DNA of 64,000 nt from Flavobacteriales bacterium (GTDB lineage: Bacteria; Bacteroidota; Bacteroidia; Flavobacteriales_C; GCA-002722245). The notes beneath the pieces were generated by a model. The model had not been told where the DNA came from, searched no databases, and saw only the letters and a list, made by a program, of their open reading frames with translations. Every line of letters starts with the position of its first letter. The stretch's first letter is position 1. The stretch covers positions 1 to 64,000 of the forward strand of contig JAHEZM010000008.1 in NCBI GenBank assembly GCA_023251075.1, given 5' to 3'. Made by a program: the position numbers and the translations under genes. Of this stretch, positions 1 through 64,000 are shown piece by piece.

Positions 1-1
1 A

Positions 2-214
<213 letters not shown>

Positions 215-234
215 CACACTGAAAAGTAAAAATC

Positions 235-272
235 AAAAAAGCTCCGAAGCGGTTGGCCCAGGAGCTTTTTTT
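235..272 (+). terminator. Terminator-like hairpin between atpE and atpF
   Basis: An A-rich 5' flank followed by GCTCC pairs with GGAGC, and seven T follow, which is the shape of a rho-independent terminator. It sits inside the ATP synthase gene run. Partial termination here would give more atpE transcript than atpF transcript. That role is inference. Confidence 0.65.
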
Positions 273-304
273 AAATGCAAATAAATAAATAAAAGATAAA
301 ACCA

Positions 305-802
305 ATGAATCCTTTAGTAACCCCCGATTTCGGTCTCATTATTTGGACGACTCTAACTTTTTTTATTTTGCTTTTCCTTTTGGGGAAATTCGCGTGGAAA
401 CCTATCATGGGTGCCGTAAAAACAAGAGAAGACAATATTGAAAAAGCATTGTCATCAGCGAAAGAAGCTGAAGCTAAATTGGGTGAGTTGACTTCCCGTA
501 ATGAGCTATTGTTAGTGCAAGCCCGCAATGAAAGAGATTCAATGTTGAAAGAAGCCCGTGAAGCCAAAGAAGCAATAGTTACAGAGGCAAAAAATATAGC
601 GAAAGTTGAAGCAGGAAAAATTTTGGATGACGCGAAAAAAAGTATTCAAAACGAAAAAATGAAAGCCGTTACTGAGTTGAAAAACCAAGTAGCCTCTTTG
701 TCTATCGAAATCGCGGAAAAAATATTGAAACAGGAACTATCTGAAAAAGGCAAACAACAAGCTTTGGTAGATAACTTGGTGGAAGATGTAAATCTTAATT
801 AA
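305..802 (+). CDS. atpF: F1Fo ATP synthase subunit b
   Basis: This is the peripheral-stalk subunit that ties the Fo membrane sector to F1. At 165 residues it has the usual family length. One membrane helix lies near residues 10-30 (FGLIIWTTLTFFILLFLLGK), followed by a long charged, alanine- and glutamate-rich helix that would form the dimeric stalk. It ends two bases before atpH, so the two are probably translationally coupled. Identity rests on composition, length and gene order, which together are diagnostic. Confidence 0.95.
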   Translation: MNPLVTPDFGLIIWTTLTFFILLFLLGKFAWKPIMGAVKTREDNIEKALSSAKEAEAKLGELTSRNELLLVQARNERDSMLKEAREAKEAIVTEAKNIAKVEAGKILDDAKKSIQNEKMKAVTELKNQVASLSIEIAEKILKQELSEKGKQQALVDNLVEDVNLN

Positions 803-804
803 TT

Positions 805-1359
805 ATGCAGTCAAGAGCAGCCATAAGATACGCTAAGTCACTCATCGATCTTTCTTTGGAAAAAGGAGAGTTAGAGAAAGTGTTTGCCGATATGCAGTTA
901 ATTCAATCGGTTTGCAAAGATTCTAAGGAACTACAGGTTCTGTTAAATAGTCCGGTAGTAAATAGCGACAAAAAAGAAAGTATTTTAAGAGCTATCTTTC
1001 AAGATAAAGTGAGTGCTATTACTTTAGCCTTTCTTGTTATTTTAACAGCAAAAAGAAGAGAAGCTATTTTAAGAGACATTGCAGCAGCATTTATTGATAA
1101 ATATTACGAACACAAAAACATTTTACGTACGGTAATCCGCTCTGTAAACGGAGTAGGCGAAAGCGTTAAAAACAGAGTTCGTGAAATCGTTCGTGAAACT
1201 TACAAAAGTGAAGTAGAAATTGCTGAAGAATTTGACGCCAAATTGATTGGTGGATTTGTGTTGAAGGTAGGCGATAAACAAGTAGATGCAAGTATTAAAA
1301 CAAAATTGGAAAAACTGAGAAGAAATTTCAGTGATAATCCATACGTAGCAGATTTTTAA
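805..1359 (+). CDS. atpH: F1Fo ATP synthase subunit delta (OSCP)
   Basis: This is the delta/OSCP subunit that links the peripheral stalk to the top of the alpha3beta3 head. At 184 residues it is a typical length. The N-terminal helical bundle begins SRAAIRYAKSLIDLS and the C-terminal part carries the family segment EFDAKLIGGFVLKVGDKQVDASI. It is spaced two bases after atpF and 33 bases before atpA, as expected for a single transcript. Confidence 0.95.
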   Translation: MQSRAAIRYAKSLIDLSLEKGELEKVFADMQLIQSVCKDSKELQVLLNSPVVNSDKKESILRAIFQDKVSAITLAFLVILTAKRREAILRDIAAAFIDKYYEHKNILRTVIRSVNGVGESVKNRVREIVRETYKSEVEIAEEFDAKLIGGFVLKVGDKQVDASIKTKLEKLRRNFSDNPYVADF

Positions 1360-1392
1360 TTTAGGAACCCTTTTAATAAAAAGAGTAAAACA

Positions 1393-2970
1393 ATGGCAGA
1401 AGTTAAACCATCAGAAGTATCCGCAATTTTAAGACAACAATTGTCGGGACTTAAATCGCAAGCTGATTTGGATGAGGTTGGTACGGTATTGCAAATCGGT
1501 GACGGTATTGCGCGTGTATACGGACTAAACAATGTACAATCAGGGGAGTTAGTGGAATTTGAAAACGGATTACAATCTATCGTATTAAACCTTGAAGAAG
1601 ACAATGTAGGTTTGGTATTGTTAGGAAGTGCGAAAGGAATAAAAGAAGGTGCAACAGTAAAACGTACAGGTAAAATTGCTTCTATCCAAACAGGAGAAGG
1701 TATTGTAGGTCGTGTTGTAAACACTTTAGGTGAACCAATAGATGGTAAAGGCCCAATTACAGGTCAATTGTATGAAATGCCATTGGAGAGAAAAGCTCCA
1801 GGGGTAATCTACCGTCAGCCAGTAAACGAACCCATGCAAACGGGTATCAAAGCAATCGATGCAATGATTCCGGTGGGAAGAGGTCAGCGTGAGTTGATCA
1901 TTGGTGACCGTCAAACCGGTAAAACAACAGTGGCAATTGATACCATCATCAACCAAAAAGAATTTTTTGATGCAGGACAACCTGTATTCTGTATATATGT
2001 GGCTATCGGACAAAAAGGGTCTACAGTTGCCAACACATTAAAAACATTAGAAGATGCGGGCGCAATGGCTTACACGGTTATTGTTGCGGCAACTGCATCT
2101 GATCCTGCAGCTTTGCAATTCTACGCTCCATTTACTGGTGCTGCGATTGGAGAATATTTCCGTGATACAGGCAGACCTGCCTTGATTGTTTATGATGATT
2201 TATCTAAACAAGCAGTTGCTTACCGTGAGGTGTCTTTGTTATTAAGAAGACCACCAGGACGTGAGGCTTATCCAGGTGACGTATTCTACTTACACTCAAG
2301 ATTACTGGAAAGAGCTGCTAAAGTGAATGCTTCTGATTCTATCGCTGCAAGCATGAATGACCTTCCTGCTTCTTTGAAAGGAATCGTTAAAGGAGGTGGT
2401 TCATTAACCGCATTACCAATTATCGAAACACAAGCGGGTGACGTTTCTGCATATATCCCTACCAACGTAATTTCTATTACCGACGGACAGATATTCTTGG
2501 AATCGAACTTATTCAACGCAGGTGTTCGTCCGGCCATCAACGTAGGTATCTCTGTATCACGTGTAGGTGGTAACGCACAAATTAAATCGATGAAGAAAAT
2601 TTCCGGTACATTAAAATTAGACCAGGCTCAATACCGCGAGTTAGAAGCGTTTGCGAAATTTGGTTCTGACTTAGATGCTACCACTAAAGGAGTTATCGAC
2701 AAAGGTGCGCGTAACGTGGAAATTTTGAAACAAGCACAAAACTCTCCAATGACAGTAGAAAAACAAGCTGCTATCATCTTTGCGGGAACCAACGGTTTGT
2801 TATCTAAAGTTCCGGTGAATAAGGTGAAAGAATTCGAAGTAGAATACTTGGGTATTTTAGATGCAACTCATAAAGATGTGTTGGCTTCTATCAAAGCAGG
2901 AAAACTGACTGATGAAGTGGTAGAAACACTGACTAAAGTTGCAAAAGAATTAGCTAACAAATACGCATAA
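1393..2970 (+). CDS. atpA: F1Fo ATP synthase subunit alpha
   Basis: This is the non-catalytic nucleotide-binding subunit of the F1 head. The 525-residue protein is full length. The P-loop [11 protein letters not shown] lies near residues 170-180, and the conserved segments [20 protein letters not shown] (the alpha family signature region) and [10 protein letters not shown] follow. The N-terminal beta-barrel domain contains the usual [10 protein letters not shown] motif. atpD (beta) and atpC (epsilon) are not in this cluster; in many Bacteroidota they form a separate locus. Confidence 0.98.
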
Positions 2971-2974
2971 AATT

Positions 2975-3030
2975 AAAGTTTAGAGTTCAGGGTTTGTTCT
3001 AACCTTGAACTTTAAACCTTGAACTTTGAA
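2975..3030 (+). repeat. Intergenic repeat with imperfect hairpin between atpA and atpG
   Basis: The segment AAGTTTAGAGTTCAGGGTT is an imperfect inverted copy of AACCTTGAACTTTAAACTT-like sequence 7 bases later. CCTTGAACTTT also recurs directly twice before atpG. Such TTGAACTTT-rich fillers are frequent between Bacteroidota genes. It could fold in the mRNA between the two coding regions; no function is claimed. Confidence 0.5.
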
Positions 3031-3038
3031 CATTTTAT

Positions 3039-3917
3039 ATGGCCAATTTAAAGGAAACAAGAAGCAGAATAATCTCGGTAAAGTCGACGATGCAGATTAC
3101 CAGCGCCATGAAAATGGTGTCGGCTGCAAAGCTTAAAAAAGCTACCGACGCGATTACCCAAATGAGGCCTTATGCTGAAAAACTTCAGGAAATACTTTCT
3201 AACGTATCTTCTTCTACTAAAGATATTGAAGGGGGGGTGTTTTCAAAAGTTCGTCCGGTTAAAAAAGTATTGATCATTGCCATTACCTCCAATCGTGGAT
3301 TGTGTGGTGGATTCAATGCTAACGTTTTAAAAGGTGTGTTAAGCATCATTAAAAACGATTACGCTGAATTAAATGCTCAAGGTAATGTGGAAATATTGGC
3401 GATTGGTAAAAAATCGACCGACTATTTTAAAACCCGCGGTAAAATTGCCAAAACAAACACTGAGATATACGCTGAATTGAATTTCAATAATGCAGCAGAA
3501 ATTGCTCAAGATGTAATGAATGATTTTTCCGAAGGAAAATACGATGAAGTTCGATTAGTGTACAATCAGTTTAAAAATGCTGCTACACAAATTGTTCAAA
3601 ACGAAAAATTTCTTCCAATTACTGCTACTAAAAATAGCGATGGAAATGCAAGTAATAACGATTATATCTTCGATCCAAACAAAGAAGAAATCATTATTAA
3701 TTTGATTCCAAAATCTTTGAAAACGCAATTTTACAAAGCAATGTTGGATTCTCAGGCAGGTGAACACGGAGCGCGAATGACGGCAATGCATAAAGCAACC
3801 GATAATGCAAAAGCGATGGCTCGTGACCTTACCTTACAATACAATAAAGCTCGTCAGGCAGCCATTACAAACGAGATCCTGGAAATTGTGGGTGGTGCTG
3901 AAGCATTGAATAATTAA
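3039..3917 (+). CDS. atpG: F1Fo ATP synthase subunit gamma
   Basis: This is the central rotor shaft of F1. The 292 residues have the family length and both terminal helices. The N-terminal helix reads SRIISVKSTMQITSAMKMVS, and the C-terminal helix carries GARMTAMHKATDNAKAM and ends ITNEILEIVGGAEAL, the gamma signature. The Rossmann-like middle contains SNRGLCGGFNANV. A terminator follows directly, so this is the last gene of the run. Confidence 0.97.
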   Translation: MANLKETRSRIISVKSTMQITSAMKMVSAAKLKKATDAITQMRPYAEKLQEILSNVSSSTKDIEGGVFSKVRPVKKVLIIAITSNRGLCGGFNANVLKGVLSIIKNDYAELNAQGNVEILAIGKKSTDYFKTRGKIAKTNTEIYAELNFNNAAEIAQDVMNDFSEGKYDEVRLVYNQFKNAATQIVQNEKFLPITATKNSDGNASNNDYIFDPNKEEIIINLIPKSLKTQFYKAMLDSQAGEHGARMTAMHKATDNAKAMARDLTLQYNKARQAAITNEILEIVGGAEALNN

Positions 3918-3935
3918 AAGAGTTATATATATAAT

Positions 3936-3967
3936 AAAAAAGCCTCTGTAAAACAGAGGCTTTTTTA
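3936..3967 (+). terminator. Rho-independent terminator after atpG
   Basis: AAAAAAGCCTCTG pairs with CAGAGGCTTTTTT around a four-base loop. A tracts and T tracts flank both sides, so it can act in both directions. It lies between the convergent atpG and the adenylate cyclase gene. Confidence 0.92.
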
Positions 3968-4005
3968 TTTACGGAGTTCATTGCGAACTATGTTTTAATT
4001 CTATC

Positions 4006-7000
4006 TCACTTCTGCTCCAATCTTTTTCTAATTTGCTGAAGGTATTTTTGTTTCGCCTCTTCACGCATCTCGCTTGCAGTTTTCGTGAAGTACTTATGCG
4101 CTCCAAGAAATTTCACTTGAATTGGATCCCAATCATCGGCATTTTTAATTCCGCCGTAATCCAGCAATTCTTGTTGAAGAGTAGAACTAATTTTTTCAAA
4201 ATCATCTCTTCCTAAGTAATCTAAATCGGCATCACAAATAATTTCTTCCAAATGATTGGTTGGATTTTGAGGAATACGTGTGGCCATAATCATTCCTTCT
4301 ATGATATCAATTTGTGAATCGGTGAAGCCATAACCAGGTAATATTTCTTTGGCGAATTTTACGCCTTCAGGTTCATTACTCCAGTATTTATTCAAGAAGC
4401 CTGCATCATGCAATAACGCAGCCATTTTCACCAACATTAATTCTTCAGGATCTAAACCTTCTGCCTTTCCTATTCTTTCTGCTGCATGCAATACATCTCT
4501 GGTATGATGCGGGCCATGATAGTATAAATTTTCAGGAAGTTCTTTTTCTAACTTAGCCAACACAAATTGTTTTACCTTATTGTAATTCAATTTGCTGTAA
4601 ACATTGAAATGGTGAAGCTCTTGAAAAGCAATATTTGGAATTTGACCTAAGCGATCTTTCGATAATTCAGCCTTAATTCCCTTCACAAAATACATATCGA
4701 TTTCGCCTTTATTTTTCACCGGAATTTTACCTCGATACTCACAATCGAAATACTCACTCACCATATTGTAAGTAGTTCCTGAAATATTGATATGGCCCGG
4801 CTGAGAGCTCGATTCCATTCTACTGGCTGTATTCACGGTATCGCCCCAAATATCGTAAGCGAATTTTTTCTTTCCTACCACACCGGCAATAATTTCTCCG
4901 GTATGTAACCCTATTCTCAATTCCCATCTTGGAGCATCGGGAGCCGCCTTTGTTTGCGAATCCAGCATGAAAGCCTGCATACGCATTGCAGCCAAAATAC
5001 AATCTACAGGATTGGTTTTATTTCTGATGGGAACACCACCGGCAGCCATATAGGCATCACCACTGGTTTTAATTTTTTCGATATTGTGTTTGTCGGCAAT
5101 ATCATCAAAAGCATTGAATGCTTTATCCAGTTCTGCTACCAATTCTGCCGGACGCAAGCGCTCAGCAATCTGGGTAAACCCTTTAAAGTCGGCAAACATC
5201 ACGGTTACCATTCTATAGTGACGTGGTGCTGCTCTACCCGTACTTAATAATTCCTTAGCTGTTTCAGCTGGTAAAATATTCAGTAATAATTGCTCAGTTT
5301 TATTTTTTTCTATTTCGAGTTTTTCTTTTTGTTCTTCAATCTCCGCCCGTTTTTGAACTACTTCCTCCGTTCTTTGCTGAACCTTATATTCCAACACTCT
5401 TTTTTGGGTTTTGATAATGGCAACACGAGAATAATAAACCCCTAAAACGATGGCTAAAATAATAGCAATGGCAAAAGTTCTAAACCACCAGGTCATCCAA
5501 AATGGAGGATTGATAATGATTTTAAGCGATGCAAATTCTTTTGATTCCACACCATCACTATTCATCGCTTTCACTTTAAAAGTATAAATTCCCGGATCCA
5601 AATTCGTAAAACTCACTTCACGTTTATTTCCTACATCCTGCCACTCATCAATAAAGCCTTCCAGCATATATTTGTAGCGATTGTTCTCGGGAGAGGTAAA
5701 ATGCAAACCGGTATAGCGAATGGTAATAGCATTATCAACATAAGGAATTTCGATCAGCTCCAAGGCACTTATATCTTTGCGAATAATAGAGTTCACGCCG
5801 GGTTCAATCAACTTGTTGGAAAGCAACAACCCAATCAATGAAATTTGTGGAGGAACTTTATTCAGCTTAACGTCGGCAGGATAAAAAGCATTGAAGCCAT
5901 TCACCCCACCAAAAAATAATTCGCCGCTTTTCGATTGATAATAAGCCCCTCTGTTGTATTCATTGCTCTGTAATCCATCCTCTTCATGAAAGGTTCTGAA
6001 TTTGCGGGTGGCTGGATCAAAACGCGACAAGCCCTTATTGGTACTCACCCACAATAATTTTGCATTTACATCTTTTAAAATACCATATACTACGTTGTTG
6101 CTTAACCCTTCTTGTTCGGTGTAATGCTGGGCTCTTCCCGATGTAATTTCATATTGATTGATTCCACCTCCATAAGTTCCTAGCCACAATACTCCTTTTG
6201 GAAATTCTTCGATACATAAAATAGCATCGTTATTTAAGGAATGCATTACATTTTTTTCGTGAAGGATACGTGCAAATTGAAGTTTCTCAATTTGATTCGG
6301 ATTTAAAACTTTGTTTAATCCACTTCCGTTAGTTCCAATCCAAACCGTACGGTCCAAGGATTCAAAAATACAATTGATGGCCCCTCGTCCCAATCCCTTA
6401 AAATTATTTACGTTATAGGAATACCAATAAGATTTGTCTTGTTTGGTACTCATCACAATCAAATTTTCTCTTCCGCCAAACCAGATATTTCCACGCGAAT
6501 CACAAAGAATAGAATATACCGCTTCGGTGAAGCGACTAACTCCAGGAAGGATAAATGGTTTTAAAACAAAACTGGTATCGCCTTGTTTTTGCACCACAAA
6601 AACGCCATGATCGGTTCCTGCAATAACTCTTTTTTGACTATCAAAACACAAAGAGTAAACCTCTTTAATAACGCCTACATTAACTTTAATAAGCTTTCCG
6701 GTTTTTCTGTTTATTCTACACAATCCTTTTTCACTTCCTACCCAGGTGTAACCCTGATCATCCTCACAAACAGACCATACGTTAATGGAATGAGTAGTAT
6801 TATCCCAATACTCATCCAAAGAATAATACTGTAATTTTTGTTTTAATTTATCGAATTTACAAACCCCCTTATCGTTGGCAATCCAAAGGATTCCGCCTCT
6901 ATCCTGAAATATTTTATTTATTCTGTTATTCGATAGTGAATGCTCTTTAATAGGATCACTGAAATATCTTTTGAAAGCGAAGTTAGAATCCTGACCCTTA

Positions 7001-7938
7001 TATAAATTGAGATCTACAGAATTTAAACCGTATTCTGTTCCTACCCACATCACTCCTTCCTGATCTTCATAAATTGCGCGTACATTGTTATTCGATAAAC
7101 TGTGTGATTTGTATTCGCTATGCATGAAAATCTGACTAAAAACTTTAATCTCTTTTGCGTTAGTTTCATCAATGATTAATCTGTTTAAGCCATGTACCGT
7201 TCCTACCCATATTTCCCCTTTAAAGTCTTCATATAAACTAGTTACATAATTATCAGAAAGCTTATTCCCATTGCTATTTCCTTGTAAAACGCGAGTGATT
7301 TTCTCCCCCTTTGCATCATAGTAGCAAAGACCCTTATCGGTACCTATCCATAAAAATCCTGAAGCATCCTGAATAATAGAAGTAATATTATTAGACGGAA
7401 TAGTTCCTTCGTCTTTTTTGCGATTAACAAAGTGTTTCACTTCAATGGATTCGAGTTTTTCGGAAGTGAGTGCAATTCTACTCAATCCGCCATCTCGCAT
7501 ACCTACCCAAATGTATCCGATACTATCGCGACACAAAGATTGAATATACAACTTACTGGCAGCCAAAGAAGCGCCTGCTACGTTGGCTAAAGAAACAAAT
7601 TCATTGCTGCTAATGTTGTAAATATTCAACCCGGTAGAAGTTCCTATCCAAATAAAACCTCGGGGATCATATACTAAACTGGTAATTCTGTTATTGCTTA
7701 AAGAAACACTATCGAAAGGATTGGGTTTAAACCGAATGAAATTATAACCATCGTACCTGTTCAGTCCATCCTGAGTGGCGAACCACATAAACCCTCTTCC
7801 ATCCTGAATAATATCGGTAACGATATTGTGCGATAAACCATCATGCGTGCTTAACCTCCCGAATTTGATATCCTCTTGTTGCGCAAAAAGCGCAGAAAAA
7901 CAGGACATCGTTAATAGTAGGGATAGAATTCTTTTCAT
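4006..7938 (-). CDS. Propeller sensor fused to class III adenylate cyclase and HD domain
   Basis: A 1310-residue envelope sensor likely to make cAMP. A signal peptide (residues 1-19) precedes about 14 Reg_prop blades (roughly 25-690) with recurring WIGT.xGL motifs, which suggests two seven-blade propellers. A Y_Y_Y domain (about 730-810), one membrane helix (about 815-836) and a coiled coil (about 840-885) follow. The cyclase domain (about 888-1088) keeps the metal aspartates in FADFKGFT and TSGDAY, the lysine in EKIKTSGD and the YDIWGDTVNTASRME segment, a pattern fitting adenylate rather than guanylate cyclase. The C-terminal HD domain (about 1140-1290) has HHTRDV, HD at about 1177 and a later aspartate-rich CDADLDYL. 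The ligand is unknown. The HD part could be a phosphodiesterase or phosphohydrolase; this is inference. Confidence 0.92.
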   Translation of the reverse strand: MKRILSLLLTMSCFSALFAQQEDIKFGRLSTHDGLSHNIVTDIIQDGRGFMWFATQDGLNRYDGYNFIRFKPNPFDSVSLSNNRITSLVYDPRGFIWIGTSTGLNIYNISSNEFVSLANVAGASLAASKLYIQSLCRDSIGYIWVGMRDGGLSRIALTSEKLESIEVKHFVNRKKDEGTIPSNNITSIIQDASGFLWIGTDKGLCYYDAKGEKITRVLQGNSNGNKLSDNYVTSLYEDFKGEIWVGTVHGLNRLIIDETNAKEIKVFSQIFMHSEYKSHSLSNNNVRAIYEDQEGVMWVGTEYGLNSVDLNLYKGQDSNFAFKRYFSDPIKEHSLSNNRINKIFQDRGGILWIANDKGVCKFDKLKQKLQYYSLDEYWDNTTHSINVWSVCEDDQGYTWVGSEKGLCRINRKTGKLIKVNVGVIKEVYSLCFDSQKRVIAGTDHGVFVVQKQGDTSFVLKPFILPGVSRFTEAVYSILCDSRGNIWFGGRENLIVMSTKQDKSYWYSYNVNNFKGLGRGAINCIFESLDRTVWIGTNGSGLNKVLNPNQIEKLQFARILHEKNVMHSLNNDAILCIEEFPKGVLWLGTYGGGINQYEITSGRAQHYTEQEGLSNNVVYGILKDVNAKLLWVSTNKGLSRFDPATRKFRTFHEEDGLQSNEYNRGAYYQSKSGELFFGGVNGFNAFYPADVKLNKVPPQISLIGLLLSNKLIEPGVNSIIRKDISALELIEIPYVDNAITIRYTGLHFTSPENNRYKYMLEGFIDEWQDVGNKREVSFTNLDPGIYTFKVKAMNSDGVESKEFASLKIIINPPFWMTWWFRTFAIAIILAIVLGVYYSRVAIIKTQKRVLEYKVQQRTEEVVQKRAEIEEQKEKLEIEKNKTEQLLLNILPAETAKELLSTGRAAPRHYRMVTVMFADFKGFTQIAERLRPAELVAELDKAFNAFDDIADKHNIEKIKTSGDAYMAAGGVPIRNKTNPVDCILAAMRMQAFMLDSQTKAAPDAPRWELRIGLHTGEIIAGVVGKKKFAYDIWGDTVNTASRMESSSQPGHINISGTTYNMVSEYFDCEYRGKIPVKNKGEIDMYFVKGIKAELSKDRLGQIPNIAFQELHHFNVYSKLNYNKVKQFVLAKLEKELPENLYYHGPHHTRDVLHAAERIGKAEGLDPEELMLVKMAALLHDAGFLNKYWSNEPEGVKFAKEILPGYGFTDSQIDIIEGMIMATRIPQNPTNHLEEIICDADLDYLGRDDFEKISSTLQQELLDYGGIKNADDWDPIQVKFLGAHKYFTKTASEMREEAKQKYLQQIRKRLEQK

Positions 7939-7977
7939 TCAGTGATTTATGAAATCTAATGTAGGGATTTTCAAGTG

Positions 7978-8003
7978 AACTTGCCTTAATAGCAGGGCAA
8001 GTT
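7978..8003. repeat. Inverted repeat upstream of the cyclase gene
   Basis: AACTTGCC and GGCAAGTT form perfect 8-base arms around a 10-base loop. On the plus strand Ts follow, so it can look like a terminator, but no plus-strand gene ends here. On the minus strand it lies 19 nt upstream of a TAGATTTC box (7958-7951) that resembles a -7 element and is 12 nt before the cyclase start. It may be an operator for the cyclase gene or the 3' end of the DSYS-repeat transcript. Confidence 0.35.
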
Positions 8004-8022
8004 TTTAACAAGAAAGAAAAAT

Positions 8023-8534
8023 TTATTTCCCTGTTTTAGGATCAAACAAGCCCATTTGCGGTTTTTTCCTTTTTTTAGCAGGCTCTTCACGAATTCTGTG
8101 TTTTTTGCCTTTCCAAAAAACAAGATAATCATACCAGCGTTTGGTGTGGTATTTTTCTTTCGGCCTATCGTATCCTCTCGGACGTTTTCTTGCGGAGGAA
8201 TAAGAGTCATGAAACTTTTCTTTTTTGTGCTGCCGCGATGGGGAAGAATATGAATCATGAAAATTCATTTTTCTGTGTTTCGTTGGACGAACAGAATAGC
8301 TATCGCCTTTGCCCCGTTTACCGGCACCTTTATTTTCATTATTGCGAAAACTTCGTTTAATACGGCGTGATTTTTTGTCGCTAATTCTTCCGCTATATGC
8401 TTCATTGGGATTGGATCGCCGAACTTTTCTGTCCTTCTTGTAGTGAACAGCATAGGGATCACTAAACCGCCGTTCGTTGCGTTTGTTCGAACTTCTTACG
8501 CTGTAAGAGTCGTCACCTGAATAGTGCTTGTCTC
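8023..8534 (-). pseudogene. Out-of-frame continuation of the DSYS-repeat lipoprotein
   Basis: Downstream of the 11-A run (8535-8545), the alternate frame stays open for about 170 codons to a stop at 8023. It continues the same repeat unit: GDDSYSV, GDSYSV, NFHDSYSS and KFHDSYSS, separated by lysine- and arginine-rich linkers. The tail is basic and tryptophan-containing, ending MGLFDPKTGK. This frame has no plausible start of its own near the junction. Ten A instead of eleven would join it to the preceding frame and give a lipoprotein of about 264 residues. It may be a sequencing error, a phase-variable state or a slippage product. Confidence 0.65.
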
Positions 8535-8818
8535 TTTTTTTTTTTCGATGAAAAACTATCGTAGAATTTCAACCTCCTTTTACTGTTCCCTTTAGTGGAA
8601 TAGGAATCTCGATAATCCGACTTACCGCGTTTTCTTGATTGGGTAGAATAGGAGTCTTTGTATTTTTGTCGTTTGTTGCTGTATCCCGACGAGCTATAGC
8701 TATCACGATAATCCGTTGAGCCACGAGGGGTTTTCACCGAATCGTCGTAATACTTCTCGCTACAGCCCGAAAAAGCCACAGCGATAAGCACTGTAAAATA
8801 TAAAAGAAAATGATTCAA
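8513..8818 (-). CDS. Small DSYS-repeat lipoprotein (N-terminal frame)
   Basis: The 101-residue reading frame starts with a lipoprotein signal peptide whose lipobox is FSGC (Cys at residue 19), so membrane anchoring after secretion is expected. The mature part is made of short repeats with the core DYRDSYS / YKDSYS / YDSFS, each followed by a basic linker. After the fourth repeat a run of 11 A (8545-8535) shifts the frame and translation ends after KKKKRQALFR. The repeat continues in another frame down to 8023. The gene starts 22 bases after the ferritin stop and is probably cotranscribed with it. I do not recognise the family. Confidence 0.65.
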   Translation of the reverse strand: MNHFLLYFTVLIAVAFSGCSEKYYDDSVKTPRGSTDYRDSYSSSGYSNKRQKYKDSYSTQSRKRGKSDYRDSYSTKGNSKRRLKFYDSFSSKKKKRQALFR

Positions 8819-8840
8819 AAATTAACTAATGGTTAAGTTG

Positions 8841-9362
8841 TTACTGTCCCTTTGCTCCCGTTGAAACCGATTGACCGGTAAGATTTTCAAGGTCTCTATC
8901 GAAAAGATACAAACCTCCTTTATCATTACCAATCAAATTTATTTTATCCATAATTTTTCTGGCAGTAGCTTCCTCTTCAATTTGTTCAGCCACGTACCAT
9001 TGCATAAAATTATGTGTTGTAAAATCTTTTTCTTTCAAGCAAGTATCTACTACTTTATTAATTTCCTCGGATACAAAAACCTCATGCTTAAACAAGCCCT
9101 GAAACAAAGCAGTTAACGAAGTAAAACTGGATGCTGGTTGCTTAATTGCAGGAATTTTTGCTTGTCCGCCTCTTTCATTTACATACCTCACCAACTTCAG
9201 CATATGTATTCTTTCTTCGTCGGAATGACGGTATAAAAATTCGGATGTTCCGCTTAAGCCTTGATTTTCGGCCCACGAAGCCATTGCTAAATATAGATTT
9301 GAAGAATCAGCTTCTAATTGAATTTGCTTGTTCAGCGTTTCCTGCACTTTTTTATTTAACAT
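8841..9362 (-). CDS. Non-heme ferritin
   Basis: An iron-storage four-helix bundle protein of the bacterial ferritin (Ftn) type, expected to oxidise and store iron in a 24-mer. Ferroxidase ligands are visible: E in LEADSSNLYLAMASWAE, E and H in RHSDEERIHMLKL, and the QIEEE cluster later. I chose the start MLNKKVQETLNKQI at 9362. It matches the usual family N-terminus, and a TATGTTTG promoter box (9393-9386) lies just upstream of it. The frame stays open to another ATG at 9416 that would add 18 residues. The DSYS-repeat lipoprotein follows on the same strand. Confidence 0.93.
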   Translation of the reverse strand: MLNKKVQETLNKQIQLEADSSNLYLAMASWAENQGLSGTSEFLYRHSDEERIHMLKLVRYVNERGGQAKIPAIKQPASSFTSLTALFQGLFKHEVFVSEEINKVVDTCLKEKDFTTHNFMQWYVAEQIEEEATARKIMDKINLIGNDKGGLYLFDRDLENLTGQSVSTGAKGQ

Positions 9363-9385
9363 ATACCCGTCCTGTTGATGTAACT

Positions 9386-9393
9386 CAAACATA
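9386..9393 (-). promoter_or_regulatory. Bacteroidota -7 box for ferritin
   Basis: On the minus strand the sequence is TATGTTTG, a full match to TAnnTTTG, ending 24 nt upstream of the ATG at 9362. No clear -33 TTTG was found. It supports the shorter ferritin start. Confidence 0.45.
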
Positions 9394-9505
9394 GCATTTT
9401 TAAGTCGCTTTTCCATGAATTAAAAAGGGAAAATTGTTAAAAATAAATTGTTGATATAGAAAAGGTGACCTTTTTAAAGTTTTTCCATTAAGGGGAAAAA
9501 GAAAT

Positions 9506-9513
9506 TACTTTTG
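9506..9513 (+). promoter_or_regulatory. -7 box directly before the truncated hemoglobin
   Basis: TACTTTTG matches TAnnTTTG and ends only four bases before the ATG at 9518, so transcription would begin at or next to the start codon. No good -33 element was seen. Confidence 0.45.
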
Positions 9514-9517
9514 CCTC

Positions 9518-9901
9518 ATGAAATCGGATATTTCCTCACGCGCACATATTGAACTTTTGGTAAACACCTTTTACAAAAAAGTTCAAAACGACAATGTTAT
9601 TGCACATTTTTTTAATGATGTTGCACAAGTAAATTGGGAAACCCATTTACCTAAAATGTACGATTTCTGGGAATCGATTCTTCTAAACCAGCACAACTAT
9701 AAAGGTAATCCAATGCCTATTCATATTGATCTAAACAAAAAATCACCTTTAAACAAAGAACATTTCGAAAGATGGCTACAGCTTTTCAATAGCACTTTGG
9801 ATGAATTATTTGAAGGAGAAAAAACAGAGTTGGCAAAAACAAGAGCTTTATCGATTGCCACAGTAATGCAGATTAAAGTACATTCCACCACAAAAAATTA
9901 A
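9518..9901 (+). CDS. Group III truncated hemoglobin
   Basis: A 127-residue heme protein of the truncated hemoglobin group III (P) family, a cytosolic globin whose physiological ligand in most bacteria is unsettled (O2, NO or peroxide chemistry). Family marks are LPKMYDFWESIL, the YKGNPMPIH segment and HFERWLQLFNSTLDELF with the proximal histidine, followed by AKTRALSIATVM. The OmpA-domain gene begins four bases after its stop, suggesting one transcript. A -7 box almost touching the ATG suggests a leaderless mRNA. Confidence 0.93.
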   Translation: MKSDISSRAHIELLVNTFYKKVQNDNVIAHFFNDVAQVNWETHLPKMYDFWESILLNQHNYKGNPMPIHIDLNKKSPLNKEHFERWLQLFNSTLDELFEGEKTELAKTRALSIATVMQIKVHSTTKN

Positions 9902-9905
9902 TAGC

Positions 9906-11870
9906 ATGAAAATTATTTTTCTTTTCTCCCTTCTATTTTCTTTCGCGCTAACAACGGTGGCACAAAAAACATATACGCTTCATTTTCCTTCTGCTCAATA
10001 CGAATCAAAAGAAAATGAAAAAACAGTAGATTCCATTTGTGTTTATCTCCACCATAAATTAGTTGATTCTATTGCCATTGTTGGGCATTCTGATGATGTT
10101 GGTTCAGAAAAACTGAATAAATTATTGTCGTATAAAAGAGCCAATAACACCTACGAATTGCTAAAGAAATGCATTTCTAAAAACACCTCATGTGTAGTTT
10201 ACGGGAGGGGTGAAAATTGGCCCTTGCTTCCCAATACTTCTGCCGAAAACAGAGCATTAAACCGTCGCGTGGAATTGCATATTTTCATTCGTGAAAAAGA
10301 AAAGAAAATAATTGAAGATAGTGTGGTGATTAAAGACACTGTAAAAACAGATACCGCAGAAAATGTAGTTTGTTTCAACCGGGTACAAAAGGCAATAAGA
10401 ATTACTAATAAGGAAAAAAATAAAGGAGTTATGAAGCTCTACGTTTCACCAAAAGTAATCAGAGACAAATCGAAATATTATTTTCTCGATGAAAAAGGAA
10501 AAACACAAGAAAAAGTAGTGTGGCAATCAGAGAAAAAAGGATTTTTCAAAAAGAAATGGAAAGTATATGCCACCGTATCTATTCATCCGAAGGAGTTTTA
10601 TAAAATAGCACAATACCGTGATGTAAAGTGTGTAGTTTGCGAAGACACTACCCAATTGGGGCCCTTCGACACCTGCTTCACCAATGTTCCCTATCCCGTT
10701 AAAATTAGTATTGTAAAAAAAGTGTTTTTATTGAATGGCGGAGTAAAAGCAAAACTATACACGAAAGATTTCCTAACAGAAAAAGTTTACAGAAGGCAAT
10801 ATTACCTTATCGATAAAAAAGCCAAAATCATTGAGCCTGTTGAGTGGAAAACGGAACAAACAGGAGCGTGGTGGTGGAAAAAAACAGAAACTGTTGCTAT
10901 TGTATCGGTCGATTCTATTGAAGATCGCATAGTAGTCCACTTTGTTAAACGAAGATGCTCAAGGCCAAATCCGGCTATTGGAAGAGTAGAATACCAAATG
11001 GTATCTGCATACGACGTACTAAGACATGTACAAGTAAAAAAAATAGAAGGAGAACAGCTACTGGTAAATGTACGTGTGCCTAGTAGTAACATAAATGAGG
11101 AAGAAGAATATTTTGCCAATTTCTCTGCTGGTGGTGATAGCTTAAAATTGAAAGAGGTGAAATGGACATTGAAAAAAAATTATTACTACAGTCAATTAGA
11201 ATTAGATCCTGATGGTATTGAAAAAGGATATACTTTGTACCTGCGTGATATTTACAAATATTCGTATGAAAAATATTGTCCCTATCCTACTCGTTACGGA
11301 ATGGGAAATTGCAGAGGTTTTTGTTGTGGATATGCTAATGGATCTTATATTGGAACACCGAGTTTTGAAGTAGGATATATTCATCCTTATTTATCCAATA
11401 CTCCCTACGTAGGAGTTTATTTAACCCGCCCAAGAAATTTAAATATTTGGCGCTACGGAATAAATACCGATATGAATTGGAATATTGCATTTGAGGCAAA
11501 ATACTGGCAAACGCTCTATAGTTTTTCACCAGGCAGAATTAAAATGAACTACGATTATATTGATATCAATTCAACAGGAGAAAAGGGAAATAATAAAATA
11601 TTTTTAGGTGGTGAATTGGCTTACGTTTACAATAAGAAAGCAGGTGATAATGCATTTGCAAAAGCTTATTTCGGAGTTCAGTTAGAAAGATCAAAAGGAT
11701 TGTTTAGCGGTATTGAACTCTACGTACACGCCGGAGCTGATGCGATTCTATACAATCAAAACAACAGTCACAGAATTTATCCTGCAGTGAGAGCTGCTGT
11801 AAATATTCCTTTTTCTCTTTTCGAGAAAAAAAGAGAAAATGAGGAGGACGCTGATGATGAAGATTTTTGA
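9906..11870 (+). CDS. OmpA-domain envelope protein with C-terminal barrel-like region
   Basis: The 654-residue exported protein has a signal peptide (about 1-19, ending TTVAQ). An OmpA-like peptidoglycan-binding domain comes first (about 20-128: VGHSDDVGSEKLNKLLSYKRA, then ENRALNRRVELHI). Two similar middle segments follow (about 145-230 and 250-330), each with a YYLIDKK/YYFLDEKGK start, a VEW/VVWQ stretch and a lysine- and tryptophan-rich KKKW/WWWKK turn, so an internal repeat is likely. The last 180 residues (from about 480: FEVGYIHPYLSNTPYVGVYL) alternate like a short outer-membrane barrel. An N-terminal OmpA domain followed by a barrel is the reverse of classic OmpA. Function is unknown beyond envelope anchoring. 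Confidence 0.8.
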   Translation: MKIIFLFSLLFSFALTTVAQKTYTLHFPSAQYESKENEKTVDSICVYLHHKLVDSIAIVGHSDDVGSEKLNKLLSYKRANNTYELLKKCISKNTSCVVYGRGENWPLLPNTSAENRALNRRVELHIFIREKEKKIIEDSVVIKDTVKTDTAENVVCFNRVQKAIRITNKEKNKGVMKLYVSPKVIRDKSKYYFLDEKGKTQEKVVWQSEKKGFFKKKWKVYATVSIHPKEFYKIAQYRDVKCVVCEDTTQLGPFDTCFTNVPYPVKISIVKKVFLLNGGVKAKLYTKDFLTEKVYRRQYYLIDKKAKIIEPVEWKTEQTGAWWWKKTETVAIVSVDSIEDRIVVHFVKRRCSRPNPAIGRVEYQMVSAYDVLRHVQVKKIEGEQLLVNVRVPSSNINEEEEYFANFSAGGDSLKLKEVKWTLKKNYYYSQLELDPDGIEKGYTLYLRDIYKYSYEKYCPYPTRYGMGNCRGFCCGYANGSYIGTPSFEVGYIHPYLSNTPYVGVYLTRPRNLNIWRYGINTDMNWNIAFEAKYWQTLYSFSPGRIKMNYDYIDINSTGEKGNNKIFLGGELAYVYNKKAGDNAFAKAYFGVQLERSKGLFSGIELYVHAGADAILYNQNNSHRIYPAVRAAVNIPFSLFEKKRENEEDADDEDF

Positions 11871-11911
11871 GGTTACCTTTACCAAAAAGAAGTATCAAGT
11901 AAAAAGAGGCG

Positions 11912-12559
11912 ATGAAAATTTTCTTGAAATATTTAAAACGAACCTTGCTTTTCATTTTATCTCTCATCGCACTTTATTTTATTGTAGCGATTATTCTCTC
12001 CTATGTTCCGGCATCAACAGATGAAATTACAGAGACGCAAAACAATGAAATATACATTCAATCTAATGGCACCCACCTCGACATTGTAATTCCTACCTCT
12101 CAGTTAGATTCAGCATTTCGTACAGAACTAAATTTACCCCCCAACTCCCAATACGTTTGTTTTGGTTGGGGAAACAAAGAATTTTTTTTCAATGTTCCTG
12201 AATGGAAAGACCTAAGTTTTGGTTTGGCTTTTCGCGCACTGTTTTTTCGTTTAGAATCAGCCATGCATGTCATCTCCTATTCAGAGAAAAAAGAAAAATG
12301 GATTTCCGTGAAAGTGAACAAAATTCAAATTCAACAATTGAATAAATTTATTAGTGAAAGTTTCGCTAAAAAAGAGAAGGTTTTAACTCCATGCAAAAAA
12401 ATTGGTGAAGAAAATAAAAATTGTTTTTACGATGCCAATGGCCGGTATTCCTGCATGAATACTTGCAATGTGTGGGTGAATGATGCACTCAAAGCAGCAA
12501 ATATTCCTACCAGTATTTGGTCGCCCTTTCATTTTGGAATATTATATCATTTAGATTAG
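11912..12559 (+). CDS. DUF2459/TIGR02117-like membrane-anchored protein
   Basis: 215 residues with an N-terminal membrane anchor (about 9-31). The remainder resembles the TIGR02117/DUF2459 family: THLDIVIPTSQLD, YVCFGWGNKEFF, ESAMHVISY and the C-terminal SCMNTCNVWVNDALKAANI...PFHFGI. The cysteine followed by NxWV and the later histidine recall cysteine-peptidase-like folds, but this family has no agreed activity. The start is preceded by AAAAGAGGCG, a fair ribosome site. It follows the OmpA-domain gene by 41 bases. Confidence 0.8.
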   Translation: MKIFLKYLKRTLLFILSLIALYFIVAIILSYVPASTDEITETQNNEIYIQSNGTHLDIVIPTSQLDSAFRTELNLPPNSQYVCFGWGNKEFFFNVPEWKDLSFGLAFRALFFRLESAMHVISYSEKKEKWISVKVNKIQIQQLNKFISESFAKKEKVLTPCKKIGEENKNCFYDANGRYSCMNTCNVWVNDALKAANIPTSIWSPFHFGILYHLD

Positions 12560-12590
12560 AAAATCTATTTCCCAATTATGCTAAATCTCC

Positions 12591-12598
12591 TATCTTCA
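12591..12598 (+). promoter_or_regulatory. Near-consensus -7 box before the histidine kinase
   Basis: TATCTTCA differs from TAnnTTTG at two positions and ends four bases before the ATG at 12603. The spacing copies that of the hemoglobin and response-regulator boxes. Weak alone. Confidence 0.3.
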
Positions 12599-12602
12599 TC
12601 GA

Positions 12603-14180
12603 ATGAAGAATTTTTTTCTAAAAGCAGAACAATATTTCATTCATCCCGAACTTCAAAAAAACATTGAAGAAAAAGGCAGAGCAAAAATTTTATTGTACGC
12701 TTTATTAATTACCTCCGCTTTTTCTTCTTCTTATTCTGTTTACTTCGAATTAACCCACAGTAATTTCCATATCGTAAAACACATTGCCAATATTTTCGGA
12801 ATATTAACCGGTCCTATCGGATTAATTTTATTGAAAAAAGTAAGTAGCATTAAAATCACTCTTTTTGCATTGGTGTTTCTTGCTGTATCACTAGTATTTA
12901 CAAGCACTTTTTTTAGTGGTGGTATTTACTCCGTTGATTTACTTTGGATGGTAATCATCACCATTATTACTTTTTTATTTGTGGGCAATAAAGGCGGTAT
13001 TTTCATTATGACAGTATCCTTCACGTACATTCTTGTTTTCTACTTTATGGAAAAAATGGGCGCGCAGAATTTTGCAAAAGATAGTGCTGATTTAGGGGTA
13101 GGATATAAATTGTATAATTTGTTTTTTCTCTTGGGACTAGCTTCTTTTATTACTTATTTCTTTGTAAGCGGTGCCGAAAAAATTAAAAAAGAATTGGATG
13201 AATTAAAGGAGCGACAAGTAAAAAGTTTAGATTATAAATATCGCTATATCACTGAAAATGCCAATGAAATCATAGCATTACACAACAAAGAAGGCGAAGT
13301 CACCTACATCTCTCCCGCAATCAAAACTATTTTGGGTTATGAAGAAAATGAAATGCTGGGAAATAATTATGCGAAAATCTTAGGAGGAAAAATCACCAAC
13401 AAAGAATATTCCTGCTTTCATAAAAATGGCACAGAAGTATGGCTAGAATTATCTTACAAAGCCATAAAAGATGAACTGGGTATTGGTGAAATTTATATTT
13501 CCATGGCACGAGACATCAGCGCTAAAATTTTAGAAAACAAAAAAATTGTAATGCTTAGAAAACAAATTGCCAATGACTTTCACGATGAAATGGGAAATAA
13601 ATTAGCCGCTATTACACTCAACTCTAATATCCTTAGTATTCAATCACAAGACAATGCAGAAAGCAAGGCAATCATTGCTAAGATTGAAGAAACTTCGAAA
13701 TCATTATACCAACACTCACGGGATTTTATTTGGTCGATAGATTCAAAAAGCGACGATCTGCGCGAAATATTTTCCTACTTGAGAGATTTTGGTGAAGATT
13801 TTTTTCTTTCTCTTTCTGTTAATTTTTTAGTGGAAAGCAAAGGTTTTAGTGAACAGGAAAATATTAATTTACCTATGTATTCAGGTAGGCACATTATTTT
13901 AATTTTTAAAGAAGTAATGACCAATGCCGCTAAACATTCACAATGCAAAAATCTTACATTGGCATTGCATATTCAACAAAAACATTTTGAAATTTCTGTG
14001 AAAGATGACGGCAAGGGTTTTTCAGATGAAAACAAATATGGCAAGGGTCTGCTCTCCATTCAAAACAGAGCGAAAAATATCAATTGCGAATTAAAAATAG
14101 TGAGTGATCCTCACGGAACAATAATATCTTTAATAGGAGAACTACCCAAAGTGGGTGATGCGCCATATTTCATACAATAA
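12603..14180 (+). CDS. PAS-containing NarL-type histidine kinase
   Basis: A 525-residue membrane sensor kinase. About six hydrophobic segments lie within residues 28-190. A PAS domain follows (about 210-305: YRYITENANEIIALHNKEGEVTYISPAI-type sequence). A HisKA_3 dimerisation domain carries the phosphoacceptor in NDFHDEMGNKLAAI (His at about residue 327). The HATPase domain has the N box EVMTNAAKHSQ (about 437) and the G box DDGKGFSDENKYGKGLLSIQNRA. The HisKA_3 type predicts a LuxR/NarL-type partner, and that gene follows after 13 bases. Its signal is unknown. It probably controls the boxed promoters at 14828, 14976 and 16107. Confidence 0.93.
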   Translation: MKNFFLKAEQYFIHPELQKNIEEKGRAKILLYALLITSAFSSSYSVYFELTHSNFHIVKHIANIFGILTGPIGLILLKKVSSIKITLFALVFLAVSLVFTSTFFSGGIYSVDLLWMVIITIITFLFVGNKGGIFIMTVSFTYILVFYFMEKMGAQNFAKDSADLGVGYKLYNLFFLLGLASFITYFFVSGAEKIKKELDELKERQVKSLDYKYRYITENANEIIALHNKEGEVTYISPAIKTILGYEENEMLGNNYAKILGGKITNKEYSCFHKNGTEVWLELSYKAIKDELGIGEIYISMARDISAKILENKKIVMLRKQIANDFHDEMGNKLAAITLNSNILSIQSQDNAESKAIIAKIEETSKSLYQHSRDFIWSIDSKSDDLREIFSYLRDFGEDFFLSLSVNFLVESKGFSEQENINLPMYSGRHIILIFKEVMTNAAKHSQCKNLTLALHIQQKHFEISVKDDGKGFSDENKYGKGLLSIQNRAKNINCELKIVSDPHGTIISLIGELPKVGDAPYFIQ

Positions 14181-14188
14181 TACCTTTG
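14181..14188 (+). promoter_or_regulatory. -7 box between kinase and response regulator
   Basis: TACCTTTG fully matches TAnnTTTG and begins at the first base after the kinase stop, six bases before the regulator ATG at 14194. It may give the regulator its own nearly leaderless transcript in addition to read-through from the kinase. Confidence 0.45.
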
Positions 14189-14193
14189 GCCCC

Positions 14194-14814
14194 ATGCAGC
14201 AGAGAATTGTGATTATTGAAGACAACCAGCAAATTAGAGAAGCCTTTACTTTATTATTGAATTTACGCGACGATTTTTCGGTAGTGGGAAACTATGGAAA
14301 TTGTGAAGAGGCAATAAAAAATTTAAGTGATGATGCGCCCAACATAGTGCTAATGGATATTGACTTGCCAGGCATAAGCGGGATTGAAGGGACTAAAATC
14401 ATTAAGAAAAATCTACCCGCAGCTAACATTATCATCATCACGGTTTTTGAAAATGGTAAAACCGTTTTCGATGCTTTATGCGCAGGCGCTACCGGCTATT
14501 TAACTAAAAACAGCGATAGAGATAGATTGATGAGCGCTATTGATGAAGTTATAAAAGGAGGTGCGCCCATGAGTAGTAAAATTGCCCGCCTGGTAGTACA
14601 ATCGTTTCAAAAAAATACCAACTCACCACTCACTTCCCGCGAAACAGAAATCCTTTCTCAAATTGCAGAAGGGAAAAGCTACACCAATATTGCCGATACT
14701 ATTTTCATTTCAAAAGAAACGGTAAAATACCACATCAAAAACATCTACATTAAACTGCAGGTGAATAACAAAGCCGATGCAATTAAACGCGCCAACGAAG
14801 ATCGATTGATTTAA
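14194..14814 (+). CDS. NarL/LuxR-family response regulator
   Basis: 206 residues: a receiver domain (about 1-120) with acidic pair ED at 9-10, phosphoacceptor Asp55 in VLMDIDLPG and lysine in YLTKNSD, then a LuxR helix-turn-helix (about 140-200: LTSRETEILSQIAEGKSYTNIA, ISKETVKYHIKNIYIKL). I chose the ATG at 14194 (MQQRIVIIEDN) because it gives the normal receiver start; the frame is open to 14155, inside the kinase gene. It is paired with the kinase immediately upstream and is the obvious candidate to bind the repeated ACTACCC-N6-GGGRRTA boxes downstream. Confidence 0.95.
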   Translation: MQQRIVIIEDNQQIREAFTLLLNLRDDFSVVGNYGNCEEAIKNLSDDAPNIVLMDIDLPGISGIEGTKIIKKNLPAANIIIITVFENGKTVFDALCAGATGYLTKNSDRDRLMSAIDEVIKGGAPMSSKIARLVVQSFQKNTNSPLTSRETEILSQIAEGKSYTNIADTIFISKETVKYHIKNIYIKLQVNNKADAIKRANEDRLI

Positions 14815-14827
14815 TTTTTCTCCAAAA

Positions 14828-14875
14828 ACTACCCGTTTTAGGGAGTACAATTTCTTTATTTTAAAAATAGATTCG
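14828..14875 (+). promoter_or_regulatory. Boxed promoter 1 (small peptide gene)
   Basis: ACTACCC-GTTTTA-GGGAGTA (14828-14847) is followed, 20 nt later, by TAGATTCG (14868-14875), one base from the TAnnTTTG consensus. The same box and spacing recur at 14976 and 16107. The box centre would lie near -42 relative to the expected start, a position usual for activators. The downstream ORF is the 24-residue peptide at 14894. Confidence 0.65.
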
Positions 14876-14893
14876 TGAACCCAAATCACGAAT

Positions 14894-14968
14894 ATGAAAA
14901 ACATCAAGCTATTTCAATTTTTTCTGTTTCTTGTTTCCATTCTTCTTTTGCTATTTGTAAAACTGTAA
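14894..14968 (+). CDS. 24-residue hydrophobic membrane peptide
   Basis: ATG at 14894 opens 24 codons ending at TAA 14966-14968. The peptide starts MKNIKLFQFF, continues with an uninterrupted run of L, F, V, I and S, and ends FVKL. This is one membrane helix with positive charge at both ends. Its support comes from context: it sits 18 nt after a -7 box and behind the same regulatory box as the two LamG genes, and no other ORF could be served by that promoter. It may be a signalling or scaffold micropeptide of the two-component unit, a leader peptide, or a toxin-like peptide; none is shown. Confidence 0.5.
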   Translation: MKNIKLFQFFLFLVSILLLLFVKL

Positions 14969-14975
14969 ACCATAA

Positions 14976-15023
14976 ACTACCCAAATTGGGGGGTACTGTA
15001 AAGGCTTATGTGCTGTAGTTTTG
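14976..15023 (+). promoter_or_regulatory. Boxed promoter 2 (first LamG gene)
   Basis: ACTACCC-AAATTG-GGGGGTA (14976-14995) lies 20 nt upstream of TAGTTTTG (15016-15023), a full TAnnTTTG match. The ATG at 15047 is 23 nt after the -7 box. This is the best-formed of the three boxed promoters. Confidence 0.72.
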
Positions 15024-15046
15024 GATCAACATTAAAAACACAACAC

Positions 15047-16048
15047 ATGAAAAAAAAATCTACTCTTTTGTTTCTCGCGCTAATCGCTACATCTATAATG
15101 ATAGCACAAACTGCACCCGTATTGCATTTTAAGTTCACCAACAATTTGAATGATTCTTCCAGCAATTATTTTCCTACCACCGCCATAGGCAATGTATCTT
15201 ATGCTGATAGCAGAAGTTCTGAAATTAACGGTGCTTTAGTAAGTACCAGTGGCGCAGTAAAACTGAACGCTAACACAGGTGCTTACAAAGTTAATTTCCC
15301 TTTTACTTTCGCAACATGGGTAAAAGTGAATAACCTAAACACCGTAAATCCACTATTTACTTCTGAAGATGATCAGGCATCATACAGCGGTATTTGGGTT
15401 CAGATTTTATCTGATGGAACAGTTGCTGCTAATGTAGGAAACGGAGGTACACCTAACGTAAACGGAAGAAAATCGGCAGTAACCAATTCCCCTGTAATTA
15501 CACAAATGGGTGCATGGTATCAAATTGTGGTAATCGCTACTTCTATTTCAAATTTCACTATTTATGTAAATGGCGTTTTAGCCCCATCAACACTTTCAGG
15601 TAATGCCAATAGCCTTGTGTATTTAAATGCCAACGCCAACAATGTAGCCAAGGCCGGATCTTACACCAAAGGAAGTGTAAATACTTACTTTTTCGATGGA
15701 GTAATTGATGAAATGGCTTTATGGTCATCAGAAATCACCGGTTTAGAACTTAGCTATATTTTACAAGAAGGATCAACCAATTATACTGGTATTGAAAAGA
15801 TGAGCAACAATTCTTTTAGCATTTATCCAAATCCTGCCAGCGAAAATGTTTCTGTAGTGTTGCCCTCTTCTTTCAACACAGGAAATACAAGCGTAAAAAT
15901 TTATGATGTACTGGGTGCATTGGTAAAAGAAGAAGTAATTGCTTCATCACAAAATACTTTCTCTATCGCCGATTTATCTGCTGGAAGCTATATTATACAA
16001 TTGAAAAATAATTCTGTGGTTAGTAATACCAGCTTACAAATAAAATAA
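15047..16048 (+). CDS. Secreted LamG-domain protein with T9SS sorting domain
   Basis: 333 residues. Signal peptide about 1-20 (ending MIAQ), a LamG/concanavalin-like domain (about 25-250) that includes FTFATWVKVN, WYQIVVIATSISNFTIYVNG and FDGVIDEMALWSSEIT, then a type A T9SS C-terminal domain starting FSIYPNPASENVSVVLP and ending NTSLQIK. It is expected to be secreted through the type IX system and bound at the cell surface; LamG domains commonly bind carbohydrate or protein. The start at 15047 gives the signal peptide and places the ATG right behind the promoter. The upstream boxed promoter links it to the kinase/regulator pair. Confidence 0.92.
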   Translation: MKKKSTLLFLALIATSIMIAQTAPVLHFKFTNNLNDSSSNYFPTTAIGNVSYADSRSSEINGALVSTSGAVKLNANTGAYKVNFPFTFATWVKVNNLNTVNPLFTSEDDQASYSGIWVQILSDGTVAANVGNGGTPNVNGRKSAVTNSPVITQMGAWYQIVVIATSISNFTIYVNGVLAPSTLSGNANSLVYLNANANNVAKAGSYTKGSVNTYFFDGVIDEMALWSSEITGLELSYILQEGSTNYTGIEKMSNNSFSIYPNPASENVSVVLPSSFNTGNTSVKIYDVLGALVKEEVIASSQNTFSIADLSAGSYIIQLKNNSVVSNTSLQIK

Positions 16049-16054
16049 ATGAGT

Positions 16055-16090
16055 GAGGGCGAGGTGTTCAGCATTTCCTCGCTCTCTTCT
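16055..16090 (+). terminator. Probable terminator after first LamG gene
   Basis: GAGGGCGAGG pairs with CCTCGCTCTC around a 12-base loop just after the stop codon. The tail (TTCTCTCGC) is only moderately T-rich, so strength is uncertain. Confidence 0.5.
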
Positions 16091-16106
16091 CTCGCTCTTC
16101 TAAAAA

Positions 16107-16155
16107 ACTACCCACTCTGGGGGATACAAACACCCCACTTCCTCCTCTAGATTTG
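16107..16155 (+). promoter_or_regulatory. Boxed promoter 3 (second LamG gene)
   Basis: ACTACCC-ACTCTG-GGGGATA (16107-16126) lies 21 nt upstream of TAGATTTG (16148-16155), a full TAnnTTTG match; the ATG is 19 nt farther on. Same box and almost the same spacing as at 14828 and 14976. Confidence 0.72.
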
Positions 16156-16174
16156 CTGAACTAAAAATTAAAAC

Positions 16175-17731
16175 ATGAAAAAACAAGTACTTACTTTTTT
16201 AACGATTGCTTTGCTAAGCAATTTTGCTTTAGCTAATAATAAAGCGCTCAACACCGTTAGCGCTGGTTACGCCAGAACAACTGTTGCTCCCTTTACCGGA
16301 TCAACCAATGCTTTTACTTTTGAAACCTGGTTTAAAGGTTCATCAGGAACAACTTATGCCCGCTTAATTAGCTTTTCAAATTTCGCTTTTGAAATTGCGG
16401 GTGGCGGTGGAACAATCAGTATCTATGATGGATCGTGGAGAGCAACAGGCGTTACAGGAATGGGAACAGGGTGGCACCATGTTGCGGTAACCAACGACCT
16501 TAGCAATTTTGTGGTGTATGTAGATGGTGTACAGGTTTACACGAAAGCAGCTGTAGCAAGAGATTTTACCGGACAAACAATGTTCATCGGTGCACAAGGG
16601 AAAACGCAAACACAAAGCGAAAGGTTTCCCGGGCAGTTTGATGAAGTCCGCGTGTGGAACAGAGCACTCAGTGCAATAGAAATTTCTATTGTTAAAAATC
16701 AACAATTGGTAGGAAATGAAAGTGGCTTAATTGCCTACTACGATTTCAATGCCGGTGTTGGAACCAACAAAGTAAGCGGGGGGAATTACAATCTTACTTT
16801 AGTTTCAAGTCCGGTTTTTACCACTAACAACTTTGAAGACTATATCCAGGATTTCTCCTTAAGTTATGATGGCAGCGACGACAAAGTATCCTTTGCTACT
16901 CCATTAAGTGCTAATGCCGACTTTACTCTCGAAACGCAATTCAAAACTACCACTGCAAACAGTTATTATAGAAGGTTTTTTGGATGGACCAGCTATGGTT
17001 TTGAAGTAGCGATGAGCAGTGGAAAAATTGCTACTTATAAGGGAACATGGGCTACGGTAAGCAATACCACTTTTAATGATGGTCAATGGCATCATTTAGC
17101 GCTTACTAAAAGTGGAACCACTTTATCTATTTATGTTGATGGTAATTTATTAGGTACCCGCACAGTAACCTTAGCTTTATCAGGAACTATGGTTATTGGA
17201 GGCAGTACCACTTCCGCTACAGATGAACAATTTAGCGGACAATTGGATGAAGTGCGTATTTGGAATATCGTTAGAACGCAACCTGAAATTGAAGCAAACA
17301 TGAACGGAGAATTAGCAGGAAATGAAAGCGGATTAATTCATTATTTCGATTTCAACACTCCTTCCTCTTCCGCTTCAGTAGCAAACCTTGTAAGTGCTGC
17401 AACTTCCCCTACCCGCACTGGCGCAACAGGCACAAACAACCTTCCTCAATATACCATGACCACAAAAAACAGCATCACTACTTCTGTAGCAGAATTATTC
17501 TCTTCTGAAAAATCCTTGCTTTCAGTTTATCCAAATCCTGTAAGTTCTGTTGTAAATTTAAATACCCAATCGGTAAACAAAATTGTGGTATTCAATGTTC
17601 AAGGACAAGAGGTTTTAAATGTTCAAACCACTTCAAAGCAACTAGATTTATCAGTGTTAGAAGCAGGAACTTATTTCTTAAATGTTTATGATAATGAAGC
17701 TATACAAAATGCAATCATTGTAAAACAATAA
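16175..17731 (+). CDS. Secreted protein with two LamG domains and T9SS sorting domain
   Basis: 518 residues. Signal peptide about 1-20 (ending FALA). Two tandem LamG domains at about 25-210 and 228-415 share FTFETWFK/FTLETQFK, GWHHVAVTNDLSNFVVYVDG / QWHHLALTKSGTTLSIYVDG and FxGQxDEVRxWN, evidence of internal duplication. A type A T9SS C-terminal domain (about 440-518) starts LLSVYPNPVSSVVNL and ends IIVKQ. Likely exported and attached to the outer surface, with the first LamG protein as functional neighbour under the same boxed promoter type. The ligand is unknown. Confidence 0.93.
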   Translation: MKKQVLTFLTIALLSNFALANNKALNTVSAGYARTTVAPFTGSTNAFTFETWFKGSSGTTYARLISFSNFAFEIAGGGGTISIYDGSWRATGVTGMGTGWHHVAVTNDLSNFVVYVDGVQVYTKAAVARDFTGQTMFIGAQGKTQTQSERFPGQFDEVRVWNRALSAIEISIVKNQQLVGNESGLIAYYDFNAGVGTNKVSGGNYNLTLVSSPVFTTNNFEDYIQDFSLSYDGSDDKVSFATPLSANADFTLETQFKTTTANSYYRRFFGWTSYGFEVAMSSGKIATYKGTWATVSNTTFNDGQWHHLALTKSGTTLSIYVDGNLLGTRTVTLALSGTMVIGGSTTSATDEQFSGQLDEVRIWNIVRTQPEIEANMNGELAGNESGLIHYFDFNTPSSSASVANLVSAATSPTRTGATGTNNLPQYTMTTKNSITTSVAELFSSEKSLLSVYPNPVSSVVNLNTQSVNKIVVFNVQGQEVLNVQTTSKQLDLSVLEAGTYFLNVYDNEAIQNAIIVKQ

Positions 17732-17756
17732 TTTTTCTCCTTGTGTTTTTTGAAGT

Positions 17757-17797
17757 CAAAAAGCTCCTGTTTGTCGACCGATAAATAGGAGTTTTTT
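17757..17797 (+). terminator. Rho-independent terminator after second LamG gene
   Basis: A-rich sequence and CTCCTGTTT pair with AAATAGGAG-type sequence and are followed by six T, 26 bases after the stop codon. Confidence 0.75.
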
Positions 17798-17840
17798 ACA
17801 TCATTTAACTAAGTAAATATCTTAAAGAAAATATAATCCC

Positions 17841-17848
17841 TATCTTCG
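17841..17848 (+). promoter_or_regulatory. Near-consensus -7 box for the TPR gene
   Basis: TATCTTCG differs from TAnnTTTG by one base and ends 16 nt before the ATG at 17865. The identical octamer precedes the TonB receptor gene at 54209. Confidence 0.35.
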
Positions 17849-17864
17849 ATTTTGTGCAAAATTT

Positions 17865-20297
17865 ATGGATATGGGCAAATATATATTGATTTATTTTTTG
17901 TTGTTTTTTCTTCCAATATATTCTCAAACAGCAAATGATCCTTTTTTCGAACTAGGTAAAAAATATTACGAAGAAAAAAATTATGAAAAAGCGATAGAGA
18001 ATCTTAATTTATCATTAAAATTAGATTCTTCTTCAATCAAAGTGTTGTCTCTCAATGCCAACGCCAAAATTAAAATTAACGATTATAAGGGAGCGCTTAT
18101 AGATTTCGATAAATGCGTACATATTTCGCCTTCCGCGAAAAACTACAACGGGAGAGGTTACGCCAAGTTTATGCTTGACGATAATGAAGGTGCAATACAA
18201 GACTACAATAAATCATTGGAATTAGACCCTTACTACAAATTTGCATATGCAAATCGTGGAGATGCAAAAAAATATTTGAAAAATTATTCGGCAGCTATTG
18301 AAGATTACACTAAAGCGATTCAACTGGAGCGCAAAGCATCGTATTATTTCGATCGTGGAAAATGCTACGAAGAATTGAAGCTTAATAAAAGTGCTATTGA
18401 TGATTTTAATAACGCAATCCAATTAGATTCTGCTGAAGCATCTTATTACCTTCATAGAGGCTTTGCTTATTCGAGCTTGAAAAAACATAAAGAGGCAACA
18501 AAAGACTTCGAAAAAGTCACTTTAATAGATCCAAAAAATGATTTGGGGTGGAGTAATCTTTCCTCAACTTATAGGAGTTTAAAAAAATATGAAGAAGCAA
18601 TATACTGCGCAAGCCGTGCTATTGAAATTGATCCAAAATATTATGTCGCATGGAACAACAGGTCTTCTGCTGAATATCATCTTAAAAAATTCAAAGATGC
18701 CAGAAGAGATGCAGATAGCGCTATCGCTATCAACCCATCCTATAAAAAAGCATTATCCATTAGAAAAACAATTATGCTCGCACAAAGCAAAAAAGCAGAA
18801 TTAAAAAATACTTTCACCGAAAACGAAAAAAAACAATTAGAAAATATTACCAATAATGCTCTTATTCGGGAAGCACAATTATCCTATACCTATTCTGTAA
18901 ACGATCTTACAATACGCACTCCTCTAGACGCCTCACATCCTTTTAACAAAAAAGAAGTGGATAGTTTATTAACCCATTTAAAAGGAAATTACGAAGATGC
19001 CTCCATTTACTATAATCTTGGCAGGATATACGACAATAATTTCGATACTGAAAAAGCACAAAATTACTACAAAAAATCATTGAAATGGGCATTGAAAAGA
19101 GTAGATGCATTTCCTGATAGCACCACATCTTATGTAAAATTGGGAGTAGTTTATTTTTCTTTGCACGATTATGAAAAGGGAACAAGTGCTTACCAAAAAG
19201 CATTGGATCTTGATTCCGACTTTTCAAAATATTCTTACAATTTACAGATCCCAATAGATGGCAACAACTTAAAATCATTTTCTAAAAACCTTAATTCTGT
19301 GAAATCCCTTACCAATAGGATCATTTCAAAAAATAAGAAGAGCTATAATTTAATTCCTTTTATTGCTTTCTTGTCGTGTATGGGAGATATTCAATCCTTT
19401 ATTTATCATCCTTCGGATACAAATAAAATATTATTATTAAAAGGGAAAAAAACAGAAGAGATTTTCGACATCCATCTTATTAACCAAGCAATGAAAGAAA
19501 ATCCAAACGATACTCTTCTGCAAATAACCGACGCCATATCGAGACAGATAGTTACCGGTTATAAAGTCATCATGACAAATATTCTGGCAAATATTAAGTC
19601 TAACAATGATGCGTTTTTTCAAGACCCACACTTTACCTTCGAGCCAATGGATGAAATTACTTTGAAAAAAGTAGAAGATTATTTTTTGTTGTCTCTTCAG
19701 GATCCTGCTTACCCTTATAAATATGCCGCAAATAAATCTCTAGCATTTTTATATCTTCTAAAAAGAGAGGATAAAAAATGTATCCCCTATTTCAAAGAAA
19801 TGATACGATTAAAATCATTAGAGCCTTTTTCTTTCCAGAATAACCCTTCGGGAGACTACGACAATCTTGCTGCAGTGTATTTATTAGCGAAAGATACTCT
19901 TGATTACGAAAAAACCTTTGAAGAAAAAATAAGAGTTAAATGTTCGATCAACGAAGATCCAAAAGACGATATTAAAATAGCCGAAATTCTTTGTCATCAT
20001 CACAATTATGAAGAAGCGGAAAAATACGCAAAAGCAGCATTGAAAATAAACAGCAAAACGCAATATGCAAATTATTACTTAGCCTTAATTAGTATAGTAA
20101 ACCACAAACCAACAGAAGCTTTACAATATTTGAAAAATGAAGAGAAAATAGAAAAGAATGAACATATAAAATTATTAAAGGCACTTTGTTTTTTAGAATT
20201 GCGCGATTCGAAAAAAACTATAAAATATGCGTTTGAATATGATGACGATTTCTATTTCCGTAGAAATTTTATCGACTCTTTTTTCATAACTCCATAA
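17865..20297 (+). CDS. Large secreted TPR-repeat protein
   Basis: 810 residues with an N-terminal signal peptide (about 1-22, ending IYSQ). Residues about 24-300 are eight or more tetratricopeptide repeats (FELGKKYYEEKNYEKAIENLN, GRGYAKFMLDDNEGAIQDYNKSLELDP and similar), further TPRs lie at about 375-450, and another group lies near the C-terminus (about 690-790). Charged, less regular stretches sit between. TPRs are protein-interaction scaffolds; the partner is not identifiable here. The ATG at 17865 and a second in-frame ATG two codons later are both possible. It has its own promoter-like box and stands alone before the tRNA gene. Confidence 0.85.
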   Translation: MDMGKYILIYFLLFFLPIYSQTANDPFFELGKKYYEEKNYEKAIENLNLSLKLDSSSIKVLSLNANAKIKINDYKGALIDFDKCVHISPSAKNYNGRGYAKFMLDDNEGAIQDYNKSLELDPYYKFAYANRGDAKKYLKNYSAAIEDYTKAIQLERKASYYFDRGKCYEELKLNKSAIDDFNNAIQLDSAEASYYLHRGFAYSSLKKHKEATKDFEKVTLIDPKNDLGWSNLSSTYRSLKKYEEAIYCASRAIEIDPKYYVAWNNRSSAEYHLKKFKDARRDADSAIAINPSYKKALSIRKTIMLAQSKKAELKNTFTENEKKQLENITNNALIREAQLSYTYSVNDLTIRTPLDASHPFNKKEVDSLLTHLKGNYEDASIYYNLGRIYDNNFDTEKAQNYYKKSLKWALKRVDAFPDSTTSYVKLGVVYFSLHDYEKGTSAYQKALDLDSDFSKYSYNLQIPIDGNNLKSFSKNLNSVKSLTNRIISKNKKSYNLIPFIAFLSCMGDIQSFIYHPSDTNKILLLKGKKTEEIFDIHLINQAMKENPNDTLLQITDAISRQIVTGYKVIMTNILANIKSNNDAFFQDPHFTFEPMDEITLKKVEDYFLLSLQDPAYPYKYAANKSLAFLYLLKREDKKCIPYFKEMIRLKSLEPFSFQNNPSGDYDNLAAVYLLAKDTLDYEKTFEEKIRVKCSINEDPKDDIKIAEILCHHHNYEEAEKYAKAALKINSKTQYANYYLALISIVNHKPTEALQYLKNEEKIEKNEHIKLLKALCFLELRDSKKTIKYAFEYDDDFYFRRNFIDSFFITP

Positions 20298-20314
20298 TCT
20301 AAGCGCTAAAATTT

Positions 20315-20322
20315 TATCTTTA
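20315..20322 (+). promoter_or_regulatory. -7-like box for tRNA-Arg
   Basis: TATCTTTA is one base from TAnnTTTG and ends nine bases before the mature tRNA 5' end. Plausible but unsupported by a -33 element. Confidence 0.3.
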
Positions 20323-20331
20323 CTCCTCATT

Positions 20332-20405
20332 GGCTTTGTAGCTCAACTGGATAGAGCATCAGACTTCGGATCTGAGGGTTGGGGGTTCGAATCCCTCCAA
20401 GGCCA
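20332..20405 (+). tRNA. tRNA-Arg (anticodon TCG)
   Basis: A 74-nt cloverleaf. Acceptor GGCTTTG pairs with CAAGGCC (one G-T pair), the anticodon arm is TCAGA/TCTGA with loop CTTCGGA, giving anticodon TCG that reads CGA, and the T arm contains GGTTCGAATCC. The discriminator is A, and the CCA end is not encoded. Confidence 0.95.
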
Positions 20406-20408
20406 CTT

Positions 20409-20448
20409 AAAAGGGACTTTACATAAAAAATGTACAGTCCCTTTTTTA
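20409..20448 (+). terminator. Terminator after tRNA-Arg
   Basis: AAAGGGACT pairs with AGTCCCTTT, with an inner TACAT/ATGTA stem, and is followed by a T run. It starts right after the tRNA. Confidence 0.85.
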
Positions 20449-20527
20449 TTTTCTTTTGAATCCTTTGCTGTTGTTGATTTCCATAGAATGTCATTTTTCA
20501 AAAATGTATGTTCGAACTTTTTTTAAG

Positions 20528-20535
20528 TATTTTTG
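20528..20535 (+). promoter_or_regulatory. -7 box for the Bro-N gene
   Basis: TATTTTTG matches TAnnTTTG fully and lies 19 nt upstream of the ATG at 20555. No clear -33 TTTG. Confidence 0.45.
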
Positions 20536-20554
20536 AGTTTCAATATAAAAGCAA

Positions 20555-21388
20555 ATGAGCAGCATTAAATTATTTGAGAGCAAACAGATACGAACCGTTT
20601 GGAATGAATCCGACGAGAAATGGTATTTCGTAGTAGAAGATGTTATTTCAGTTTTAACAGAAAGCAAAGACCCTAAACAATATATAAAACGCATGCGACA
20701 GCGAGATCAAGAGCTTGCCAAAGGGTGGGTACAAATTGTACCCACCCTTTGGGTAGAAACTGCTGGGGGAAAACAACGAATGGGTTGTGCCAATGCGAAA
20801 GGACTTTTGCGTATCATACAATCTGTGCCATCACCCAAAGCAGAACCTTTTAAACTTTGGTTAGCACAAGTTGGCTCAGACAGATTAGATGAAATTGAAA
20901 ATCCCGAGTTGGCAACACAGCGGACACGTGAACTTTATAAACTTAAAGGCTACCCCGATGACTGGATTGAAAAGCGTATGCGAAGTATTGCAATACGTGA
21001 GGAGTTAACAGAAGAATGGAAAAATAGGGGTGTAAAGGAGCAAATAGAATACTCAATACTTACTGCCGAAATTTCAAAAGCAACTTTTGGTTTAACCCCT
21101 TCTCAATATAAAAAGATCAAAGGATTGAAAAGTCAAAATCTACGTGACCACATGACTGATCTTGAATTAATTTTCTCAATGCTCGGTGAAGCTTCGACAA
21201 CTGAAATTGTAAAAACACAAAATCCGAAAGGATTTATAGAAAATCAAAAAGCAGCTAAACAAGGAGGTGCTGTTGCAGGTAATGCAAGAAGAGAACTTGA
21301 AAGTAGGACAGGTAAAAAAGTTGTTTCAACCGATAATTATTTACCAGAAGGGAAGAGAAACAAAAAGCTGAAACAAGGAAAGAAATGA
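20555..21388 (+). CDS. Bro-N domain protein (DinD/antirepressor-like)
   Basis: 277 residues. The N-terminal Bro-N domain (about 4-110) shows IRTVWNESDEKWYFVVEDVI, the QRMGCANAKGLLRIIQSVPS region and PKAEPFKLWLAQVGSDRLDEI. The C-terminal half (about 115-260) matches the DinD-like group, with GVKEQIEYSILTAEISKATF, RDHMTDLELIFSMLGEASTTEI and a glycine-rich AAKQGGAVAGNARRELE tail. Relatives are DNA-binding antirepressors of phages or DNA-damage-inducible proteins; the role here is unknown. It lies 150 bases after a tRNA gene, a common site for accessory genes, but no integrase is near. A 17-bp perfect inverted repeat lies within its coding sequence. Confidence 0.85.
   Translation: MSSIKLFESKQIRTVWNESDEKWYFVVEDVISVLTESKDPKQYIKRMRQRDQELAKGWVQIVPTLWVETAGGKQRMGCANAKGLLRIIQSVPSPKAEPFKLWLAQVGSDRLDEIENPELATQRTRELYKLKGYPDDWIEKRMRSIAIREELTEEWKNRGVKEQIEYSILTAEISKATFGLTPSQYKKIKGLKSQNLRDHMTDLELIFSMLGEASTTEIVKTQNPKGFIENQKAAKQGGAVAGNARRELESRTGKKVVSTDNYLPEGKRNKKLKQGKK
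20718..20752. repeat. 17-bp perfect inverted repeat inside the Bro-N gene
   Basis: CCAAAGGGTGGGTACAA (20718-20734), a single central A, then its exact reverse complement (20736-20752). It encodes residues around GWVQIVPTLW. This arm length is unusual in coding sequence and may be a binding site, a hairpin in the mRNA, or chance. Confidence 0.85.
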
Positions 21389-21489
21389 ACCCGTTACGAA
21401 TTGTCACGTTTTAAATATTGATCTTGCAGTCCGGACAGGAATATCTTTAATCTTAGCTGCTCTAACAGAATTAATAATGGTCCTTTTTC

Positions 21490-22185
21490 TCAAACCATCT
21501 CTCCTAAAGAATTTGTTAATACATAATCGATTCTTGTTCGCTTTCCATTAAGAATCGGTTTATCCAATGAAAACACGGGAGGTTTACCTCTAGCCGAATA
21601 CTCAAGCGTTCTAAATAAGTAGTTAAGAAATGAACCTGTGTATCTGTATAGTCGGACACAGTTTTTAATTGTAATTTCAACTTCATCAGAATACCCTTTC
21701 CATCTTTTAATTTCCGAGTATTTATCAATCCAATCGTCGGTTATGTATTTGATCCATTTAATTAGTTCGTGTTGAGCGGTAACATTTCCCTTTTGCCCAA
21801 TTCTAACCAAGCTAATAATCATGAGGTGTTGTATGCGCTTATCATCTTCATCCATAGGCACAAGAAATGTGTATAATTTATCTGAATATTTAGCCAAAAC
21901 TAAATCGACCTCCGCCCTATTTTCATAAACATCATTGTGTTTCGGTATCACTTCAATCCATCGTCGTTGAAACCGTCTTTCCAAATAACTAGTAATTTTA
22001 TCCCAATCAACATCGCCATTTTCAGTTTTAATATTTTCACAGAAATAATTATAAATGCTTACTGAGTTTATTTTTATCCATAAGCCATTAAATTTATCAG
22101 GTTTCTTTTCCCTTAATAACTCTTTTAGTTTTTGAATAGCATAATTAAATTCCATAACGCTGTTTTTCCAATTAAGAAACACCAT
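21490..22185 (-). CDS. Hypothetical protein, unrecognised family
   Basis: 231 residues, predicted cytosolic, no signal peptide or membrane segment. It is rich in aromatic and charged residues (RRFQRRWIEVIPKHNDVYENRAE, IKWIKYITDDWIDKYSEIKRW). The C-terminal part (YTGSFLNYLFRTLEYSARGK) faintly recalls helices of sigma-factor region 2 domains, too weakly for a call. An internal ATG (22155, MEFNYAIQKL) is an alternative start. A TACTTTTG box lies just upstream. It converges on the Bro-N gene, with 101 bases between the two that hold nothing I recognise. Confidence 0.7.
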   Translation of the reverse strand: MVFLNWKNSVMEFNYAIQKLKELLREKKPDKFNGLWIKINSVSIYNYFCENIKTENGDVDWDKITSYLERRFQRRWIEVIPKHNDVYENRAEVDLVLAKYSDKLYTFLVPMDEDDKRIQHLMIISLVRIGQKGNVTAQHELIKWIKYITDDWIDKYSEIKRWKGYSDEVEITIKNCVRLYRYTGSFLNYLFRTLEYSARGKPPVFSLDKPILNGKRTRIDYVLTNSLGEMV

Positions 22186-22204
22186 CTATTCCAACCCTGC
22201 TTTG

Positions 22205-22212
22205 CAAAAGTA
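22205..22212 (-). promoter_or_regulatory. -7 box for the 231-residue hypothetical gene
   Basis: Minus-strand TACTTTTG, identical to the box of the truncated hemoglobin gene and a full TAnnTTTG match, ends 19 nt before the ATG at 22185. Confidence 0.4.
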
Positions 22213-22420
22213 TTTTTTATTTTAATTCAATAAAAAAGAGAAAATATGCTTAACGATATGATAATCTAAATTCAACCTAAAAAATAAGATTAGTAAAGAG
22301 TACGCTTTTCACCATATTACTACATAATTGTAAAGGTATTGTTGTTTCTTAACTCAAATGGCACTATCCTCTTAAGTCATCACGAAAAATATAATCTGCG
22401 CGCAAACCTCCACAAAACAA
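22213..22420. other. AT-rich intergenic stretch without a gene
   Basis: Together with the flanking boxes this makes a gap of about 300 bases between the hypothetical gene and the MORN array. I see only very short open frames and no RNA gene. It ends at the terminator of the array. Confidence 0.6.
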
Positions 22421-22455
22421 AAACGAGAGTACCGCTTTCGCGCCCACTCTCGTTT
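22421..22455 (-). terminator. Terminator of the MORN-repeat gene array
   Basis: AAACGAGAGT and ACTCTCGTTT form perfect 10-base arms around a 15-base loop. On the minus strand a T-rich tail (TTTTTGTTTTG) follows. It lies 38 bases after the stop of P10. Confidence 0.88.
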
Positions 22456-22492
22456 CTATTTTCTCCAAACCCACTCTCCCCTTCACTCTTCC

Positions 22493-25400
22493 TTATTCAG
22501 ATCTCGTAAATTCAAACACCTGATTACTCATTTCATCACCATCTTTGTAAATAGTTTCTTCTATCTCAATGCTCATTTTTTGTGCTTCTTGTTGGGCTTG
22601 TTTTACTTCTTCACTTTGGAAACATTGAGCATCTAAATAATTCACTCCTGTTAAATCTCCAAACAACCAACGTCCGTCTCTGTTGTCGTTAACATATTGT
22701 CCTACCGATATCAATACCCCTTCTTCATTGTATTCTTTCCACCAGCCTGTTCTTTTGCCGTTGAGTAAATTTCCTTCCTCTTTCACTTTTCCGTGTGCAT
22801 CAAAAAGCTTTAAAGAACCCGTTCCGTTTTTCACTAAAGTGTCGCCCGATTCCGATAAAAATGTTTTGTAGGTTCCCACAAAATCACTTTCCTGAATGTC
22901 GGTTGCGCAGTTTAATCGAACGTCTTCGTAATTTAAAATGCCAATGTATTTTGTTTTTCCATTGTCGTAAAATGCTTCGTATTCAGCCACACCGCTTACG
23001 GTATCAGTTCCAAAAACCAAATCTACGGTGTCTTTAAAATTCAATGATGCTACTTTTCTCCCCACCGTGTTGTAGTAAGTCCACATACCTGTTTTGTTCA
23101 TGTATTTGTAATGATATCCATCGCCGCTATCCACTTTCATAATCATTCTTCCGTTGGCGTAATTTTTACCATTAGGATGAAATACTGTTACTTCGCCGGT
23201 GAACGCCAATTCTTCCGACCATTTATTCAATAATTCTTTTTCGTCAATGTAGGCATATCTATCATAAACAACTCCGCTGTCTACTTTTATTTCCAAACGC
23301 AAAGTATTGTAGCTGTCTTTTAAAGTGATATCGCCTAACAATTTCCCTTCGTGAAAATGCACTGTCATTTTATGATCAAACATGGCTGATTCTCTATCGT
23401 AATACTCGCGGAAATAAACTCCTTCTTTTTTTCCATTTACAAAAAATGCTTTGGCGATGGTATCGTGTAAATCGGTAGTTACGAAAAGCGGACCTTCTTT
23501 TTTCCCATTCTGATAATTCACAAATAGCTTATAGGCACCGTCGGTATGGTACTCAATATTATCACCATGCAATTGTCCTTTTGAGTTATACACCTTTAGC
23601 TCATACATACCGCCATTACTCATAAATTCTTTTGCCGTATCGGTAGGTAAACCATTGGTGAAATGTTGTTCTTTCGACAAGAAATAAGCCTTACTACCTT
23701 TTAAAGAGGTGGTTCTATAAGAACGTGAATCCCACTGGCGAGCAGTGCCATTGTACAAGCCATCTTTCACAGGAATTTCAAATGCCAATCGAAATTTTTT
23801 GATCCCGCTATTCCCTTTTGATTTTTCATAGCCTTTAACAACGCCCTGTGCTTTGTTGTTTTTGAAAGTATAAATATTGTGATATTTATACCCTTTGCTT
23901 TCAAGCCTTTCCATTTGTCCGTTCACAAATTTTGCTTTTATTTTTCCGCCACCATAATAACGTTCAATTAAACTCAGGTGAGCATTTCTATCATAAGTGA
24001 GTACCTCATTTTTAATTTTAAAAGCTTCTTTTCCATTGCCACGAATTACTTTAACTTCTCCGGTAAAAGGTTTTCCATCAACGTACAAACGCAACGAATC
24101 CATATCCTTTATGGAATAGTCGTAACTGTGTCCCGAAATAGCATGTGCCGACGTTACACGCAGCAAAGGTGTTTCATTGGTGTCGTTATGATAATAGCCG
24201 TGCACTGCCACTCTGCCAAATTCTGCAACGCGCACATATTGATAGGCACTATCGAAAGTAATTACCCTACTGTATTTTCGGTACCCTGTTGCGCTATCGG
24301 TTCGGTGCACAAATTTTTTATCATTGAAATTCGGACAAACAAAAACAGAATCGAGAACTCCATATTCACTTTCTATAGAAAAAAGAAAAAGAGAATCTTT
24401 TCTTTTTTTATTGAAATCCTCTTCGAAGAAATAACTATAGTTGGCAAAATCGGTTTGCATTTTTCCGTTTTCTAAATAATCATTTCTGTATTTTCTATAA
24501 ACCCCCGCTGAATCGGTGATGTAATATTTTTGAGAAAAAAGGGTGCGATTCGGTTTATAAATATCCAATCGATAACGAGAATGGTTCACCGTATCGGGCA
24601 AAGGAATTTTAACAAGAGCCGGACGGCCCAGCGGATTGTACAAAGTATCGAATTGCATGGCATCTTCATCATTTTCCGAATAAGCAGAAAATTTCCCTAA
24701 CAACTCTCCATTGTAATGATAAATTTTAAAAGGAACAACTTCGGGATACGAATAAGAACGATAATCATCATAGGAATAATCGTAAATATTTTCATTGGAA
24801 TAAATGTGACGAAGACGCATATTTCTTCTATGCTTTCTCCATTCTTTTTTAGTAAAAATGCGCTGATCTTCGAATTGAGCGGTATCGTAGAGAAAAGTAT
24901 TCATTGATAAAATCCACGGACTTTCATTACCGATAGTGGTTGCAGAATCGGCATATGCTTCCAATTCAATTTGTCCGTTCTCATGATACCTTTTGTAATA
25001 TTTTTCAAAACTGTCGCCTAATTTGTAATATTCTAATTCTACATCACCATTTACATAAAATGTTTTTTGCAGCCCTTCTTCAACACCATTGTTGTACCAA
25101 TTCATTGAGCTCAGGTAAGGTTTTTGAGATTTAGTAAGAGGATCGTAATACTTACTGATATAAAGCCATTCACCGTGTTTTAATCCATTGTGAAAATTTC
25201 CTTCGCGCGTTTTTTTGCCTTGGTAATCGAAGTAAACCACTTTGCCGTTTAGTTTTCCGCTATCTACTCTAAACTCTGCTCCTATCATAGGTTTTAGCGT
25301 TCCTCTTCTTTTTTTCCAACGATTTCTCCAAGTGTTCTTTGCTGCGTGCAACATTACATAATCGCCCGTGGGTAAAGAATCCAACACAGGAGGAATTTCA

Positions 25401-25567
25401 TCATTTCCCTGATAAGTACTTTCACCTTCGTAATTCTGATTCCACTCAAATTTGTAGGGATATAAGTAGTACAACTTACCTTTGATAATGATAGTATCTG
25501 TTTTTAAATTTTGTGCAAAACCACTGCTAACACAAAGAAAAAGAAGAATCGAAAAATAGTTTTTCAT
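22493..25567 (-). CDS. MORN-repeat secreted paralog P10 (last of array)
   Basis: 1024 residues. Start placed at MKNYFSILLF (25567), which gives a signal peptide ending GFAQ and sits behind a good promoter; the frame is open 30 codons farther. Order of parts: a family N-terminal motif (LYYLYPYKF, then IPPVLDSLPTGDYV at about 65-80), MORN_2/YwqK repeats (FHNGLKHGEWLY, YHENGQIELEAY), a family block YHYNGELLGKF...FDTLYNPLGRP, the LYVDGKPFTGEV block near 500, more MORN repeats, and a C-terminal module (GDTLVKNGTGSL, GWWKEYNEEGVLISVGQY, GRWLFGDLTGVNYLDAQCF, EFTRSE). Exported, no T9SS domain, function unknown. Separated from P9 by a palindromic element. Confidence 0.9.
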   Translation of the reverse strand: MKNYFSILLFLCVSSGFAQNLKTDTIIIKGKLYYLYPYKFEWNQNYEGESTYQGNDEIPPVLDSLPTGDYVMLHAAKNTWRNRWKKRRGTLKPMIGAEFRVDSGKLNGKVVYFDYQGKKTREGNFHNGLKHGEWLYISKYYDPLTKSQKPYLSSMNWYNNGVEEGLQKTFYVNGDVELEYYKLGDSFEKYYKRYHENGQIELEAYADSATTIGNESPWILSMNTFLYDTAQFEDQRIFTKKEWRKHRRNMRLRHIYSNENIYDYSYDDYRSYSYPEVVPFKIYHYNGELLGKFSAYSENDEDAMQFDTLYNPLGRPALVKIPLPDTVNHSRYRLDIYKPNRTLFSQKYYITDSAGVYRKYRNDYLENGKMQTDFANYSYFFEEDFNKKRKDSLFLFSIESEYGVLDSVFVCPNFNDKKFVHRTDSATGYRKYSRVITFDSAYQYVRVAEFGRVAVHGYYHNDTNETPLLRVTSAHAISGHSYDYSIKDMDSLRLYVDGKPFTGEVKVIRGNGKEAFKIKNEVLTYDRNAHLSLIERYYGGGKIKAKFVNGQMERLESKGYKYHNIYTFKNNKAQGVVKGYEKSKGNSGIKKFRLAFEIPVKDGLYNGTARQWDSRSYRTTSLKGSKAYFLSKEQHFTNGLPTDTAKEFMSNGGMYELKVYNSKGQLHGDNIEYHTDGAYKLFVNYQNGKKEGPLFVTTDLHDTIAKAFFVNGKKEGVYFREYYDRESAMFDHKMTVHFHEGKLLGDITLKDSYNTLRLEIKVDSGVVYDRYAYIDEKELLNKWSEELAFTGEVTVFHPNGKNYANGRMIMKVDSGDGYHYKYMNKTGMWTYYNTVGRKVASLNFKDTVDLVFGTDTVSGVAEYEAFYDNGKTKYIGILNYEDVRLNCATDIQESDFVGTYKTFLSESGDTLVKNGTGSLKLFDAHGKVKEEGNLLNGKRTGWWKEYNEEGVLISVGQYVNDNRDGRWLFGDLTGVNYLDAQCFQSEEVKQAQQEAQKMSIEIEETIYKDGDEMSNQVFEFTRSE

Positions 25568-25599
25568 AGTAAAAAATAAGTTGAACATCCTTGCCGTAT

Positions 25600-25631
25600 C
25601 AAACTTACTAGTTTTCGGGGGAAGAGCCAAA
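25600..25631 (-). promoter_or_regulatory. Promoter of P10
   Basis: On the minus strand TTTG (25631-25628), 20 nt, then TAAGTTTG (25607-25600): both elements of the Bacteroidota housekeeping promoter. The ATG at 25567 follows 32 nt later. It indicates that P10 has its own transcript and fixes the start codon. Confidence 0.65.
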
Positions 25632-25666
25632 AAGGGATTAATAAATTGATTTGACATAAAGGGCGG

Positions 25667-25760
25667 TAGTTCCTTCGTGCCTCAGGATGACAAACACCCC
25701 TAAATACAGAGTGAGAGTGAGTTTTGAGAGCGATTGTCATCCTGAGGCACGAAGGAACTA
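25667..25760. repeat. Palindromic intergenic element, copy A
   Basis: Perfect 27-bp arms (25667-25693 and 25734-25760, core TTCCTTCGTGCCTCAGGATG) flank a 40-base centre with AGTGAGAGTGAGTTTTGAGAG. Same family as copies at 41187 and 59088; relative to those it is in the opposite orientation judged by its centre. Fills the gap between P9 and P10. Confidence 0.92.
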
Positions 25761-25778
25761 TTGTCCTACACTTACTAT

Positions 25779-28700
25779 TTATTTACCTCTATCAATGTTA
25801 TAAGTATTAGAAGAAATCATTTTTCCTTTGTCGTAGAAAAACTCTATGATGCTAATTTTCAATTTCACTTCCTCCTGTTCTACAACTTTTTCTTGTTCCG
25901 ATTCGAAGCATTTATCATCTAAATAGTTTATTCCGGTGAGATCGCCTTGCAGCCATCTCCCGTGTTTTAATCCCTCTTTATACTGCCCCACCTGTATTAA
26001 TTTTCCTTCTTTGTTGTACTTTTTCCACCACCCTTCGGGTAATTTGTTTTTCACCTCTCCTTCATATTCTAACAGGCCATCTCTGTAAAACACTGCTACT
26101 TTTCCATTTCCGTTTTTCACCAAAGTATCACCTTGTTCATTGATGTAAGTTTTGTAATTCACCTCAAAAGCCTGCTCTTTTAAATCGCTAACACAATCTT
26201 GTTCATCATACTCATCCACTAATTGGCCTTCGTATTTTAAATTGCCATTCGAATAAAATTCAATGAAATCAGCTGAAAGAGAATCCTCTAAAGGATAATT
26301 AATTTCATTGATCTTTTTTCCCACGGAATTGTAATATTTCCACAAACCAAATTTTCTGCATTTATCATCATAGCTTGCTTTTCTTCCGTCTAATAAAACA
26401 CTCCCTGTGCAATACAAATTACCATTCGAATGATACAAGGATACTCTTCCACTCACAGCCATTTCTTGCCATTCATTAAAGTGAAAGTAATGCCAACTTC
26501 TATTTCCATAAGCTTCAAAAGAACGAAGCACTTCCATCTTCAATCTTGTTACATTGTATTTGTCTTTGTAAATAAACGGCCCCACCATGGTATCATTTTT
26601 AAAATAATTGGTTAGGTGAAAAGAAGGAAAATAATCACTGCTACTCACTTCATGAAGCTCTAATAATCCGTCTGCTTTATCTTCAATAAAACGAATTCTC
26701 GAAGTATCGCCATATTCATTAATCTTTATTTGCCATCCATGTTTTAAGCCATGTTTATATTCTTTAGTGGCTTTAAGGTCTCCCTCATAGCTTATTGCTA
26801 CACCATGTAATTTGCCCTTTTCATCATGAGGATACGTTGAAGGGCGTGAATTAGGAAAATAATAATAAAATGAAGTGTCGACGAAATGATTGTCTTTGTA
26901 ATAATCAGCCTCTGCTAAATACCATTTATTCTTATTGCTGTAATCCTGATCCCATCTTTCACGCTTTCCGTTTTTCAATCCATTTTCATATTCGGTATAA
27001 TAATTTAGTATTCTGGTTTTAAATAAACCTAAATGCACCTTTTCAAAATACACCTGATCTCTGCCGTGAAGCAAATTATTTTTAAAATCCATTTGTCGCA
27101 TTTCCTTCCCTAATTCTGTATTTACTTCACCATAAAATTTAATGCGTTCTACATTTCCCTCATTGAGTTTTAAATACATTTGAACACAAGGCAGCTTTTT
27201 TTCCTGTCGCCATCTGTAACCAAAAGGTTTATACTCAACAATTAATTTATTATCCTGTAAGCTTGCCCCTAAATTTTTACCGTCATCAAATTGCACATAC
27301 ATATCACCCGTATAAGGTTTGTTTTCGTAGAATACTTTTATAGAATCCAGTTGATTCCACCCTGCACCCACCAAATAAATTTGTTTGTTGCGCCATACAT
27401 CTTCCATTATTCCATCGCTCGATAAAACACTTCCTAAACGCACACCGTTAGTGTTGTTCCAGTTAGAGTAATAAGAAACTACTTTTAAATCGCCACAACG
27501 TTTTACATAATAGTAAGCATAATTTTCTCCGCCTTGGATGATGTGTAAATCGATGGTGCTTTTTCCCGGACACAAATCCTGATCAACAGTAAATGTTCTA
27601 TTAGGAATTAATGGGGAATAATATTCTTTCTTTTTGTCACTGCCAGGTATAGTTCGCAAATAGATCAAAGTATCTTTCAATAAATATGCACTGTCTTTAT
27701 TGAAGAAGTAGCTATAATCTTCAAATCTTGAATACACTTTACCTCCTCTGAAATAATTTATCTGCTCATATTTTTGAAAAAATCCTGTTGAATCTTTTAC
27801 ATAATAAGCAATGGCATGAAAAGAGGAATCTTTTGCGTAAGAACGCCATTGATAACGTTGTAAGCCTATGGAGTCAGGCATATTTTGTCGTACCACCGCA
27901 GGCTGACCCTTATAGCCGAACAGCGTATCACCCAAAGCAATATACATGTACGTACTGTTGTATTGAAAAGGTGTTTTTTCATGGCATTGAAACCTGCCAA
28001 AAAAATTTCCATTATCATGATACACATTAAAAGGTACATCTACAGGCACTGAACAGTGCATTGCCGGGTGATATCCTGAAATAGTAACTTTTAAAGTTCG
28101 CAAATATTTTTTTCTAAAAACTCTATTGAAGGAAGTGTTGTGTTTTTTAAAATCGATTTTAAGTTGCACTAATTTTTGTTCTGTTGAATCGTGATAATCG
28201 CTATAAATACTTTCACTCCAATAGGCATTAGTAAATACTCTTCCTTTTATTGCAGAATCCATTTTTATCTGCACTTTTCCGTTATCATGAAATAAGGTGT
28301 AGTGCGAAACAGAATCATTTTTTTCCTGAAAAAATTCCGATTTTAAAACGAAAGCACTATCCGCTTTTCTTTTATAATAACGATGCCAACCTTCTTCTAC
28401 ACCATCCATAAAATTCGACTCTGTTAAACTTTTTTGATTAAAATAATATTCTTTCCAAACACCATTTCTCACCCCATTTAAATAAGTCCCTGTAGCTTTT
28501 ATTGTTGCATCCGAAAAATAAAAAATAGCTGATCCGTTCAATTTTCCTTTTTCAATATTTATTCTGGCTGCTATATGTTCATTTCTCTTTCTCCGGCTTT
28601 TTTCTATTTTTTTCATACTTTCCGGAAAAGCCCATAAAACAAGATATTCCCCACTAGGGAGTGAATCTAAAACAGGAGTAATTTCAGATCTGTTACGAGT

Positions 28701-28886
28701 GTAAAAAACAGGATCTTCATCTTGCATATAAAATAAGGAAGACCGACTTCCTTCTACTTCAATTTTGTAAGGATAAACCAAATTTATCTTTCCATTTATA
28801 AGAAGGGTATCGACTTTTAAATTTTGAGAAAAGGCACTAAATGCTTGAAAAAATAAGAGTGTAAAAAGTATTTTTTTGAAACACAT
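25779..28886 (-). CDS. MORN-repeat secreted paralog P9
   Basis: 1035 residues from MCFKKILFTL (28886), which yields a signal peptide ending AFSQ. The frame remains open to 29084 through an inserted palindromic element; using that start would bury the signal peptide, so I reject it. Family parts: NLVYPYKI, ITPVLDSLPSGEYLVLW (about 80-100), MORN repeats (YLNGVRNGVWKEYYF), YHDNGNFFGRF, FYENKPYTGDM, and the C-terminal module GDTLVKNGNGKV, GWWKKYNKEGKLIQVGQY, GRWLQGDLTGINYLDDKCFESE. Its N-terminus is closest to P10. Role unknown; surface or periplasmic protein inferred from the signal peptide. Confidence 0.9.
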   Translation of the reverse strand: MCFKKILFTLLFFQAFSAFSQNLKVDTLLINGKINLVYPYKIEVEGSRSSLFYMQDEDPVFYTRNRSEITPVLDSLPSGEYLVLWAFPESMKKIEKSRRKRNEHIAARINIEKGKLNGSAIFYFSDATIKATGTYLNGVRNGVWKEYYFNQKSLTESNFMDGVEEGWHRYYKRKADSAFVLKSEFFQEKNDSVSHYTLFHDNGKVQIKMDSAIKGRVFTNAYWSESIYSDYHDSTEQKLVQLKIDFKKHNTSFNRVFRKKYLRTLKVTISGYHPAMHCSVPVDVPFNVYHDNGNFFGRFQCHEKTPFQYNSTYMYIALGDTLFGYKGQPAVVRQNMPDSIGLQRYQWRSYAKDSSFHAIAYYVKDSTGFFQKYEQINYFRGGKVYSRFEDYSYFFNKDSAYLLKDTLIYLRTIPGSDKKKEYYSPLIPNRTFTVDQDLCPGKSTIDLHIIQGGENYAYYYVKRCGDLKVVSYYSNWNNTNGVRLGSVLSSDGIMEDVWRNKQIYLVGAGWNQLDSIKVFYENKPYTGDMYVQFDDGKNLGASLQDNKLIVEYKPFGYRWRQEKKLPCVQMYLKLNEGNVERIKFYGEVNTELGKEMRQMDFKNNLLHGRDQVYFEKVHLGLFKTRILNYYTEYENGLKNGKRERWDQDYSNKNKWYLAEADYYKDNHFVDTSFYYYFPNSRPSTYPHDEKGKLHGVAISYEGDLKATKEYKHGLKHGWQIKINEYGDTSRIRFIEDKADGLLELHEVSSSDYFPSFHLTNYFKNDTMVGPFIYKDKYNVTRLKMEVLRSFEAYGNRSWHYFHFNEWQEMAVSGRVSLYHSNGNLYCTGSVLLDGRKASYDDKCRKFGLWKYYNSVGKKINEINYPLEDSLSADFIEFYSNGNLKYEGQLVDEYDEQDCVSDLKEQAFEVNYKTYINEQGDTLVKNGNGKVAVFYRDGLLEYEGEVKNKLPEGWWKKYNKEGKLIQVGQYKEGLKHGRWLQGDLTGINYLDDKCFESEQEKVVEQEEVKLKISIIEFFYDKGKMISSNTYNIDRGK

Positions 28887-28896
28887 ATTAAAACGC

Positions 28897-29048
28897 CTCT
28901 CTCCCACTTTCTCCTCGGAGGAGGAGAGTGCAATTTTGCTTGCGCCAGAGGAAGAGGATGGATCAAGTTTATTGTTTATAAAATCCATCCTCTTCCCATC
29001 GCTAAAAACCTTTACACACTCTCCTCCTCCGAGGAGAAAGTGGAAGAG
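28897..29048. repeat. CTCCTCGGAGGAGGAG palindromic element
   Basis: Outer arms of about 32 bases (28897-28930 and 29017-29048, core CACTTTCTCCTCGGAGGAGG) and inner perfect 14-base arms (28950-28963 and 28983-28996, GGAAGAGGATGGAT). MITE-like shape with no coding capacity of its own. It lies between P8 and P9, eight codons after an ATG that looks like a former start of P9. Confidence 0.88.
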
Positions 29049-29073
29049 ATTACTCATCATTATTTTTCTCATG

Positions 29074-32000
29074 TTAATTTCCACTGCGTTTAAAAGAGAA
29101 ATATCTTATTCTCATCATTCTTCCATCTTCAAATAATTCTTCCCTTATTTGTATGTCAAACTTGTTTTCTTCTTGTTCCATTAAACGCGCTTCTTCATCT
29201 TTAAAACATTTATCGTCTAAATAATTAATGCCGGTTAAATCTCCATACAACCATCTTCCTTCTTTTTTTCCATTCATATATTTTCCTACACTTACTAAAA
29301 TCCCTTCCCTGTTATACCCTTTCCACCAGCCATTTTCCTGATTTGAATCTAAGCGTCCTTCTTCCAATAAATAACCATTTACGTCATACACTTTCAAATA
29401 ACCTGTTCCGTTTTTAACGATAGTATCCCCCTTTGGAGATAAGTATAAATCGTACAACAAATTGAATTTGATGGGGTGTAATTTTTCTTCACATTCTACA
29501 ATTGCGTCCTCGCTGTATAATTGTCCTTTGTATTTCAATTTTCCACTGGTATAATATTCTGTTACATCACCATTAGTGTATGCTGTTGTATTTTTAACTG
29601 GTACACTTTTGCCAAAATAATTTACCTCAGCCACTTTATTTCCCAACACATCAAAATACTGCCATTTTCCTTTTTTATAATAGAAATCAACACCATCATT
29701 GTACTGACCAGCGGAGTGAAAATTATTGATTTCTCCTTCGCTATACAACAAATTATTGGCGCGAAACATTTTGCAATATGCCTTCAATCGTACGTCGTGC
29801 CAAATTTTATAATCCCCTCCCTCAATATCTCCAATATCGCTCCAATGAACGGTATCCGATTCTGAAATAAAAAGATGCAACAAAGTATCTGCCCCCTTAG
29901 TCATTAAAACAAAATCACCCTTTAATCTTCCATTCACCGCATTTCCTTTTACAACATAATTAATAAATGAATTATCCAGATAGTTATAAGTAGTAAACCT
30001 TCTTTCAAAAGGTCCGTGCAAAACATCATCTTTATAATATGCAATAGTATTGGTATCTAAAAAGCCGTGCAAGCTATAATAAAAACCTTCCTGAACTCCA
30101 TGATTGTAAAAACTTTCTGAAGTACAAAGTCCGCGAGTAAAAGATTTTTGAGAACCATGTAATTTCCCATTCATATCATAATTATCCACCGACTCTAATT
30201 GCTGATCGTAATCATAACTCAACGATGTTCCTACAATAGTTCCTTTAATGTAGGTGTTAAATGATTGGGGAGATCTATCAGAAAACTGTTCTTCAAAAAC
30301 GCCATGCTTTAAACCATACCAATAATTTTCTGTTTTATCTTTTAGCGTAACCCAAGATAGTTTCTTCTTTTTCCAAAAAGGGCGCCAATACATTCTTCTG
30401 GGGCGATATTCATAATCATTGAAAAAATTATTTATCTCCTCCAATGCTGATTCGGTATACAATACATTTCCATGTACCACATTATTTTCAAAAGGATAAT
30501 AATTTGATTTTCTAACGTGATATACTTTCTTTTTTAAATCGTAATAATTCACCTGACGGTAATATTTTACCTCTCCGTTAACAAAAGATATTTCTGCCGT
30601 ATCACTTTCATTTATTGAGGATGTAGTACAAATAATTAACGTGTCATTAACCGTAAAACGATCCTCTGCATTTTTTGCATTCACTAAAAATAATTTTCCC
30701 GAAAAAGGTTTGTTTTTATAATACACTTTTATAGAATCACTTCGATTAATCACCTCTAAAAGAAGGGCTTCACTTCGATATAAAAAGGAAGGAAAACCCA
30801 TCCTTTCTTCTTTTTTATCAAAAGATGAAAAGTGAGCTACAATCTTTATATCACCAGCATTTAAAGATTTTTGATATTGTTTGTTTTTGCCGAAAACCAA
30901 AACTTTAAAATCAACAGAATATTGTCCTTGCAATTCATTAACCCTATCAAAATTTCCTGTGTTATTGTTACAGTAATATGTTGTTCTTACATTGGAGTAA
31001 CGCAAGGACGTATCGATTTTTACAACATAACAACTATCTCTTTTGTGTTTTAAAGGATCGTAATTCGGATCTAAACGATTGCTAACAACATGCAAAACGC
31101 CATCTGTTTTTAATTCATCGTATCGATACTCTTCTATTTGATTAATTTTAGAACTAATAAAATAACGCGATGAATAATGCACTCCATTTTTATCGTACAA
31201 GTGAAATACAAATCGTTTTTCTCCCAAAGTATCGCTAAGTGTTTTTTTAATTACTACAGCACGACCAACAAAATTATACAAAGTATCAAAATCCCATGCA
31301 GCATTATAATTCCAGCTATTTTGGCTCGAAGAAATTTTACCTAACAATTGACCATTGGGATGATAAAAATTAAAAGGATGTTGATCAGAGGGTGTTTGAT
31401 AATTAAACTTTAATTCTCCTTTTTTAATTTGAAGTTTTCCTTTTATTTCCCCAACAGTATAACCTATTGGATAAGTAAAATAACCCGACGGACCTTTCGC
31501 CGAAAGCGAAACGGCTGTGTCGCTATACGATTCTATCATCAATTGTCCGTTAGGATAATAGCCCTTGTAATATTTCGAAAATTTATAGGTGCTTTCCTGA
31601 AAGTATTCCAAGGCTAAAAAATAATTTTCACCCAACATCTCATACTTTTTATGCATACCATAAGGTATTCCTTTTTTATAACTCAACACCTCTTTTATTT
31701 TTCCACTTGAAAAATAGGTGTTCCACTCACCTTCCTCTAAACCATTAGTAAATTTGCCCTTTTCAAATAAAATACCCCGCCTATCGTAATAAGTCATATC
31801 ACCATCCAATACTCCATTCTTAATTGAAAAATAGGCACGTACTGTTTTTTTAATCTTTTGCTTTTTTCGCTTCCAGCTATATTTCGATTGCATCAACACA
31901 TAATCCCCATCATTAAGAGAATCTATAACGGGTGGAAGTTCAAAATGAGAAATCAACTTTGGTGTATCATCACCCTGATACTCCGCAAAAACATAAGGAT

Positions 32001-32106
32001 ACACCCAATATTTTTTTCCGTTGATAACAGTATCCCCTACCTTTAAGCTTTGTGCGCTCAACCACTGAACGCAACACAGCAACACGATCATTAATATTTT
32101 TTTCAT
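29074..32106 (-). CDS. MORN-repeat secreted paralog P8
   Basis: 1010 residues. Signal peptide MKKILMIVLL...WLSAQ, nearly the same as P6. Family parts: GKKYWVYPYVF, LPPVIDSLNDGDYVLMQS (about 55-75), MORN repeats (FTNGLEEGEWNTYFSSGKIKE-like), YHPNGQLLGKI, FDTLYNFVGRA, VYYKNKPFSGKL, then KNGTGYLKVYDVNGYLLEEGR, GWWKGYNREGILVSVGKY, GRWLYGDLTGINYLDDKCF and the tail YFSFKRS. Its ATG overlaps the P7 stop by four bases (ATGA). Just after its stop a leftover ATG and the palindromic element precede P9. Confidence 0.9.
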   Translation of the reverse strand: MKKILMIVLLCCVQWLSAQSLKVGDTVINGKKYWVYPYVFAEYQGDDTPKLISHFELPPVIDSLNDGDYVLMQSKYSWKRKKQKIKKTVRAYFSIKNGVLDGDMTYYDRRGILFEKGKFTNGLEEGEWNTYFSSGKIKEVLSYKKGIPYGMHKKYEMLGENYFLALEYFQESTYKFSKYYKGYYPNGQLMIESYSDTAVSLSAKGPSGYFTYPIGYTVGEIKGKLQIKKGELKFNYQTPSDQHPFNFYHPNGQLLGKISSSQNSWNYNAAWDFDTLYNFVGRAVVIKKTLSDTLGEKRFVFHLYDKNGVHYSSRYFISSKINQIEEYRYDELKTDGVLHVVSNRLDPNYDPLKHKRDSCYVVKIDTSLRYSNVRTTYYCNNNTGNFDRVNELQGQYSVDFKVLVFGKNKQYQKSLNAGDIKIVAHFSSFDKKEERMGFPSFLYRSEALLLEVINRSDSIKVYYKNKPFSGKLFLVNAKNAEDRFTVNDTLIICTTSSINESDTAEISFVNGEVKYYRQVNYYDLKKKVYHVRKSNYYPFENNVVHGNVLYTESALEEINNFFNDYEYRPRRMYWRPFWKKKKLSWVTLKDKTENYWYGLKHGVFEEQFSDRSPQSFNTYIKGTIVGTSLSYDYDQQLESVDNYDMNGKLHGSQKSFTRGLCTSESFYNHGVQEGFYYSLHGFLDTNTIAYYKDDVLHGPFERRFTTYNYLDNSFINYVVKGNAVNGRLKGDFVLMTKGADTLLHLFISESDTVHWSDIGDIEGGDYKIWHDVRLKAYCKMFRANNLLYSEGEINNFHSAGQYNDGVDFYYKKGKWQYFDVLGNKVAEVNYFGKSVPVKNTTAYTNGDVTEYYTSGKLKYKGQLYSEDAIVECEEKLHPIKFNLLYDLYLSPKGDTIVKNGTGYLKVYDVNGYLLEEGRLDSNQENGWWKGYNREGILVSVGKYMNGKKEGRWLYGDLTGINYLDDKCFKDEEARLMEQEENKFDIQIREELFEDGRMMRIRYFSFKRSGN

Positions 32107-35093
32107 TTGCTTCTGGTAAAAGAATAATTGCGGTGACTTACACGCACTCCTGATTTATATATTTCTTCTTCAATATTGATATAGTATTGATTTGCTTCTT
32201 GCTGAATGGCTTTTTCTTCTGCATTTTCAAAACAACGATCGTCTAAATAATTAATCCCTGTTAAATCACCGCTGAGCCAGCGACCTTCTTTTACTCCATT
32301 TTCATACTTCCCTACTTTGATAAGTTTACCCAAGTCATTATAACTTTTCCACCAGCCATTGTTATCGCCATTTACCATTTCACCTTCCGAAATTAAAATT
32401 CCATTTTTTGCATAAAGTTCTAATTTCCCTGTACCATTTTTTAATAAAGTATCTCCACGTGAATTGATGTAAGTAGTGTAAAAACAGTAAAACTTAGGTT
32501 TGCTTAAATCATCCTCACAATCTTCTTCTTCTGTTTCCTCATAAAACCAGCCTTCATATTGAACTGATCCATTATTATAAAAACACTTATAGGTACCCTC
32601 TACCCTAATGGTGTCGATATTTTTATACAACATAATTGTATCGTGATATATCACCTTTTCTCTTAGTCTTCCTTCAGGAGAATAGTAATTCCATTGGTCC
32701 ACTTTTTTACGATAATTCACAGCACCTTCCGCAAACAATTTTCCATCGGGATAAAAGAGTTTTACATCACCACGCAAATACAAATTATTCCAATCATTAA
32801 GACCGTAAAATACCGCCTGTTTTGGATCTATAAAAGATTCCATGATTTTTATAGATATTCTTGGAACACCTTTCAAATCTGTAACTTCAAAATGATCAAC
32901 ATATTTATTTTGATCATAAAAAGTGCGAATTAAATATCCATTATCATTGTTTTTGGGATCTAATATCCTACACAAAAAATAACCCTCCAGTTCGCCATTT
33001 CTATAGGTTTCGAAAAGTAAGGTATCACCTAGCTCATTTAAAATAAAATGGGGTCCATTTCTTTTACCATTCAACCACTCTGTGCTTTGAATTATTTCTC
33101 CTTTGTCGTTGTATTTTTTTTCTATTCCTGATCTCAAACCATTGATACTATAAGGAATTTCATGTACTACTTTACCTTTTTTATTAAAATGTTTTTCAGT
33201 GTTTACAATATTCCCATCTAAATATTCAGCTTCATTTTCTATAAAATATTTACCAAAAATATTTTTATCTCTTTCACTCGAACTAAATTTTCCATCCCTC
33301 ATTCCCTCTTTATAATTCTCTACTTCATGCGACATTTTTGGGCCGAACAAGGAATAAGTTTTTTCATAGTAAGGGCCATGCAGCTTATTGTTTTTAAAAG
33401 AGCTTCTGTCGTAATCTACCTCGAACGTTTCAAAATCAACCCAGGTTTCATCAACACGAACAATAAGACCGCTATCTACTTTTATTTTTTCTCTTTCAAA
33501 ATCTGTCCAATATAACTCATAATTGTCTATAAGAATAAAATGTTTGGAAGCAAAGAGCAATCCTTTCCCGTTAAGTTCTATAGATTTTATTTTTCCTGTA
33601 AACGGACGATCATTGTAATAAATAAAAAGTGAATCGAAAGGACCTTTAAAAAATTTATGAGAACAACTTACCATCATACTCATATCAACTTTAGGAATGT
33701 GATCATCGAATGGCGACAAGTGCTGAACTACCTTAACTTTTCCCTGTGTTACTGTTCTTACTATATGGTAAAGAGAATCGGCCGAAAGCACTTCAAAATC
33801 AACACGCAATCCGCTCTTTTTATTGTAGTATTTATTTATAGTTTGTACCGCAGTAGAATTTCTATTGTAAGTATAGGGCAAACAATAGGTTTCAAATTTT
33901 TCGATCTCATCTTCATAAGCCTCCATCAACATTATTTTCTTCCAATCTAATAAAGCAGAATTGGTCACCACTTCTTTCTGTACAACATTTCCCTTTTCAT
34001 CATAAATAATTCTTTTGTGCAATTGCCGGTACGAATCATTTTTTCCAAAATAAAATTCTTCTTCGGCTAAATTTCCTTCTAGATCATAGTACTTCCATGA
34101 AAAATAAGAAAAGCTATCGAGCTTAGGCAAATCGATTTTTTTGCAGGCAATTTTCCCCGATGAATAAAACAAATCGCCATGTAAAAGTACCCCCTCATAA
34201 CCTGCGTGTAAATCCTCACCAGTATGATCATAAATCTCTCCTAACAATTGTCCGTTAGCATGATACAAGGTAACACTTCCATAAGGGTAAGTATCGTAAT
34301 CCTCATTCGATAACGCCTTATTGAAAACCATTGTCCACTTTCCCTTTGCCTTCACCAAAATAGAATCGAAAACCTCAATATGCCTGAATTGTAAATTTGT
34401 GGATTGAGTAAAAATTTCTCCTTTTTGGATTTTATGGCACTTTAAAGCACCATTAGGATAGTAGGATTTGTATTCACTTACAGAATCATTGATATAATGC
34501 AAATCGGATAATACGGCGTTATCACGATAAATTATTTTTGAAGATCGATCTCCATATATTCCTTTTTCAATAAAAAAAGTATCGCCTTTCAACGACAAAT
34601 CATATTGTAAATAAGGGCCTTTCAATATATCGTATAAGTATGTTTCTATTTTGTTGTGATATACTTTTTGCTTTTTATCCCATTGAGAAAAATTCCATTC
34701 TCCTTCTTTAGCATTATCTTTCAGAGTTCCTTCTATCAAAGAATTTCCATAGCGAAGATGTTTAACCTTTCCCGAAATTTTTCCTCCATGAATTTCAAAA
34801 AAACAGGCTACTTCATAATTCTCTTTATCGATTTTTTTGTACTTAAACACCCCTTTACTTCTTAGCATCACATAATCGCCATCGGGTAAAGAATCAAAAA
34901 CGGGAGGAATGCTTAATCCGTTGATTTCTGAATATTTATAACTATACGAATATCTCGGACTCTCCATTGCAGAAGCAAGTTTAAATGGATATACCCAATA
35001 CTTTTTTCCAGCAATAATAGTTTCTTCTACTTTGAAATTTTGTGCCCACAAAGAGCTGACACTAAACAATAATAGAATTAATACTTTCCTCAT
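32103..35093 (-). CDS. MORN-repeat secreted paralog P7
   Basis: 996 residues. Signal peptide MRKVLILLLF ending LWAQ, then AGKKYWVYPFKL, IPPVFDSLPDGDYVMLRS, MORN repeats (LKDNAKEGEWNFSQ, YYPNGALKCHKI), YHANGQLLGEI, IYYNDRPFTGKI at about 490, INGLRSGIEKKYNDKGEIIQ in the second half and the C-terminal module GDTLLKNGTGKL, GWWKSYNDLGKLIKVGKY, GRWLSGDLTGINYLDDRCFENAEEK, ending YSFTRSK. Four-base overlaps join it to P6 upstream and P8 downstream, so translational coupling is likely. No catalytic motif was seen. Confidence 0.9.
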   Translation of the reverse strand: MRKVLILLLFSVSSLWAQNFKVEETIIAGKKYWVYPFKLASAMESPRYSYSYKYSEINGLSIPPVFDSLPDGDYVMLRSKGVFKYKKIDKENYEVACFFEIHGGKISGKVKHLRYGNSLIEGTLKDNAKEGEWNFSQWDKKQKVYHNKIETYLYDILKGPYLQYDLSLKGDTFFIEKGIYGDRSSKIIYRDNAVLSDLHYINDSVSEYKSYYPNGALKCHKIQKGEIFTQSTNLQFRHIEVFDSILVKAKGKWTMVFNKALSNEDYDTYPYGSVTLYHANGQLLGEIYDHTGEDLHAGYEGVLLHGDLFYSSGKIACKKIDLPKLDSFSYFSWKYYDLEGNLAEEEFYFGKNDSYRQLHKRIIYDEKGNVVQKEVVTNSALLDWKKIMLMEAYEDEIEKFETYCLPYTYNRNSTAVQTINKYYNKKSGLRVDFEVLSADSLYHIVRTVTQGKVKVVQHLSPFDDHIPKVDMSMMVSCSHKFFKGPFDSLFIYYNDRPFTGKIKSIELNGKGLLFASKHFILIDNYELYWTDFEREKIKVDSGLIVRVDETWVDFETFEVDYDRSSFKNNKLHGPYYEKTYSLFGPKMSHEVENYKEGMRDGKFSSSERDKNIFGKYFIENEAEYLDGNIVNTEKHFNKKGKVVHEIPYSINGLRSGIEKKYNDKGEIIQSTEWLNGKRNGPHFILNELGDTLLFETYRNGELEGYFLCRILDPKNNDNGYLIRTFYDQNKYVDHFEVTDLKGVPRISIKIMESFIDPKQAVFYGLNDWNNLYLRGDVKLFYPDGKLFAEGAVNYRKKVDQWNYYSPEGRLREKVIYHDTIMLYKNIDTIRVEGTYKCFYNNGSVQYEGWFYEETEEEDCEDDLSKPKFYCFYTTYINSRGDTLLKNGTGKLELYAKNGILISEGEMVNGDNNGWWKSYNDLGKLIKVGKYENGVKEGRWLSGDLTGINYLDDRCFENAEEKAIQQEANQYYINIEEEIYKSGVRVSHRNYSFTRSK

Positions 35094-38000
35094 TTGCTTT
35101 GGGTAAAATTATGATAGGTTGAACTAATCATCTTATCGTTTTCATAAAATTTCTCGCTAATGTACAGATAACGTATTGTGCTCTGTCGTGTTGCTTTTTC
35201 CGTTTCGGATTGAAAACACTTCTCATCCAAATAATTAATTCCGGTGAGGTCTCCTTCTAACCATCGGCCCTCTTTTTTACCATTTACATATTTGCCTATT
35301 TCTATAATTTTCCCCTGATTGTTATACGCTTTCCACCAGCCATTGTATTTTCCATTCAGCATTTCTACTTCAGAAATCAGTACATTATTATCATTAAAAA
35401 CTTGCAATTTACCATTGCCTTTTTTCACCAATGTATCTCCCTTTTCTGAAACATAATAAGAATAGTTCACTTTAAAATTCATTTCTTTTATTCCTGTTTC
35501 GCAATAATTTTCTTTGCTTTCAGAAAGCAAATCACCTTTGTATTTCAATTTTCCTGAAGGGTAGTATTCACTATATGTTCCAAGAAAATGTGTAGTATCG
35601 GGTTTTCCTTTTTCAACACGAAAAATAAGATCATAATTCACTGTACTTTTTAGTGTTCCGTCTTCACGATAATATTTCCATTCTCCTACTTTAAAGCTTT
35701 TAAAAGGATCATGATAAACAAATTTATTAGTGCTGTTCTTTTCGGCCTTGTATTTCCCTATAGAATAAGGTTTGCCATTTTTAAAATAAGTGGTTAATTC
35801 TCCACACAAACCGGAAAATGGATCGATACTAAAATAGTGATAATTAGCGCGAAATTCTTTGTATTGATCTAAGCTGCAAATAAATTTTTCTATAATATGG
35901 TTTTCTTTATAATTCTTCATCGAATCGATATTCCCCTTGGTGTACCAAGTATAATTCTGATCGCTATATTCTAATCCCTCTTTTTCATCATTAATATAGT
36001 TAACGCAATAGATGGTATCTCCACTGGCATTTATATCATAACTCAAACCATTTAACAAATCCTTTGAATACGTTTTATAACTCCTTCCACTCAACATATT
36101 TCGATATTGCAATCCTTCCCTTTTTCCATTTTTATCAAATATTTTTCTTTCAACGATTGATCCTTTTACATCATAAACCAAGGAAGTATCCACCTCAATT
36201 CCTCTTTTATAATTTCTGCTTTCGGTCAAGTGAATTCCTAGCCCTTGAATATATTCTTCAAATTTTCCTTCTAAATATCCTTCATGAAAATGACTAACTT
36301 CTTTGCTGCGCCCCATGAAATTTTCTTCTATCCGAACACGTCTTCCTTCCATTCTGTTATTCTGAAAACTACAAGTATCCATTGTTTTCATTCCTGCCTC
36401 TTTACTTTTGCTTACTGCCATTTGTAAAGTTCCTTCTTTAAAATAAAAAACCTGTTCATTAGCCCCTTTATCTTGAGGAGAGGGTTTCCAATAAATTTTA
36501 TTGAATGCAACAACTCTATGCTTTTTAAGATTTTCTTTTTTTTGTATCAACTTACCTGTAAATCTCTTGTTGCCCACCATCACAATAGTTGAATCACCAA
36601 AGCCGAATTCTAAATCGAGCTGATATAAACTATTATCGTAAAACAATGTTCTTGAACTTGTATTCGCCCACTTGTACGCTTTATCACCGGAAGAATAGGT
36701 AATAAATGTTACGCCATCACATACTACTTTTTGATAATAATGGATAACAGGATAAAATGACAATATTTCAAAATCCACCAATTTTCCATTTTTATTTTCC
36801 CGGAAATAAGCGGTGTTAGCTGAGGAGGCACAATAATATTTTGAAACATATTCACCATTACCATCAATATACTTCGACATCAAAGAAATAGTAGTATCCG
36901 TTTTTGGTCGGTTTTCTTGTTGGATAAAGTAGGTGTTATCAATCATCGACAAAATTCCATTATCGTTATTAAAAACATGATAGCGGTATATTTCAAATAA
37001 GTTGGGACTTACCTCAATATGAAATGCTTGTATTGCCATATTTCCATTCCTATCATAAACATTCAAAATATATCTTCTGCTATTCAAAGTATCTGCTATA
37101 GGAACATGTATTTCAGAAGACAAACCCGTTTTCCAAAATATAGTATCATTACTTAATGGAATAATTTCTTTGCTGTTGTAATACTTCCACTTCTTTCCAT
37201 TAGGATAATATAAAACAAATGCACTTTTTTTGGGCAGCATTATGTACTGAGTAAAACCGATAGAATAAAATTGATTTTCTTTTAACACTCCATATTTAAG
37301 AGAATCTATATTATCGCTTTTTGCCTCAAAAATTAATTGTTCGTTAGGATACCAGCACTTATAATAATTGTAAAATGTTTTAGGATGCAACTCATGAAAT
37401 TTAGTATTATAAGTAAGTTCATGATGATGCGTTAATAAATTTTTATCATTGGTATAAAACTCTCTTGCTAAATAAATTTTTTGGTCGTCGGGATTAATGT
37501 CGTACTCCTGAAAAAGCCCACTTATACTATCATTTTTACATTGTACTCTATATTTACAATAATTATCGGCAGTAGGATTTCCTGAATACCTACGCTTATA
37601 AATTTCAAGTACTCCGTTCAGTTTTCCATCTTTATAATTTTGCAACTGCGCTAAATATCCATTTTTGTAATATCTCCACTCGCCCTCTTTTTTTCCATTA
37701 ATATATTCACCGTCCACCACACCAACATGCTGATATCGTCCGTGTAATTTTCCCTCCAAATAATTTTCTTCTTGTAGCAATACACCATGATCACTGTAGC
37801 CATTCCATTTTCCTGTTTTTAATCCCTCCTTATAAAGGCCCTTACTTAACAATTCCCCTTCTGTACCCAAGAATACTGCTTCACCATTAATTAATCCATT
37901 CTGGATAGGAAAAAGGCATTTCACAATTTGCTTTTTCTCTGCTCTTTGATACAAAACATAATCGCCATCTGGCAAAGATTCTAAAATAGGTGGAATGGTA

Positions 38001-38158
38001 AAATAAGATTCGTTATCTCTGTAGAAATCAGTATTTCGAAATACATAAGGATACACCCAATACTTTTTCCCATTGATAATAGTATCGGCCACTTTTAAGC
38101 TTTGCGCATCCAACAACTGAACCCCAAACAACAACACAATAATTAATATTTTTCTCAT
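35090..38158 (-). CDS. MORN-repeat secreted paralog P6
   Basis: 1022 residues. Signal peptide MRKILIIVLL...LLDAQ and the first 40 residues almost match P8, evidence of recent duplication or conversion of the 5' end. Family parts: KKYWVYPYVF, IPPILESLPDGDYVLYQR, a dense MORN stretch (GLYKEGLKTGKWNGY, YLEGKLHGRYQHV, YINGKKEGEWRYYKNG), YYPNGKKWKYY, VGNKRFTGKLI, then GDTLVKKGNGKLQVFNDN, GWWKAYNNQGKIIEIGKY, GRWLEGDLTGINYLDEKCFQSE and HNFTQSK. Overlaps P5 and P7 by four bases each. Confidence 0.9.
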   Translation of the reverse strand: MRKILIIVLLFGVQLLDAQSLKVADTIINGKKYWVYPYVFRNTDFYRDNESYFTIPPILESLPDGDYVLYQRAEKKQIVKCLFPIQNGLINGEAVFLGTEGELLSKGLYKEGLKTGKWNGYSDHGVLLQEENYLEGKLHGRYQHVGVVDGEYINGKKEGEWRYYKNGYLAQLQNYKDGKLNGVLEIYKRRYSGNPTADNYCKYRVQCKNDSISGLFQEYDINPDDQKIYLAREFYTNDKNLLTHHHELTYNTKFHELHPKTFYNYYKCWYPNEQLIFEAKSDNIDSLKYGVLKENQFYSIGFTQYIMLPKKSAFVLYYPNGKKWKYYNSKEIIPLSNDTIFWKTGLSSEIHVPIADTLNSRRYILNVYDRNGNMAIQAFHIEVSPNLFEIYRYHVFNNDNGILSMIDNTYFIQQENRPKTDTTISLMSKYIDGNGEYVSKYYCASSANTAYFRENKNGKLVDFEILSFYPVIHYYQKVVCDGVTFITYSSGDKAYKWANTSSRTLFYDNSLYQLDLEFGFGDSTIVMVGNKRFTGKLIQKKENLKKHRVVAFNKIYWKPSPQDKGANEQVFYFKEGTLQMAVSKSKEAGMKTMDTCSFQNNRMEGRRVRIEENFMGRSKEVSHFHEGYLEGKFEEYIQGLGIHLTESRNYKRGIEVDTSLVYDVKGSIVERKIFDKNGKREGLQYRNMLSGRSYKTYSKDLLNGLSYDINASGDTIYCVNYINDEKEGLEYSDQNYTWYTKGNIDSMKNYKENHIIEKFICSLDQYKEFRANYHYFSIDPFSGLCGELTTYFKNGKPYSIGKYKAEKNSTNKFVYHDPFKSFKVGEWKYYREDGTLKSTVNYDLIFRVEKGKPDTTHFLGTYSEYYPSGKLKYKGDLLSESKENYCETGIKEMNFKVNYSYYVSEKGDTLVKKGNGKLQVFNDNNVLISEVEMLNGKYNGWWKAYNNQGKIIEIGKYVNGKKEGRWLEGDLTGINYLDEKCFQSETEKATRQSTIRYLYISEKFYENDKMISSTYHNFTQSK

Positions 38159-41100
38159 TTGCTTCGGGTAAAATGATAGTAATTATTCGACAATGTTATT
38201 CCTTTTTCGTAAATGGTTTCTGTGATGGTTATTTTGTTTTTATCAGCTTCCTGTTCGGCTTTTTTTATTTCTTCCGATTCAAAACATTTATCTTCCAGAT
38301 AGTTGATTCCATAGAGATCTCCTTCTAGCCATCTTCCGGTTTTTTGCGCATCGATAAATTGTCCTACTTCATTTAAATTTCCATCTTTTGAGTAATATTT
38401 CCACCATCCTTTTTCCAAACCATTTTGAATTTCTCCTTCCGATTTTAGCGCACCATTGTTGTAAAATGTTTTCACTTTTCCATATCCATTGTTCACTATC
38501 GTATCGCCTTTTTCCGATAAATAATATTTGTAAATCACATCAAAATGCAATTCATCCAAATCGCTGGAACAGTCGGCTAAATGTGTTTCTCCACGATAGG
38601 TTCCCACATATTTCAATTGGCCATTAGCGTAATATTCCATAAAAGTTTCAGCACCTAAATTCACATTTGAATAATTCACTTTTATTTTATTAGGATTGTA
38701 ATAAGTCCACTCGGCCGTTTTAATTGGAAAATAATTACTTCGTAAACTCACCGTCCCATTTTTTCTAATTACCTGAACGGTATCATGCTTCACGTCCCTT
38801 TGCCCTTCTGCATATAATTCCCCCCAAGAGGTATATACCTTAACATGGGCTTTTACCATCAATTGATCATAAAATTTTACGCTATGGGCTTTATAAAGAT
38901 CTTCACTAAAAGTTCCCGTCCAATTGTAATAAGAACTGTCTATATCCATTATTAATCTTGTTATTCCGCTGGTATCACACAACAATAATCTCCCCTTGAA
39001 CAAATCATTTACCACATAGCATTTCACCATGCTGTTGCCCTCTATACTCATGTATTCGCCATTCAGCATATTGTTAGAGTAGTTGGAATAAGAAGTGGTA
39101 TCACCATTAAACGAAAGCGAGTAACAAAACCCCTTCACGTCTCCATGATAGTAATTAGCATAGTTAAATCCACCATTTCTAATATAAGATATTTGCATAC
39201 CATGCTGTAATCCTCTTTCATCAGTGAAATAGTTCTCTAAAATTTCGCTCTCCGGCCCAAATCGTTTTTGTGCACCAACCTTTACGCCTAAATTGTAATT
39301 ATTCGATTCCGACAAATGATATTTTTGCTCTTTTGAAACAAACCATTTGCTTAATTCTCCATTCAATAATCCTTTTGCATAGCTTCCTTTTTCAAAATAA
39401 CGGAAGGGTTTAAAAGGCATCTTATCTTTAATATAATATTGACCATCCAACAATCCATTTTCAAAATTGTAATGAGCATATAACTTTCTGCCCTTATGTA
39501 CAGAGTAAATATTTATTTCTTGAATTTTTCCGTTTTTTACTATTGCCTTTTTCACCGAATTTTCGCCATAATTCAAAATATATTTGGTGTCCTTTAAAAC
39601 CAGTTTATAAGGAATTACAAAATCGATGTTTCGTGGTTCTATTTTTTTTGCTGTAAACACTATTTTATTGGCTTGTATTTGCATGTCGATTCGATTACCG
39701 AATTGTGAAATAATTTTTCCATTAAAAGGCAGTTCCTTGTAAAAAACATTTATTGAATCAGCGCCTGCAAGAAAATCAAAAGGCAGCATATCCCTCATTA
39801 ATGTGCCTGTGGCCATATAGCCTTCTGAGCGTTGACTCCTAGTCAATTTTCCGTTAAATAAACCACAATGCGAAGAATCGAAATAAAAATGACCAAGCAT
39901 TTTTAAATCCCCTTTACTTACAATGATTTTATAATACCAATTTTCTTTATTCGATATAACTTCAAAATCTAAATCATAACCATCATCCGATTTTCCTCTT
40001 TTAAAATCAATATTATCTAAGCCTGTGCATCTATAATGCCCCATATTTTCAGACTTGCTTTTCAAATAAATTTCTGGGATAATTTCATCTCCTAATATAT
40101 GTTGAAATGGAGTGTTGTTTATTTCATTGATCGTCCATTTTTGTGAAGTAGCAGAATAACTTTTCAGTAGATAACGAAAATCATTACTGATAATAAAAAA
40201 CTGAAGTATTTTATTGCCATCATTCAAAAGCGTTAACTCGCTGAAATGCTTTCTGTTCAATGTATCACTCAATACATTGCGAATGATAAAAGGAGATCCG
40301 TTGACATTAAATATCGTATCAAAAACCAATACAGCATCTTCTGCTTCCTTTCGGAAATTAATAACCTTTTGCCCATTAGAATAATACAAATTTAACTTTG
40401 TAAATGAATAGGAAAACCATTTTGAATTATGCGTTATATTAAAACCCAATTCATTCGACTCAGGAATTTCAAGCCGTCTTAAATCATATAACGAAACACT
40501 TTCCTTCAAAAAACAATCAACAGCAATTTGACCGTTAGAAAAATACCTTTTGTAAAAACTTTTTACATGATCTGCTACTCCATCATACTCCTCCGTATGA
40601 TTAGCAATATAATATTGTTCTTTTAAATAAGTTTTTCCAGCATTTAACCCATAACGTTCCACATAGGAAGGCATATTTCTATCATACACAATTTTACTTT
40701 GAATTTTTTCCGCGGTGTTATCAAAATAATTAATTTCAGTACCTGTTATTTTTCCATCTACATAAGGAATATTCGCTTGCAAATGTCCGCTAGAATAATA
40801 TTTTTTCAAAGCACCATCTATCTTTCCATTATGGTGCTGAATATCTTCATGCAGAGTCCCCTTAGGATAATAAAAAAAACAATGACCTTCCAGTATATTT
40901 TTTTGAATGGTAAAAAAAGCCTTGTTGTACTTAAACGATCTTTTTTTCTTTTTGTCCCCAAAAAATTTAGCCAATAAAACATAATCTCCATTGGGTAAAG
41001 AATCTAAAACAGGGGGGATAAAATCAGATTGATTGCTTATGTGTTCTTCTATCTCATAAGGATAAATGAAATACTTTTTTCCATTAATTGTAGTATCTCT

Positions 41101-41169
41101 CACTTTTAAGCTTTGCGCTGAAAGAGTTGCAGACATTAAAATTAAAAGAGTAAAAAGTGTTTTATTCAT
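38155..41169 (-). CDS. MORN-repeat secreted paralog P5
   Basis: 1004 residues; first gene after the palindromic copy B, so it opens the second uninterrupted block (P5-P8). Signal peptide MNKTLFTLLI...LSAQ, GKKYFIYPYEI, IPPVLDSLPNGDYVLLAK, MORN repeats (HHNGKIDGALKKYYSSGHLQA-like), YYSNGQKVINF, FYKELPFNGKII, a second repeat group (FENGLLDGQYYIKD) and the module GDTIVNNGYGKVKTFYNN, GWWKYYSKDGNLNEVGQF, GRWLEGDLYGINYLEDKCFESEE, ending YHFTRSK. The conserved glycine-rich GDLTGIN reads GDLYGIN here. No promoter consensus was found in the 162 bases upstream. Confidence 0.9.
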   Translation of the reverse strand: MNKTLFTLLILMSATLSAQSLKVRDTTINGKKYFIYPYEIEEHISNQSDFIPPVLDSLPNGDYVLLAKFFGDKKKKRSFKYNKAFFTIQKNILEGHCFFYYPKGTLHEDIQHHNGKIDGALKKYYSSGHLQANIPYVDGKITGTEINYFDNTAEKIQSKIVYDRNMPSYVERYGLNAGKTYLKEQYYIANHTEEYDGVADHVKSFYKRYFSNGQIAVDCFLKESVSLYDLRRLEIPESNELGFNITHNSKWFSYSFTKLNLYYSNGQKVINFRKEAEDAVLVFDTIFNVNGSPFIIRNVLSDTLNRKHFSELTLLNDGNKILQFFIISNDFRYLLKSYSATSQKWTINEINNTPFQHILGDEIIPEIYLKSKSENMGHYRCTGLDNIDFKRGKSDDGYDLDFEVISNKENWYYKIIVSKGDLKMLGHFYFDSSHCGLFNGKLTRSQRSEGYMATGTLMRDMLPFDFLAGADSINVFYKELPFNGKIISQFGNRIDMQIQANKIVFTAKKIEPRNIDFVIPYKLVLKDTKYILNYGENSVKKAIVKNGKIQEINIYSVHKGRKLYAHYNFENGLLDGQYYIKDKMPFKPFRYFEKGSYAKGLLNGELSKWFVSKEQKYHLSESNNYNLGVKVGAQKRFGPESEILENYFTDERGLQHGMQISYIRNGGFNYANYYHGDVKGFCYSLSFNGDTTSYSNYSNNMLNGEYMSIEGNSMVKCYVVNDLFKGRLLLCDTSGITRLIMDIDSSYYNWTGTFSEDLYKAHSVKFYDQLMVKAHVKVYTSWGELYAEGQRDVKHDTVQVIRKNGTVSLRSNYFPIKTAEWTYYNPNKIKVNYSNVNLGAETFMEYYANGQLKYVGTYRGETHLADCSSDLDELHFDVIYKYYLSEKGDTIVNNGYGKVKTFYNNGALKSEGEIQNGLEKGWWKYYSKDGNLNEVGQFIDAQKTGRWLEGDLYGINYLEDKCFESEEIKKAEQEADKNKITITETIYEKGITLSNNYYHFTRSK

Positions 41170-41186
41170 TTGATAAATTGATTTAC

Positions 41187-41294
41187 AGGACGATAGTTCC
41201 TTCGTGCCTCAGGATGACAGTAATTCTCAAAACTCACTCTCACTATGCACTTGAGAGTGGTTGTCATCCTGAGGCACGAAGGAACTATTGTCCT
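41187..41294. repeat. Palindromic intergenic element, copy B
   Basis: 33-bp arms with one mismatch (41187-41219 and 41262-41294) carry the TTCCTTCGTGCCTCAGGATGACA core. The centre (CTCAAAACTCACTCTCACTATGCACT) matches that of copies A and C. It fills the only gap between P4 and P5. Confidence 0.92.
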
Positions 41295-41331
41295 ACTTAT
41301 TAATACCATTTCCCCCATTCGTTACAATCTC

Positions 41332-44300
41332 TTATTCACTTCTAGTAAAGCTATAAGTTTGGCGATTTACCAAAACGCCATGATCGTAAACCTCTTCTTC
41401 GATTTCGAGATTGTATTTAATCATCTCCTGAATTTTTTGTTTTTTCTCTTCTGATTCAAAACAACGATCATCTAAAAAGTTGATTCCTGTTAAGTCACCA
41501 TATAGCCATCTTCCGTGTTTATCGCCATTGATATATTTACCGGCAGCAATAATTTTCCCTTCTTTACTGTACTCTTTCCACCAGCCATTTTTTCTGCCAT
41601 TCAGCAAATCTCCTTCGTAGCGTAGCATTTCATTGATATAGTAAGTTTGAAGTGTGCCATTTCCGTTTTTAACCATTACATCGCCATTTTTCGCAATGTA
41701 GGTTTTGTAATAAACTTCAAAATCTTTTTCTGGTAAATCACTTTCACAATCTTCCATCTCATCTTCATCGATCAATCTTCCTTCGTAACGCAATTTACCA
41801 TTGTCGTAAAACGCTTTATAACCTGCAATACCACGAGTAGTATCCATTCCTAAAATAAGATCGGTAGTATCGCTATAATCTACCTCAGCAATCATAATTC
41901 CCGCCGGATCGTGGTAAGTCCACACACCTGTTTTATATCGTTCGGCATAAGCCCCATTCTCCGAAGAAGATTTATATCTCCACGATTCATCATAAGGATC
42001 TTCCGGACCCCTAAATTCTTCCACTGGTTCTATTTTAGTGCTATCTAACGAAGGATATATAATTTCATAAGCCATTTGTCCTTCGCAATAAGTTCGTCCT
42101 GCCGGATGAAACATTTTCACTTTTCCTGCGAAAATGAAAGAAGGACTATTTTCCCATCGTTTTAAAATGTCGTAAACATCTCCGCTGCTGAACTCATGTT
42201 CCTCATAACAACTATCAATATTTAATTCCAAACGTTTGGTTCCCCATCCATCACGAAAAACAAGTTTTCCTTGTGGTTTATCGTCTTTATAATGAACACT
42301 TAAATCCCCCGTAGAAATTTTTCTTTCCTCATCGAAAGTAGTGTAGTATGACAGTCCGTTCAGCTTGCCATTCATTTTAGTAGAAAAAGTAGTGGTATCT
42401 CCTTTTTCACCTAAAGTATAAGAGAAGGTGGGCCGACCTTCAATAACTCTATTGTCGTTCAACTCCCTAATTTTTCCATCTTTAAAATATGCACATTCAA
42501 TTACTTCTTTCCCCAATGAATCGTAAACAACAAATCTTTTAATTTTGCCATCTTCTCGGTATTTGAAACTAGTATCTCGTTTTTCTCCCATGTAATATGT
42601 TTCTATCTCTTTTAAGTACAATTTTCCTTTTTTATTGGCTTCGTACTCATACATTTTACCATGCGGCATCCCTTCGTACATGCTACCCCGTAACATTTTA
42701 ACTTTATCTTTACTTTTTTTACGCTTTTTCTTTTGAATAGCAAAAACTTTACCGTGCGGCATACTGTTTTTTAGCTCGGCATAACCTTTAATAGATTTAC
42801 GCCCTTCATTTATTTTTCCTTTAATATAAGTAGCCGAGCCATCTTTAAATTCAATAACAACATAAGAACGCAACAATCCTCTCATTTTTCTTTTCCATTT
42901 CCTAACGCTTTTTGCTTTAGCTATTGGTGTTAGATTAATTTCAATTTTGTTGCTGGAGGTTTTAACTATCTTGCTTCCCAACTTAAATTGAATAGAAAGA
43001 TTTCCTGAAAATGGCTTTTCATCTTTATACAACACCAGTGAATCGCTGTAATTTTTAGTATCGTAATGACCGTAACCATAAAATTTTTGCAAATATTTTT
43101 GAGGCGTGATTTGCTTCGCGTGGTGCGGCATAGTATCTCGGCTATGGTAAACCACTAGTTTTAAATTTTCATAGTTTAAAATGTCACTGTATTGCTCATG
43201 ATAAGGTTCGTGACTGCTAACTTCAAAATCAGTAGAAAAATTATATTTCAAATCAACTGTTTTTTTAAATTCTTTTTCCAGAATAGTATTGTAGTAAGTA
43301 CGTCCTTTTCTTTTTGTTTCTTCATAAATACGGGTAAGCACCAAGGTGTCTTTCGATGTTTTTCGCCAGTTTTCAGGCATAAGCAATTCGTAATTTGCTG
43401 AAATTACCTGTAGTTTTTTTCCTCCTAAATTGCCATACGATTCATAAACAGAATAAGATCCTGCAGATGTTTCAACATAATTGGTTTTATCTCCCAATAA
43501 ATTATTGGAATCCAATTCAACAATAGAATACCGTTTTTTATTAAGGGTATCTGATAGCGCAATTTTAAAAACTTTCGCAATTCCCTTTTCATTGAATAAA
43601 GTATCGAAACTGTAGCTATCATCACCATAGTGAGAAGTACATTTTTTAAACCTCCCATATACATTTCCATTGTTATAATAAACCACAAAAGGAACTCCTG
43701 TAGGAACAGAAACATTATTCAATACAAAAACTCCCTCATAATAACTTGTATTTCCTTTCTTCTTAACTAAACGCGGTGTTGGATTAATATTCACATACGG
43801 CAGCTGTCTGCGCTCCACCGAAAAAACCGAATCAGGCGCAATTACTTTGGTTTCAATATTGCCGTTCCTATGGTAAGAAATATAATAATTGGTGTATTCG
43901 CCATAAAGCGCTTCATATTCTGCAACTACATAAGATGTTGTTCCATTCCATTCGTACTCCTTTATTTTTCCATGTTTTCTTCCATCTGAATATTCCCCTT
44001 CTTCTTGCAAATAAACATGTTCATTGTCGCATGAATATATTTTGTAAGGACCTTGTAAAACCCCTTTTACATATGATTCTGTACTGGTGTATTTTTCATA
44101 AGTGTAATGTTTCTCCAAGTATTTTTTTTCGTTTTTTTCATTGCTGCAATCACAATAATCATATTCTTTCCACTCCCCATTTTTACTTCCGTTTACAAAA
44201 ATTCCTTCTTGAGTTTTGTATCCTTCGCTATCGAGGAAATAGGCTTCACCATTCAGCAAGCCGCGATCGATTTTAAAAATGGCTAAAACAATGGGTTGCG

Positions 44301-44754
44301 GATTTTTCTTTTTATTCTTCTTGGTAATCGTTGGATTTTTCAAGAGCACATAGGTTCCTGTAGGCAATGAATCGAGCACTGGAGGAATGCCAGAATTAGG
44401 ACGGTAAATTCCATCTCTTACACCAATGTAATCAGCAGCAACAGCCGAATCAGCATAAGGGTAAGCTTCTTCGCTATATTCACTATAATCTACTTTCTTT
44501 TTAAACAGCCTTTTAAAAGAAAATCGACGGAGACGATTTTCACGTTCCTCCTGCAAATAATCAGCATCGGCTTCAAAGCGATAAGGATATACTAAATATT
44601 TTATGTCTTTGTATTCAAAGGTATCGATCACTGATTTTTGTATTTGAAAAGGGGCGTCGAAATAACTTTCTTCTACTGCTACGCTATCCATCATTTCATT
44701 TTGTGCCTGTGCACCTAGCGCACAAAACATTAATCCTAAAAGTAATTTTCTCAT
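41332..44754 (-). CDS. MORN-repeat secreted paralog P4 (longest)
   Basis: 1140 residues, the longest copy. Signal peptide MRKLLLGLMF...AQAQ. An acidic, tyrosine-rich insertion (about 65-125, EERENRLRRFSFKRLFKKK and YSEEAYPYADSAV) separates KYLVYPYRF from IPPVLDSLPTGTYVLLKN. MORN repeats follow (FVNGSKNGEWKEYDYCDCSNE), then YYNNGNVYGRF, LYKDEKPFSGNL, a very basic stretch (KKKRKKSKDKVKM, about 690), a serine- and tyrosine-rich insertion near 930 and the module GDVMVKNGNGTLQTY, GWWKEYSKEGKIIAAGKY, GRWLYGDLTGINFLDDRCFESEE, YSFTRSE. Overlaps P3 by four bases. Resembles P2 and P3 in its signal peptide (KLLLG). Confidence 0.9.
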   Translation of the reverse strand: MRKLLLGLMFCALGAQAQNEMMDSVAVEESYFDAPFQIQKSVIDTFEYKDIKYLVYPYRFEADADYLQEERENRLRRFSFKRLFKKKVDYSEYSEEAYPYADSAVAADYIGVRDGIYRPNSGIPPVLDSLPTGTYVLLKNPTITKKNKKKNPQPIVLAIFKIDRGLLNGEAYFLDSEGYKTQEGIFVNGSKNGEWKEYDYCDCSNEKNEKKYLEKHYTYEKYTSTESYVKGVLQGPYKIYSCDNEHVYLQEEGEYSDGRKHGKIKEYEWNGTTSYVVAEYEALYGEYTNYYISYHRNGNIETKVIAPDSVFSVERRQLPYVNINPTPRLVKKKGNTSYYEGVFVLNNVSVPTGVPFVVYYNNGNVYGRFKKCTSHYGDDSYSFDTLFNEKGIAKVFKIALSDTLNKKRYSIVELDSNNLLGDKTNYVETSAGSYSVYESYGNLGGKKLQVISANYELLMPENWRKTSKDTLVLTRIYEETKRKGRTYYNTILEKEFKKTVDLKYNFSTDFEVSSHEPYHEQYSDILNYENLKLVVYHSRDTMPHHAKQITPQKYLQKFYGYGHYDTKNYSDSLVLYKDEKPFSGNLSIQFKLGSKIVKTSSNKIEINLTPIAKAKSVRKWKRKMRGLLRSYVVIEFKDGSATYIKGKINEGRKSIKGYAELKNSMPHGKVFAIQKKKRKKSKDKVKMLRGSMYEGMPHGKMYEYEANKKGKLYLKEIETYYMGEKRDTSFKYREDGKIKRFVVYDSLGKEVIECAYFKDGKIRELNDNRVIEGRPTFSYTLGEKGDTTTFSTKMNGKLNGLSYYTTFDEERKISTGDLSVHYKDDKPQGKLVFRDGWGTKRLELNIDSCYEEHEFSSGDVYDILKRWENSPSFIFAGKVKMFHPAGRTYCEGQMAYEIIYPSLDSTKIEPVEEFRGPEDPYDESWRYKSSSENGAYAERYKTGVWTYHDPAGIMIAEVDYSDTTDLILGMDTTRGIAGYKAFYDNGKLRYEGRLIDEDEMEDCESDLPEKDFEVYYKTYIAKNGDVMVKNGNGTLQTYYINEMLRYEGDLLNGRKNGWWKEYSKEGKIIAAGKYINGDKHGRWLYGDLTGINFLDDRCFESEEKKQKIQEMIKYNLEIEEEVYDHGVLVNRQTYSFTRSE

Positions 44755-47700
44755 TTTGCCATTTCATTATTCATTAATTCTAAAGCCGGAGTTTCATCAG
44801 GTGTGACTTCAGGCACATTAAATTCTCCTTCTTCAATAATTGTTTTTCCGTCTTCGTCGTAGTTCACGTATTTGCCATAAGGTTCATGATTTCTAACCTG
44901 AAATTCTTGTTGCAAATTGCCATTGGGATAAAATACTTGAACTTTTCCATTTCCGTTTTTCAACTGATTAATTCCCTGTGCATTGTTGTAAGCAGAAAAA
45001 AGTATGTCGAAATTTATTTGCGGCACTCCCTTAATCTCTGTACCCATATCATACTCGCTTTCCAATAATCCTTCATATTTTATTTTTCCATTGCTATAGT
45101 ATTCTTTGTAATAGCCTGATCCAATTCTATCCCCCATTTTGTAATCTTCCCTATACAATACTTCGCTTTCTAATTTTCCGGCTGCGGTGTAATATTTCCA
45201 GATACCCGTTTTGTACATTCCATAATTGTAAATTCTTTTCTTTACAGCTTCAAGAGCTGGTACTACCGCTGGCTCAGTATATTCCACAGATCTGGTAGAA
45301 TCCATTACAGCAATGTCCTCCTCAATATACGCTTCTGCTTTTACAGTATCGGCCACTGCATAATCCCCATAATCTAACGATAAAGCTGGTTCCGATGGAT
45401 CATAACTATACTGCCCCGAACAATACATTATACCTTCTGCGGTGTAATATTTTACTTTTCCGGCAATAGTCATTTTCGATTGCCAATTGCTGATAAATGT
45501 AACCGGACCATAGGATCTCATATCCAATACATAGGGCTCATCATAATAAGCGCCTCTATATCCATTTGTACTCATTGCCGAATCAATTTGCAACACCACT
45601 CTTTTTTTATTCGAGGGATCATACAGTGTTAATGTTCCTGTAGGTTCATCATTTTTATGTTGCCCATACAACTTATAGCTTCCTTCTTCATTTTGTTCCA
45701 TTTGCATGAAAGCGCCTTCCCTGCTTCCGTTTTTATAAGTTTCAAATCCGAGAGTATCTCCGCCTTCTGTAAGCGTGTAAGCCACACCGTGAAGTTTACC
45801 ATCATAGTAATTTGAAACAGCTTGTTTGCTTCCATTTTCATAGTAAAAAATAGTAGTTCCTTCTCTTTTTCCTGATTTATTAAAAACCTCTACTTCCTTC
45901 AGCGCTCCATTGTATCCATAATAATAGCTCGTATCACATTTTTCACCATTACAATACATAAAATCATGTTCAACAATGGTTTTATTATAATCTTTTGAAT
46001 ACTGTTTTTCAATGGAATGACCGTTTAGCAAACCATTGACATAATTCTCTTCTTTGATTTCACTACTTCTTAAATTTCCTTCTTTGTCTACACGTTCTTT
46101 TGAAGTAATCATTTTACCATGCACTTTACCATTTTTTAATTCGATATGTGCTGTTGCTATTTTTTTTCTTTCATACAATTTTGCTTCTAGCAATTGAGGA
46201 TCGCCATTTACAATTACCAATTTGGCGTACGAATTTTTTATAGTTTGTAATTCTTTTGCAAATTCAGCATCGTCTCCTTTTCTTTTTTTCTTCTTCTCCA
46301 ATTGTTGTTGAAGCGGTTCATAGGCCATAAGATCAATCAAAACAGATTGGTTGGTTACTTTCAGCAATTGCTTACCATCACCCATCATTGCGCTGATATC
46401 TCCGGTAAATAATTTGTTTTGAAAATAAACCCTAACCGAATCGTTGTCGTTATTTTTTCTTCTAAGCATAGAACTTTTTGCGTTCAATACAGAAGCCACA
46501 GTGGTTTCGCGCTTCTCTTCACGAGTATTTTTTAAAGTATTGTAAAACACCACCTTAATATCTCCAGCCTGAAAAACATTGTTGTAAACCAATTCTTCTT
46601 TTCCAATTTTCTTAATCTCAAAATCTAAACGGAAAAGATTTTTCTCTTCTGTAAGTCGAACAAATTCTCTTCCTTTTTTCGATGGAATGATATAGGTGTA
46701 AACTTTATTTCCTTCTTTAATCGCAAAGGATTTAAGAAGCAATGAATCAACATTTACGGCACTTTCACCATAGGATCCACTCGCTTGTATAAAAGGTTCG
46801 AAGTTGGCGTAGGTCCATTGCAATTTTCCTTTTTTATCTACTTCCCATCTCTCATAAATATAATCGCCTGTATAAGATTCTACCTTTTTTAATTTCCCTT
46901 TTTCCGAATAATAACTCATGTTATATCTCTTCAATCCCAGTGTATCAGAAAGCATGGATTTAGCAACACCTTTTTTTCCATTTGGGTGATAGAGGATATC
47001 GAAAGTAACATTCGACATATACCCTTCCTCATTCGTGATTTTAGAGAAATTGCCTACCAATCTTCCGTTCTCATAATAAGCTTTACATTCGCCTTCCATT
47101 GGCATTTGTAGCGCATAAAAATTGTATTTTACATCTTCTTCCGACACCTGATTGACATAATCTTCCGTTATAATTAAAGGCAATTTCCCCTTAATATCGA
47201 AACGCAATTTTCCATTGCAATAAAACTCCTGATAAGTACCTGTTTCTGAATTTTGAACTCCGTAAACTTTTTGTAAATAAATCTTTTTGCTTTCATCACA
47301 GTAAGCAAAATATTTGTAATTATTTCCTTGCTGACCATAAATATATTCGCCTTCTTCACTAACATAAGTTTTGCCGTTAACACTAGCATGACGCACTACT
47401 TTCCCGTGCAATACACCCATATCATAAGTTTCTTCATCGAGAGTATTATCTAAACAATCAACACATCTGGTTGTCCACAAACCCGTTTTCTCTCCGTTAA
47501 CGTAGGCACCTGTTTTAGCAATTTGACCCGACTCATCATAAAAAGTGGCAAATCCTTGCGGGTTACTATTTTCTATAGTAAACTCTGCACGAACTATTCT
47601 GTTTTCGGTAGTTCCATTCTCCTGCAAAATCACATACTTACCATCCGGAAGATTTTGATAAACATAAGGAATATTCATCTGCCAACTTTCATCATAAGCA

Positions 47701-48014
47701 TAAGAATAGTCGACCGCTGCCAACGAGTCAATATCAATACTTTTTTGATCACCTCCATCAGAATCTCCCGAAACAGCCGTAGCATCATAATAAGTAGCTG
47801 GCACTAAATAAGGATAAATAAAATACATTTCATTATGGTATAACATTGAATCCAGCACCCCATATTCATAGGCATCCTCCTCTCCATCAGAATAGTTTGA
47901 TTCCTGAACTGCAGAAGTATCTGGTGCATAATCGTAATTCTCAATTCCTCTAATATCTTGTGCAAATAAATTTGTTGCGCTCAATACAGTAATTCCTAAT
48001 AGTAGTTTTTTCAT
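44751..48014 (-). CDS. MORN-repeat secreted paralog P3 (lacks the C-terminal module)
   Basis: 1087 residues. Signal peptide MKKLLLGITVLSATNLFAQ, then a long acidic tyrosine/aspartate-rich N-terminal segment, YFIYPYLVP, IPYVYQNLPDGKYVILQE (a changed PPVLDSLP motif), MORN repeats (YVNGEKTGLWTTRCVDC), YYENGRLVGNF, FDILYHPNGKKG, VYFQNKLFTGDI and a second repeat group. It keeps LKNGNGKVQVFYPNGNL but ends soon after: the GRWLxGDLxGINYLDxxCF module present in the other nine copies is missing and the tail is VPEVTPDETPALELMNNEMAK-like. The stop still overlaps the P4 start by four bases, so the loss is not a simple recent truncation. Confidence 0.9.
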   Translation of the reverse strand: MKKLLLGITVLSATNLFAQDIRGIENYDYAPDTSAVQESNYSDGEEDAYEYGVLDSMLYHNEMYFIYPYLVPATYYDATAVSGDSDGGDQKSIDIDSLAAVDYSYAYDESWQMNIPYVYQNLPDGKYVILQENGTTENRIVRAEFTIENSNPQGFATFYDESGQIAKTGAYVNGEKTGLWTTRCVDCLDNTLDEETYDMGVLHGKVVRHASVNGKTYVSEEGEYIYGQQGNNYKYFAYCDESKKIYLQKVYGVQNSETGTYQEFYCNGKLRFDIKGKLPLIITEDYVNQVSEEDVKYNFYALQMPMEGECKAYYENGRLVGNFSKITNEEGYMSNVTFDILYHPNGKKGVAKSMLSDTLGLKRYNMSYYSEKGKLKKVESYTGDYIYERWEVDKKGKLQWTYANFEPFIQASGSYGESAVNVDSLLLKSFAIKEGNKVYTYIIPSKKGREFVRLTEEKNLFRLDFEIKKIGKEELVYNNVFQAGDIKVVFYNTLKNTREEKRETTVASVLNAKSSMLRRKNNDNDSVRVYFQNKLFTGDISAMMGDGKQLLKVTNQSVLIDLMAYEPLQQQLEKKKKRKGDDAEFAKELQTIKNSYAKLVIVNGDPQLLEAKLYERKKIATAHIELKNGKVHGKMITSKERVDKEGNLRSSEIKEENYVNGLLNGHSIEKQYSKDYNKTIVEHDFMYCNGEKCDTSYYYGYNGALKEVEVFNKSGKREGTTIFYYENGSKQAVSNYYDGKLHGVAYTLTEGGDTLGFETYKNGSREGAFMQMEQNEEGSYKLYGQHKNDEPTGTLTLYDPSNKKRVVLQIDSAMSTNGYRGAYYDEPYVLDMRSYGPVTFISNWQSKMTIAGKVKYYTAEGIMYCSGQYSYDPSEPALSLDYGDYAVADTVKAEAYIEEDIAVMDSTRSVEYTEPAVVPALEAVKKRIYNYGMYKTGIWKYYTAAGKLESEVLYREDYKMGDRIGSGYYKEYYSNGKIKYEGLLESEYDMGTEIKGVPQINFDILFSAYNNAQGINQLKNGNGKVQVFYPNGNLQQEFQVRNHEPYGKYVNYDEDGKTIIEEGEFNVPEVTPDETPALELMNNEMAK

Positions 48015-51000
48015 TATTTTTTTCTTTTAAATGTATAGTCTCTTGAGCTTATTTCGTCTCCTTTTGTATTGTAAACTGTTTCTTTAATTTCAATGATATT
48101 TTGATTTTCTTCGATATATTCTTTCTCCTCTTCCATACTTTCAAAACAGCGCTCATCGAGGTAATTAATACCTTCTAAATCTCCTTCCAGCCAACGGCCC
48201 ACTTTATTTCCTAAAACATATTTTCCCACTCTACACAATTGTTCGGCTTTATTATATTCTTTAAACCACCCGTCCTTATTTCCATTTACAACTTTTATCT
48301 CATAGCGCAGCAATCCATTAGAATGAATTATTTTTAACAATCCCGTTCCGTTCTTTACAATATAAATTCCTTCCGGCGACAAATAATCCTTCACTACCAA
48401 ATCGTAATCTATTTCTGGTAAATCGCTCTCACACTCAGTTATTGCCGTTTCTGAAATTACTATTCCTGAATATTTTAATTTTCCGGAAGGATAGTATTCT
48501 TCGTATAAAGCTTGGCCTGATAAAACATTATTTTTTGTAATGGTTAATACTTGCGAACCATACCTTGTATCATCATAAATTATTTTTTTAGCAACATTCC
48601 CTTCTATATCATAGTACTTCCACACACCCATTTTAAACATATCATAAGAATACAATGTATCGGCTTTTGTTTTAAAGGCAGAATTGTCCTCCGCCATATC
48701 CAGCGCTAGATGTGAAAAATCATTCTCTGTTTCATAACTAATACTTGTAGAGTAATTTGTTCTTCCAATACAATACAGTTTACCGTTTGGATAATATATT
48801 TTTATTGTTCCTGCTACTTTAAAATTCGATTCCCAATTTTGCAGAAATCCTTTTTGTATTCCAGGATACTGTTCAACAAAATCAGAACTATCAATTTTGA
48901 TTTCTAAACGTTTTATTCCACTTGCATCATAGCACTCCACCACATCCGCCAACTTTCCTTTTTTATAATGAGCCAACATTTTTATCCCTTTGCTTTGCGA
49001 ATTTTCTTCTATAGCAACAAAAATCCCCGCCCCTTCCAACAGCCCTTTTGTATAATTGTACTTCGCAAGTGTATCTCCCTCTCTACTTAATGTATAACTC
49101 AACCCTTCTTCTATACCATGAAAATAATTTTTTACCTCTTTTGCTTGTGAATCGCGCATGAAAGTAGTTTGTTCTCCATGTTGTTTCCCATCGATATCAT
49201 AAACAAATATTTCAGAAAGATCACCCGATTTATTGTACTTAAAACAAGTATCTTTCTTTATTCCGAAATAATAATTTTCATCTTTTTTCAAGAACATCTT
49301 TTGTGTTTTCTTATTTAATTTCCACTCGCGCATTCTGCCATGTGGCAAGCCCTCAAAAAATTCTGCTTCTATTTTTCCGCCTTCTTTTAATTGCCCTGTA
49401 ATGTCTTGTTTCATAGATATTTCACCTGTTAGCAAACCATGGGGCAAGGTGTTTTTAAATTCGCAATGTGCTTTTCCGTTTATCAAAGCGCCTTCTATTT
49501 TAACATCAAGGGTTTTAATATCTCCTTTCTTACATAAAAATATTATGGAAGATTTTTCCATATCTACTCCACCCTTCATAAAAAACTCTTCTCCTTTTAA
49601 AGGGCGCAAATTCACATATAGTATTTTATCTTGCTTTTTTGTAATATAATTTTCGTTGGATGCCGTAAGATGAATTTCACCGGTGAAAGGCAAATCCTTG
49701 TAGTAAAAAACCATAGAATCTAATCGATTTTTCAAATTCCCATTCAAATTATGTAGTGCTTTCCCCATCAAACTAAATGGAGTTTTGCGCAACATTGCTT
49801 TAGGATTTTTATCTCTGGAGGTGTATGTAATAATTTTTATATCATCGAATTTTTGTGTGGTTTGGTATGCATAATTCAACGTGTCGAATGAATCAATAGT
49901 AAAATCCATACTAATCATTTTGCCTTCTGTTTTTTCAAACTTTTGCATATTTAAAATCGGACTCACATAAGTATAATTTTTTGCAATGCTGTCGCACCTA
50001 ACCCATAGTAAAATCAGGCTGTCTCGTGAATTAATTAAATTTTTAAGCGGTGAGATCAAACTATAATTTGCAAATTGAATTTCCAATTTTTCATTGGTTT
50101 TGTTTTTAAATTCATAAGCCTGCCACCCCGCATACAAATCACTTGTTTGAAGATATAATATCTGCTTGTTTAAATTTCCTTCCTCATCAAAAAATCTAAT
50201 CCGCATTCTTTTCAATTCCAAAGTATCACTCATGGCATCTTGAATAGAAAACTTTTTTCCATTAGAATGATAAATTGTGTCGTAATGAATAGTGTTAATT
50301 GACGTTTTACTGGAGTATGTAAATTTTCCAAAAAGCTTTCCATTAGAGTAATAACAAGTAAAAGGAACTCTCTCTGGAATTTCTCCTATTTCTTCCAATT
50401 CTTTTAAATGGCAGTATTCCAAATGACCCGAACTGTAATTTGTTACCCTTATAAAATTATTCTTTGCATAATCCTCAGGTTTAATTTCCAATCGAATTTG
50501 TTTATTAGGGTAATAATGCGTGTATTTTTCTATCAAAATACCTTCCTTTCCACCCAAAGCTTCTTTTTGCAGATATGATTTCCCCTCAGCGCTTACGCCA
50601 TAAACCTTTAGATTTGCCTCGCCTTTCATATTGGAAAGAAATATACCCTCTTCCTTCAAATACACTTTATTATTCACGCACTGAAATTCTTTATACGCAC
50701 CATTTTTCGCGCCATCTTTATATTGATATTCATTCACCAATTCACAATCTCCTTCAAAAATATGATGAGTCCACAATCCATTTTTTAATCCTTTTAAATA
50801 CGTTCCTTTTGATTGCGTTTTTCCGTCATTATAGAAAGTTTCGCAATTACCATTAATAACTCCTTTGGCTACATTAAAATGAGCCCTAACCAGGGAATCT
50901 TTTTCTAACAAAACATATTTACCTGAAGGCAAAGAATCATAATAGGGAGGGATTTCCACTTCTTTTTCTTTCTCAACAATAGGCGCAGGCACAAAATCAT

Positions 51001-51178
51001 CATAAACAGGAGCCAAATTATCAACCCAATCTTTCTCCACTTCTTCCAACGCAAAAGGATAAACAAAACATTTTTCGCCTTTAAAATCAATAATTTTTAA
51101 TTGTATTGTTGCTCTTGTGCTTTGTGCAAATAAATTAACTGTACTAAATAAAATAATTCCCAGTAGTAGTTTTTTCAT
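48014..51178 (-). CDS. MORN-repeat secreted paralog P2
   Basis: 1054 residues. Signal peptide MKKLLLGIILFSTVNLFAQ is nearly that of P3. Family parts: EKCFVYPFAL, IPPYYDSLPSGKYVLLEK (about 75-95), MORN repeats (YLKGLKNGLWTHHIFEGDCE, CETFYNDGKTQSKG), YYSNGKLFGKF, IYHSNGKKFSI, FYYKDLPFTGEI near 500, and the C-terminal module IVKNGTGLLKI, GWFKEYNKAEQLCRVGKY, GRWLEGDLEGINYLDERCFESMEEEK, YTFKRKK. The stop and start codons overlap by one base on both sides (TAATG), an arrangement shared only by P1-P2 and P2-P3 in the array. Confidence 0.9.
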   Translation of the reverse strand: MKKLLLGIILFSTVNLFAQSTRATIQLKIIDFKGEKCFVYPFALEEVEKDWVDNLAPVYDDFVPAPIVEKEKEVEIPPYYDSLPSGKYVLLEKDSLVRAHFNVAKGVINGNCETFYNDGKTQSKGTYLKGLKNGLWTHHIFEGDCELVNEYQYKDGAKNGAYKEFQCVNNKVYLKEEGIFLSNMKGEANLKVYGVSAEGKSYLQKEALGGKEGILIEKYTHYYPNKQIRLEIKPEDYAKNNFIRVTNYSSGHLEYCHLKELEEIGEIPERVPFTCYYSNGKLFGKFTYSSKTSINTIHYDTIYHSNGKKFSIQDAMSDTLELKRMRIRFFDEEGNLNKQILYLQTSDLYAGWQAYEFKNKTNEKLEIQFANYSLISPLKNLINSRDSLILLWVRCDSIAKNYTYVSPILNMQKFEKTEGKMISMDFTIDSFDTLNYAYQTTQKFDDIKIITYTSRDKNPKAMLRKTPFSLMGKALHNLNGNLKNRLDSMVFYYKDLPFTGEIHLTASNENYITKKQDKILYVNLRPLKGEEFFMKGGVDMEKSSIIFLCKKGDIKTLDVKIEGALINGKAHCEFKNTLPHGLLTGEISMKQDITGQLKEGGKIEAEFFEGLPHGRMREWKLNKKTQKMFLKKDENYYFGIKKDTCFKYNKSGDLSEIFVYDIDGKQHGEQTTFMRDSQAKEVKNYFHGIEEGLSYTLSREGDTLAKYNYTKGLLEGAGIFVAIEENSQSKGIKMLAHYKKGKLADVVECYDASGIKRLEIKIDSSDFVEQYPGIQKGFLQNWESNFKVAGTIKIYYPNGKLYCIGRTNYSTSISYETENDFSHLALDMAEDNSAFKTKADTLYSYDMFKMGVWKYYDIEGNVAKKIIYDDTRYGSQVLTITKNNVLSGQALYEEYYPSGKLKYSGIVISETAITECESDLPEIDYDLVVKDYLSPEGIYIVKNGTGLLKIIHSNGLLRYEIKVVNGNKDGWFKEYNKAEQLCRVGKYVLGNKVGRWLEGDLEGINYLDERCFESMEEEKEYIEENQNIIEIKETVYNTKGDEISSRDYTFKRKK

Positions 51179-54084
51179 TATTTTTTTCTTTTTACCTGAT
51201 AAGTTTTTTGATTTACAATATTTCCTTTTGAATAAAATATTTCTTCGATTTCAATATTGTTGATTTCCTCTTGCTGCTGAATTTGTTGGGCTTCCGCCGA
51301 TTCAAAACAGTTTTCAGCGAGGTAATTGATACCCGTAAGATCGCCTTTGAGCCATCTGCCTTCCGGTAATCCTTCTTCATATTTTCCAACGCAAATCAAT
51401 GTTCCTTTTTTATTGTATTCTTTCCAAATATTGGTTTTGATTCCATCTTTTAATTCCCCTTCAAAATGCAAAAGTCCATTGGAATAAAACAATTCGATTT
51501 TTCCATTTCCATTTTTCACCAAAGTATCTCCATTGGCGTTAATGAAATAATCGTAATACACGTCACTCTCATCTTCCAAAAATTCCGATTCACAATCTTT
51601 TTCAAAAGCTAGTTCGCTCCACTTTCCTTTATACTTCAATGTTCCAGAAGGGTAATATTCCTCATAAGTTGAAGCAATAAAATTAATCTTTTTCCTTGTT
51701 CTTCCATCGGAATAATAATAAGCCCATGTTCCTACCGGAAATTTTTCCCATGCACCACCATAAGTATTTTGAACATACTTATGCGAAATATTGCCTTCAA
51801 AATATACTTTTCCGTTGGGGTAAAACTGCTTTACATTTCCCGTAAAATAAGGCAGATGCCATAAATTAGTAAGTACCCCATCAAAATATTCATATTCAGT
51901 CATCACCTCACATTTTTCAGCTGCCACCTGCATTCTAATATTACCCACAACATCCTTAACCACTAAAGTTTTCATTCTACCGCTATCAGCCTGCATCCAA
52001 TAAGTATAGATAGGTTTGTCGTTGAAATTTTCATCTTTTCTATAATAAGCACCATCCAATAATTCATATATGTAATTTTTCTTTTCCAGTGTATCTCCAC
52101 TTTCCGACAAGCGGCAATACGGTCCATGATGTACGCCGTTTTTGTAAAAACAACTACTTGCTATATTGCCATTGTCATGATAATATATTTCAGCTCCGTC
52201 TTCTTCGCCAGCGATGTAATTTGTTCTGAATATGCACTTCCCCTCGTAGTTGTATTCTGTCCATTCCCCTTCCAATAAACCATGTTTGTAATACCTTTTT
52301 GATTCAATTTTTTTTCCCCAATAGTTTACGCTTTCTCCCTCTAAATAACCATTTTCATAAGCGCGTTGAAAAATGATTTTTTTTCTTGAAAAACCAGTTT
52401 CTTTTCCGTGAACCAGATGGTTTTTAATATTTGTTTCGTAATCAAAGTGACGATCTTCCTCCACTAAATCATAAAAGGAAATTTTGGTGATGCTTCCATT
52501 CACAATTTCAATCTTCGACACCTGATCACTCCGCCACCAATCTTTTTCACCATAATCGTAATAAAGCTGTTTCTTCGTTGCTTTAAATAATCCGCGTTCA
52601 GAAACTTTGTACAAATTCAAAACCCCTGTATAAGGTTTGTTTTGATAGTGGAAAAACATTGAATCCAGCATCTGGCTTTCCAATTGACTTAAAAAACAGG
52701 TGTCGTTTAAATACTCATAATCTATCCCTTGAAATGCTGCTCCTTCTGTATAAAATCCCTCTTCTTCCTTTCCGGTTCTAAATTCTAAATCTCGAAAATG
52801 AGCTATGATCTTTAACTCGCCTTCTTCAATGGTATCAACACAATAAAATGGCTTGCCTGAGTTTTGAATACAAAAGTTTTTCCTTCTGTTGCCGTGTAAA
52901 TATTTTTGTAAAAGCCGGTCGTGACCACTCCAAATATAAGTTGAATCATACTCCTTTTCATTTTTACTAACCCGCCATAAAATCAACGAATCACCAGGAA
53001 TAGCATGGTCATCATATCGCTGAAAATGTTCTTGGGTAAAGTACGAACAGTAGGATTTTCCATTTTTCAGAAAAGTTATTTCCTTATGTAAATGTGTTTC
53101 GCTCTCACTATCTTTTATAAAATATTTGTCCTTAACCCGCTCGCCAGAATCATCATAACAATGATAAACGAAATGTCGAATTTTAAAGGTGTCGGCAAGG
53201 TTTTCTTTAATTACTGCAACCCTTCCGTTTAAATGAAACAAAGTATCAAAATCAACGGCTGCTGCTTCCATCCAATCATTCAAATAATCGTTAAACACAA
53301 CAAAGTTGTAGAAATTTCCTAATGGCTGACCATTGGGATAATACACTTTAAAACCAATATTTCGGGGATGATCTCCGCCTAGCAAATCAGAAAAATTTTC
53401 TTCTGGTTTAAACAATTCCTCAAAGTCGTACAATCTCAGTGGTTCATTATAAACCGCTACAGAGGTATCGCTAAAAAACTCAATTTTCTTTTGCTGATTT
53501 TCATGGAAGGATTGATATTTATAAGCATAAAAACTAGCTTGTCTGGTAAAAGCTCCGGTTGGTTTTTGTTCACCATTCCATAAGTGAGAATAAACCGCTC
53601 CATTTGGCCAATACCATATTTCCTCGCCAAAAGGCAAACTATTGCGGTAGTAAATTTTATTCTGAATTCCGTTTTTATAATCTTTATTGTAAGTAATACT
53701 CAGCCCCTCTTTCATTCCGTTTTTATATTGTACACTTCCTATCGTATCTCCTTTCTCATCAAAATAAAAAACTTGCCCCTCAAGCGTGCTATTCACCATA
53801 TGAAAAGAAGCTCCCGTAATGGTTGCTATTTTTTTCTTTCCGGGATAAGGAGAACCATTCATTACATAATTTCCATCGGGTAATTTTTCTGTGATAGGTG
53901 GTACTTCTCCTAATTTTAAAAAGAAGCGCTTAGCATCATTCTGCTGTTCTTCCCACTGATACTGCAAAGGATAAACGAAATACTTGTTTCCATGAATAAG
54001 CGTAATTTCAGGGCGTTGAGATTGGGCATGAAGTTTAAAACAAAATGCTTGCAACACTAATAAAAAAAGTAAAATTGATCTCAT
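51178..54084 (-). CDS. MORN-repeat secreted paralog P1 (promoter-proximal)
   Basis: 968 residues from MRSILLFLLVLQAF (54084), which gives a signal peptide ending LHAQ; the frame is open 26 codons upstream but that stretch overlaps the likely promoter. Family parts: NKYFVYPLQY, VPPITEKLPDGNYVMNG (the most divergent N-terminal motif), MORN repeats (YKNGMKEGLSITYNKDYKNG), YYPNGQPLGNF, FHYQNKPYTGVL, a second repeat set (YKHGLLEGEWTEYNYEGK, YKNGVHHGPYCRLSESGDTL) and the module GDTLVKNGNGKIELFYSN, KEYNKKGTLICVGKY, GRWLKGDLTGINYLAENCFESAE, ending YQVKRKK. Its promoter region is shared, back to back, with the TonB receptor gene. Confidence 0.9.
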   Translation of the reverse strand: MRSILLFLLVLQAFCFKLHAQSQRPEITLIHGNKYFVYPLQYQWEEQQNDAKRFFLKLGEVPPITEKLPDGNYVMNGSPYPGKKKIATITGASFHMVNSTLEGQVFYFDEKGDTIGSVQYKNGMKEGLSITYNKDYKNGIQNKIYYRNSLPFGEEIWYWPNGAVYSHLWNGEQKPTGAFTRQASFYAYKYQSFHENQQKKIEFFSDTSVAVYNEPLRLYDFEELFKPEENFSDLLGGDHPRNIGFKVYYPNGQPLGNFYNFVVFNDYLNDWMEAAAVDFDTLFHLNGRVAVIKENLADTFKIRHFVYHCYDDSGERVKDKYFIKDSESETHLHKEITFLKNGKSYCSYFTQEHFQRYDDHAIPGDSLILWRVSKNEKEYDSTYIWSGHDRLLQKYLHGNRRKNFCIQNSGKPFYCVDTIEEGELKIIAHFRDLEFRTGKEEEGFYTEGAAFQGIDYEYLNDTCFLSQLESQMLDSMFFHYQNKPYTGVLNLYKVSERGLFKATKKQLYYDYGEKDWWRSDQVSKIEIVNGSITKISFYDLVEEDRHFDYETNIKNHLVHGKETGFSRKKIIFQRAYENGYLEGESVNYWGKKIESKRYYKHGLLEGEWTEYNYEGKCIFRTNYIAGEEDGAEIYYHDNGNIASSCFYKNGVHHGPYCRLSESGDTLEKKNYIYELLDGAYYRKDENFNDKPIYTYWMQADSGRMKTLVVKDVVGNIRMQVAAEKCEVMTEYEYFDGVLTNLWHLPYFTGNVKQFYPNGKVYFEGNISHKYVQNTYGGAWEKFPVGTWAYYYSDGRTRKKINFIASTYEEYYPSGTLKYKGKWSELAFEKDCESEFLEDESDVYYDYFINANGDTLVKNGNGKIELFYSNGLLHFEGELKDGIKTNIWKEYNKKGTLICVGKYEEGLPEGRWLKGDLTGINYLAENCFESAEAQQIQQQEEINNIEIEEIFYSKGNIVNQKTYQVKRKK

Positions 54085-54102
54085 CCCTTGAATTTCGTTC
54101 CT

Positions 54103-54110
54103 CAAATATA
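54103..54110 (-). promoter_or_regulatory. -7 box for the MORN array (P1)
   Basis: Minus-strand TATATTTG, full TAnnTTTG match, ending 18 nt before the ATG at 54084. No -33 TTTG at the usual distance, so confidence is modest. It would drive P1-P4 and possibly more. Confidence 0.4.
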
Positions 54111-54208
54111 AAAGGCCTTTTCGGTATATTTTTCTTTTAACAATAATTATTATGTCTTTCAATAAAAATTTTACGGGAACATTTTAACTCGAATTCGTTT
54201 TCTCTGCT

Positions 54209-54216
54209 TATCTTCG
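54209..54216 (+). promoter_or_regulatory. Near-consensus -7 box for the TonB receptor gene
   Basis: TATCTTCG, one base off TAnnTTTG and identical to the octamer ahead of the TPR gene, ends 18 nt before the ATG at 54235. Confidence 0.35.
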
Positions 54217-54234
54217 CTCACCAAACTGAAACTC

Positions 54235-56571
54235 ATGCGTTTAATTTTTTCTATCCTTACGATCTTTTTTGCATTGAATGTAAATGCCCAGCTCACCCAA
54301 AATGTGCGCGGACAAGTTTTCGATAAAAACACAAAAATGCCTATTGTCGCTGCAATAGTAAGCATTGAAGAGATTGTTGCTCTTACAGATACCAACGGTT
54401 ATTTTCGATTGGAAAATGTACCTGTAGGCCGACAAACAATTATCATCTCCGACATTGCCCACCACACCATTACGCTTCCTCAACAAGAAGTGAAATCAGG
54501 GAAAGAATTGTACCTCGAAATAGAAATGGAAGAAAAAATTACGATGATTAAAGAAGTAAAAATTTCTGCCAATAAACTAGCCAAACCAGAAAATGAAATG
54601 ATTACCAATAGCAGTGTAAACATGACTCCTAAACAAACCGAACGCTTTGCGGGTAGTTTAAGCGATGTTTCCAGAATGGCAATGAATTATGCGGGTGTTA
54701 CTTCTGCTTCCGATAACCGAAACGATATCATCATCAGAGGAAATTCTCCCATGGGCATTTTATGGCGATTAAATGGAATCAATATTCCAAACCCCAATCA
54801 CTTTGGAAGTATGGGAAGCACGGGTGGACCCATTACTATTTTGAACAATAACAATCTTGCAAAATCAGATTTCCTTACAGGTGCTTTCCCTTCCGATTAT
54901 GGCAATGCCACAGCGGGTGCTTTCGATTTAAAACTACGTCACGGAAACAATGAAAAATTTGAGTTCACAGGAATGTTTGGCTTCAATGGATTGGAGGTTG
55001 GATTAGAAGGTCCGTTCAGTAAAAAAAGCAAAGCATCCTACATGGCTAACTATCGCTATTCCACTCTTGGAATTTTCGATGCACTGGGCGTTTCCTTTGG
55101 TGTTGCTGCTGTTCCTCAATACCAGGATTTAACTTTTAATGTAGATATTCCTTTAAAGAAAAAATATGGTCGCTTAGAATTTTTTGGTGTAGGCGGAATA
55201 AGCAACATCAGCATTTTAGCCAATGCGAAAAAAAAGGAAAATGATGTTTCTTATACCGGAAAAGGAACCAATTCCTATTTCACCTCAAAAATGGGAGTAA
55301 TGGGTTTAACACACCTTTTCTACCTCAACGATAAAACACATATGCGTAGCGCATTGGCTGTTTCTGGTGCCGGACAAACCATTTACACCGATCAGTTGGA
55401 TAGCAATTTATCCAATCCCAAAAATGTTTACAACAATAAATCAAACGAAATTAAATACTCATTGAATTGGTACATAAACACCAAATTCAATTCACGAAAT
55501 ACCTGGAAAACAGGCTTTATCGTTGATTTATATCAGGTTAATTATTTGCAAAATTACCTCGTTGATACAACCTGGGTAACAGATTACAACTTTAAAGGCA
55601 ACACTGTTTTATTGCAAGGATATTCTCAGTTTCAACACAAATTTTCTGAGAAATTTAAATTGAATATCGGTTTGCATTATCAGCAATTAACATTGAACAA
55701 TAGCTATGCTGTTGAACCTCGTGGCGGACTCACCTGGGATTTCGCAAAGAAACAATACCTATCTCTTTCAGCAGGTATGCATTCCCAAATTCAACCGTTC
55801 AGCACTTACCTTTTAGAGACCAAACAAAACGATGGAAGTATTGTTAGAACCAACAAAAACCTGGACCTCACGAGAAGTAATCATCTGGTTTTAGGTTATA
55901 ATTATTCTTTAAGTAATTTCTCCAGAATCAAGCTGGAAGGCTACTACCAACAATTGCGCGATATTCCGGTATTGGATAAATCCTACTTCAGCATTGCAAA
56001 TTACGGTGCCGATTTTTCTTTTCCAACGGTTGAAAACCTAAGTAATAAAGGAACCGGGAAAAACTACGGCGTGGAGCTAACCGTAGAGCGCAACATCAAC
56101 AAAGGATACTATTATTTATTGAGCGCTTCTCTCTACGATTCTAAATATGTAGGCGGTGATAATGTAGAGCGCAACACCGCATTCAATGGGAATTATACAG
56201 TAAATGCTTTATCAGGAATTGAAATAAATACCAGCAAAAGAACGGTATTACAAATTGATGCGAAAGTAACCTACGCGGGTGGAAAAAGATACACCGCTAT
56301 TGATCTTGATTCTTCTATTTATTATGGAAAAGTACATTACGATTTATCGAAAATTTATACTCAAAAATTTCATGATTATTTCCGTGCAGATATTAAGGTT
56401 GCCTTTCGCCTGAATTCTAAAAAAGTTACGCAGGAATGGGCTTTCAACGTGCAAAATGTATTCAATACCAAAAACGTTTTCCAGCAATTGTATGACAACG
56501 TTAGCAAAAGTGTAAGAACAGAATATCAACTGGGATTATTTCCTGTTGGATCTTATAAAATTATGTTTTAG
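54235..56571 (+). CDS. TonB-dependent receptor with carboxypeptidase-regulatory domain
   Basis: 778 residues, outer-membrane barrel. Signal peptide about 1-19 (NVNAQ), a CarboxypepD_reg-like domain (about 24-105: VRGQVFDKNTKMPIVAAIVS, TDTNGYFRLENVPVGRQTI), a plug domain (about 120-235: GVTSASDNRNDIIIRGNSP, WRLNGINIPNPNHFG, FLTGAFPSDYGNATAGAFDL) and a 22-strand-type barrel to the end, closing AFNVQNVFNTKNVF and GLFPVGSYKIMF. It likely imports or binds a large substrate with TonB energy, but no SusD partner is next to it, so a glycan-uptake locus is not supported. It is transcribed divergently from the MORN array across 150 bases. Confidence 0.93.
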   Translation: MRLIFSILTIFFALNVNAQLTQNVRGQVFDKNTKMPIVAAIVSIEEIVALTDTNGYFRLENVPVGRQTIIISDIAHHTITLPQQEVKSGKELYLEIEMEEKITMIKEVKISANKLAKPENEMITNSSVNMTPKQTERFAGSLSDVSRMAMNYAGVTSASDNRNDIIIRGNSPMGILWRLNGINIPNPNHFGSMGSTGGPITILNNNNLAKSDFLTGAFPSDYGNATAGAFDLKLRHGNNEKFEFTGMFGFNGLEVGLEGPFSKKSKASYMANYRYSTLGIFDALGVSFGVAAVPQYQDLTFNVDIPLKKKYGRLEFFGVGGISNISILANAKKKENDVSYTGKGTNSYFTSKMGVMGLTHLFYLNDKTHMRSALAVSGAGQTIYTDQLDSNLSNPKNVYNNKSNEIKYSLNWYINTKFNSRNTWKTGFIVDLYQVNYLQNYLVDTTWVTDYNFKGNTVLLQGYSQFQHKFSEKFKLNIGLHYQQLTLNNSYAVEPRGGLTWDFAKKQYLSLSAGMHSQIQPFSTYLLETKQNDGSIVRTNKNLDLTRSNHLVLGYNYSLSNFSRIKLEGYYQQLRDIPVLDKSYFSIANYGADFSFPTVENLSNKGTGKNYGVELTVERNINKGYYYLLSASLYDSKYVGGDNVERNTAFNGNYTVNALSGIEINTSKRTVLQIDAKVTYAGGKRYTAIDLDSSIYYGKVHYDLSKIYTQKFHDYFRADIKVAFRLNSKKVTQEWAFNVQNVFNTKNVFQQLYDNVSKSVRTEYQLGLFPVGSYKIMF

Positions 56572-56596
56572 TTAATCCATAAAAACATAAGTCCCT

Positions 56597-56843
56597 TTCG
56601 TCATTGCGAGATCCGTCAGCCGACGGATGAAGCAATCTTATTCATCAAAAACTTTCAGTAAATTGCCGTCGGTTTTAACCGACGGAAAAAAGAACACATA
56701 CAGGGCTTTAGCCAAAAAATATTGTTCGGCTAAAGCCTTATTATGATAACAATCAAATCCGTCGGTTAAAACCGACGGCAATTGAAATTAAAAATACTAT
56801 AAGATTGCTTCATCCGTCGGCTGACGGATCTCGCAATGACGAA
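56597..56843. repeat. Nested triple palindrome (247 bp)
   Basis: Three inverted repeats lie inside one another: perfect 45-bp outer arms (56597-56641 and 56799-56843; core CGTCATTGCGAGATCCGTC), perfect 26-bp middle arms (56661-56686 and 56758-56783; each itself palindromic, CCGTCGGTTTTAACCGACGG), and 10-bp inner arms (56704-56713 and 56728-56737; GGCTTTAGCC). No ORF of note is inside. It lies between the TonB receptor and rnr, overlapping an in-frame 5' extension of rnr that I reject. CATTGCGAG/AGCAATCT-type repeats are widespread intergenic elements in Bacteroidota. Confidence 0.95.
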
Positions 56844-56912
56844 CTAAATCATGTTCATAACTTCGCGTGCACTTTCCTCGTACGAAGGCTCAATTCCATA
56901 TATTTATTTCAC

Positions 56913-59057
56913 ATGAGCAAAAAGAAAAAAAACAAGAACAAAGAGGTGAGTCAGGGCTCCCTTACCAACTCCATATTAACCTTATTCTACAAAGCAGGCG
57001 ACAAAGATTTGAGTCATAAATCTATCACTAGTGACCTTAGAATTACCTCTAAGGATGCAAAAAGAAAAGTGCTGGATACTTTATTGGAAATGGTAGAAAA
57101 AGGCACATTAAGCGAACACAACAGAGGAAGATTTGTACTGGCTGAAGCAACAGAACCAATGATTGGAAAAGCTGATTTTACTAGCTCTGGCGCTGCTTAC
57201 GTTACGGTAGAGGGAGAAGAACAAGATATTTATATTCCTGCAAAATATACTGCCAATGCGATGCATCAGGATACCGTGAAAATTGAAATTATTCCCGGCA
57301 GAGGCGCTAAGCCCGAAGGTAAAATTGTGGAAGTCATCGAACGAAAAAGAACCGAACATATCGGCACTGTACAATTGGTAAAAGATTTTGGTTTTGTTAT
57401 TCCATCCAACCACAAAATTCATGTGGATTTTTTTGTTCCTTCCGGAAAATTAAAAGGGGCAAAAGAAGGTCAGAAAGTAATTGTAAAAATGGGCGAATGG
57501 CCAAAAAATTCAAAAAATCCTTTTGGCGAAATTATAGAAGTGCTAGGCGATGCCGGAGATAACGACGTAGAAATGCACGCTATTTTATTTCAGTATGGAT
57601 TGCCCTCTAAATTCCCTAAAGAAGTAGAAGAATACGCCGAAAAATTACCAGATGAAATTACAGAAGAAGAAATAAAAAAACGTCGCGACTTTAGAAAAAT
57701 AACAACCTTCACGATAGATCCGCACGACGCAAAAGATTTCGATGATGCACTCTCTATTCAAAAATTAGAAAATGGAAATTGGGAAATAGGTGTGCACATC
57801 GCCGATGTATCACACTACCTCAAACCCGGAACAATTCTAGATAAAGAAGCTTACGACAGAGCAACCTCTGTTTATTTGGTAGACAGAACTGTTCCTATGC
57901 TTCCCGAAAAGCTTTCTAATGGTGTTTGTTCTCTGCGTCCGCACGAAGAAAAATTATGTTTCTCCTGCGTTTTTGAAATCGACGATAATGCCAATGTAAT
58001 TAACCGATGGATTGGCAGAACAGTAATTTATTCTGATAAAAGATTTACCTACGAAGAAGCTCAACAAGTAATAGAAACAGGTGAAGGCGATTTGAAAGAA
58101 GAAATTTTGACCTTCGATAGATTAGCAAAAATATTGCGCAAAGAGCGCATGAAAAATGGCGCGATCAGCTTCGATAAAGCAGAAGTAAAATTCAAACTCA
58201 ACGAAAAAGGCGAACCAGAAAGCATCTATTTTAAAGAGTCGAAAGATGCCAATAAATTAATTGAAGAGTTTATGTTGCTGGCCAACAAATACGTGGCTCT
58301 ATACGCTGGAAAAGATCATGCCCCTGCAAAAACATTTATCTATAGAATTCACGATTTGCCATCGCTGGAAAAATTTGGTGTGTTTGCTGATTTCGTAAAA
58401 CAATTTGGTTATGAATTACGCGCTCAAACCCCTAAACAGGTTTCCGCACAATTGAATAAAATGCTGAGCGACGCCAAAACAAAAAATTACGGATCAATGC
58501 TCGAAACCCTTGCTGTTCGAACCATGGCGAAAGCTGAATATTCATGCGATAATATCGGACACTATGGTTTGGCATTCGATTATTACTCACATTTTACTTC
58601 TCCTATCCGACGATATCCCGATGTAATTGCACATCGTTTATTGCAAGATTATTTAGACGGAAAACCATCGGCCAATAAAAAATTATACGACGAGCAGTGC
58701 GAACACTGTAGCGAACGCGAAAGATTAGCTGCTGAAGCAGAACGCGAATCGATTAAATACAAACAAGTAGAATATTTAAAAGCACATTTGGGCGAAACTT
58801 TTGAAGCAGCAATCTCTGGTTTAACAGAATGGGGAATTTATGCTGAAATCATTGAAAACAGATGTGAGGGAATGATCTCCGCCAAAGGGCTAATGGGTGA
58901 TACCTACATTTTTGATCCCGATAATTATCGTTATTATGGAAAAAATTATGGCAAGGTTTATCAATTTGGAGATAAAATAAAAATTAAAGTTACCGGAGCA
59001 AACCTGCACAAAAAACAATTGGATTTTGTGTTGGTGGAAGAAGGTGATGAAGTGTAG
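56913..59057 (+). CDS. rnr: Ribonuclease R
   Basis: 714 residues. A 3'-5' exoribonuclease of the RNB (RNase II/R) family that degrades structured RNA. Start set at MSKKKKNKNKEVSQ (56913), the usual lysine-rich N-terminus; the frame runs back to 56805 but that part is palindromic repeat. Order: helix-turn-helix-like region (about 15-65), cold-shock domains (about 70-225), RNB domain (about 255-580) with the acidic catalytic cluster DPHDAKDFDDALS and the HIADVSHYL, DRTVPMLPEKLSNGVCSL and HFTSPIRRYPDVIAHR motifs, and a C-terminal S1 domain (about 625-712). Confidence 0.96.
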   Translation: MSKKKKNKNKEVSQGSLTNSILTLFYKAGDKDLSHKSITSDLRITSKDAKRKVLDTLLEMVEKGTLSEHNRGRFVLAEATEPMIGKADFTSSGAAYVTVEGEEQDIYIPAKYTANAMHQDTVKIEIIPGRGAKPEGKIVEVIERKRTEHIGTVQLVKDFGFVIPSNHKIHVDFFVPSGKLKGAKEGQKVIVKMGEWPKNSKNPFGEIIEVLGDAGDNDVEMHAILFQYGLPSKFPKEVEEYAEKLPDEITEEEIKKRRDFRKITTFTIDPHDAKDFDDALSIQKLENGNWEIGVHIADVSHYLKPGTILDKEAYDRATSVYLVDRTVPMLPEKLSNGVCSLRPHEEKLCFSCVFEIDDNANVINRWIGRTVIYSDKRFTYEEAQQVIETGEGDLKEEILTFDRLAKILRKERMKNGAISFDKAEVKFKLNEKGEPESIYFKESKDANKLIEEFMLLANKYVALYAGKDHAPAKTFIYRIHDLPSLEKFGVFADFVKQFGYELRAQTPKQVSAQLNKMLSDAKTKNYGSMLETLAVRTMAKAEYSCDNIGHYGLAFDYYSHFTSPIRRYPDVIAHRLLQDYLDGKPSANKKLYDEQCEHCSERERLAAEAERESIKYKQVEYLKAHLGETFEAAISGLTEWGIYAEIIENRCEGMISAKGLMGDTYIFDPDNYRYYGKNYGKVYQFGDKIKIKVTGANLHKKQLDFVLVEEGDEV

Positions 59058-59087
59058 AAAATCTATTTTTTTGTATCAACAGGACAA

Positions 59088-59181
59088 TAGTTCCTTCGTA
59101 CCTCAGGATGACAACTGCTCTCAAAACCCACTCTCACTCTGTATTTAAGGGCGGTTGTCATCCTGAGGTACGAAGGAACTA
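59088..59181. repeat. Palindromic intergenic element, copy C
   Basis: Perfect 27-bp arms (59088-59114 and 59155-59181). Compared with copies A and B, both arms carry a matching substitution (GTACCTC / GAGGTAC instead of GTGCCTC / GAGGCAC), so pairing is kept. It lies between the convergent rnr and macroglobulin-like genes, where it may also end transcription. Confidence 0.92.
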
Positions 59182-59197
59182 ACGCCCTGAACTGTAT

Positions 59198-62100
59198 TTA
59201 TTTCACTTCAGTTTTTCCCTGCTCACTATTTCCATAAAATATGGGAAAATACATCAAACTTGTTTTTGCAGGATTCATGGTGAAAAAGCCTTTAAATCGC
59301 GTTTGAACAGGAATGGAATAAGTGTAAGTGCCAGGCAATAATTTATCGGCAAACACCACTACTTTATCACGAAAATATTCTCTATGGGCATCGTGATAAG
59401 AATAATATTGTGGTTTACCATTGTAAGAACACGAAGCCGGAACAGGTAGTTCTAACATTACATAATTGTCTGCTTTCTTAACAATCACAGTATATACCAG
59501 TTCATAATTGTTTGCCGTATGCCATTCGGAAGTGTCTTTCCCCTTGTATTTCAAAGCGTAACTCATATCAAACAATTCTGCATTCTTTTTAGGATTATTT
59601 TGCCAGCTGATTTCATAGCAAGAAACAAACAAAACGCCCAATCCTTTTTTGTTGATATCAATAGTTTTTCCGGCCAAATTTTTATTGATATTTAAAAACA
59701 AAGGAAATTGTTCTAGTTTCATTTCTACCGCTCCACTTAAGCTCACTTTCATTTCATCACCCCGTTTGTAATCTTCTAAAATTCCTGGTAAAATATTCGA
59801 AATTGTTCTTATGCTTTCGTAGGTGTTTCTCCAACAATCAACATTGCCAGGCTCAAGAAAATATTGAATTATTAAATCCATTGTTTTCTTTTTTGAAGGA
59901 TCTTGTGATTTTAAATAATCTTGACACATCAATTGATAAATTTCAGATGTAATCACTGCTCTGTTGTCGTAAAGTGAATACGAAACATTGCCATAATAAA
60001 TTCCTCCCAACACCGTACTTTTTTGATCAGCAGCAATTAAATTCCATTTGATTTCAAGACCTGCTTTTTGTTGTAATTTTAAATACATCACTTTTTGGTA
60101 AAGCGATAAATCATTGGTGTTAATACGATTTAAAAAGCTGGTGATGCTGTCGGTATTGTTTTCAAAATTCAACATAGCATCGAATTTTTCATCCAATGAA
60201 AGTATCTTGAAATAATACTTAAATAATCGTTCGCTTTCTGGTAAATAAGATACCGTATAACCTTGATCATTGGCCATTTTTAGGGCTTTCAAAACATGTG
60301 AAGTCAACTCGGTATTTACATAACCATTGTACCACCATCCCCATAAATTTTGAGTGTTTCGGGTTTTTCCCAGCTCTTTAATAAACTTTCGAATGACATA
60401 ATGTTCAGTAAAAATTCTACCTTCTACTTCATACACTTTTCTCTTGTATAAAAGCGCCATTATTTTAGAGGCCATCTGCTCATTACAATTGTAACCGTAA
60501 GAAGTAATTCTATCTATTTTATTCAGCATCACTTCTGTATGTGATCGCATGATACTGATCGTATAATTTTCAAATTGTTTAGGAATGGTAATGCTCAACG
60601 AACTATCGTTTTTTAAAGTATAAAATTCCCCTTTTGCAATTTCAACACCTACAGGGTAAACATTGATTGGCCGACGTTCTCCGTCGATTAATTTATTGTT
60701 TTCAAAAGACATAAACGACAACGACAAGGAATCTTTATTGGCCTTAATCCATGATCCATAAACATTTACTTTATCCAACGAATCGGCAAAAGATTTAATG
60801 CTGATAGAATCACTGAAAAAAGTAGATTTAATGAAATGATTGTCATCGCGCAAATTCAACAATCTACCAATTACTTCCACACTATCCCCCTTCAATAAAA
60901 ACCTTGGTACAGCGAGCTGTGCGCTTATATTTTTATAGGCTTTTACATAATCAACTGATGAACCGGTTTGATGATTTTCGTTGATCACAAAAGACTCTAT
61001 TTTCCATTGGGTGATATCATCAGGATAACGCACACTATAGGTAATTTCTCCATTTTTATCGCTAAACAAAACTGTTGGAAAAGCTGCTTCATCGTTGAAT
61101 GCAGATCTTGCTCCTCCAGCGAATTTTTCAAGATCATCATTTAAAATTTCCTCTTCTTTTTTTCCATTTTTATCATCAGGCAGTCTTTTTATTGCTATAC
61201 TGTTCACTGCGTCGCTACTTCTTCTATCCGTTGAAATTCCTTTTAATTCCATTATTGGATTTTCTTCTTTTGTCCCCACTACTTCCTTTTTTGCGATTGC
61301 ATCAAATTTTGGAGAATAATTACCGCCAACACCTTTAAGCTTATAGGCGTGTCCTACCCTTCTACACAAACCCAGTGTCTTACACCAAAACTTTCTCCAT
61401 TTCCTTTTGAATTTTTTCCATTTTCGTTTGTGATAAACATAGGGCTTATTAAAATCTTCCTCCTGTCCATTGAAATAATAATGCTGACCGCTTACCAATT
61501 CTTCTTTGGTACTATATTTTTGATAACTCTTATTTTCTGTCTTATTGATTTTTACTTTCTCTGTTAATTTTCTTTGTTTTTCAAAATTTACAATATCAAA
61601 ATCATTTGCTGTAATATCTGTTTTTCCAGTGGTTTTAAAATACTTGTTACCATTTAAAACATAAGCCGAAATATTTTTTGATCCCGATGAAGGTATTGAA
61701 TCAGTAAGTGATAAGTGGTAAGTATTGGCTGTATCTAAATATAAATTTTGAATGATAATGTATTTGCTTTCAAACTCAAAAATCAAATCATAAATACCTC
61801 TTTTAAAAATGGAGAGCTCTCCATTAAAACTATTTTGAACACTGCTTGTTACCCTAATACTGCCGTGTTGTTGTAGTTTGATATTTACATAGCTTTCTAC
61901 TTTCTTACCGTCGATAAAATTTACATCGAATTTTATTTTTCCTTCTCCCTTGCTTTGTGTTAAGTTTAGTTGATTTCCAACAATATTGTATGTTGGAATA
62001 TTTTTCGAAAAACTATTCCATTTCCTCGGATTTACATAGAAATAATTGGTGCCTCCCGCTTTTACTACAAGTGTATCCGACCAATAGAAACCACCATTTT

Positions 62101-64000
62101 CTTTCACTAATTTCAATTGATATTTTCCTGGTAACAAATCCGCAAATACGTTGGGCTGTTTCCCATAATAAACAGATGAATAAAATGTAATATTGCGATC
62201 ATAAACATATTTGTCTTTTTCCTCTTTGTTTCTGCAAGCAAAAAAATCATTATTGATGCCATGTAATTCAATATGAGTAATTTCTTTTTCTTCGTTGGTA
62301 TTAAAAAGCAATGTTGCTTTTTCTCCTTTCGATACAAGTGTTTCAGGATAAGTATAATATTCGCTGTAATTGCTTTCTGTGGATGAACTCTCTTTAATGG
62401 GCAACACTTCTCCTGTTCTTGATTCAATGCTGGGGAAAGAAAAATATTTAAGTTTTTTATTGATCTCCAATTCTTTTACATCATCAAAACTATTGTAGTA
62501 TTGATTATAGCTTTTACCTGGTGTTACAATAACAGTGTCTTCCGGAGCAAATAAATTAAAATTCTGTTTAATGGGGCCGATAAATGATCCTGAATAATTC
62601 ATCTTATGGAGCACTCCATTCAAGCGAATTTTACCATTATGCCCTTTTATATATGCGTAAAAACTAGTTATTTCTTGTATTTCTTTTTTACTGAATTTTG
62701 TCTTCCTCTTTTCAGTCTTAACAAAGGGAAATGCTTTGTTCATATTTAGAGCAATCTCTAATTTGTGTCCGGGTAAAAATTCCAAATTATTGATATAAAT
62801 ATTTTGATTTTTAGTAACGATCTTGATGTTGTGTTTTCCAGATGGAACAATACAAGAAAACTCATTTTGATAATTACCATAAAAAACTAGCTGATCATCG
62901 CAATACATTGCATAAACCCTTAAAAATAAAGGGCCCTTGCGCAAGAAAGGAAAAAACTGAGCAAAGTCGCCAAAGATTTTATGCTGCACAAAATAAAGAG
63001 AATCAACTGTTTTTATTCTCACTGTATGTAGTGTATCATAACCAAAGCGTTTAGCGTATTCCGCATCCATATCTTTATTAATGATCCTGTCTATTTTCAA
63101 TTCTGCTTCAACCTTACTAAATTCATTGTCTTTTTTTCTGTAATGGCTTGAGCTATATTTTAAAGGTTTCCAGTTATTCTTTTCAAATTTATTGTTCACT
63201 ATTCTGCTGAAAACCGCTGCGTTTTCAACAGGCTTCATGTGATGATCAAATGCTTTTATTTTAATTTCTGAAACGGCTCCGGGTAGCGTACTGTCAGGGT
63301 GTTCAACCACCAGTTTCAGCCGATTCGTTTCGGGCGTTATGGTGTTTTTTTTTACCTTCATTTCACCATTGAAATATTCGTATTGAATGTTTACATTTTT
63401 CTTGAAATCGATAGGAAAAATCATTTTTAACTCTTCATTGTTATTTTCGCCTTTCTCAATATTTTTACCCTCTTGATCCACAGAATATTCAAACGTCAGG
63501 CCGCCTTCATTTTCAAAAGTTAAATGAATGCTATCGTTCAAATAATGGTGTTTCAAATAAACATCGTATTCAATTTCCCTTTTTTCTTCCACTACTTTTT
63601 CTCCTCCATAGCTAAATAATTTATCGATCTTTTTTACTTCATTGGCGCCATAAGTAATCTCCACTTCTAATTTGTATCTGATCTGCGCTCCTTTGATCAT
63701 GAAGGAGTCTAAAGATATTTTGGTGGCTTTTACATCATCAAGCTCAACGCCTTGTTTTACTGTACTTTCAAAGGGAATGAAAAAATAATTACTGTCTGTT
63801 TTTTCTATTTTTTCAGGATATAATTTGTAACTCATTACGGCATCAGGAATAGGAAATCCATTCGCATCATTGGCACTTACATGAAAAAAAACACTATCGT
63901 TTTTATAGAAGTCGCTCTGCATTTTAACATCACAAAAAATGCTTTTAAGCTCATAGTCTTCTAAATAAAAACTAGTGCCGCTGTAGTTATCTGCTTCAAC
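59198..64000 (-). CDS. Alpha-2-macroglobulin-like protein, 5' end beyond window
   Basis: 1600 residues are visible; the frame is open without a stop to the right edge, so the true start lies outside (the ATG at 63922 is internal). The visible part has several beta-sandwich (MG-type) regions, a long region of about 960 residues ahead of the bait/thioester half, then the A2M family segment FLLKGDSVEVIGRLLNLRD and the thioester site GYNCNEQMASKIMALLYK (CxEQ motif, normally a Cys-Gln thioester). Helical thioester-domain repeats and a C-terminal sandwich (YSIPVQTRFKGFFTMNPAKT) follow. Bacterial A2Ms are periplasmic or envelope-bound peptidase traps; here MG2-type sequence with lysine-rich insertions is unusual. 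Convergent with rnr. Confidence 0.85.
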   Translation of the reverse strand, partial: VEADNYSGTSFYLEDYELKSIFCDVKMQSDFYKNDSVFFHVSANDANGFPIPDAVMSYKLYPEKIEKTDSNYFFIPFESTVKQGVELDDVKATKISLDSFMIKGAQIRYKLEVEITYGANEVKKIDKLFSYGGEKVVEEKREIEYDVYLKHHYLNDSIHLTFENEGGLTFEYSVDQEGKNIEKGENNNEELKMIFPIDFKKNVNIQYEYFNGEMKVKKNTITPETNRLKLVVEHPDSTLPGAVSEIKIKAFDHHMKPVENAAVFSRIVNNKFEKNNWKPLKYSSSHYRKKDNEFSKVEAELKIDRIINKDMDAEYAKRFGYDTLHTVRIKTVDSLYFVQHKIFGDFAQFFPFLRKGPLFLRVYAMYCDDQLVFYGNYQNEFSCIVPSGKHNIKIVTKNQNIYINNLEFLPGHKLEIALNMNKAFPFVKTEKRKTKFSKKEIQEITSFYAYIKGHNGKIRLNGVLHKMNYSGSFIGPIKQNFNLFAPEDTVIVTPGKSYNQYYNSFDDVKELEINKKLKYFSFPSIESRTGEVLPIKESSSTESNYSEYYTYPETLVSKGEKATLLFNTNEEKEITHIELHGINNDFFACRNKEEKDKYVYDRNITFYSSVYYGKQPNVFADLLPGKYQLKLVKENGGFYWSDTLVVKAGGTNYFYVNPRKWNSFSKNIPTYNIVGNQLNLTQSKGEGKIKFDVNFIDGKKVESYVNIKLQQHGSIRVTSSVQNSFNGELSIFKRGIYDLIFEFESKYIIIQNLYLDTANTYHLSLTDSIPSSGSKNISAYVLNGNKYFKTTGKTDITANDFDIVNFEKQRKLTEKVKINKTENKSYQKYSTKEELVSGQHYYFNGQEEDFNKPYVYHKRKWKKFKRKWRKFWCKTLGLCRRVGHAYKLKGVGGNYSPKFDAIAKKEVVGTKEENPIMELKGISTDRRSSDAVNSIAIKRLPDDKNGKKEEEILNDDLEKFAGGARSAFNDEAAFPTVLFSDKNGEITYSVRYPDDITQWKIESFVINENHQTGSSVDYVKAYKNISAQLAVPRFLLKGDSVEVIGRLLNLRDDNHFIKSTFFSDSISIKSFADSLDKVNVYGSWIKANKDSLSLSFMSFENNKLIDGERRPINVYPVGVEIAKGEFYTLKNDSSLSITIPKQFENYTISIMRSHTEVMLNKIDRITSYGYNCNEQMASKIMALLYKRKVYEVEGRIFTEHYVIRKFIKELGKTRNTQNLWGWWYNGYVNTELTSHVLKALKMANDQGYTVSYLPESERLFKYYFKILSLDEKFDAMLNFENNTDSITSFLNRINTNDLSLYQKVMYLKLQQKAGLEIKWNLIAADQKSTVLGGIYYGNVSYSLYDNRAVITSEIYQLMCQDYLKSQDPSKKKTMDLIIQYFLEPGNVDCWRNTYESIRTISNILPGILEDYKRGDEMKVSLSGAVEMKLEQFPLFLNINKNLAGKTIDINKKGLGVLFVSCYEISWQNNPKKNAELFDMSYALKYKGKDTSEWHTANNYELVYTVIVKKADNYVMLELPVPASCSYNGKPQYYSYHDAHREYFRDKVVVFADKLLPGTYTYSIPVQTRFKGFFTMNPAKTSLMYFPIFYGNSEQGKTEVK

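What the first reader, a model, noticed from the sequence alone, without database searches (positions are those of the whole stretch)
8023..8818. DSYS-repeat lipoprotein interrupted at an 11-A tract
A lipoprotein made of DSYS-containing repeats (about eight: DYRDSYS, YKDSYS, FYDSFS, GDDSYS, GDSYS, HDSYSS twice) with basic linkers changes frame at A11 (8545-8535). The repeat pattern runs on in the other frame to 8023, and ten A would give one protein of about 264 residues. Such runs in surface lipoproteins can switch expression by slippage. Ser/Tyr-rich repeats with Lys/Arg linkers recall adhesive or mineral-binding proteins, and the gene sits behind ferritin.
Basis: partly seen in the sequence, partly recalled or inferred. 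Interest (0 to 1): 0.55.

Follow-up and report, generated by a model that had tools for sequence, protein, structure and literature searches.

The report
Lipoprotein gene spanning a slippery A-run
A freshwater bacterium carries a small repeat-rich lipoprotein gene whose normal end is followed, in another reading frame, by the rest of a longer version, and a run of eleven A's between them probably lets the cell make both lengths from one gene.

Summary
In detail: A11 (8545-8535, minus strand) joins a 101-codon DSYS-repeat lipoprotein ORF (TTG start) to an open 172-codon stretch in another frame; the 16-residue repeat register runs on exactly if one A is skipped. The interpretation needs correcting. 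All four held congeners have the gene, and each ends where the window's frame-0 stop lies, so the short form is the genus-wide protein and the 172-codon extension is what is unusual. The extension looks coding (open by chance about 1e-5; codon usage p=0.005). Of 40 distinct A-runs of 9 or more examined in this genome, 18 lie in intact ORFs and only two sit at frame transitions: this gene and dnaX. The dnaX A10 two-ORF arrangement is kept in 9 of 10 genomes of the order, a natural control for slippage. A published A11 gene with the same geometry (C. rodentium tssM1) makes 20-25% long product by RNA polymerase slippage. Best reading: a two-length lipoprotein gene expressed by transcriptional slippage, in one species. 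DNA-level switching, an assembly error or a recently broken gene are not excluded; no RNA, reads or second isolate were available. The ferritin link is not conserved.

The parts
8513..8818 (-). Short DSYS-repeat lipoprotein ORF (frame 0), TTG start, 101 aa, four repeats of 16 residues, C-terminus ...FYDSFSSKKKKRQALFR*
   Evidence: orthologues of 117-119 aa with the same end in G001-G004; TTG start in 5 of 5
8535..8545 (-). A11 run (on the mRNA strand), proposed slippery site
   Evidence: one of two A>=11 runs in the genome; one of two frame transitions among 40 distinct A>=9 runs examined
8513..8515 (-). frame-0 stop TGA, same place as in congeners
   Evidence: alignment A2; simulation
8023..8541 (-). 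Extension in the other frame, 172 codons and stop: further DSYS repeats and a basic aromatic tail
   Evidence: (repeat stretch 8182-8406 matches the short-form profile at 1.2e-5)
7980..7996 (-). hairpin just after the extension's stop, before the sensor gene; weak, no U-run on this strand
   Evidence: z -1.65
8841..9416 (-). upstream ferritin gene (neighbour; association not conserved)
4006..7938 (-). downstream propeller sensor / nucleotide cyclase / HD-domain gene (syntenic neighbour in G002, G003, G004)

Best explanation
One lipoprotein gene with two products. Ordinary decoding gives the short, genus-wide repeat lipoprotein. RNA polymerase slips on the A11 tract, so some transcripts carry 10 or 13 A's; on these the ribosome passes the stop and makes a 264-residue form with more repeats and a basic aromatic tail. 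Shown here: the anatomy, the repeat register, coding-like codon use, the conserved short end, and the dnaX control. Inferred: that slippage occurs at this tract, that both forms are exported, and that both are useful, perhaps as short and long basic polymers on the cell envelope.
For: Repeat register of 16 kept across the tract with one A skipped. Second half coding-like: LLR/codon 0.074 against 0.077 for the short ORF and negative in the other two frames; synonymous codon fit p=0.005. Short end matches four congeners. Of 40 distinct A>=9 runs examined, 18 lie in intact ORFs and 2 at frame transitions, this gene and dnaX. dnaX has a two-ORF arrangement at A10 in 9 of 10 genomes; the tenth (G006) has A13 and one ORF. 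Precedents: section 23 of PMC3711429 (two-ORF dnaX, nine with 10 A's); passages of PMC4256274 (A11, cDNA with 10-15 A's, 20-25% long form).
Against: Neither the tract nor the extension exists in any of the four congeners: the longest A run near their ends is 5-7, so the switch is not conserved. dnaX needs one A more, this gene one fewer or two more, so the control is not identical. No stimulatory RNA fold after the tract (z -0.51). Homology of the tail to the long forms of the sister genus is unproven: the profile test failed (743 of 5000 shuffles as good).
Confidence: 0.5

Rival explanations
1. DNA-level phase variation: the tract changes length in replication, cells with A10 (or A13) make only the long form, cells with A11 the short one.
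For: Long A runs are likely hypermutable as well as slippery (PMC1088944 passage); in dnaX G006 has A13 where nine others have A10, so such tracts do change length over time.
Against: RNA slippage at A11 would blur an on/off switch; dnaX keeps A10 in 9 of 10 genomes; no second isolate seen.
Confidence: 0.18
2. Assembly or sequencing error: the real tract is A10 and the species has one long gene.
For: Repeat register fits A10 exactly; the sister genus has long forms of 223-246 aa; the assembly is a draft in 45 contigs.
Against: 18 genes with A>=9 runs are intact in the same assembly, 7 of them at A>=10, one (recO-like) with A11, so tract errors are not common here; the four congeners end at the frame-0 stop.
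Confidence: 0.17
3. Recently broken long gene, or a useless remnant behind the short gene: the extension is decaying.
For: The other four species have no extension and live with the short form.
Against: 172 codons without a stop or second frameshift, native codon usage, repeats with diverged codons.
Confidence: 0.12
4. Ribosomal +1 frameshifting at the A tract instead of transcriptional slippage.
For: Would give the same long product.
Against: The long frame needs a +1 shift; no stimulator fold found; A11 alone is a shown RNA polymerase slippage site elsewhere.
Confidence: 0.03

Closest known systems
Two-ORF dnaX with a 10-A tract (PMC3711429, section 23; also present in this genome and its relatives)
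   Same: short product ends just after an A run, long product continues in another frame; same genome
   Different: the dnaX arrangement is kept in 9 of 10 genomes and its long frame needs one more A; here only one species, one A fewer or two more
Citrobacter rodentium tssM1 (PMC4256274)
   Same: A11, frame-0 stop shortly after, deletion of one A gives the long protein; not generally conserved among orthologues
   Different: there the long form is the canonical one and slippage is proven; here the short form is canonical for the genus
Thermus thermophilus dnaX (PMC5009743 passages)
   Same: A run, RNA polymerase slippage, two products
   Different: a single ORF encodes the long product; slippage makes the short one
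Long DSYS-repeat lipoproteins of the sister genus (G005-G009)
   Same: lipoprotein signal, D-S-Y repeats of mostly 16-17 residues, pI above 10, 223-246 aa
   Different: one uninterrupted ORF, other locus, no A run above 8, tail only weakly alike

Membership tests
Genes expressed by programmed transcriptional slippage | run of 9 or more A or T in the coding strand at a frame transition | tested here: met
   A11
Genes expressed by programmed transcriptional slippage | coding sequence on both sides in different frames | tested here: met
Genes expressed by programmed transcriptional slippage | transcripts of varied A count and both proteins | not testable with these tools
   no RNA or protein data
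Genes expressed by programmed transcriptional slippage | tract and second ORF kept in orthologues (supporting, not defining) | tested here: not met
   0 of 4 congeners
Phase-variable contingency genes | tract length differs between isolates or cells | not testable with these tools
   one genome per species is held
DSYS-repeat lipoprotein family of this order | lipobox cysteine then D-S-Y repeats of mostly 16-17 residues | tested here: met
   10 of 10 genomes of the order
Bacterial lipoproteins | signal peptide with lipobox Cys | tested here: met
   by eye in A2 and A3; no predictor run
Surface-exported lipoproteins of Bacteroidota | export signal after the Cys (recalled, no call) | not tested
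   -

The most novel reading that the evidence does not exclude
A lineage-specific envelope lipoprotein whose chain length is set by RNA polymerase slippage, so each cell displays a mix of short and long repeat polymers, and the ratio can be retuned by single A gains or losses; a non-essential structural gene using the device that the same genome uses in dnaX.
Probability: 0.35. Interest if true: 0.6.

Novelty: new member of a known kind. Interest (0 to 1): 0.42.

Why it matters
Proven bacterial two-length genes made by slippage are, to my knowledge, few (recalled, not surveyed). This would add a cell-envelope repeat protein from uncultured freshwater Bacteroidota, with the conserved dnaX A10 arrangement of the same genomes as a built-in yardstick, and would show such a switch arising or surviving in one species of a genus whose other held members encode only the short form.

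Tried and rejected
Second-half relatives elsewhere: none beyond weak repeat similarity in 60 and 395 genomes, none for the tail alone in 40 genomes apart from matches at E 0.02-1, and none in genome contigs. Of the loci I read six of nine foreign ones given (L014, L015, L016, L019, L020, L022); none looked like a lipoprotein tail. Pfam and NCBIfam gave nothing above cut-off for either half (PF15807 at E 0.24 is below its cut-off).

Tail homology to the sister genus: profile test negative (743 of 5000 shuffles as good). Local alignments against five tails: 29 (G005), 109 (G008), 197 (G007), 346 (G009) and 1308 (G006) of 2000 shuffles as good. An anchored global test on three of the five tails (G006 and G009 dropped because they lack the RGY motif) gave 31 of 5000; chosen after seeing the data. 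I therefore treat tail homology as unproven.

Frame-0 end: a stop 9-11 codons after FSS occurs in 17% of codon shuffles; with a C-terminal match as good as ALFR/SLFK in 0.02%. The score was chosen after seeing the ends. It shows that the DNA ends are probably related, not which frame the window species uses today; independent frameshifts in the relatives would look alike.

Terminator behind the extension: a hairpin exists but without a U-run on that strand; not used as evidence. Relation to ferritin: rejected as a conserved link. Phase-variable lipoprotein literature: listing only, nothing opened.

Full report
What is there. On the minus strand the ORF 8818-8513 encodes a 101-residue lipoprotein with four D-S-Y/F repeats spaced by 16 residues; an A11 run (8545-8535) lies near its end, 19 nt before the stop. 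The other frame is open from 8568 to 8023 and holds more repeats and a basic, aromatic tail. If one A is skipped, the D of the last repeat before the tract and the first after it are again 16 residues apart (in DNA 49 nt instead of 48), and the product has 264 residues.

The short form is the ordinary gene. All 10 held genomes of the order (two genera) carry this family. In the window's genus, G001-G004 have one gene each of 117-119 residues; G001, G002 and G003 have ferritin just upstream, and G002, G003 and G004 the same sensor gene downstream. The named MAG loci L024, L025 and L026 carry the same proteins as G002, G003 and G004, so they are not independent. Their ends, SSKKRKNIFLSK* (G002, G003), SSKKRKNIFLAK* (G004) and SSKRRKKKGSLFK* (G001), fall at the place of the window's SSKKKKRQALFR*. 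The TTG start is used in 5 of 5. dnaX identity puts G001 nearest (92%, others in the genus 87%), so the extension was either lost at least twice or gained once in the window's line.

The extension looks alive. It is open over 172 codons (1.2e-5 by base composition; 0 of 2680 control windows), its codon log-odds equal those of the short ORF, and its synonymous codon choice fits the genome better than a composition null (p=0.005; short ORF p=0.17, ferritin p=0.0005). Repeat codons differ from copy to copy, which argues against a fresh duplication. A stretch of it matches the short-form profile at 1.2e-5 (the profile includes the window's own short form).

Slippage as mechanism. A runs thin out steeply in this genome: 915 of 8 or more, 108 of 9 or more, 14 of 10 or more, 2 of 11 or more, as expected if long runs are selected against (passage of PMC1088944). 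I examined all 14 loci of A>=10 and the 30 fetched loci of the A>=9 search (of 108 places), 40 distinct runs after removing duplicates: 18 in intact ORFs, 20 elsewhere or too near an ORF end to judge, 2 at frame transitions. The two are this gene and dnaX. In dnaX the short product ends shortly after the tract and the long one goes on in another frame in 9 of 10 genomes, always at A10; G006 has A13 and a single ORF. This is the two-ORF dnaX type described in PMC3711429 (section 23 read in full), attributed there to transcriptional slippage. C. rodentium tssM1 has A11 with the long frame reached by one A fewer, gives cDNA with 10-15 A's and 20-25% long protein (passages). By analogy the window gene should give both forms. 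This is inference; nothing here measures RNA or protein. The dnaX long frame needs one A more, so it suggests that slippery tracts are used in this lineage, not the exact ratio here.

What stands against it. The switch is not conserved in congeners; the tail's kinship with the long forms of the sister genus is unproven (negative, weakly positive and post hoc); no stimulator fold; an A10 misread as A11, a phase-variable tract or a recent break cannot be excluded from one assembly.

Function. All members are basic (pI 10.0-11.0 after the signal) and low in complexity, probably unfolded (no structure was predicted), anchored by lipid. Binding of anionic envelope or extracellular polymers is a plausible guess, not tested. 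The family was found only in this order: 8 of 295 class genomes reached 1e-6 with the long-form profile, all of them in this family of two genera; G000 and G001, also in it, did not though they match the short-form profile.

Literature. Search listings only; one paper held transcriptional slippage, dnaX and Bacteroidetes together; none held Flavobacteriales and transcriptional slippage. I make no wider claim of novelty.

Noticed in passing
L126 359-2106 (G000:C19), L135-L144: dnaX is split into two frames at an A10 tract in 9 of 10 genomes of this order; G006 has A13 and a single ORF.
   Followed up: yes
L133 1354-2094 (G000:C42): The only other A>=11 run of the genome lies in frame inside an intact recO-like gene (name by eye).
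   Followed up: partly
window 8816-8818 and L006, L007, L002, L026: A TTG start codon after a T-rich stretch is kept in all five genes of the genus.
   Followed up: partly
L023 (CAMBXP010000057.1): Record titled Chryseobacterium gleum MAG encodes the closest sensor relative (90%) among the listed loci; the species label is probably wrong.
   Followed up: no
window 4006-7938: Single protein with propeller repeats, a nucleotide cyclase domain and an HD domain (by eye and weak NCBIfam matches); relatives are widespread in Flavobacteriales MAGs.
   Followed up: no

Follow-up and report, generated by a model that had tools for sequence, protein, structure and literature searches.

What use does a bacterium have for ten adjacent genes that encode exported repeat proteins of about 1000 residues? 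This question is raised by a stretch of 64,000 nucleotides from an uncultured member of the Bacteroidia, which was analyzed as a whole and is called the window below. Ten adjacent MORN_2-type paralogs, all on the minus strand, fill positions 22493–54084 of the window, and we numbered them M1 to M10 in the order of transcription. With the start codons corrected, their products range from 968 aa (M1) to 1140 aa (M4). A previous, sequence-only reading of the window had described them as same-strand paralogs of this size range, and BLASTP confirmed the description: all pairs matched far beyond chance (E-values of 2e-14 to 7e-124), mostly over the full length. The identity was 23–30% over the full-length pair alignments; for one pair, it rose to 37% within the best local segment (137 aa).

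The array consists of four blocks, the quartets M1–M4 and M5–M8 and the singletons M9 and M10, with strong palindromes between the blocks. Both quartets are translationally coupled, each start codon overlapping the preceding stop by 1 or 4 nt. In the first quartet, M1 (51178–54084) is followed by M2 (48014–51178, 1054 aa), which overlaps the M1 stop by 1 nt, M3 (44751–48014, 1087 aa), which overlaps the M2 stop by 1 nt, and M4 (41332–44754), which has a 4-nt (ATGA) overlap with M3, the stop codon of M3 itself overlapping the M4 start. The second quartet begins with M5 (38155–41169, 1004 aa) and continues with M6 (35090–38158, 1022 aa), M7 (32103–35093, 996 aa), and M8 (29074–32106, 1010 aa), each of which overlaps the preceding gene by 4 nt. 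The start of M9 (25779–28886, 1035 aa) was corrected to the ATG at 28886, and M10 (22493–25567, 1024 aa) starts at 25567. For M1, the ATG at 54084 was chosen over the TTG at 54162 because a −7 motif, TATATTTG (TAnnTTTG), lies 26 nt upstream of it; this motif is of the Bacteroidetes type.

The palindromes between the blocks are of two kinds. A near-perfect palindromic repeat of 108 nt occurs in the M4/M5 gap (41187–41294, predicted −69.6 kcal/mol) and in the M9/M10 gap (25660–25767, predicted −61.8 kcal/mol), with a further copy at 59081–59188. The M8/M9 gap holds a different palindrome of 152 nt (28898–29049), the 33-nt arms of which are 97% complementary (predicted −103.3 kcal/mol). The arms of the 108-nt repeat contain GTCATCCTGAGGCACGAAGGAAC, and its 23-nt arm had 44 matches in the genome (≤ 2 mismatches), mostly as inverted pairs, compared with 0 for the reversed control pattern. 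The 108-nt repeat is therefore a general dispersed element and is not specific to the array; it resembles REP or MITE elements. Beyond the array, a perfect 45-nt inverted repeat, with its arms 157 nt apart, lies at 56597–56843 between the genes for a TonB-dependent receptor and RNase R, and a perfect 26-nt inverted repeat is nested within it at 56661–56783.

The array proteins share a fixed order of elements: an export signal comes first, followed by a YP...LPxGxYV motif, hairpin repeats of the MORN_2 type, and a PFxG block. Nine of the ten copies also carry a C-terminal GRWLxGDLxGINYLD...C module, which M3 lacks. A YP near residue 36, a GxY near residues 68–70, and many of the repeat glycines are invariant. 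The N-terminal motif and the C-terminal module in nine copies had both been claimed before and were borne out by the alignment, as was the claim that the ends align more easily than the middle: the mean pair identity was 0.39 in N-terminal residues 1–40, 0.13–0.31 in the body, and 0.53 in residues 961–1000. The similarity thus extends beyond generic MORN repeats to end modules that can be aligned, and the copies are related to each other. Read from the sequence, every copy has a signal-peptide-like N-terminus ending near A-Q, and the lipobox cysteine that marks an outer-membrane lipoprotein is absent from the cleavage site in all ten. The C-terminal sorting domain of the type IX secretion system (T9SS; Por_Secre_tail or another model) was not found in the copies scanned; the genome itself encodes T9SS cargo.

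The array occupies a chromosomal slot with conserved flanks. On one side are the genes for a TonB-dependent receptor (54235–56571, plus strand), divergent from M1, and RNase R (56805–59057, plus strand). On the other side is a gene for a non-heme ferritin (8841–9362, minus strand), which adjoins the MORN slot in relatives and is separated from M10 in the window by an additional 13 kb containing a tRNA-Arg and other genes. The block of about 12 kb at 9906–22185, between the ferritin gene and the array, encodes the tRNA-Arg, a BRO-N protein, TPR and laminin-G/T9SS proteins, and an OmpA-like protein without a full-length ortholog in the genus. Farther out, at 4006–7938, a two-component-propeller protein is fused to a guanylate/adenylate cyclase and an HD-like domain; this gene is conserved with the slot in three relatives.

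The host genome (G000) was compared with four congeneric genomes: G001 (CAMBXP010000012.1), G002 (JAHEZL, Flavobacteriales bacterium nzgw150), G003, and G004. One MORN gene adjoins the divergent TonB receptor gene in G001, G002, and G004. The ferritin gene directly follows it in G001 and G002; in G004, no ferritin gene was found, and the next conserved gene is a small-protein gene. In the relatives, the order runs on through the small-protein gene to the propeller/cyclase gene, where the contig reaches that far. In G003, a genome with a completeness rating of 100%, a 242-kb contig carries the receptor gene and the ferritin gene at a distance of about 150 bp, and no MORN gene separates the two. 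Loss is the simplest reading, because G002 and G004, the nearest relatives of G003 by the flanking genes, both have the slot gene. The copy number at the slot is therefore 0, 1, 1, and 1 in the four congeneric genomes versus 10 in the window, all of them metagenome assemblies, which bears on the copy number of the array; these counts agree with the earlier claim of an expanded exported family and show that its copy number varies between close relatives. In the sister genus, no family member was detected at an E-value of 1e-20, and receptor and ferritin are encoded on separate contigs. Outside the slot, contig C2 of the host genome carries a further full copy (1111 aa), and contig C36 carries a short copy of 407 aa (L085:7698–8921), which ends just past the PFxG block and is possibly degraded. 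G002 has two further family members, which flank a gene for a TroA-like helical backbone metal receptor (L050:9595–16540).

All 16 family members of the genus formed a clade relative to the distant homologs described below (100/100). In the larger tree, M10 paired with the G001 slot gene (100/100), its ortholog; M1 paired with one of the two unlinked G002 copies (97/93). The single slot genes of G002 and G004 pair with each other. Because the genes of relatives fall among the array members, the array is not a single clade, and lineage-specific expansion from one gene was rejected as its sole history. The single slot genes are not all orthologous; therefore, the diversity of the repertoire is older than the species, and its members have been differentially kept or lost. 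M10 shares 50% identity with the slot gene of G001 and 37% with that of G002, although the host TonB receptor is about equally far from those of G001 (65%) and G002 (68%), which points to the differential retention of older paralogs and not to one ortholog per species. Fast evolution and long branches make the deeper branchings of these trees uncertain. A joining of the G002 and G004 single genes with M2–M4 (96/99 in one tree) was not recovered in the larger tree and was not relied on.

The slot gene evolves much faster than its neighbors. Between G002 and G004, it is 51% identical, compared with 76% for the TonB receptor, 87% for the cyclase, and 88% for RNase R. Codon identity at shared residues was 0.501 in the protein bodies, against 0.490 expected from codon usage, which means that these sites are saturated; in the N-terminal 72 residues it was 0.555, against 0.444 expected, a weak excess. 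Because the synonymous sites are saturated, recent recombination among the bodies is not supported, and recent gene conversion was rejected; the suggestion in the sequence-only reading that the array was possibly diversified by recombination is not supported as far as recent events are concerned. DNA similarity is kept only in junction and signal-peptide stretches (83% over 140 nt and 81% over 84 nt).

Such divergence might reflect relaxed constraint and not functional diversification, if the proteins were structural or housekeeping scaffolds of the cell envelope. Degenerate repeats generally evolve quickly, the saturation of the synonymous sites is too great for a test of positive selection, and MORN_2 proteins are ordinary in Bacteroidia, having been found in 88 of 99 sampled genomes. 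However, none of the ten copies has lost its open frame of about 1000 aa, and they keep the invariant glycines and the YP and LPxGxY motifs, with the end modules in nine, which needs selection on each copy. The range of the copy number at one slot, from 0 to 10, also argues against a structural or housekeeping role, which we consider unlikely.

The genes beside the slot suggest another function, in which the proteins would act with the TonB receptor in nutrient or metal capture, as ligand-binding partners at the surface or in the periplasm. In three relatives, the slot lies between the divergent receptor gene and a ferritin gene, and the gene flanked by the two other G002 copies also encodes a metal receptor. 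However, G003 keeps the receptor and ferritin genes without a MORN gene, these two genes are not linked on one contig in the sister genus, and copies elsewhere adjoin unrelated genes (for a PLP enzyme, TPR, chitinase, LRR, and AAA proteins). Ten divergent copies for one receptor are also hard to explain, and we regard a role in nutrient or metal capture as quite improbable.

The same architecture was found in four genomes from three other families of the class (G292, G256, G361, and G311), in proteins of 1032–1301 aa with about 20% identity. The distant homologs have in common the order of an N-terminal YP...LPxGxY/W motif, hairpins, an NG block, and a GxWLxGDL...C module. The YP and G68 were present in 22 of 22 aligned sequences and C982 in 21 of 22; the C-terminal module was the best conserved part in each distant comparison, and four independent comparisons showed conserved end modules with a variable middle. 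By the order of their motifs, the array proteins and the distant Bacteroidia homologs form a single family. The architecture occurs in at least 8 of 395 genomes, a lower bound, with two candidates scored per genome. Across 396 genomes drawn separately from the phylum, a search with the C-terminal module alone turned up no large relative beyond the host genome. Matches in another family, about 119 aa long, were set aside; the one that was translated is a small MORN protein that is exported and lacks the end module. The short MORN proteins L053–L056 (about 570 aa), which share the repeats and a GDTLVKNGNG motif and not the end modules, were likewise excluded. A phage origin was rejected, as no relative was found among viral contigs.

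G292 has an independent tandem trio of these genes (L117:7460–17296), separated from each other by 2 and 10 nt, beside an operon that includes genes for an AAA ATPase and DUF6638. The neighbors of the distant homologs, namely the AAA/DUF6638 genes, chitinase and LRR genes, and MarR and DUF4349 genes, have nothing in common with those of the array. The family is therefore old and occurs sparsely, and no partner gene accompanies it consistently. This bears on the possibility of a poly-immunity array, in which each exported immunity or antitoxin protein would neutralize a different competitor toxin, a role hinted at by the name YwqK family antitoxin. In Bacillus, YwqK is paired with the LXG toxin YwqJ (PMC8321402), and tandem, diversified paralogs with a variable copy number would fit orphan immunity arrays. 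However, neither a toxin gene nor an LXG, Rhs, or secretion gene was found beside any copy in the genus or in the distant families, about 1000 aa is an unusual length for immunity factors, and PADLOC matched none of its defense families to the 14 members scanned. An immunity function is therefore very unlikely.

The predicted secondary structure is a succession of strands of 6–12 residues with short turns, i.e., repeated two-stranded hairpins, and the model of the whole protein was a long β-hairpin ladder (pLDDT 77.6, pTM 0.50), with a pLDDT of about 80–94 over most repeats. The conserved end modules would cap this predicted ladder. The earlier assignment of the repeats to MORN_2 stood in part. 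It is supported by the predicted ladder, by the match of the SET7/9 MORN repeats to the sequence profile of the family, and by a structural match of the whole model to Plasmodium MORN1 in Foldseek, although the global superposition was poor. The Pfam MORN_2 model (PF07661), however, reached its gathering score in only four of the nine scanned copies, scored below the cut-off in two, and gave no match in three, and the array repeats are thus degenerate. A closed Rhs/teneurin-like β-hairpin shell enclosing something is highly improbable, even though Foldseek ranked RhsA, teneurin, and Tc-type shells highest for the whole model (E-values of 7e-14 to 3e-10), because TM-scores of 0.06–0.09 and an rmsd of about 40 Å indicate a local hairpin pattern only, the pTM of the model is low, and neither a YD/Rhs family match nor a C-terminal toxin domain was found. 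The middle segment in isolation was predicted confidently (pLDDT 82, pTM 0.76) and had no significant structural match in the PDB, and its identification as a known fold was rejected.

Based on these results, we propose, with slightly less than even confidence, that the array is a diversified repertoire of Sec-exported cell-envelope proteins, in which a repeat scaffold serves binding or recognition in an adhesin-like manner; a repertoire-type function as such is plausible. The proteins would be located in the periplasm or on the outer membrane, their variable hairpin faces would bind different partners, such as glycans, other cells, or matrix, and the birth and death of copies at the slot would adjust the repertoire. 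Two results count against this proposal: no T9SS sorting domain was found in the scanned copies, and the isolated middle segment had no significant PDB match. A more specific version, which seems doubtful to us, is that the slot is a dedicated repertoire locus, where the species of the genus draw on an ancestral, fast-evolving set and keep different members; the one lineage with ten copies, in palindrome-separated coupled blocks, would then have a recognition system of an undescribed kind, directed at a partner, kin, prey, or phage. The sequence-only reading had missed that the array is not a lineage-specific clade, that the slot gene evolves much faster than its neighbors, and that distant Bacteroidia have the same architecture. 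MORN_2 proteins are among the commonest uncharacterized exported proteins of Bacteroidia; even for those of Fusobacterium, which have been proposed as invasion factors, no function has been proved. The ten natural variants, together with an empty-site relative and single-copy relatives, form an unusually clean comparative set for finding MORN_2 ligands. If these are recognition proteins, they would represent a diversified repertoire based on one chromosomal slot, in a lineage that is free-living.

Among known systems, the eukaryotic MORN proteins (the N-terminal repeats of SET7/9 and Plasmodium MORN1) resemble the array in their repeat hairpin pattern, whereas the array proteins are bacterial and exported, lack a SET domain, and superpose poorly overall. 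YwqK, a small MORN_2-type protein, has repeats of the same type and is an antitoxin of the Bacillus LXG system. In contrast, the array proteins are exported, several times larger, and in tandem, and no toxin gene was found beside the array or its homologous loci, so the earlier view that they are not a YwqK-type toxin–antitoxin pair is upheld. The LIC20035 family adhesin (NCBIfam NF033566) also has a MORN_2-like repeat stretch, and LIC20035 of Leptospira is reported to be a surface-exposed, matrix-binding adhesin (PMC10927737). However, the model, with its 434 positions, is about half as long as the array proteins, which also have different end modules; it weakly touched 6 of 14 members, and not M2 or M3, with 26.4 bits for M7 over about 96 residues of generic repeats, far from the equivalog cut-off of 250 bits. 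The MORN2 (MORN_2) expansions of Fusobacterium are likewise exported repeat proteins with signal sequences that have expanded in number; they are described as being of unknown function and as suspected adhesins (PMC12940168; PMC10434195). Fusobacterium MORN2 proteins have been found in outer-membrane vesicles, and adhesion by them is stated as not proved (PMC10434195). The Fusobacterium and Leptospira proteins support an envelope-binding role for the array by analogy only. Compared with Fusobacterium, the host is an uncultured member of the Bacteroidia, no autotransporter gene lies near the array, and the ten proteins of about 1000 aa have a fixed architecture with conserved N- and C-terminal modules in one tandem slot. 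As MORN_2 expansions are already known in Fusobacterium, the array is best classed among the known MORN_2 proteins, as a large architecture that evolves fast.
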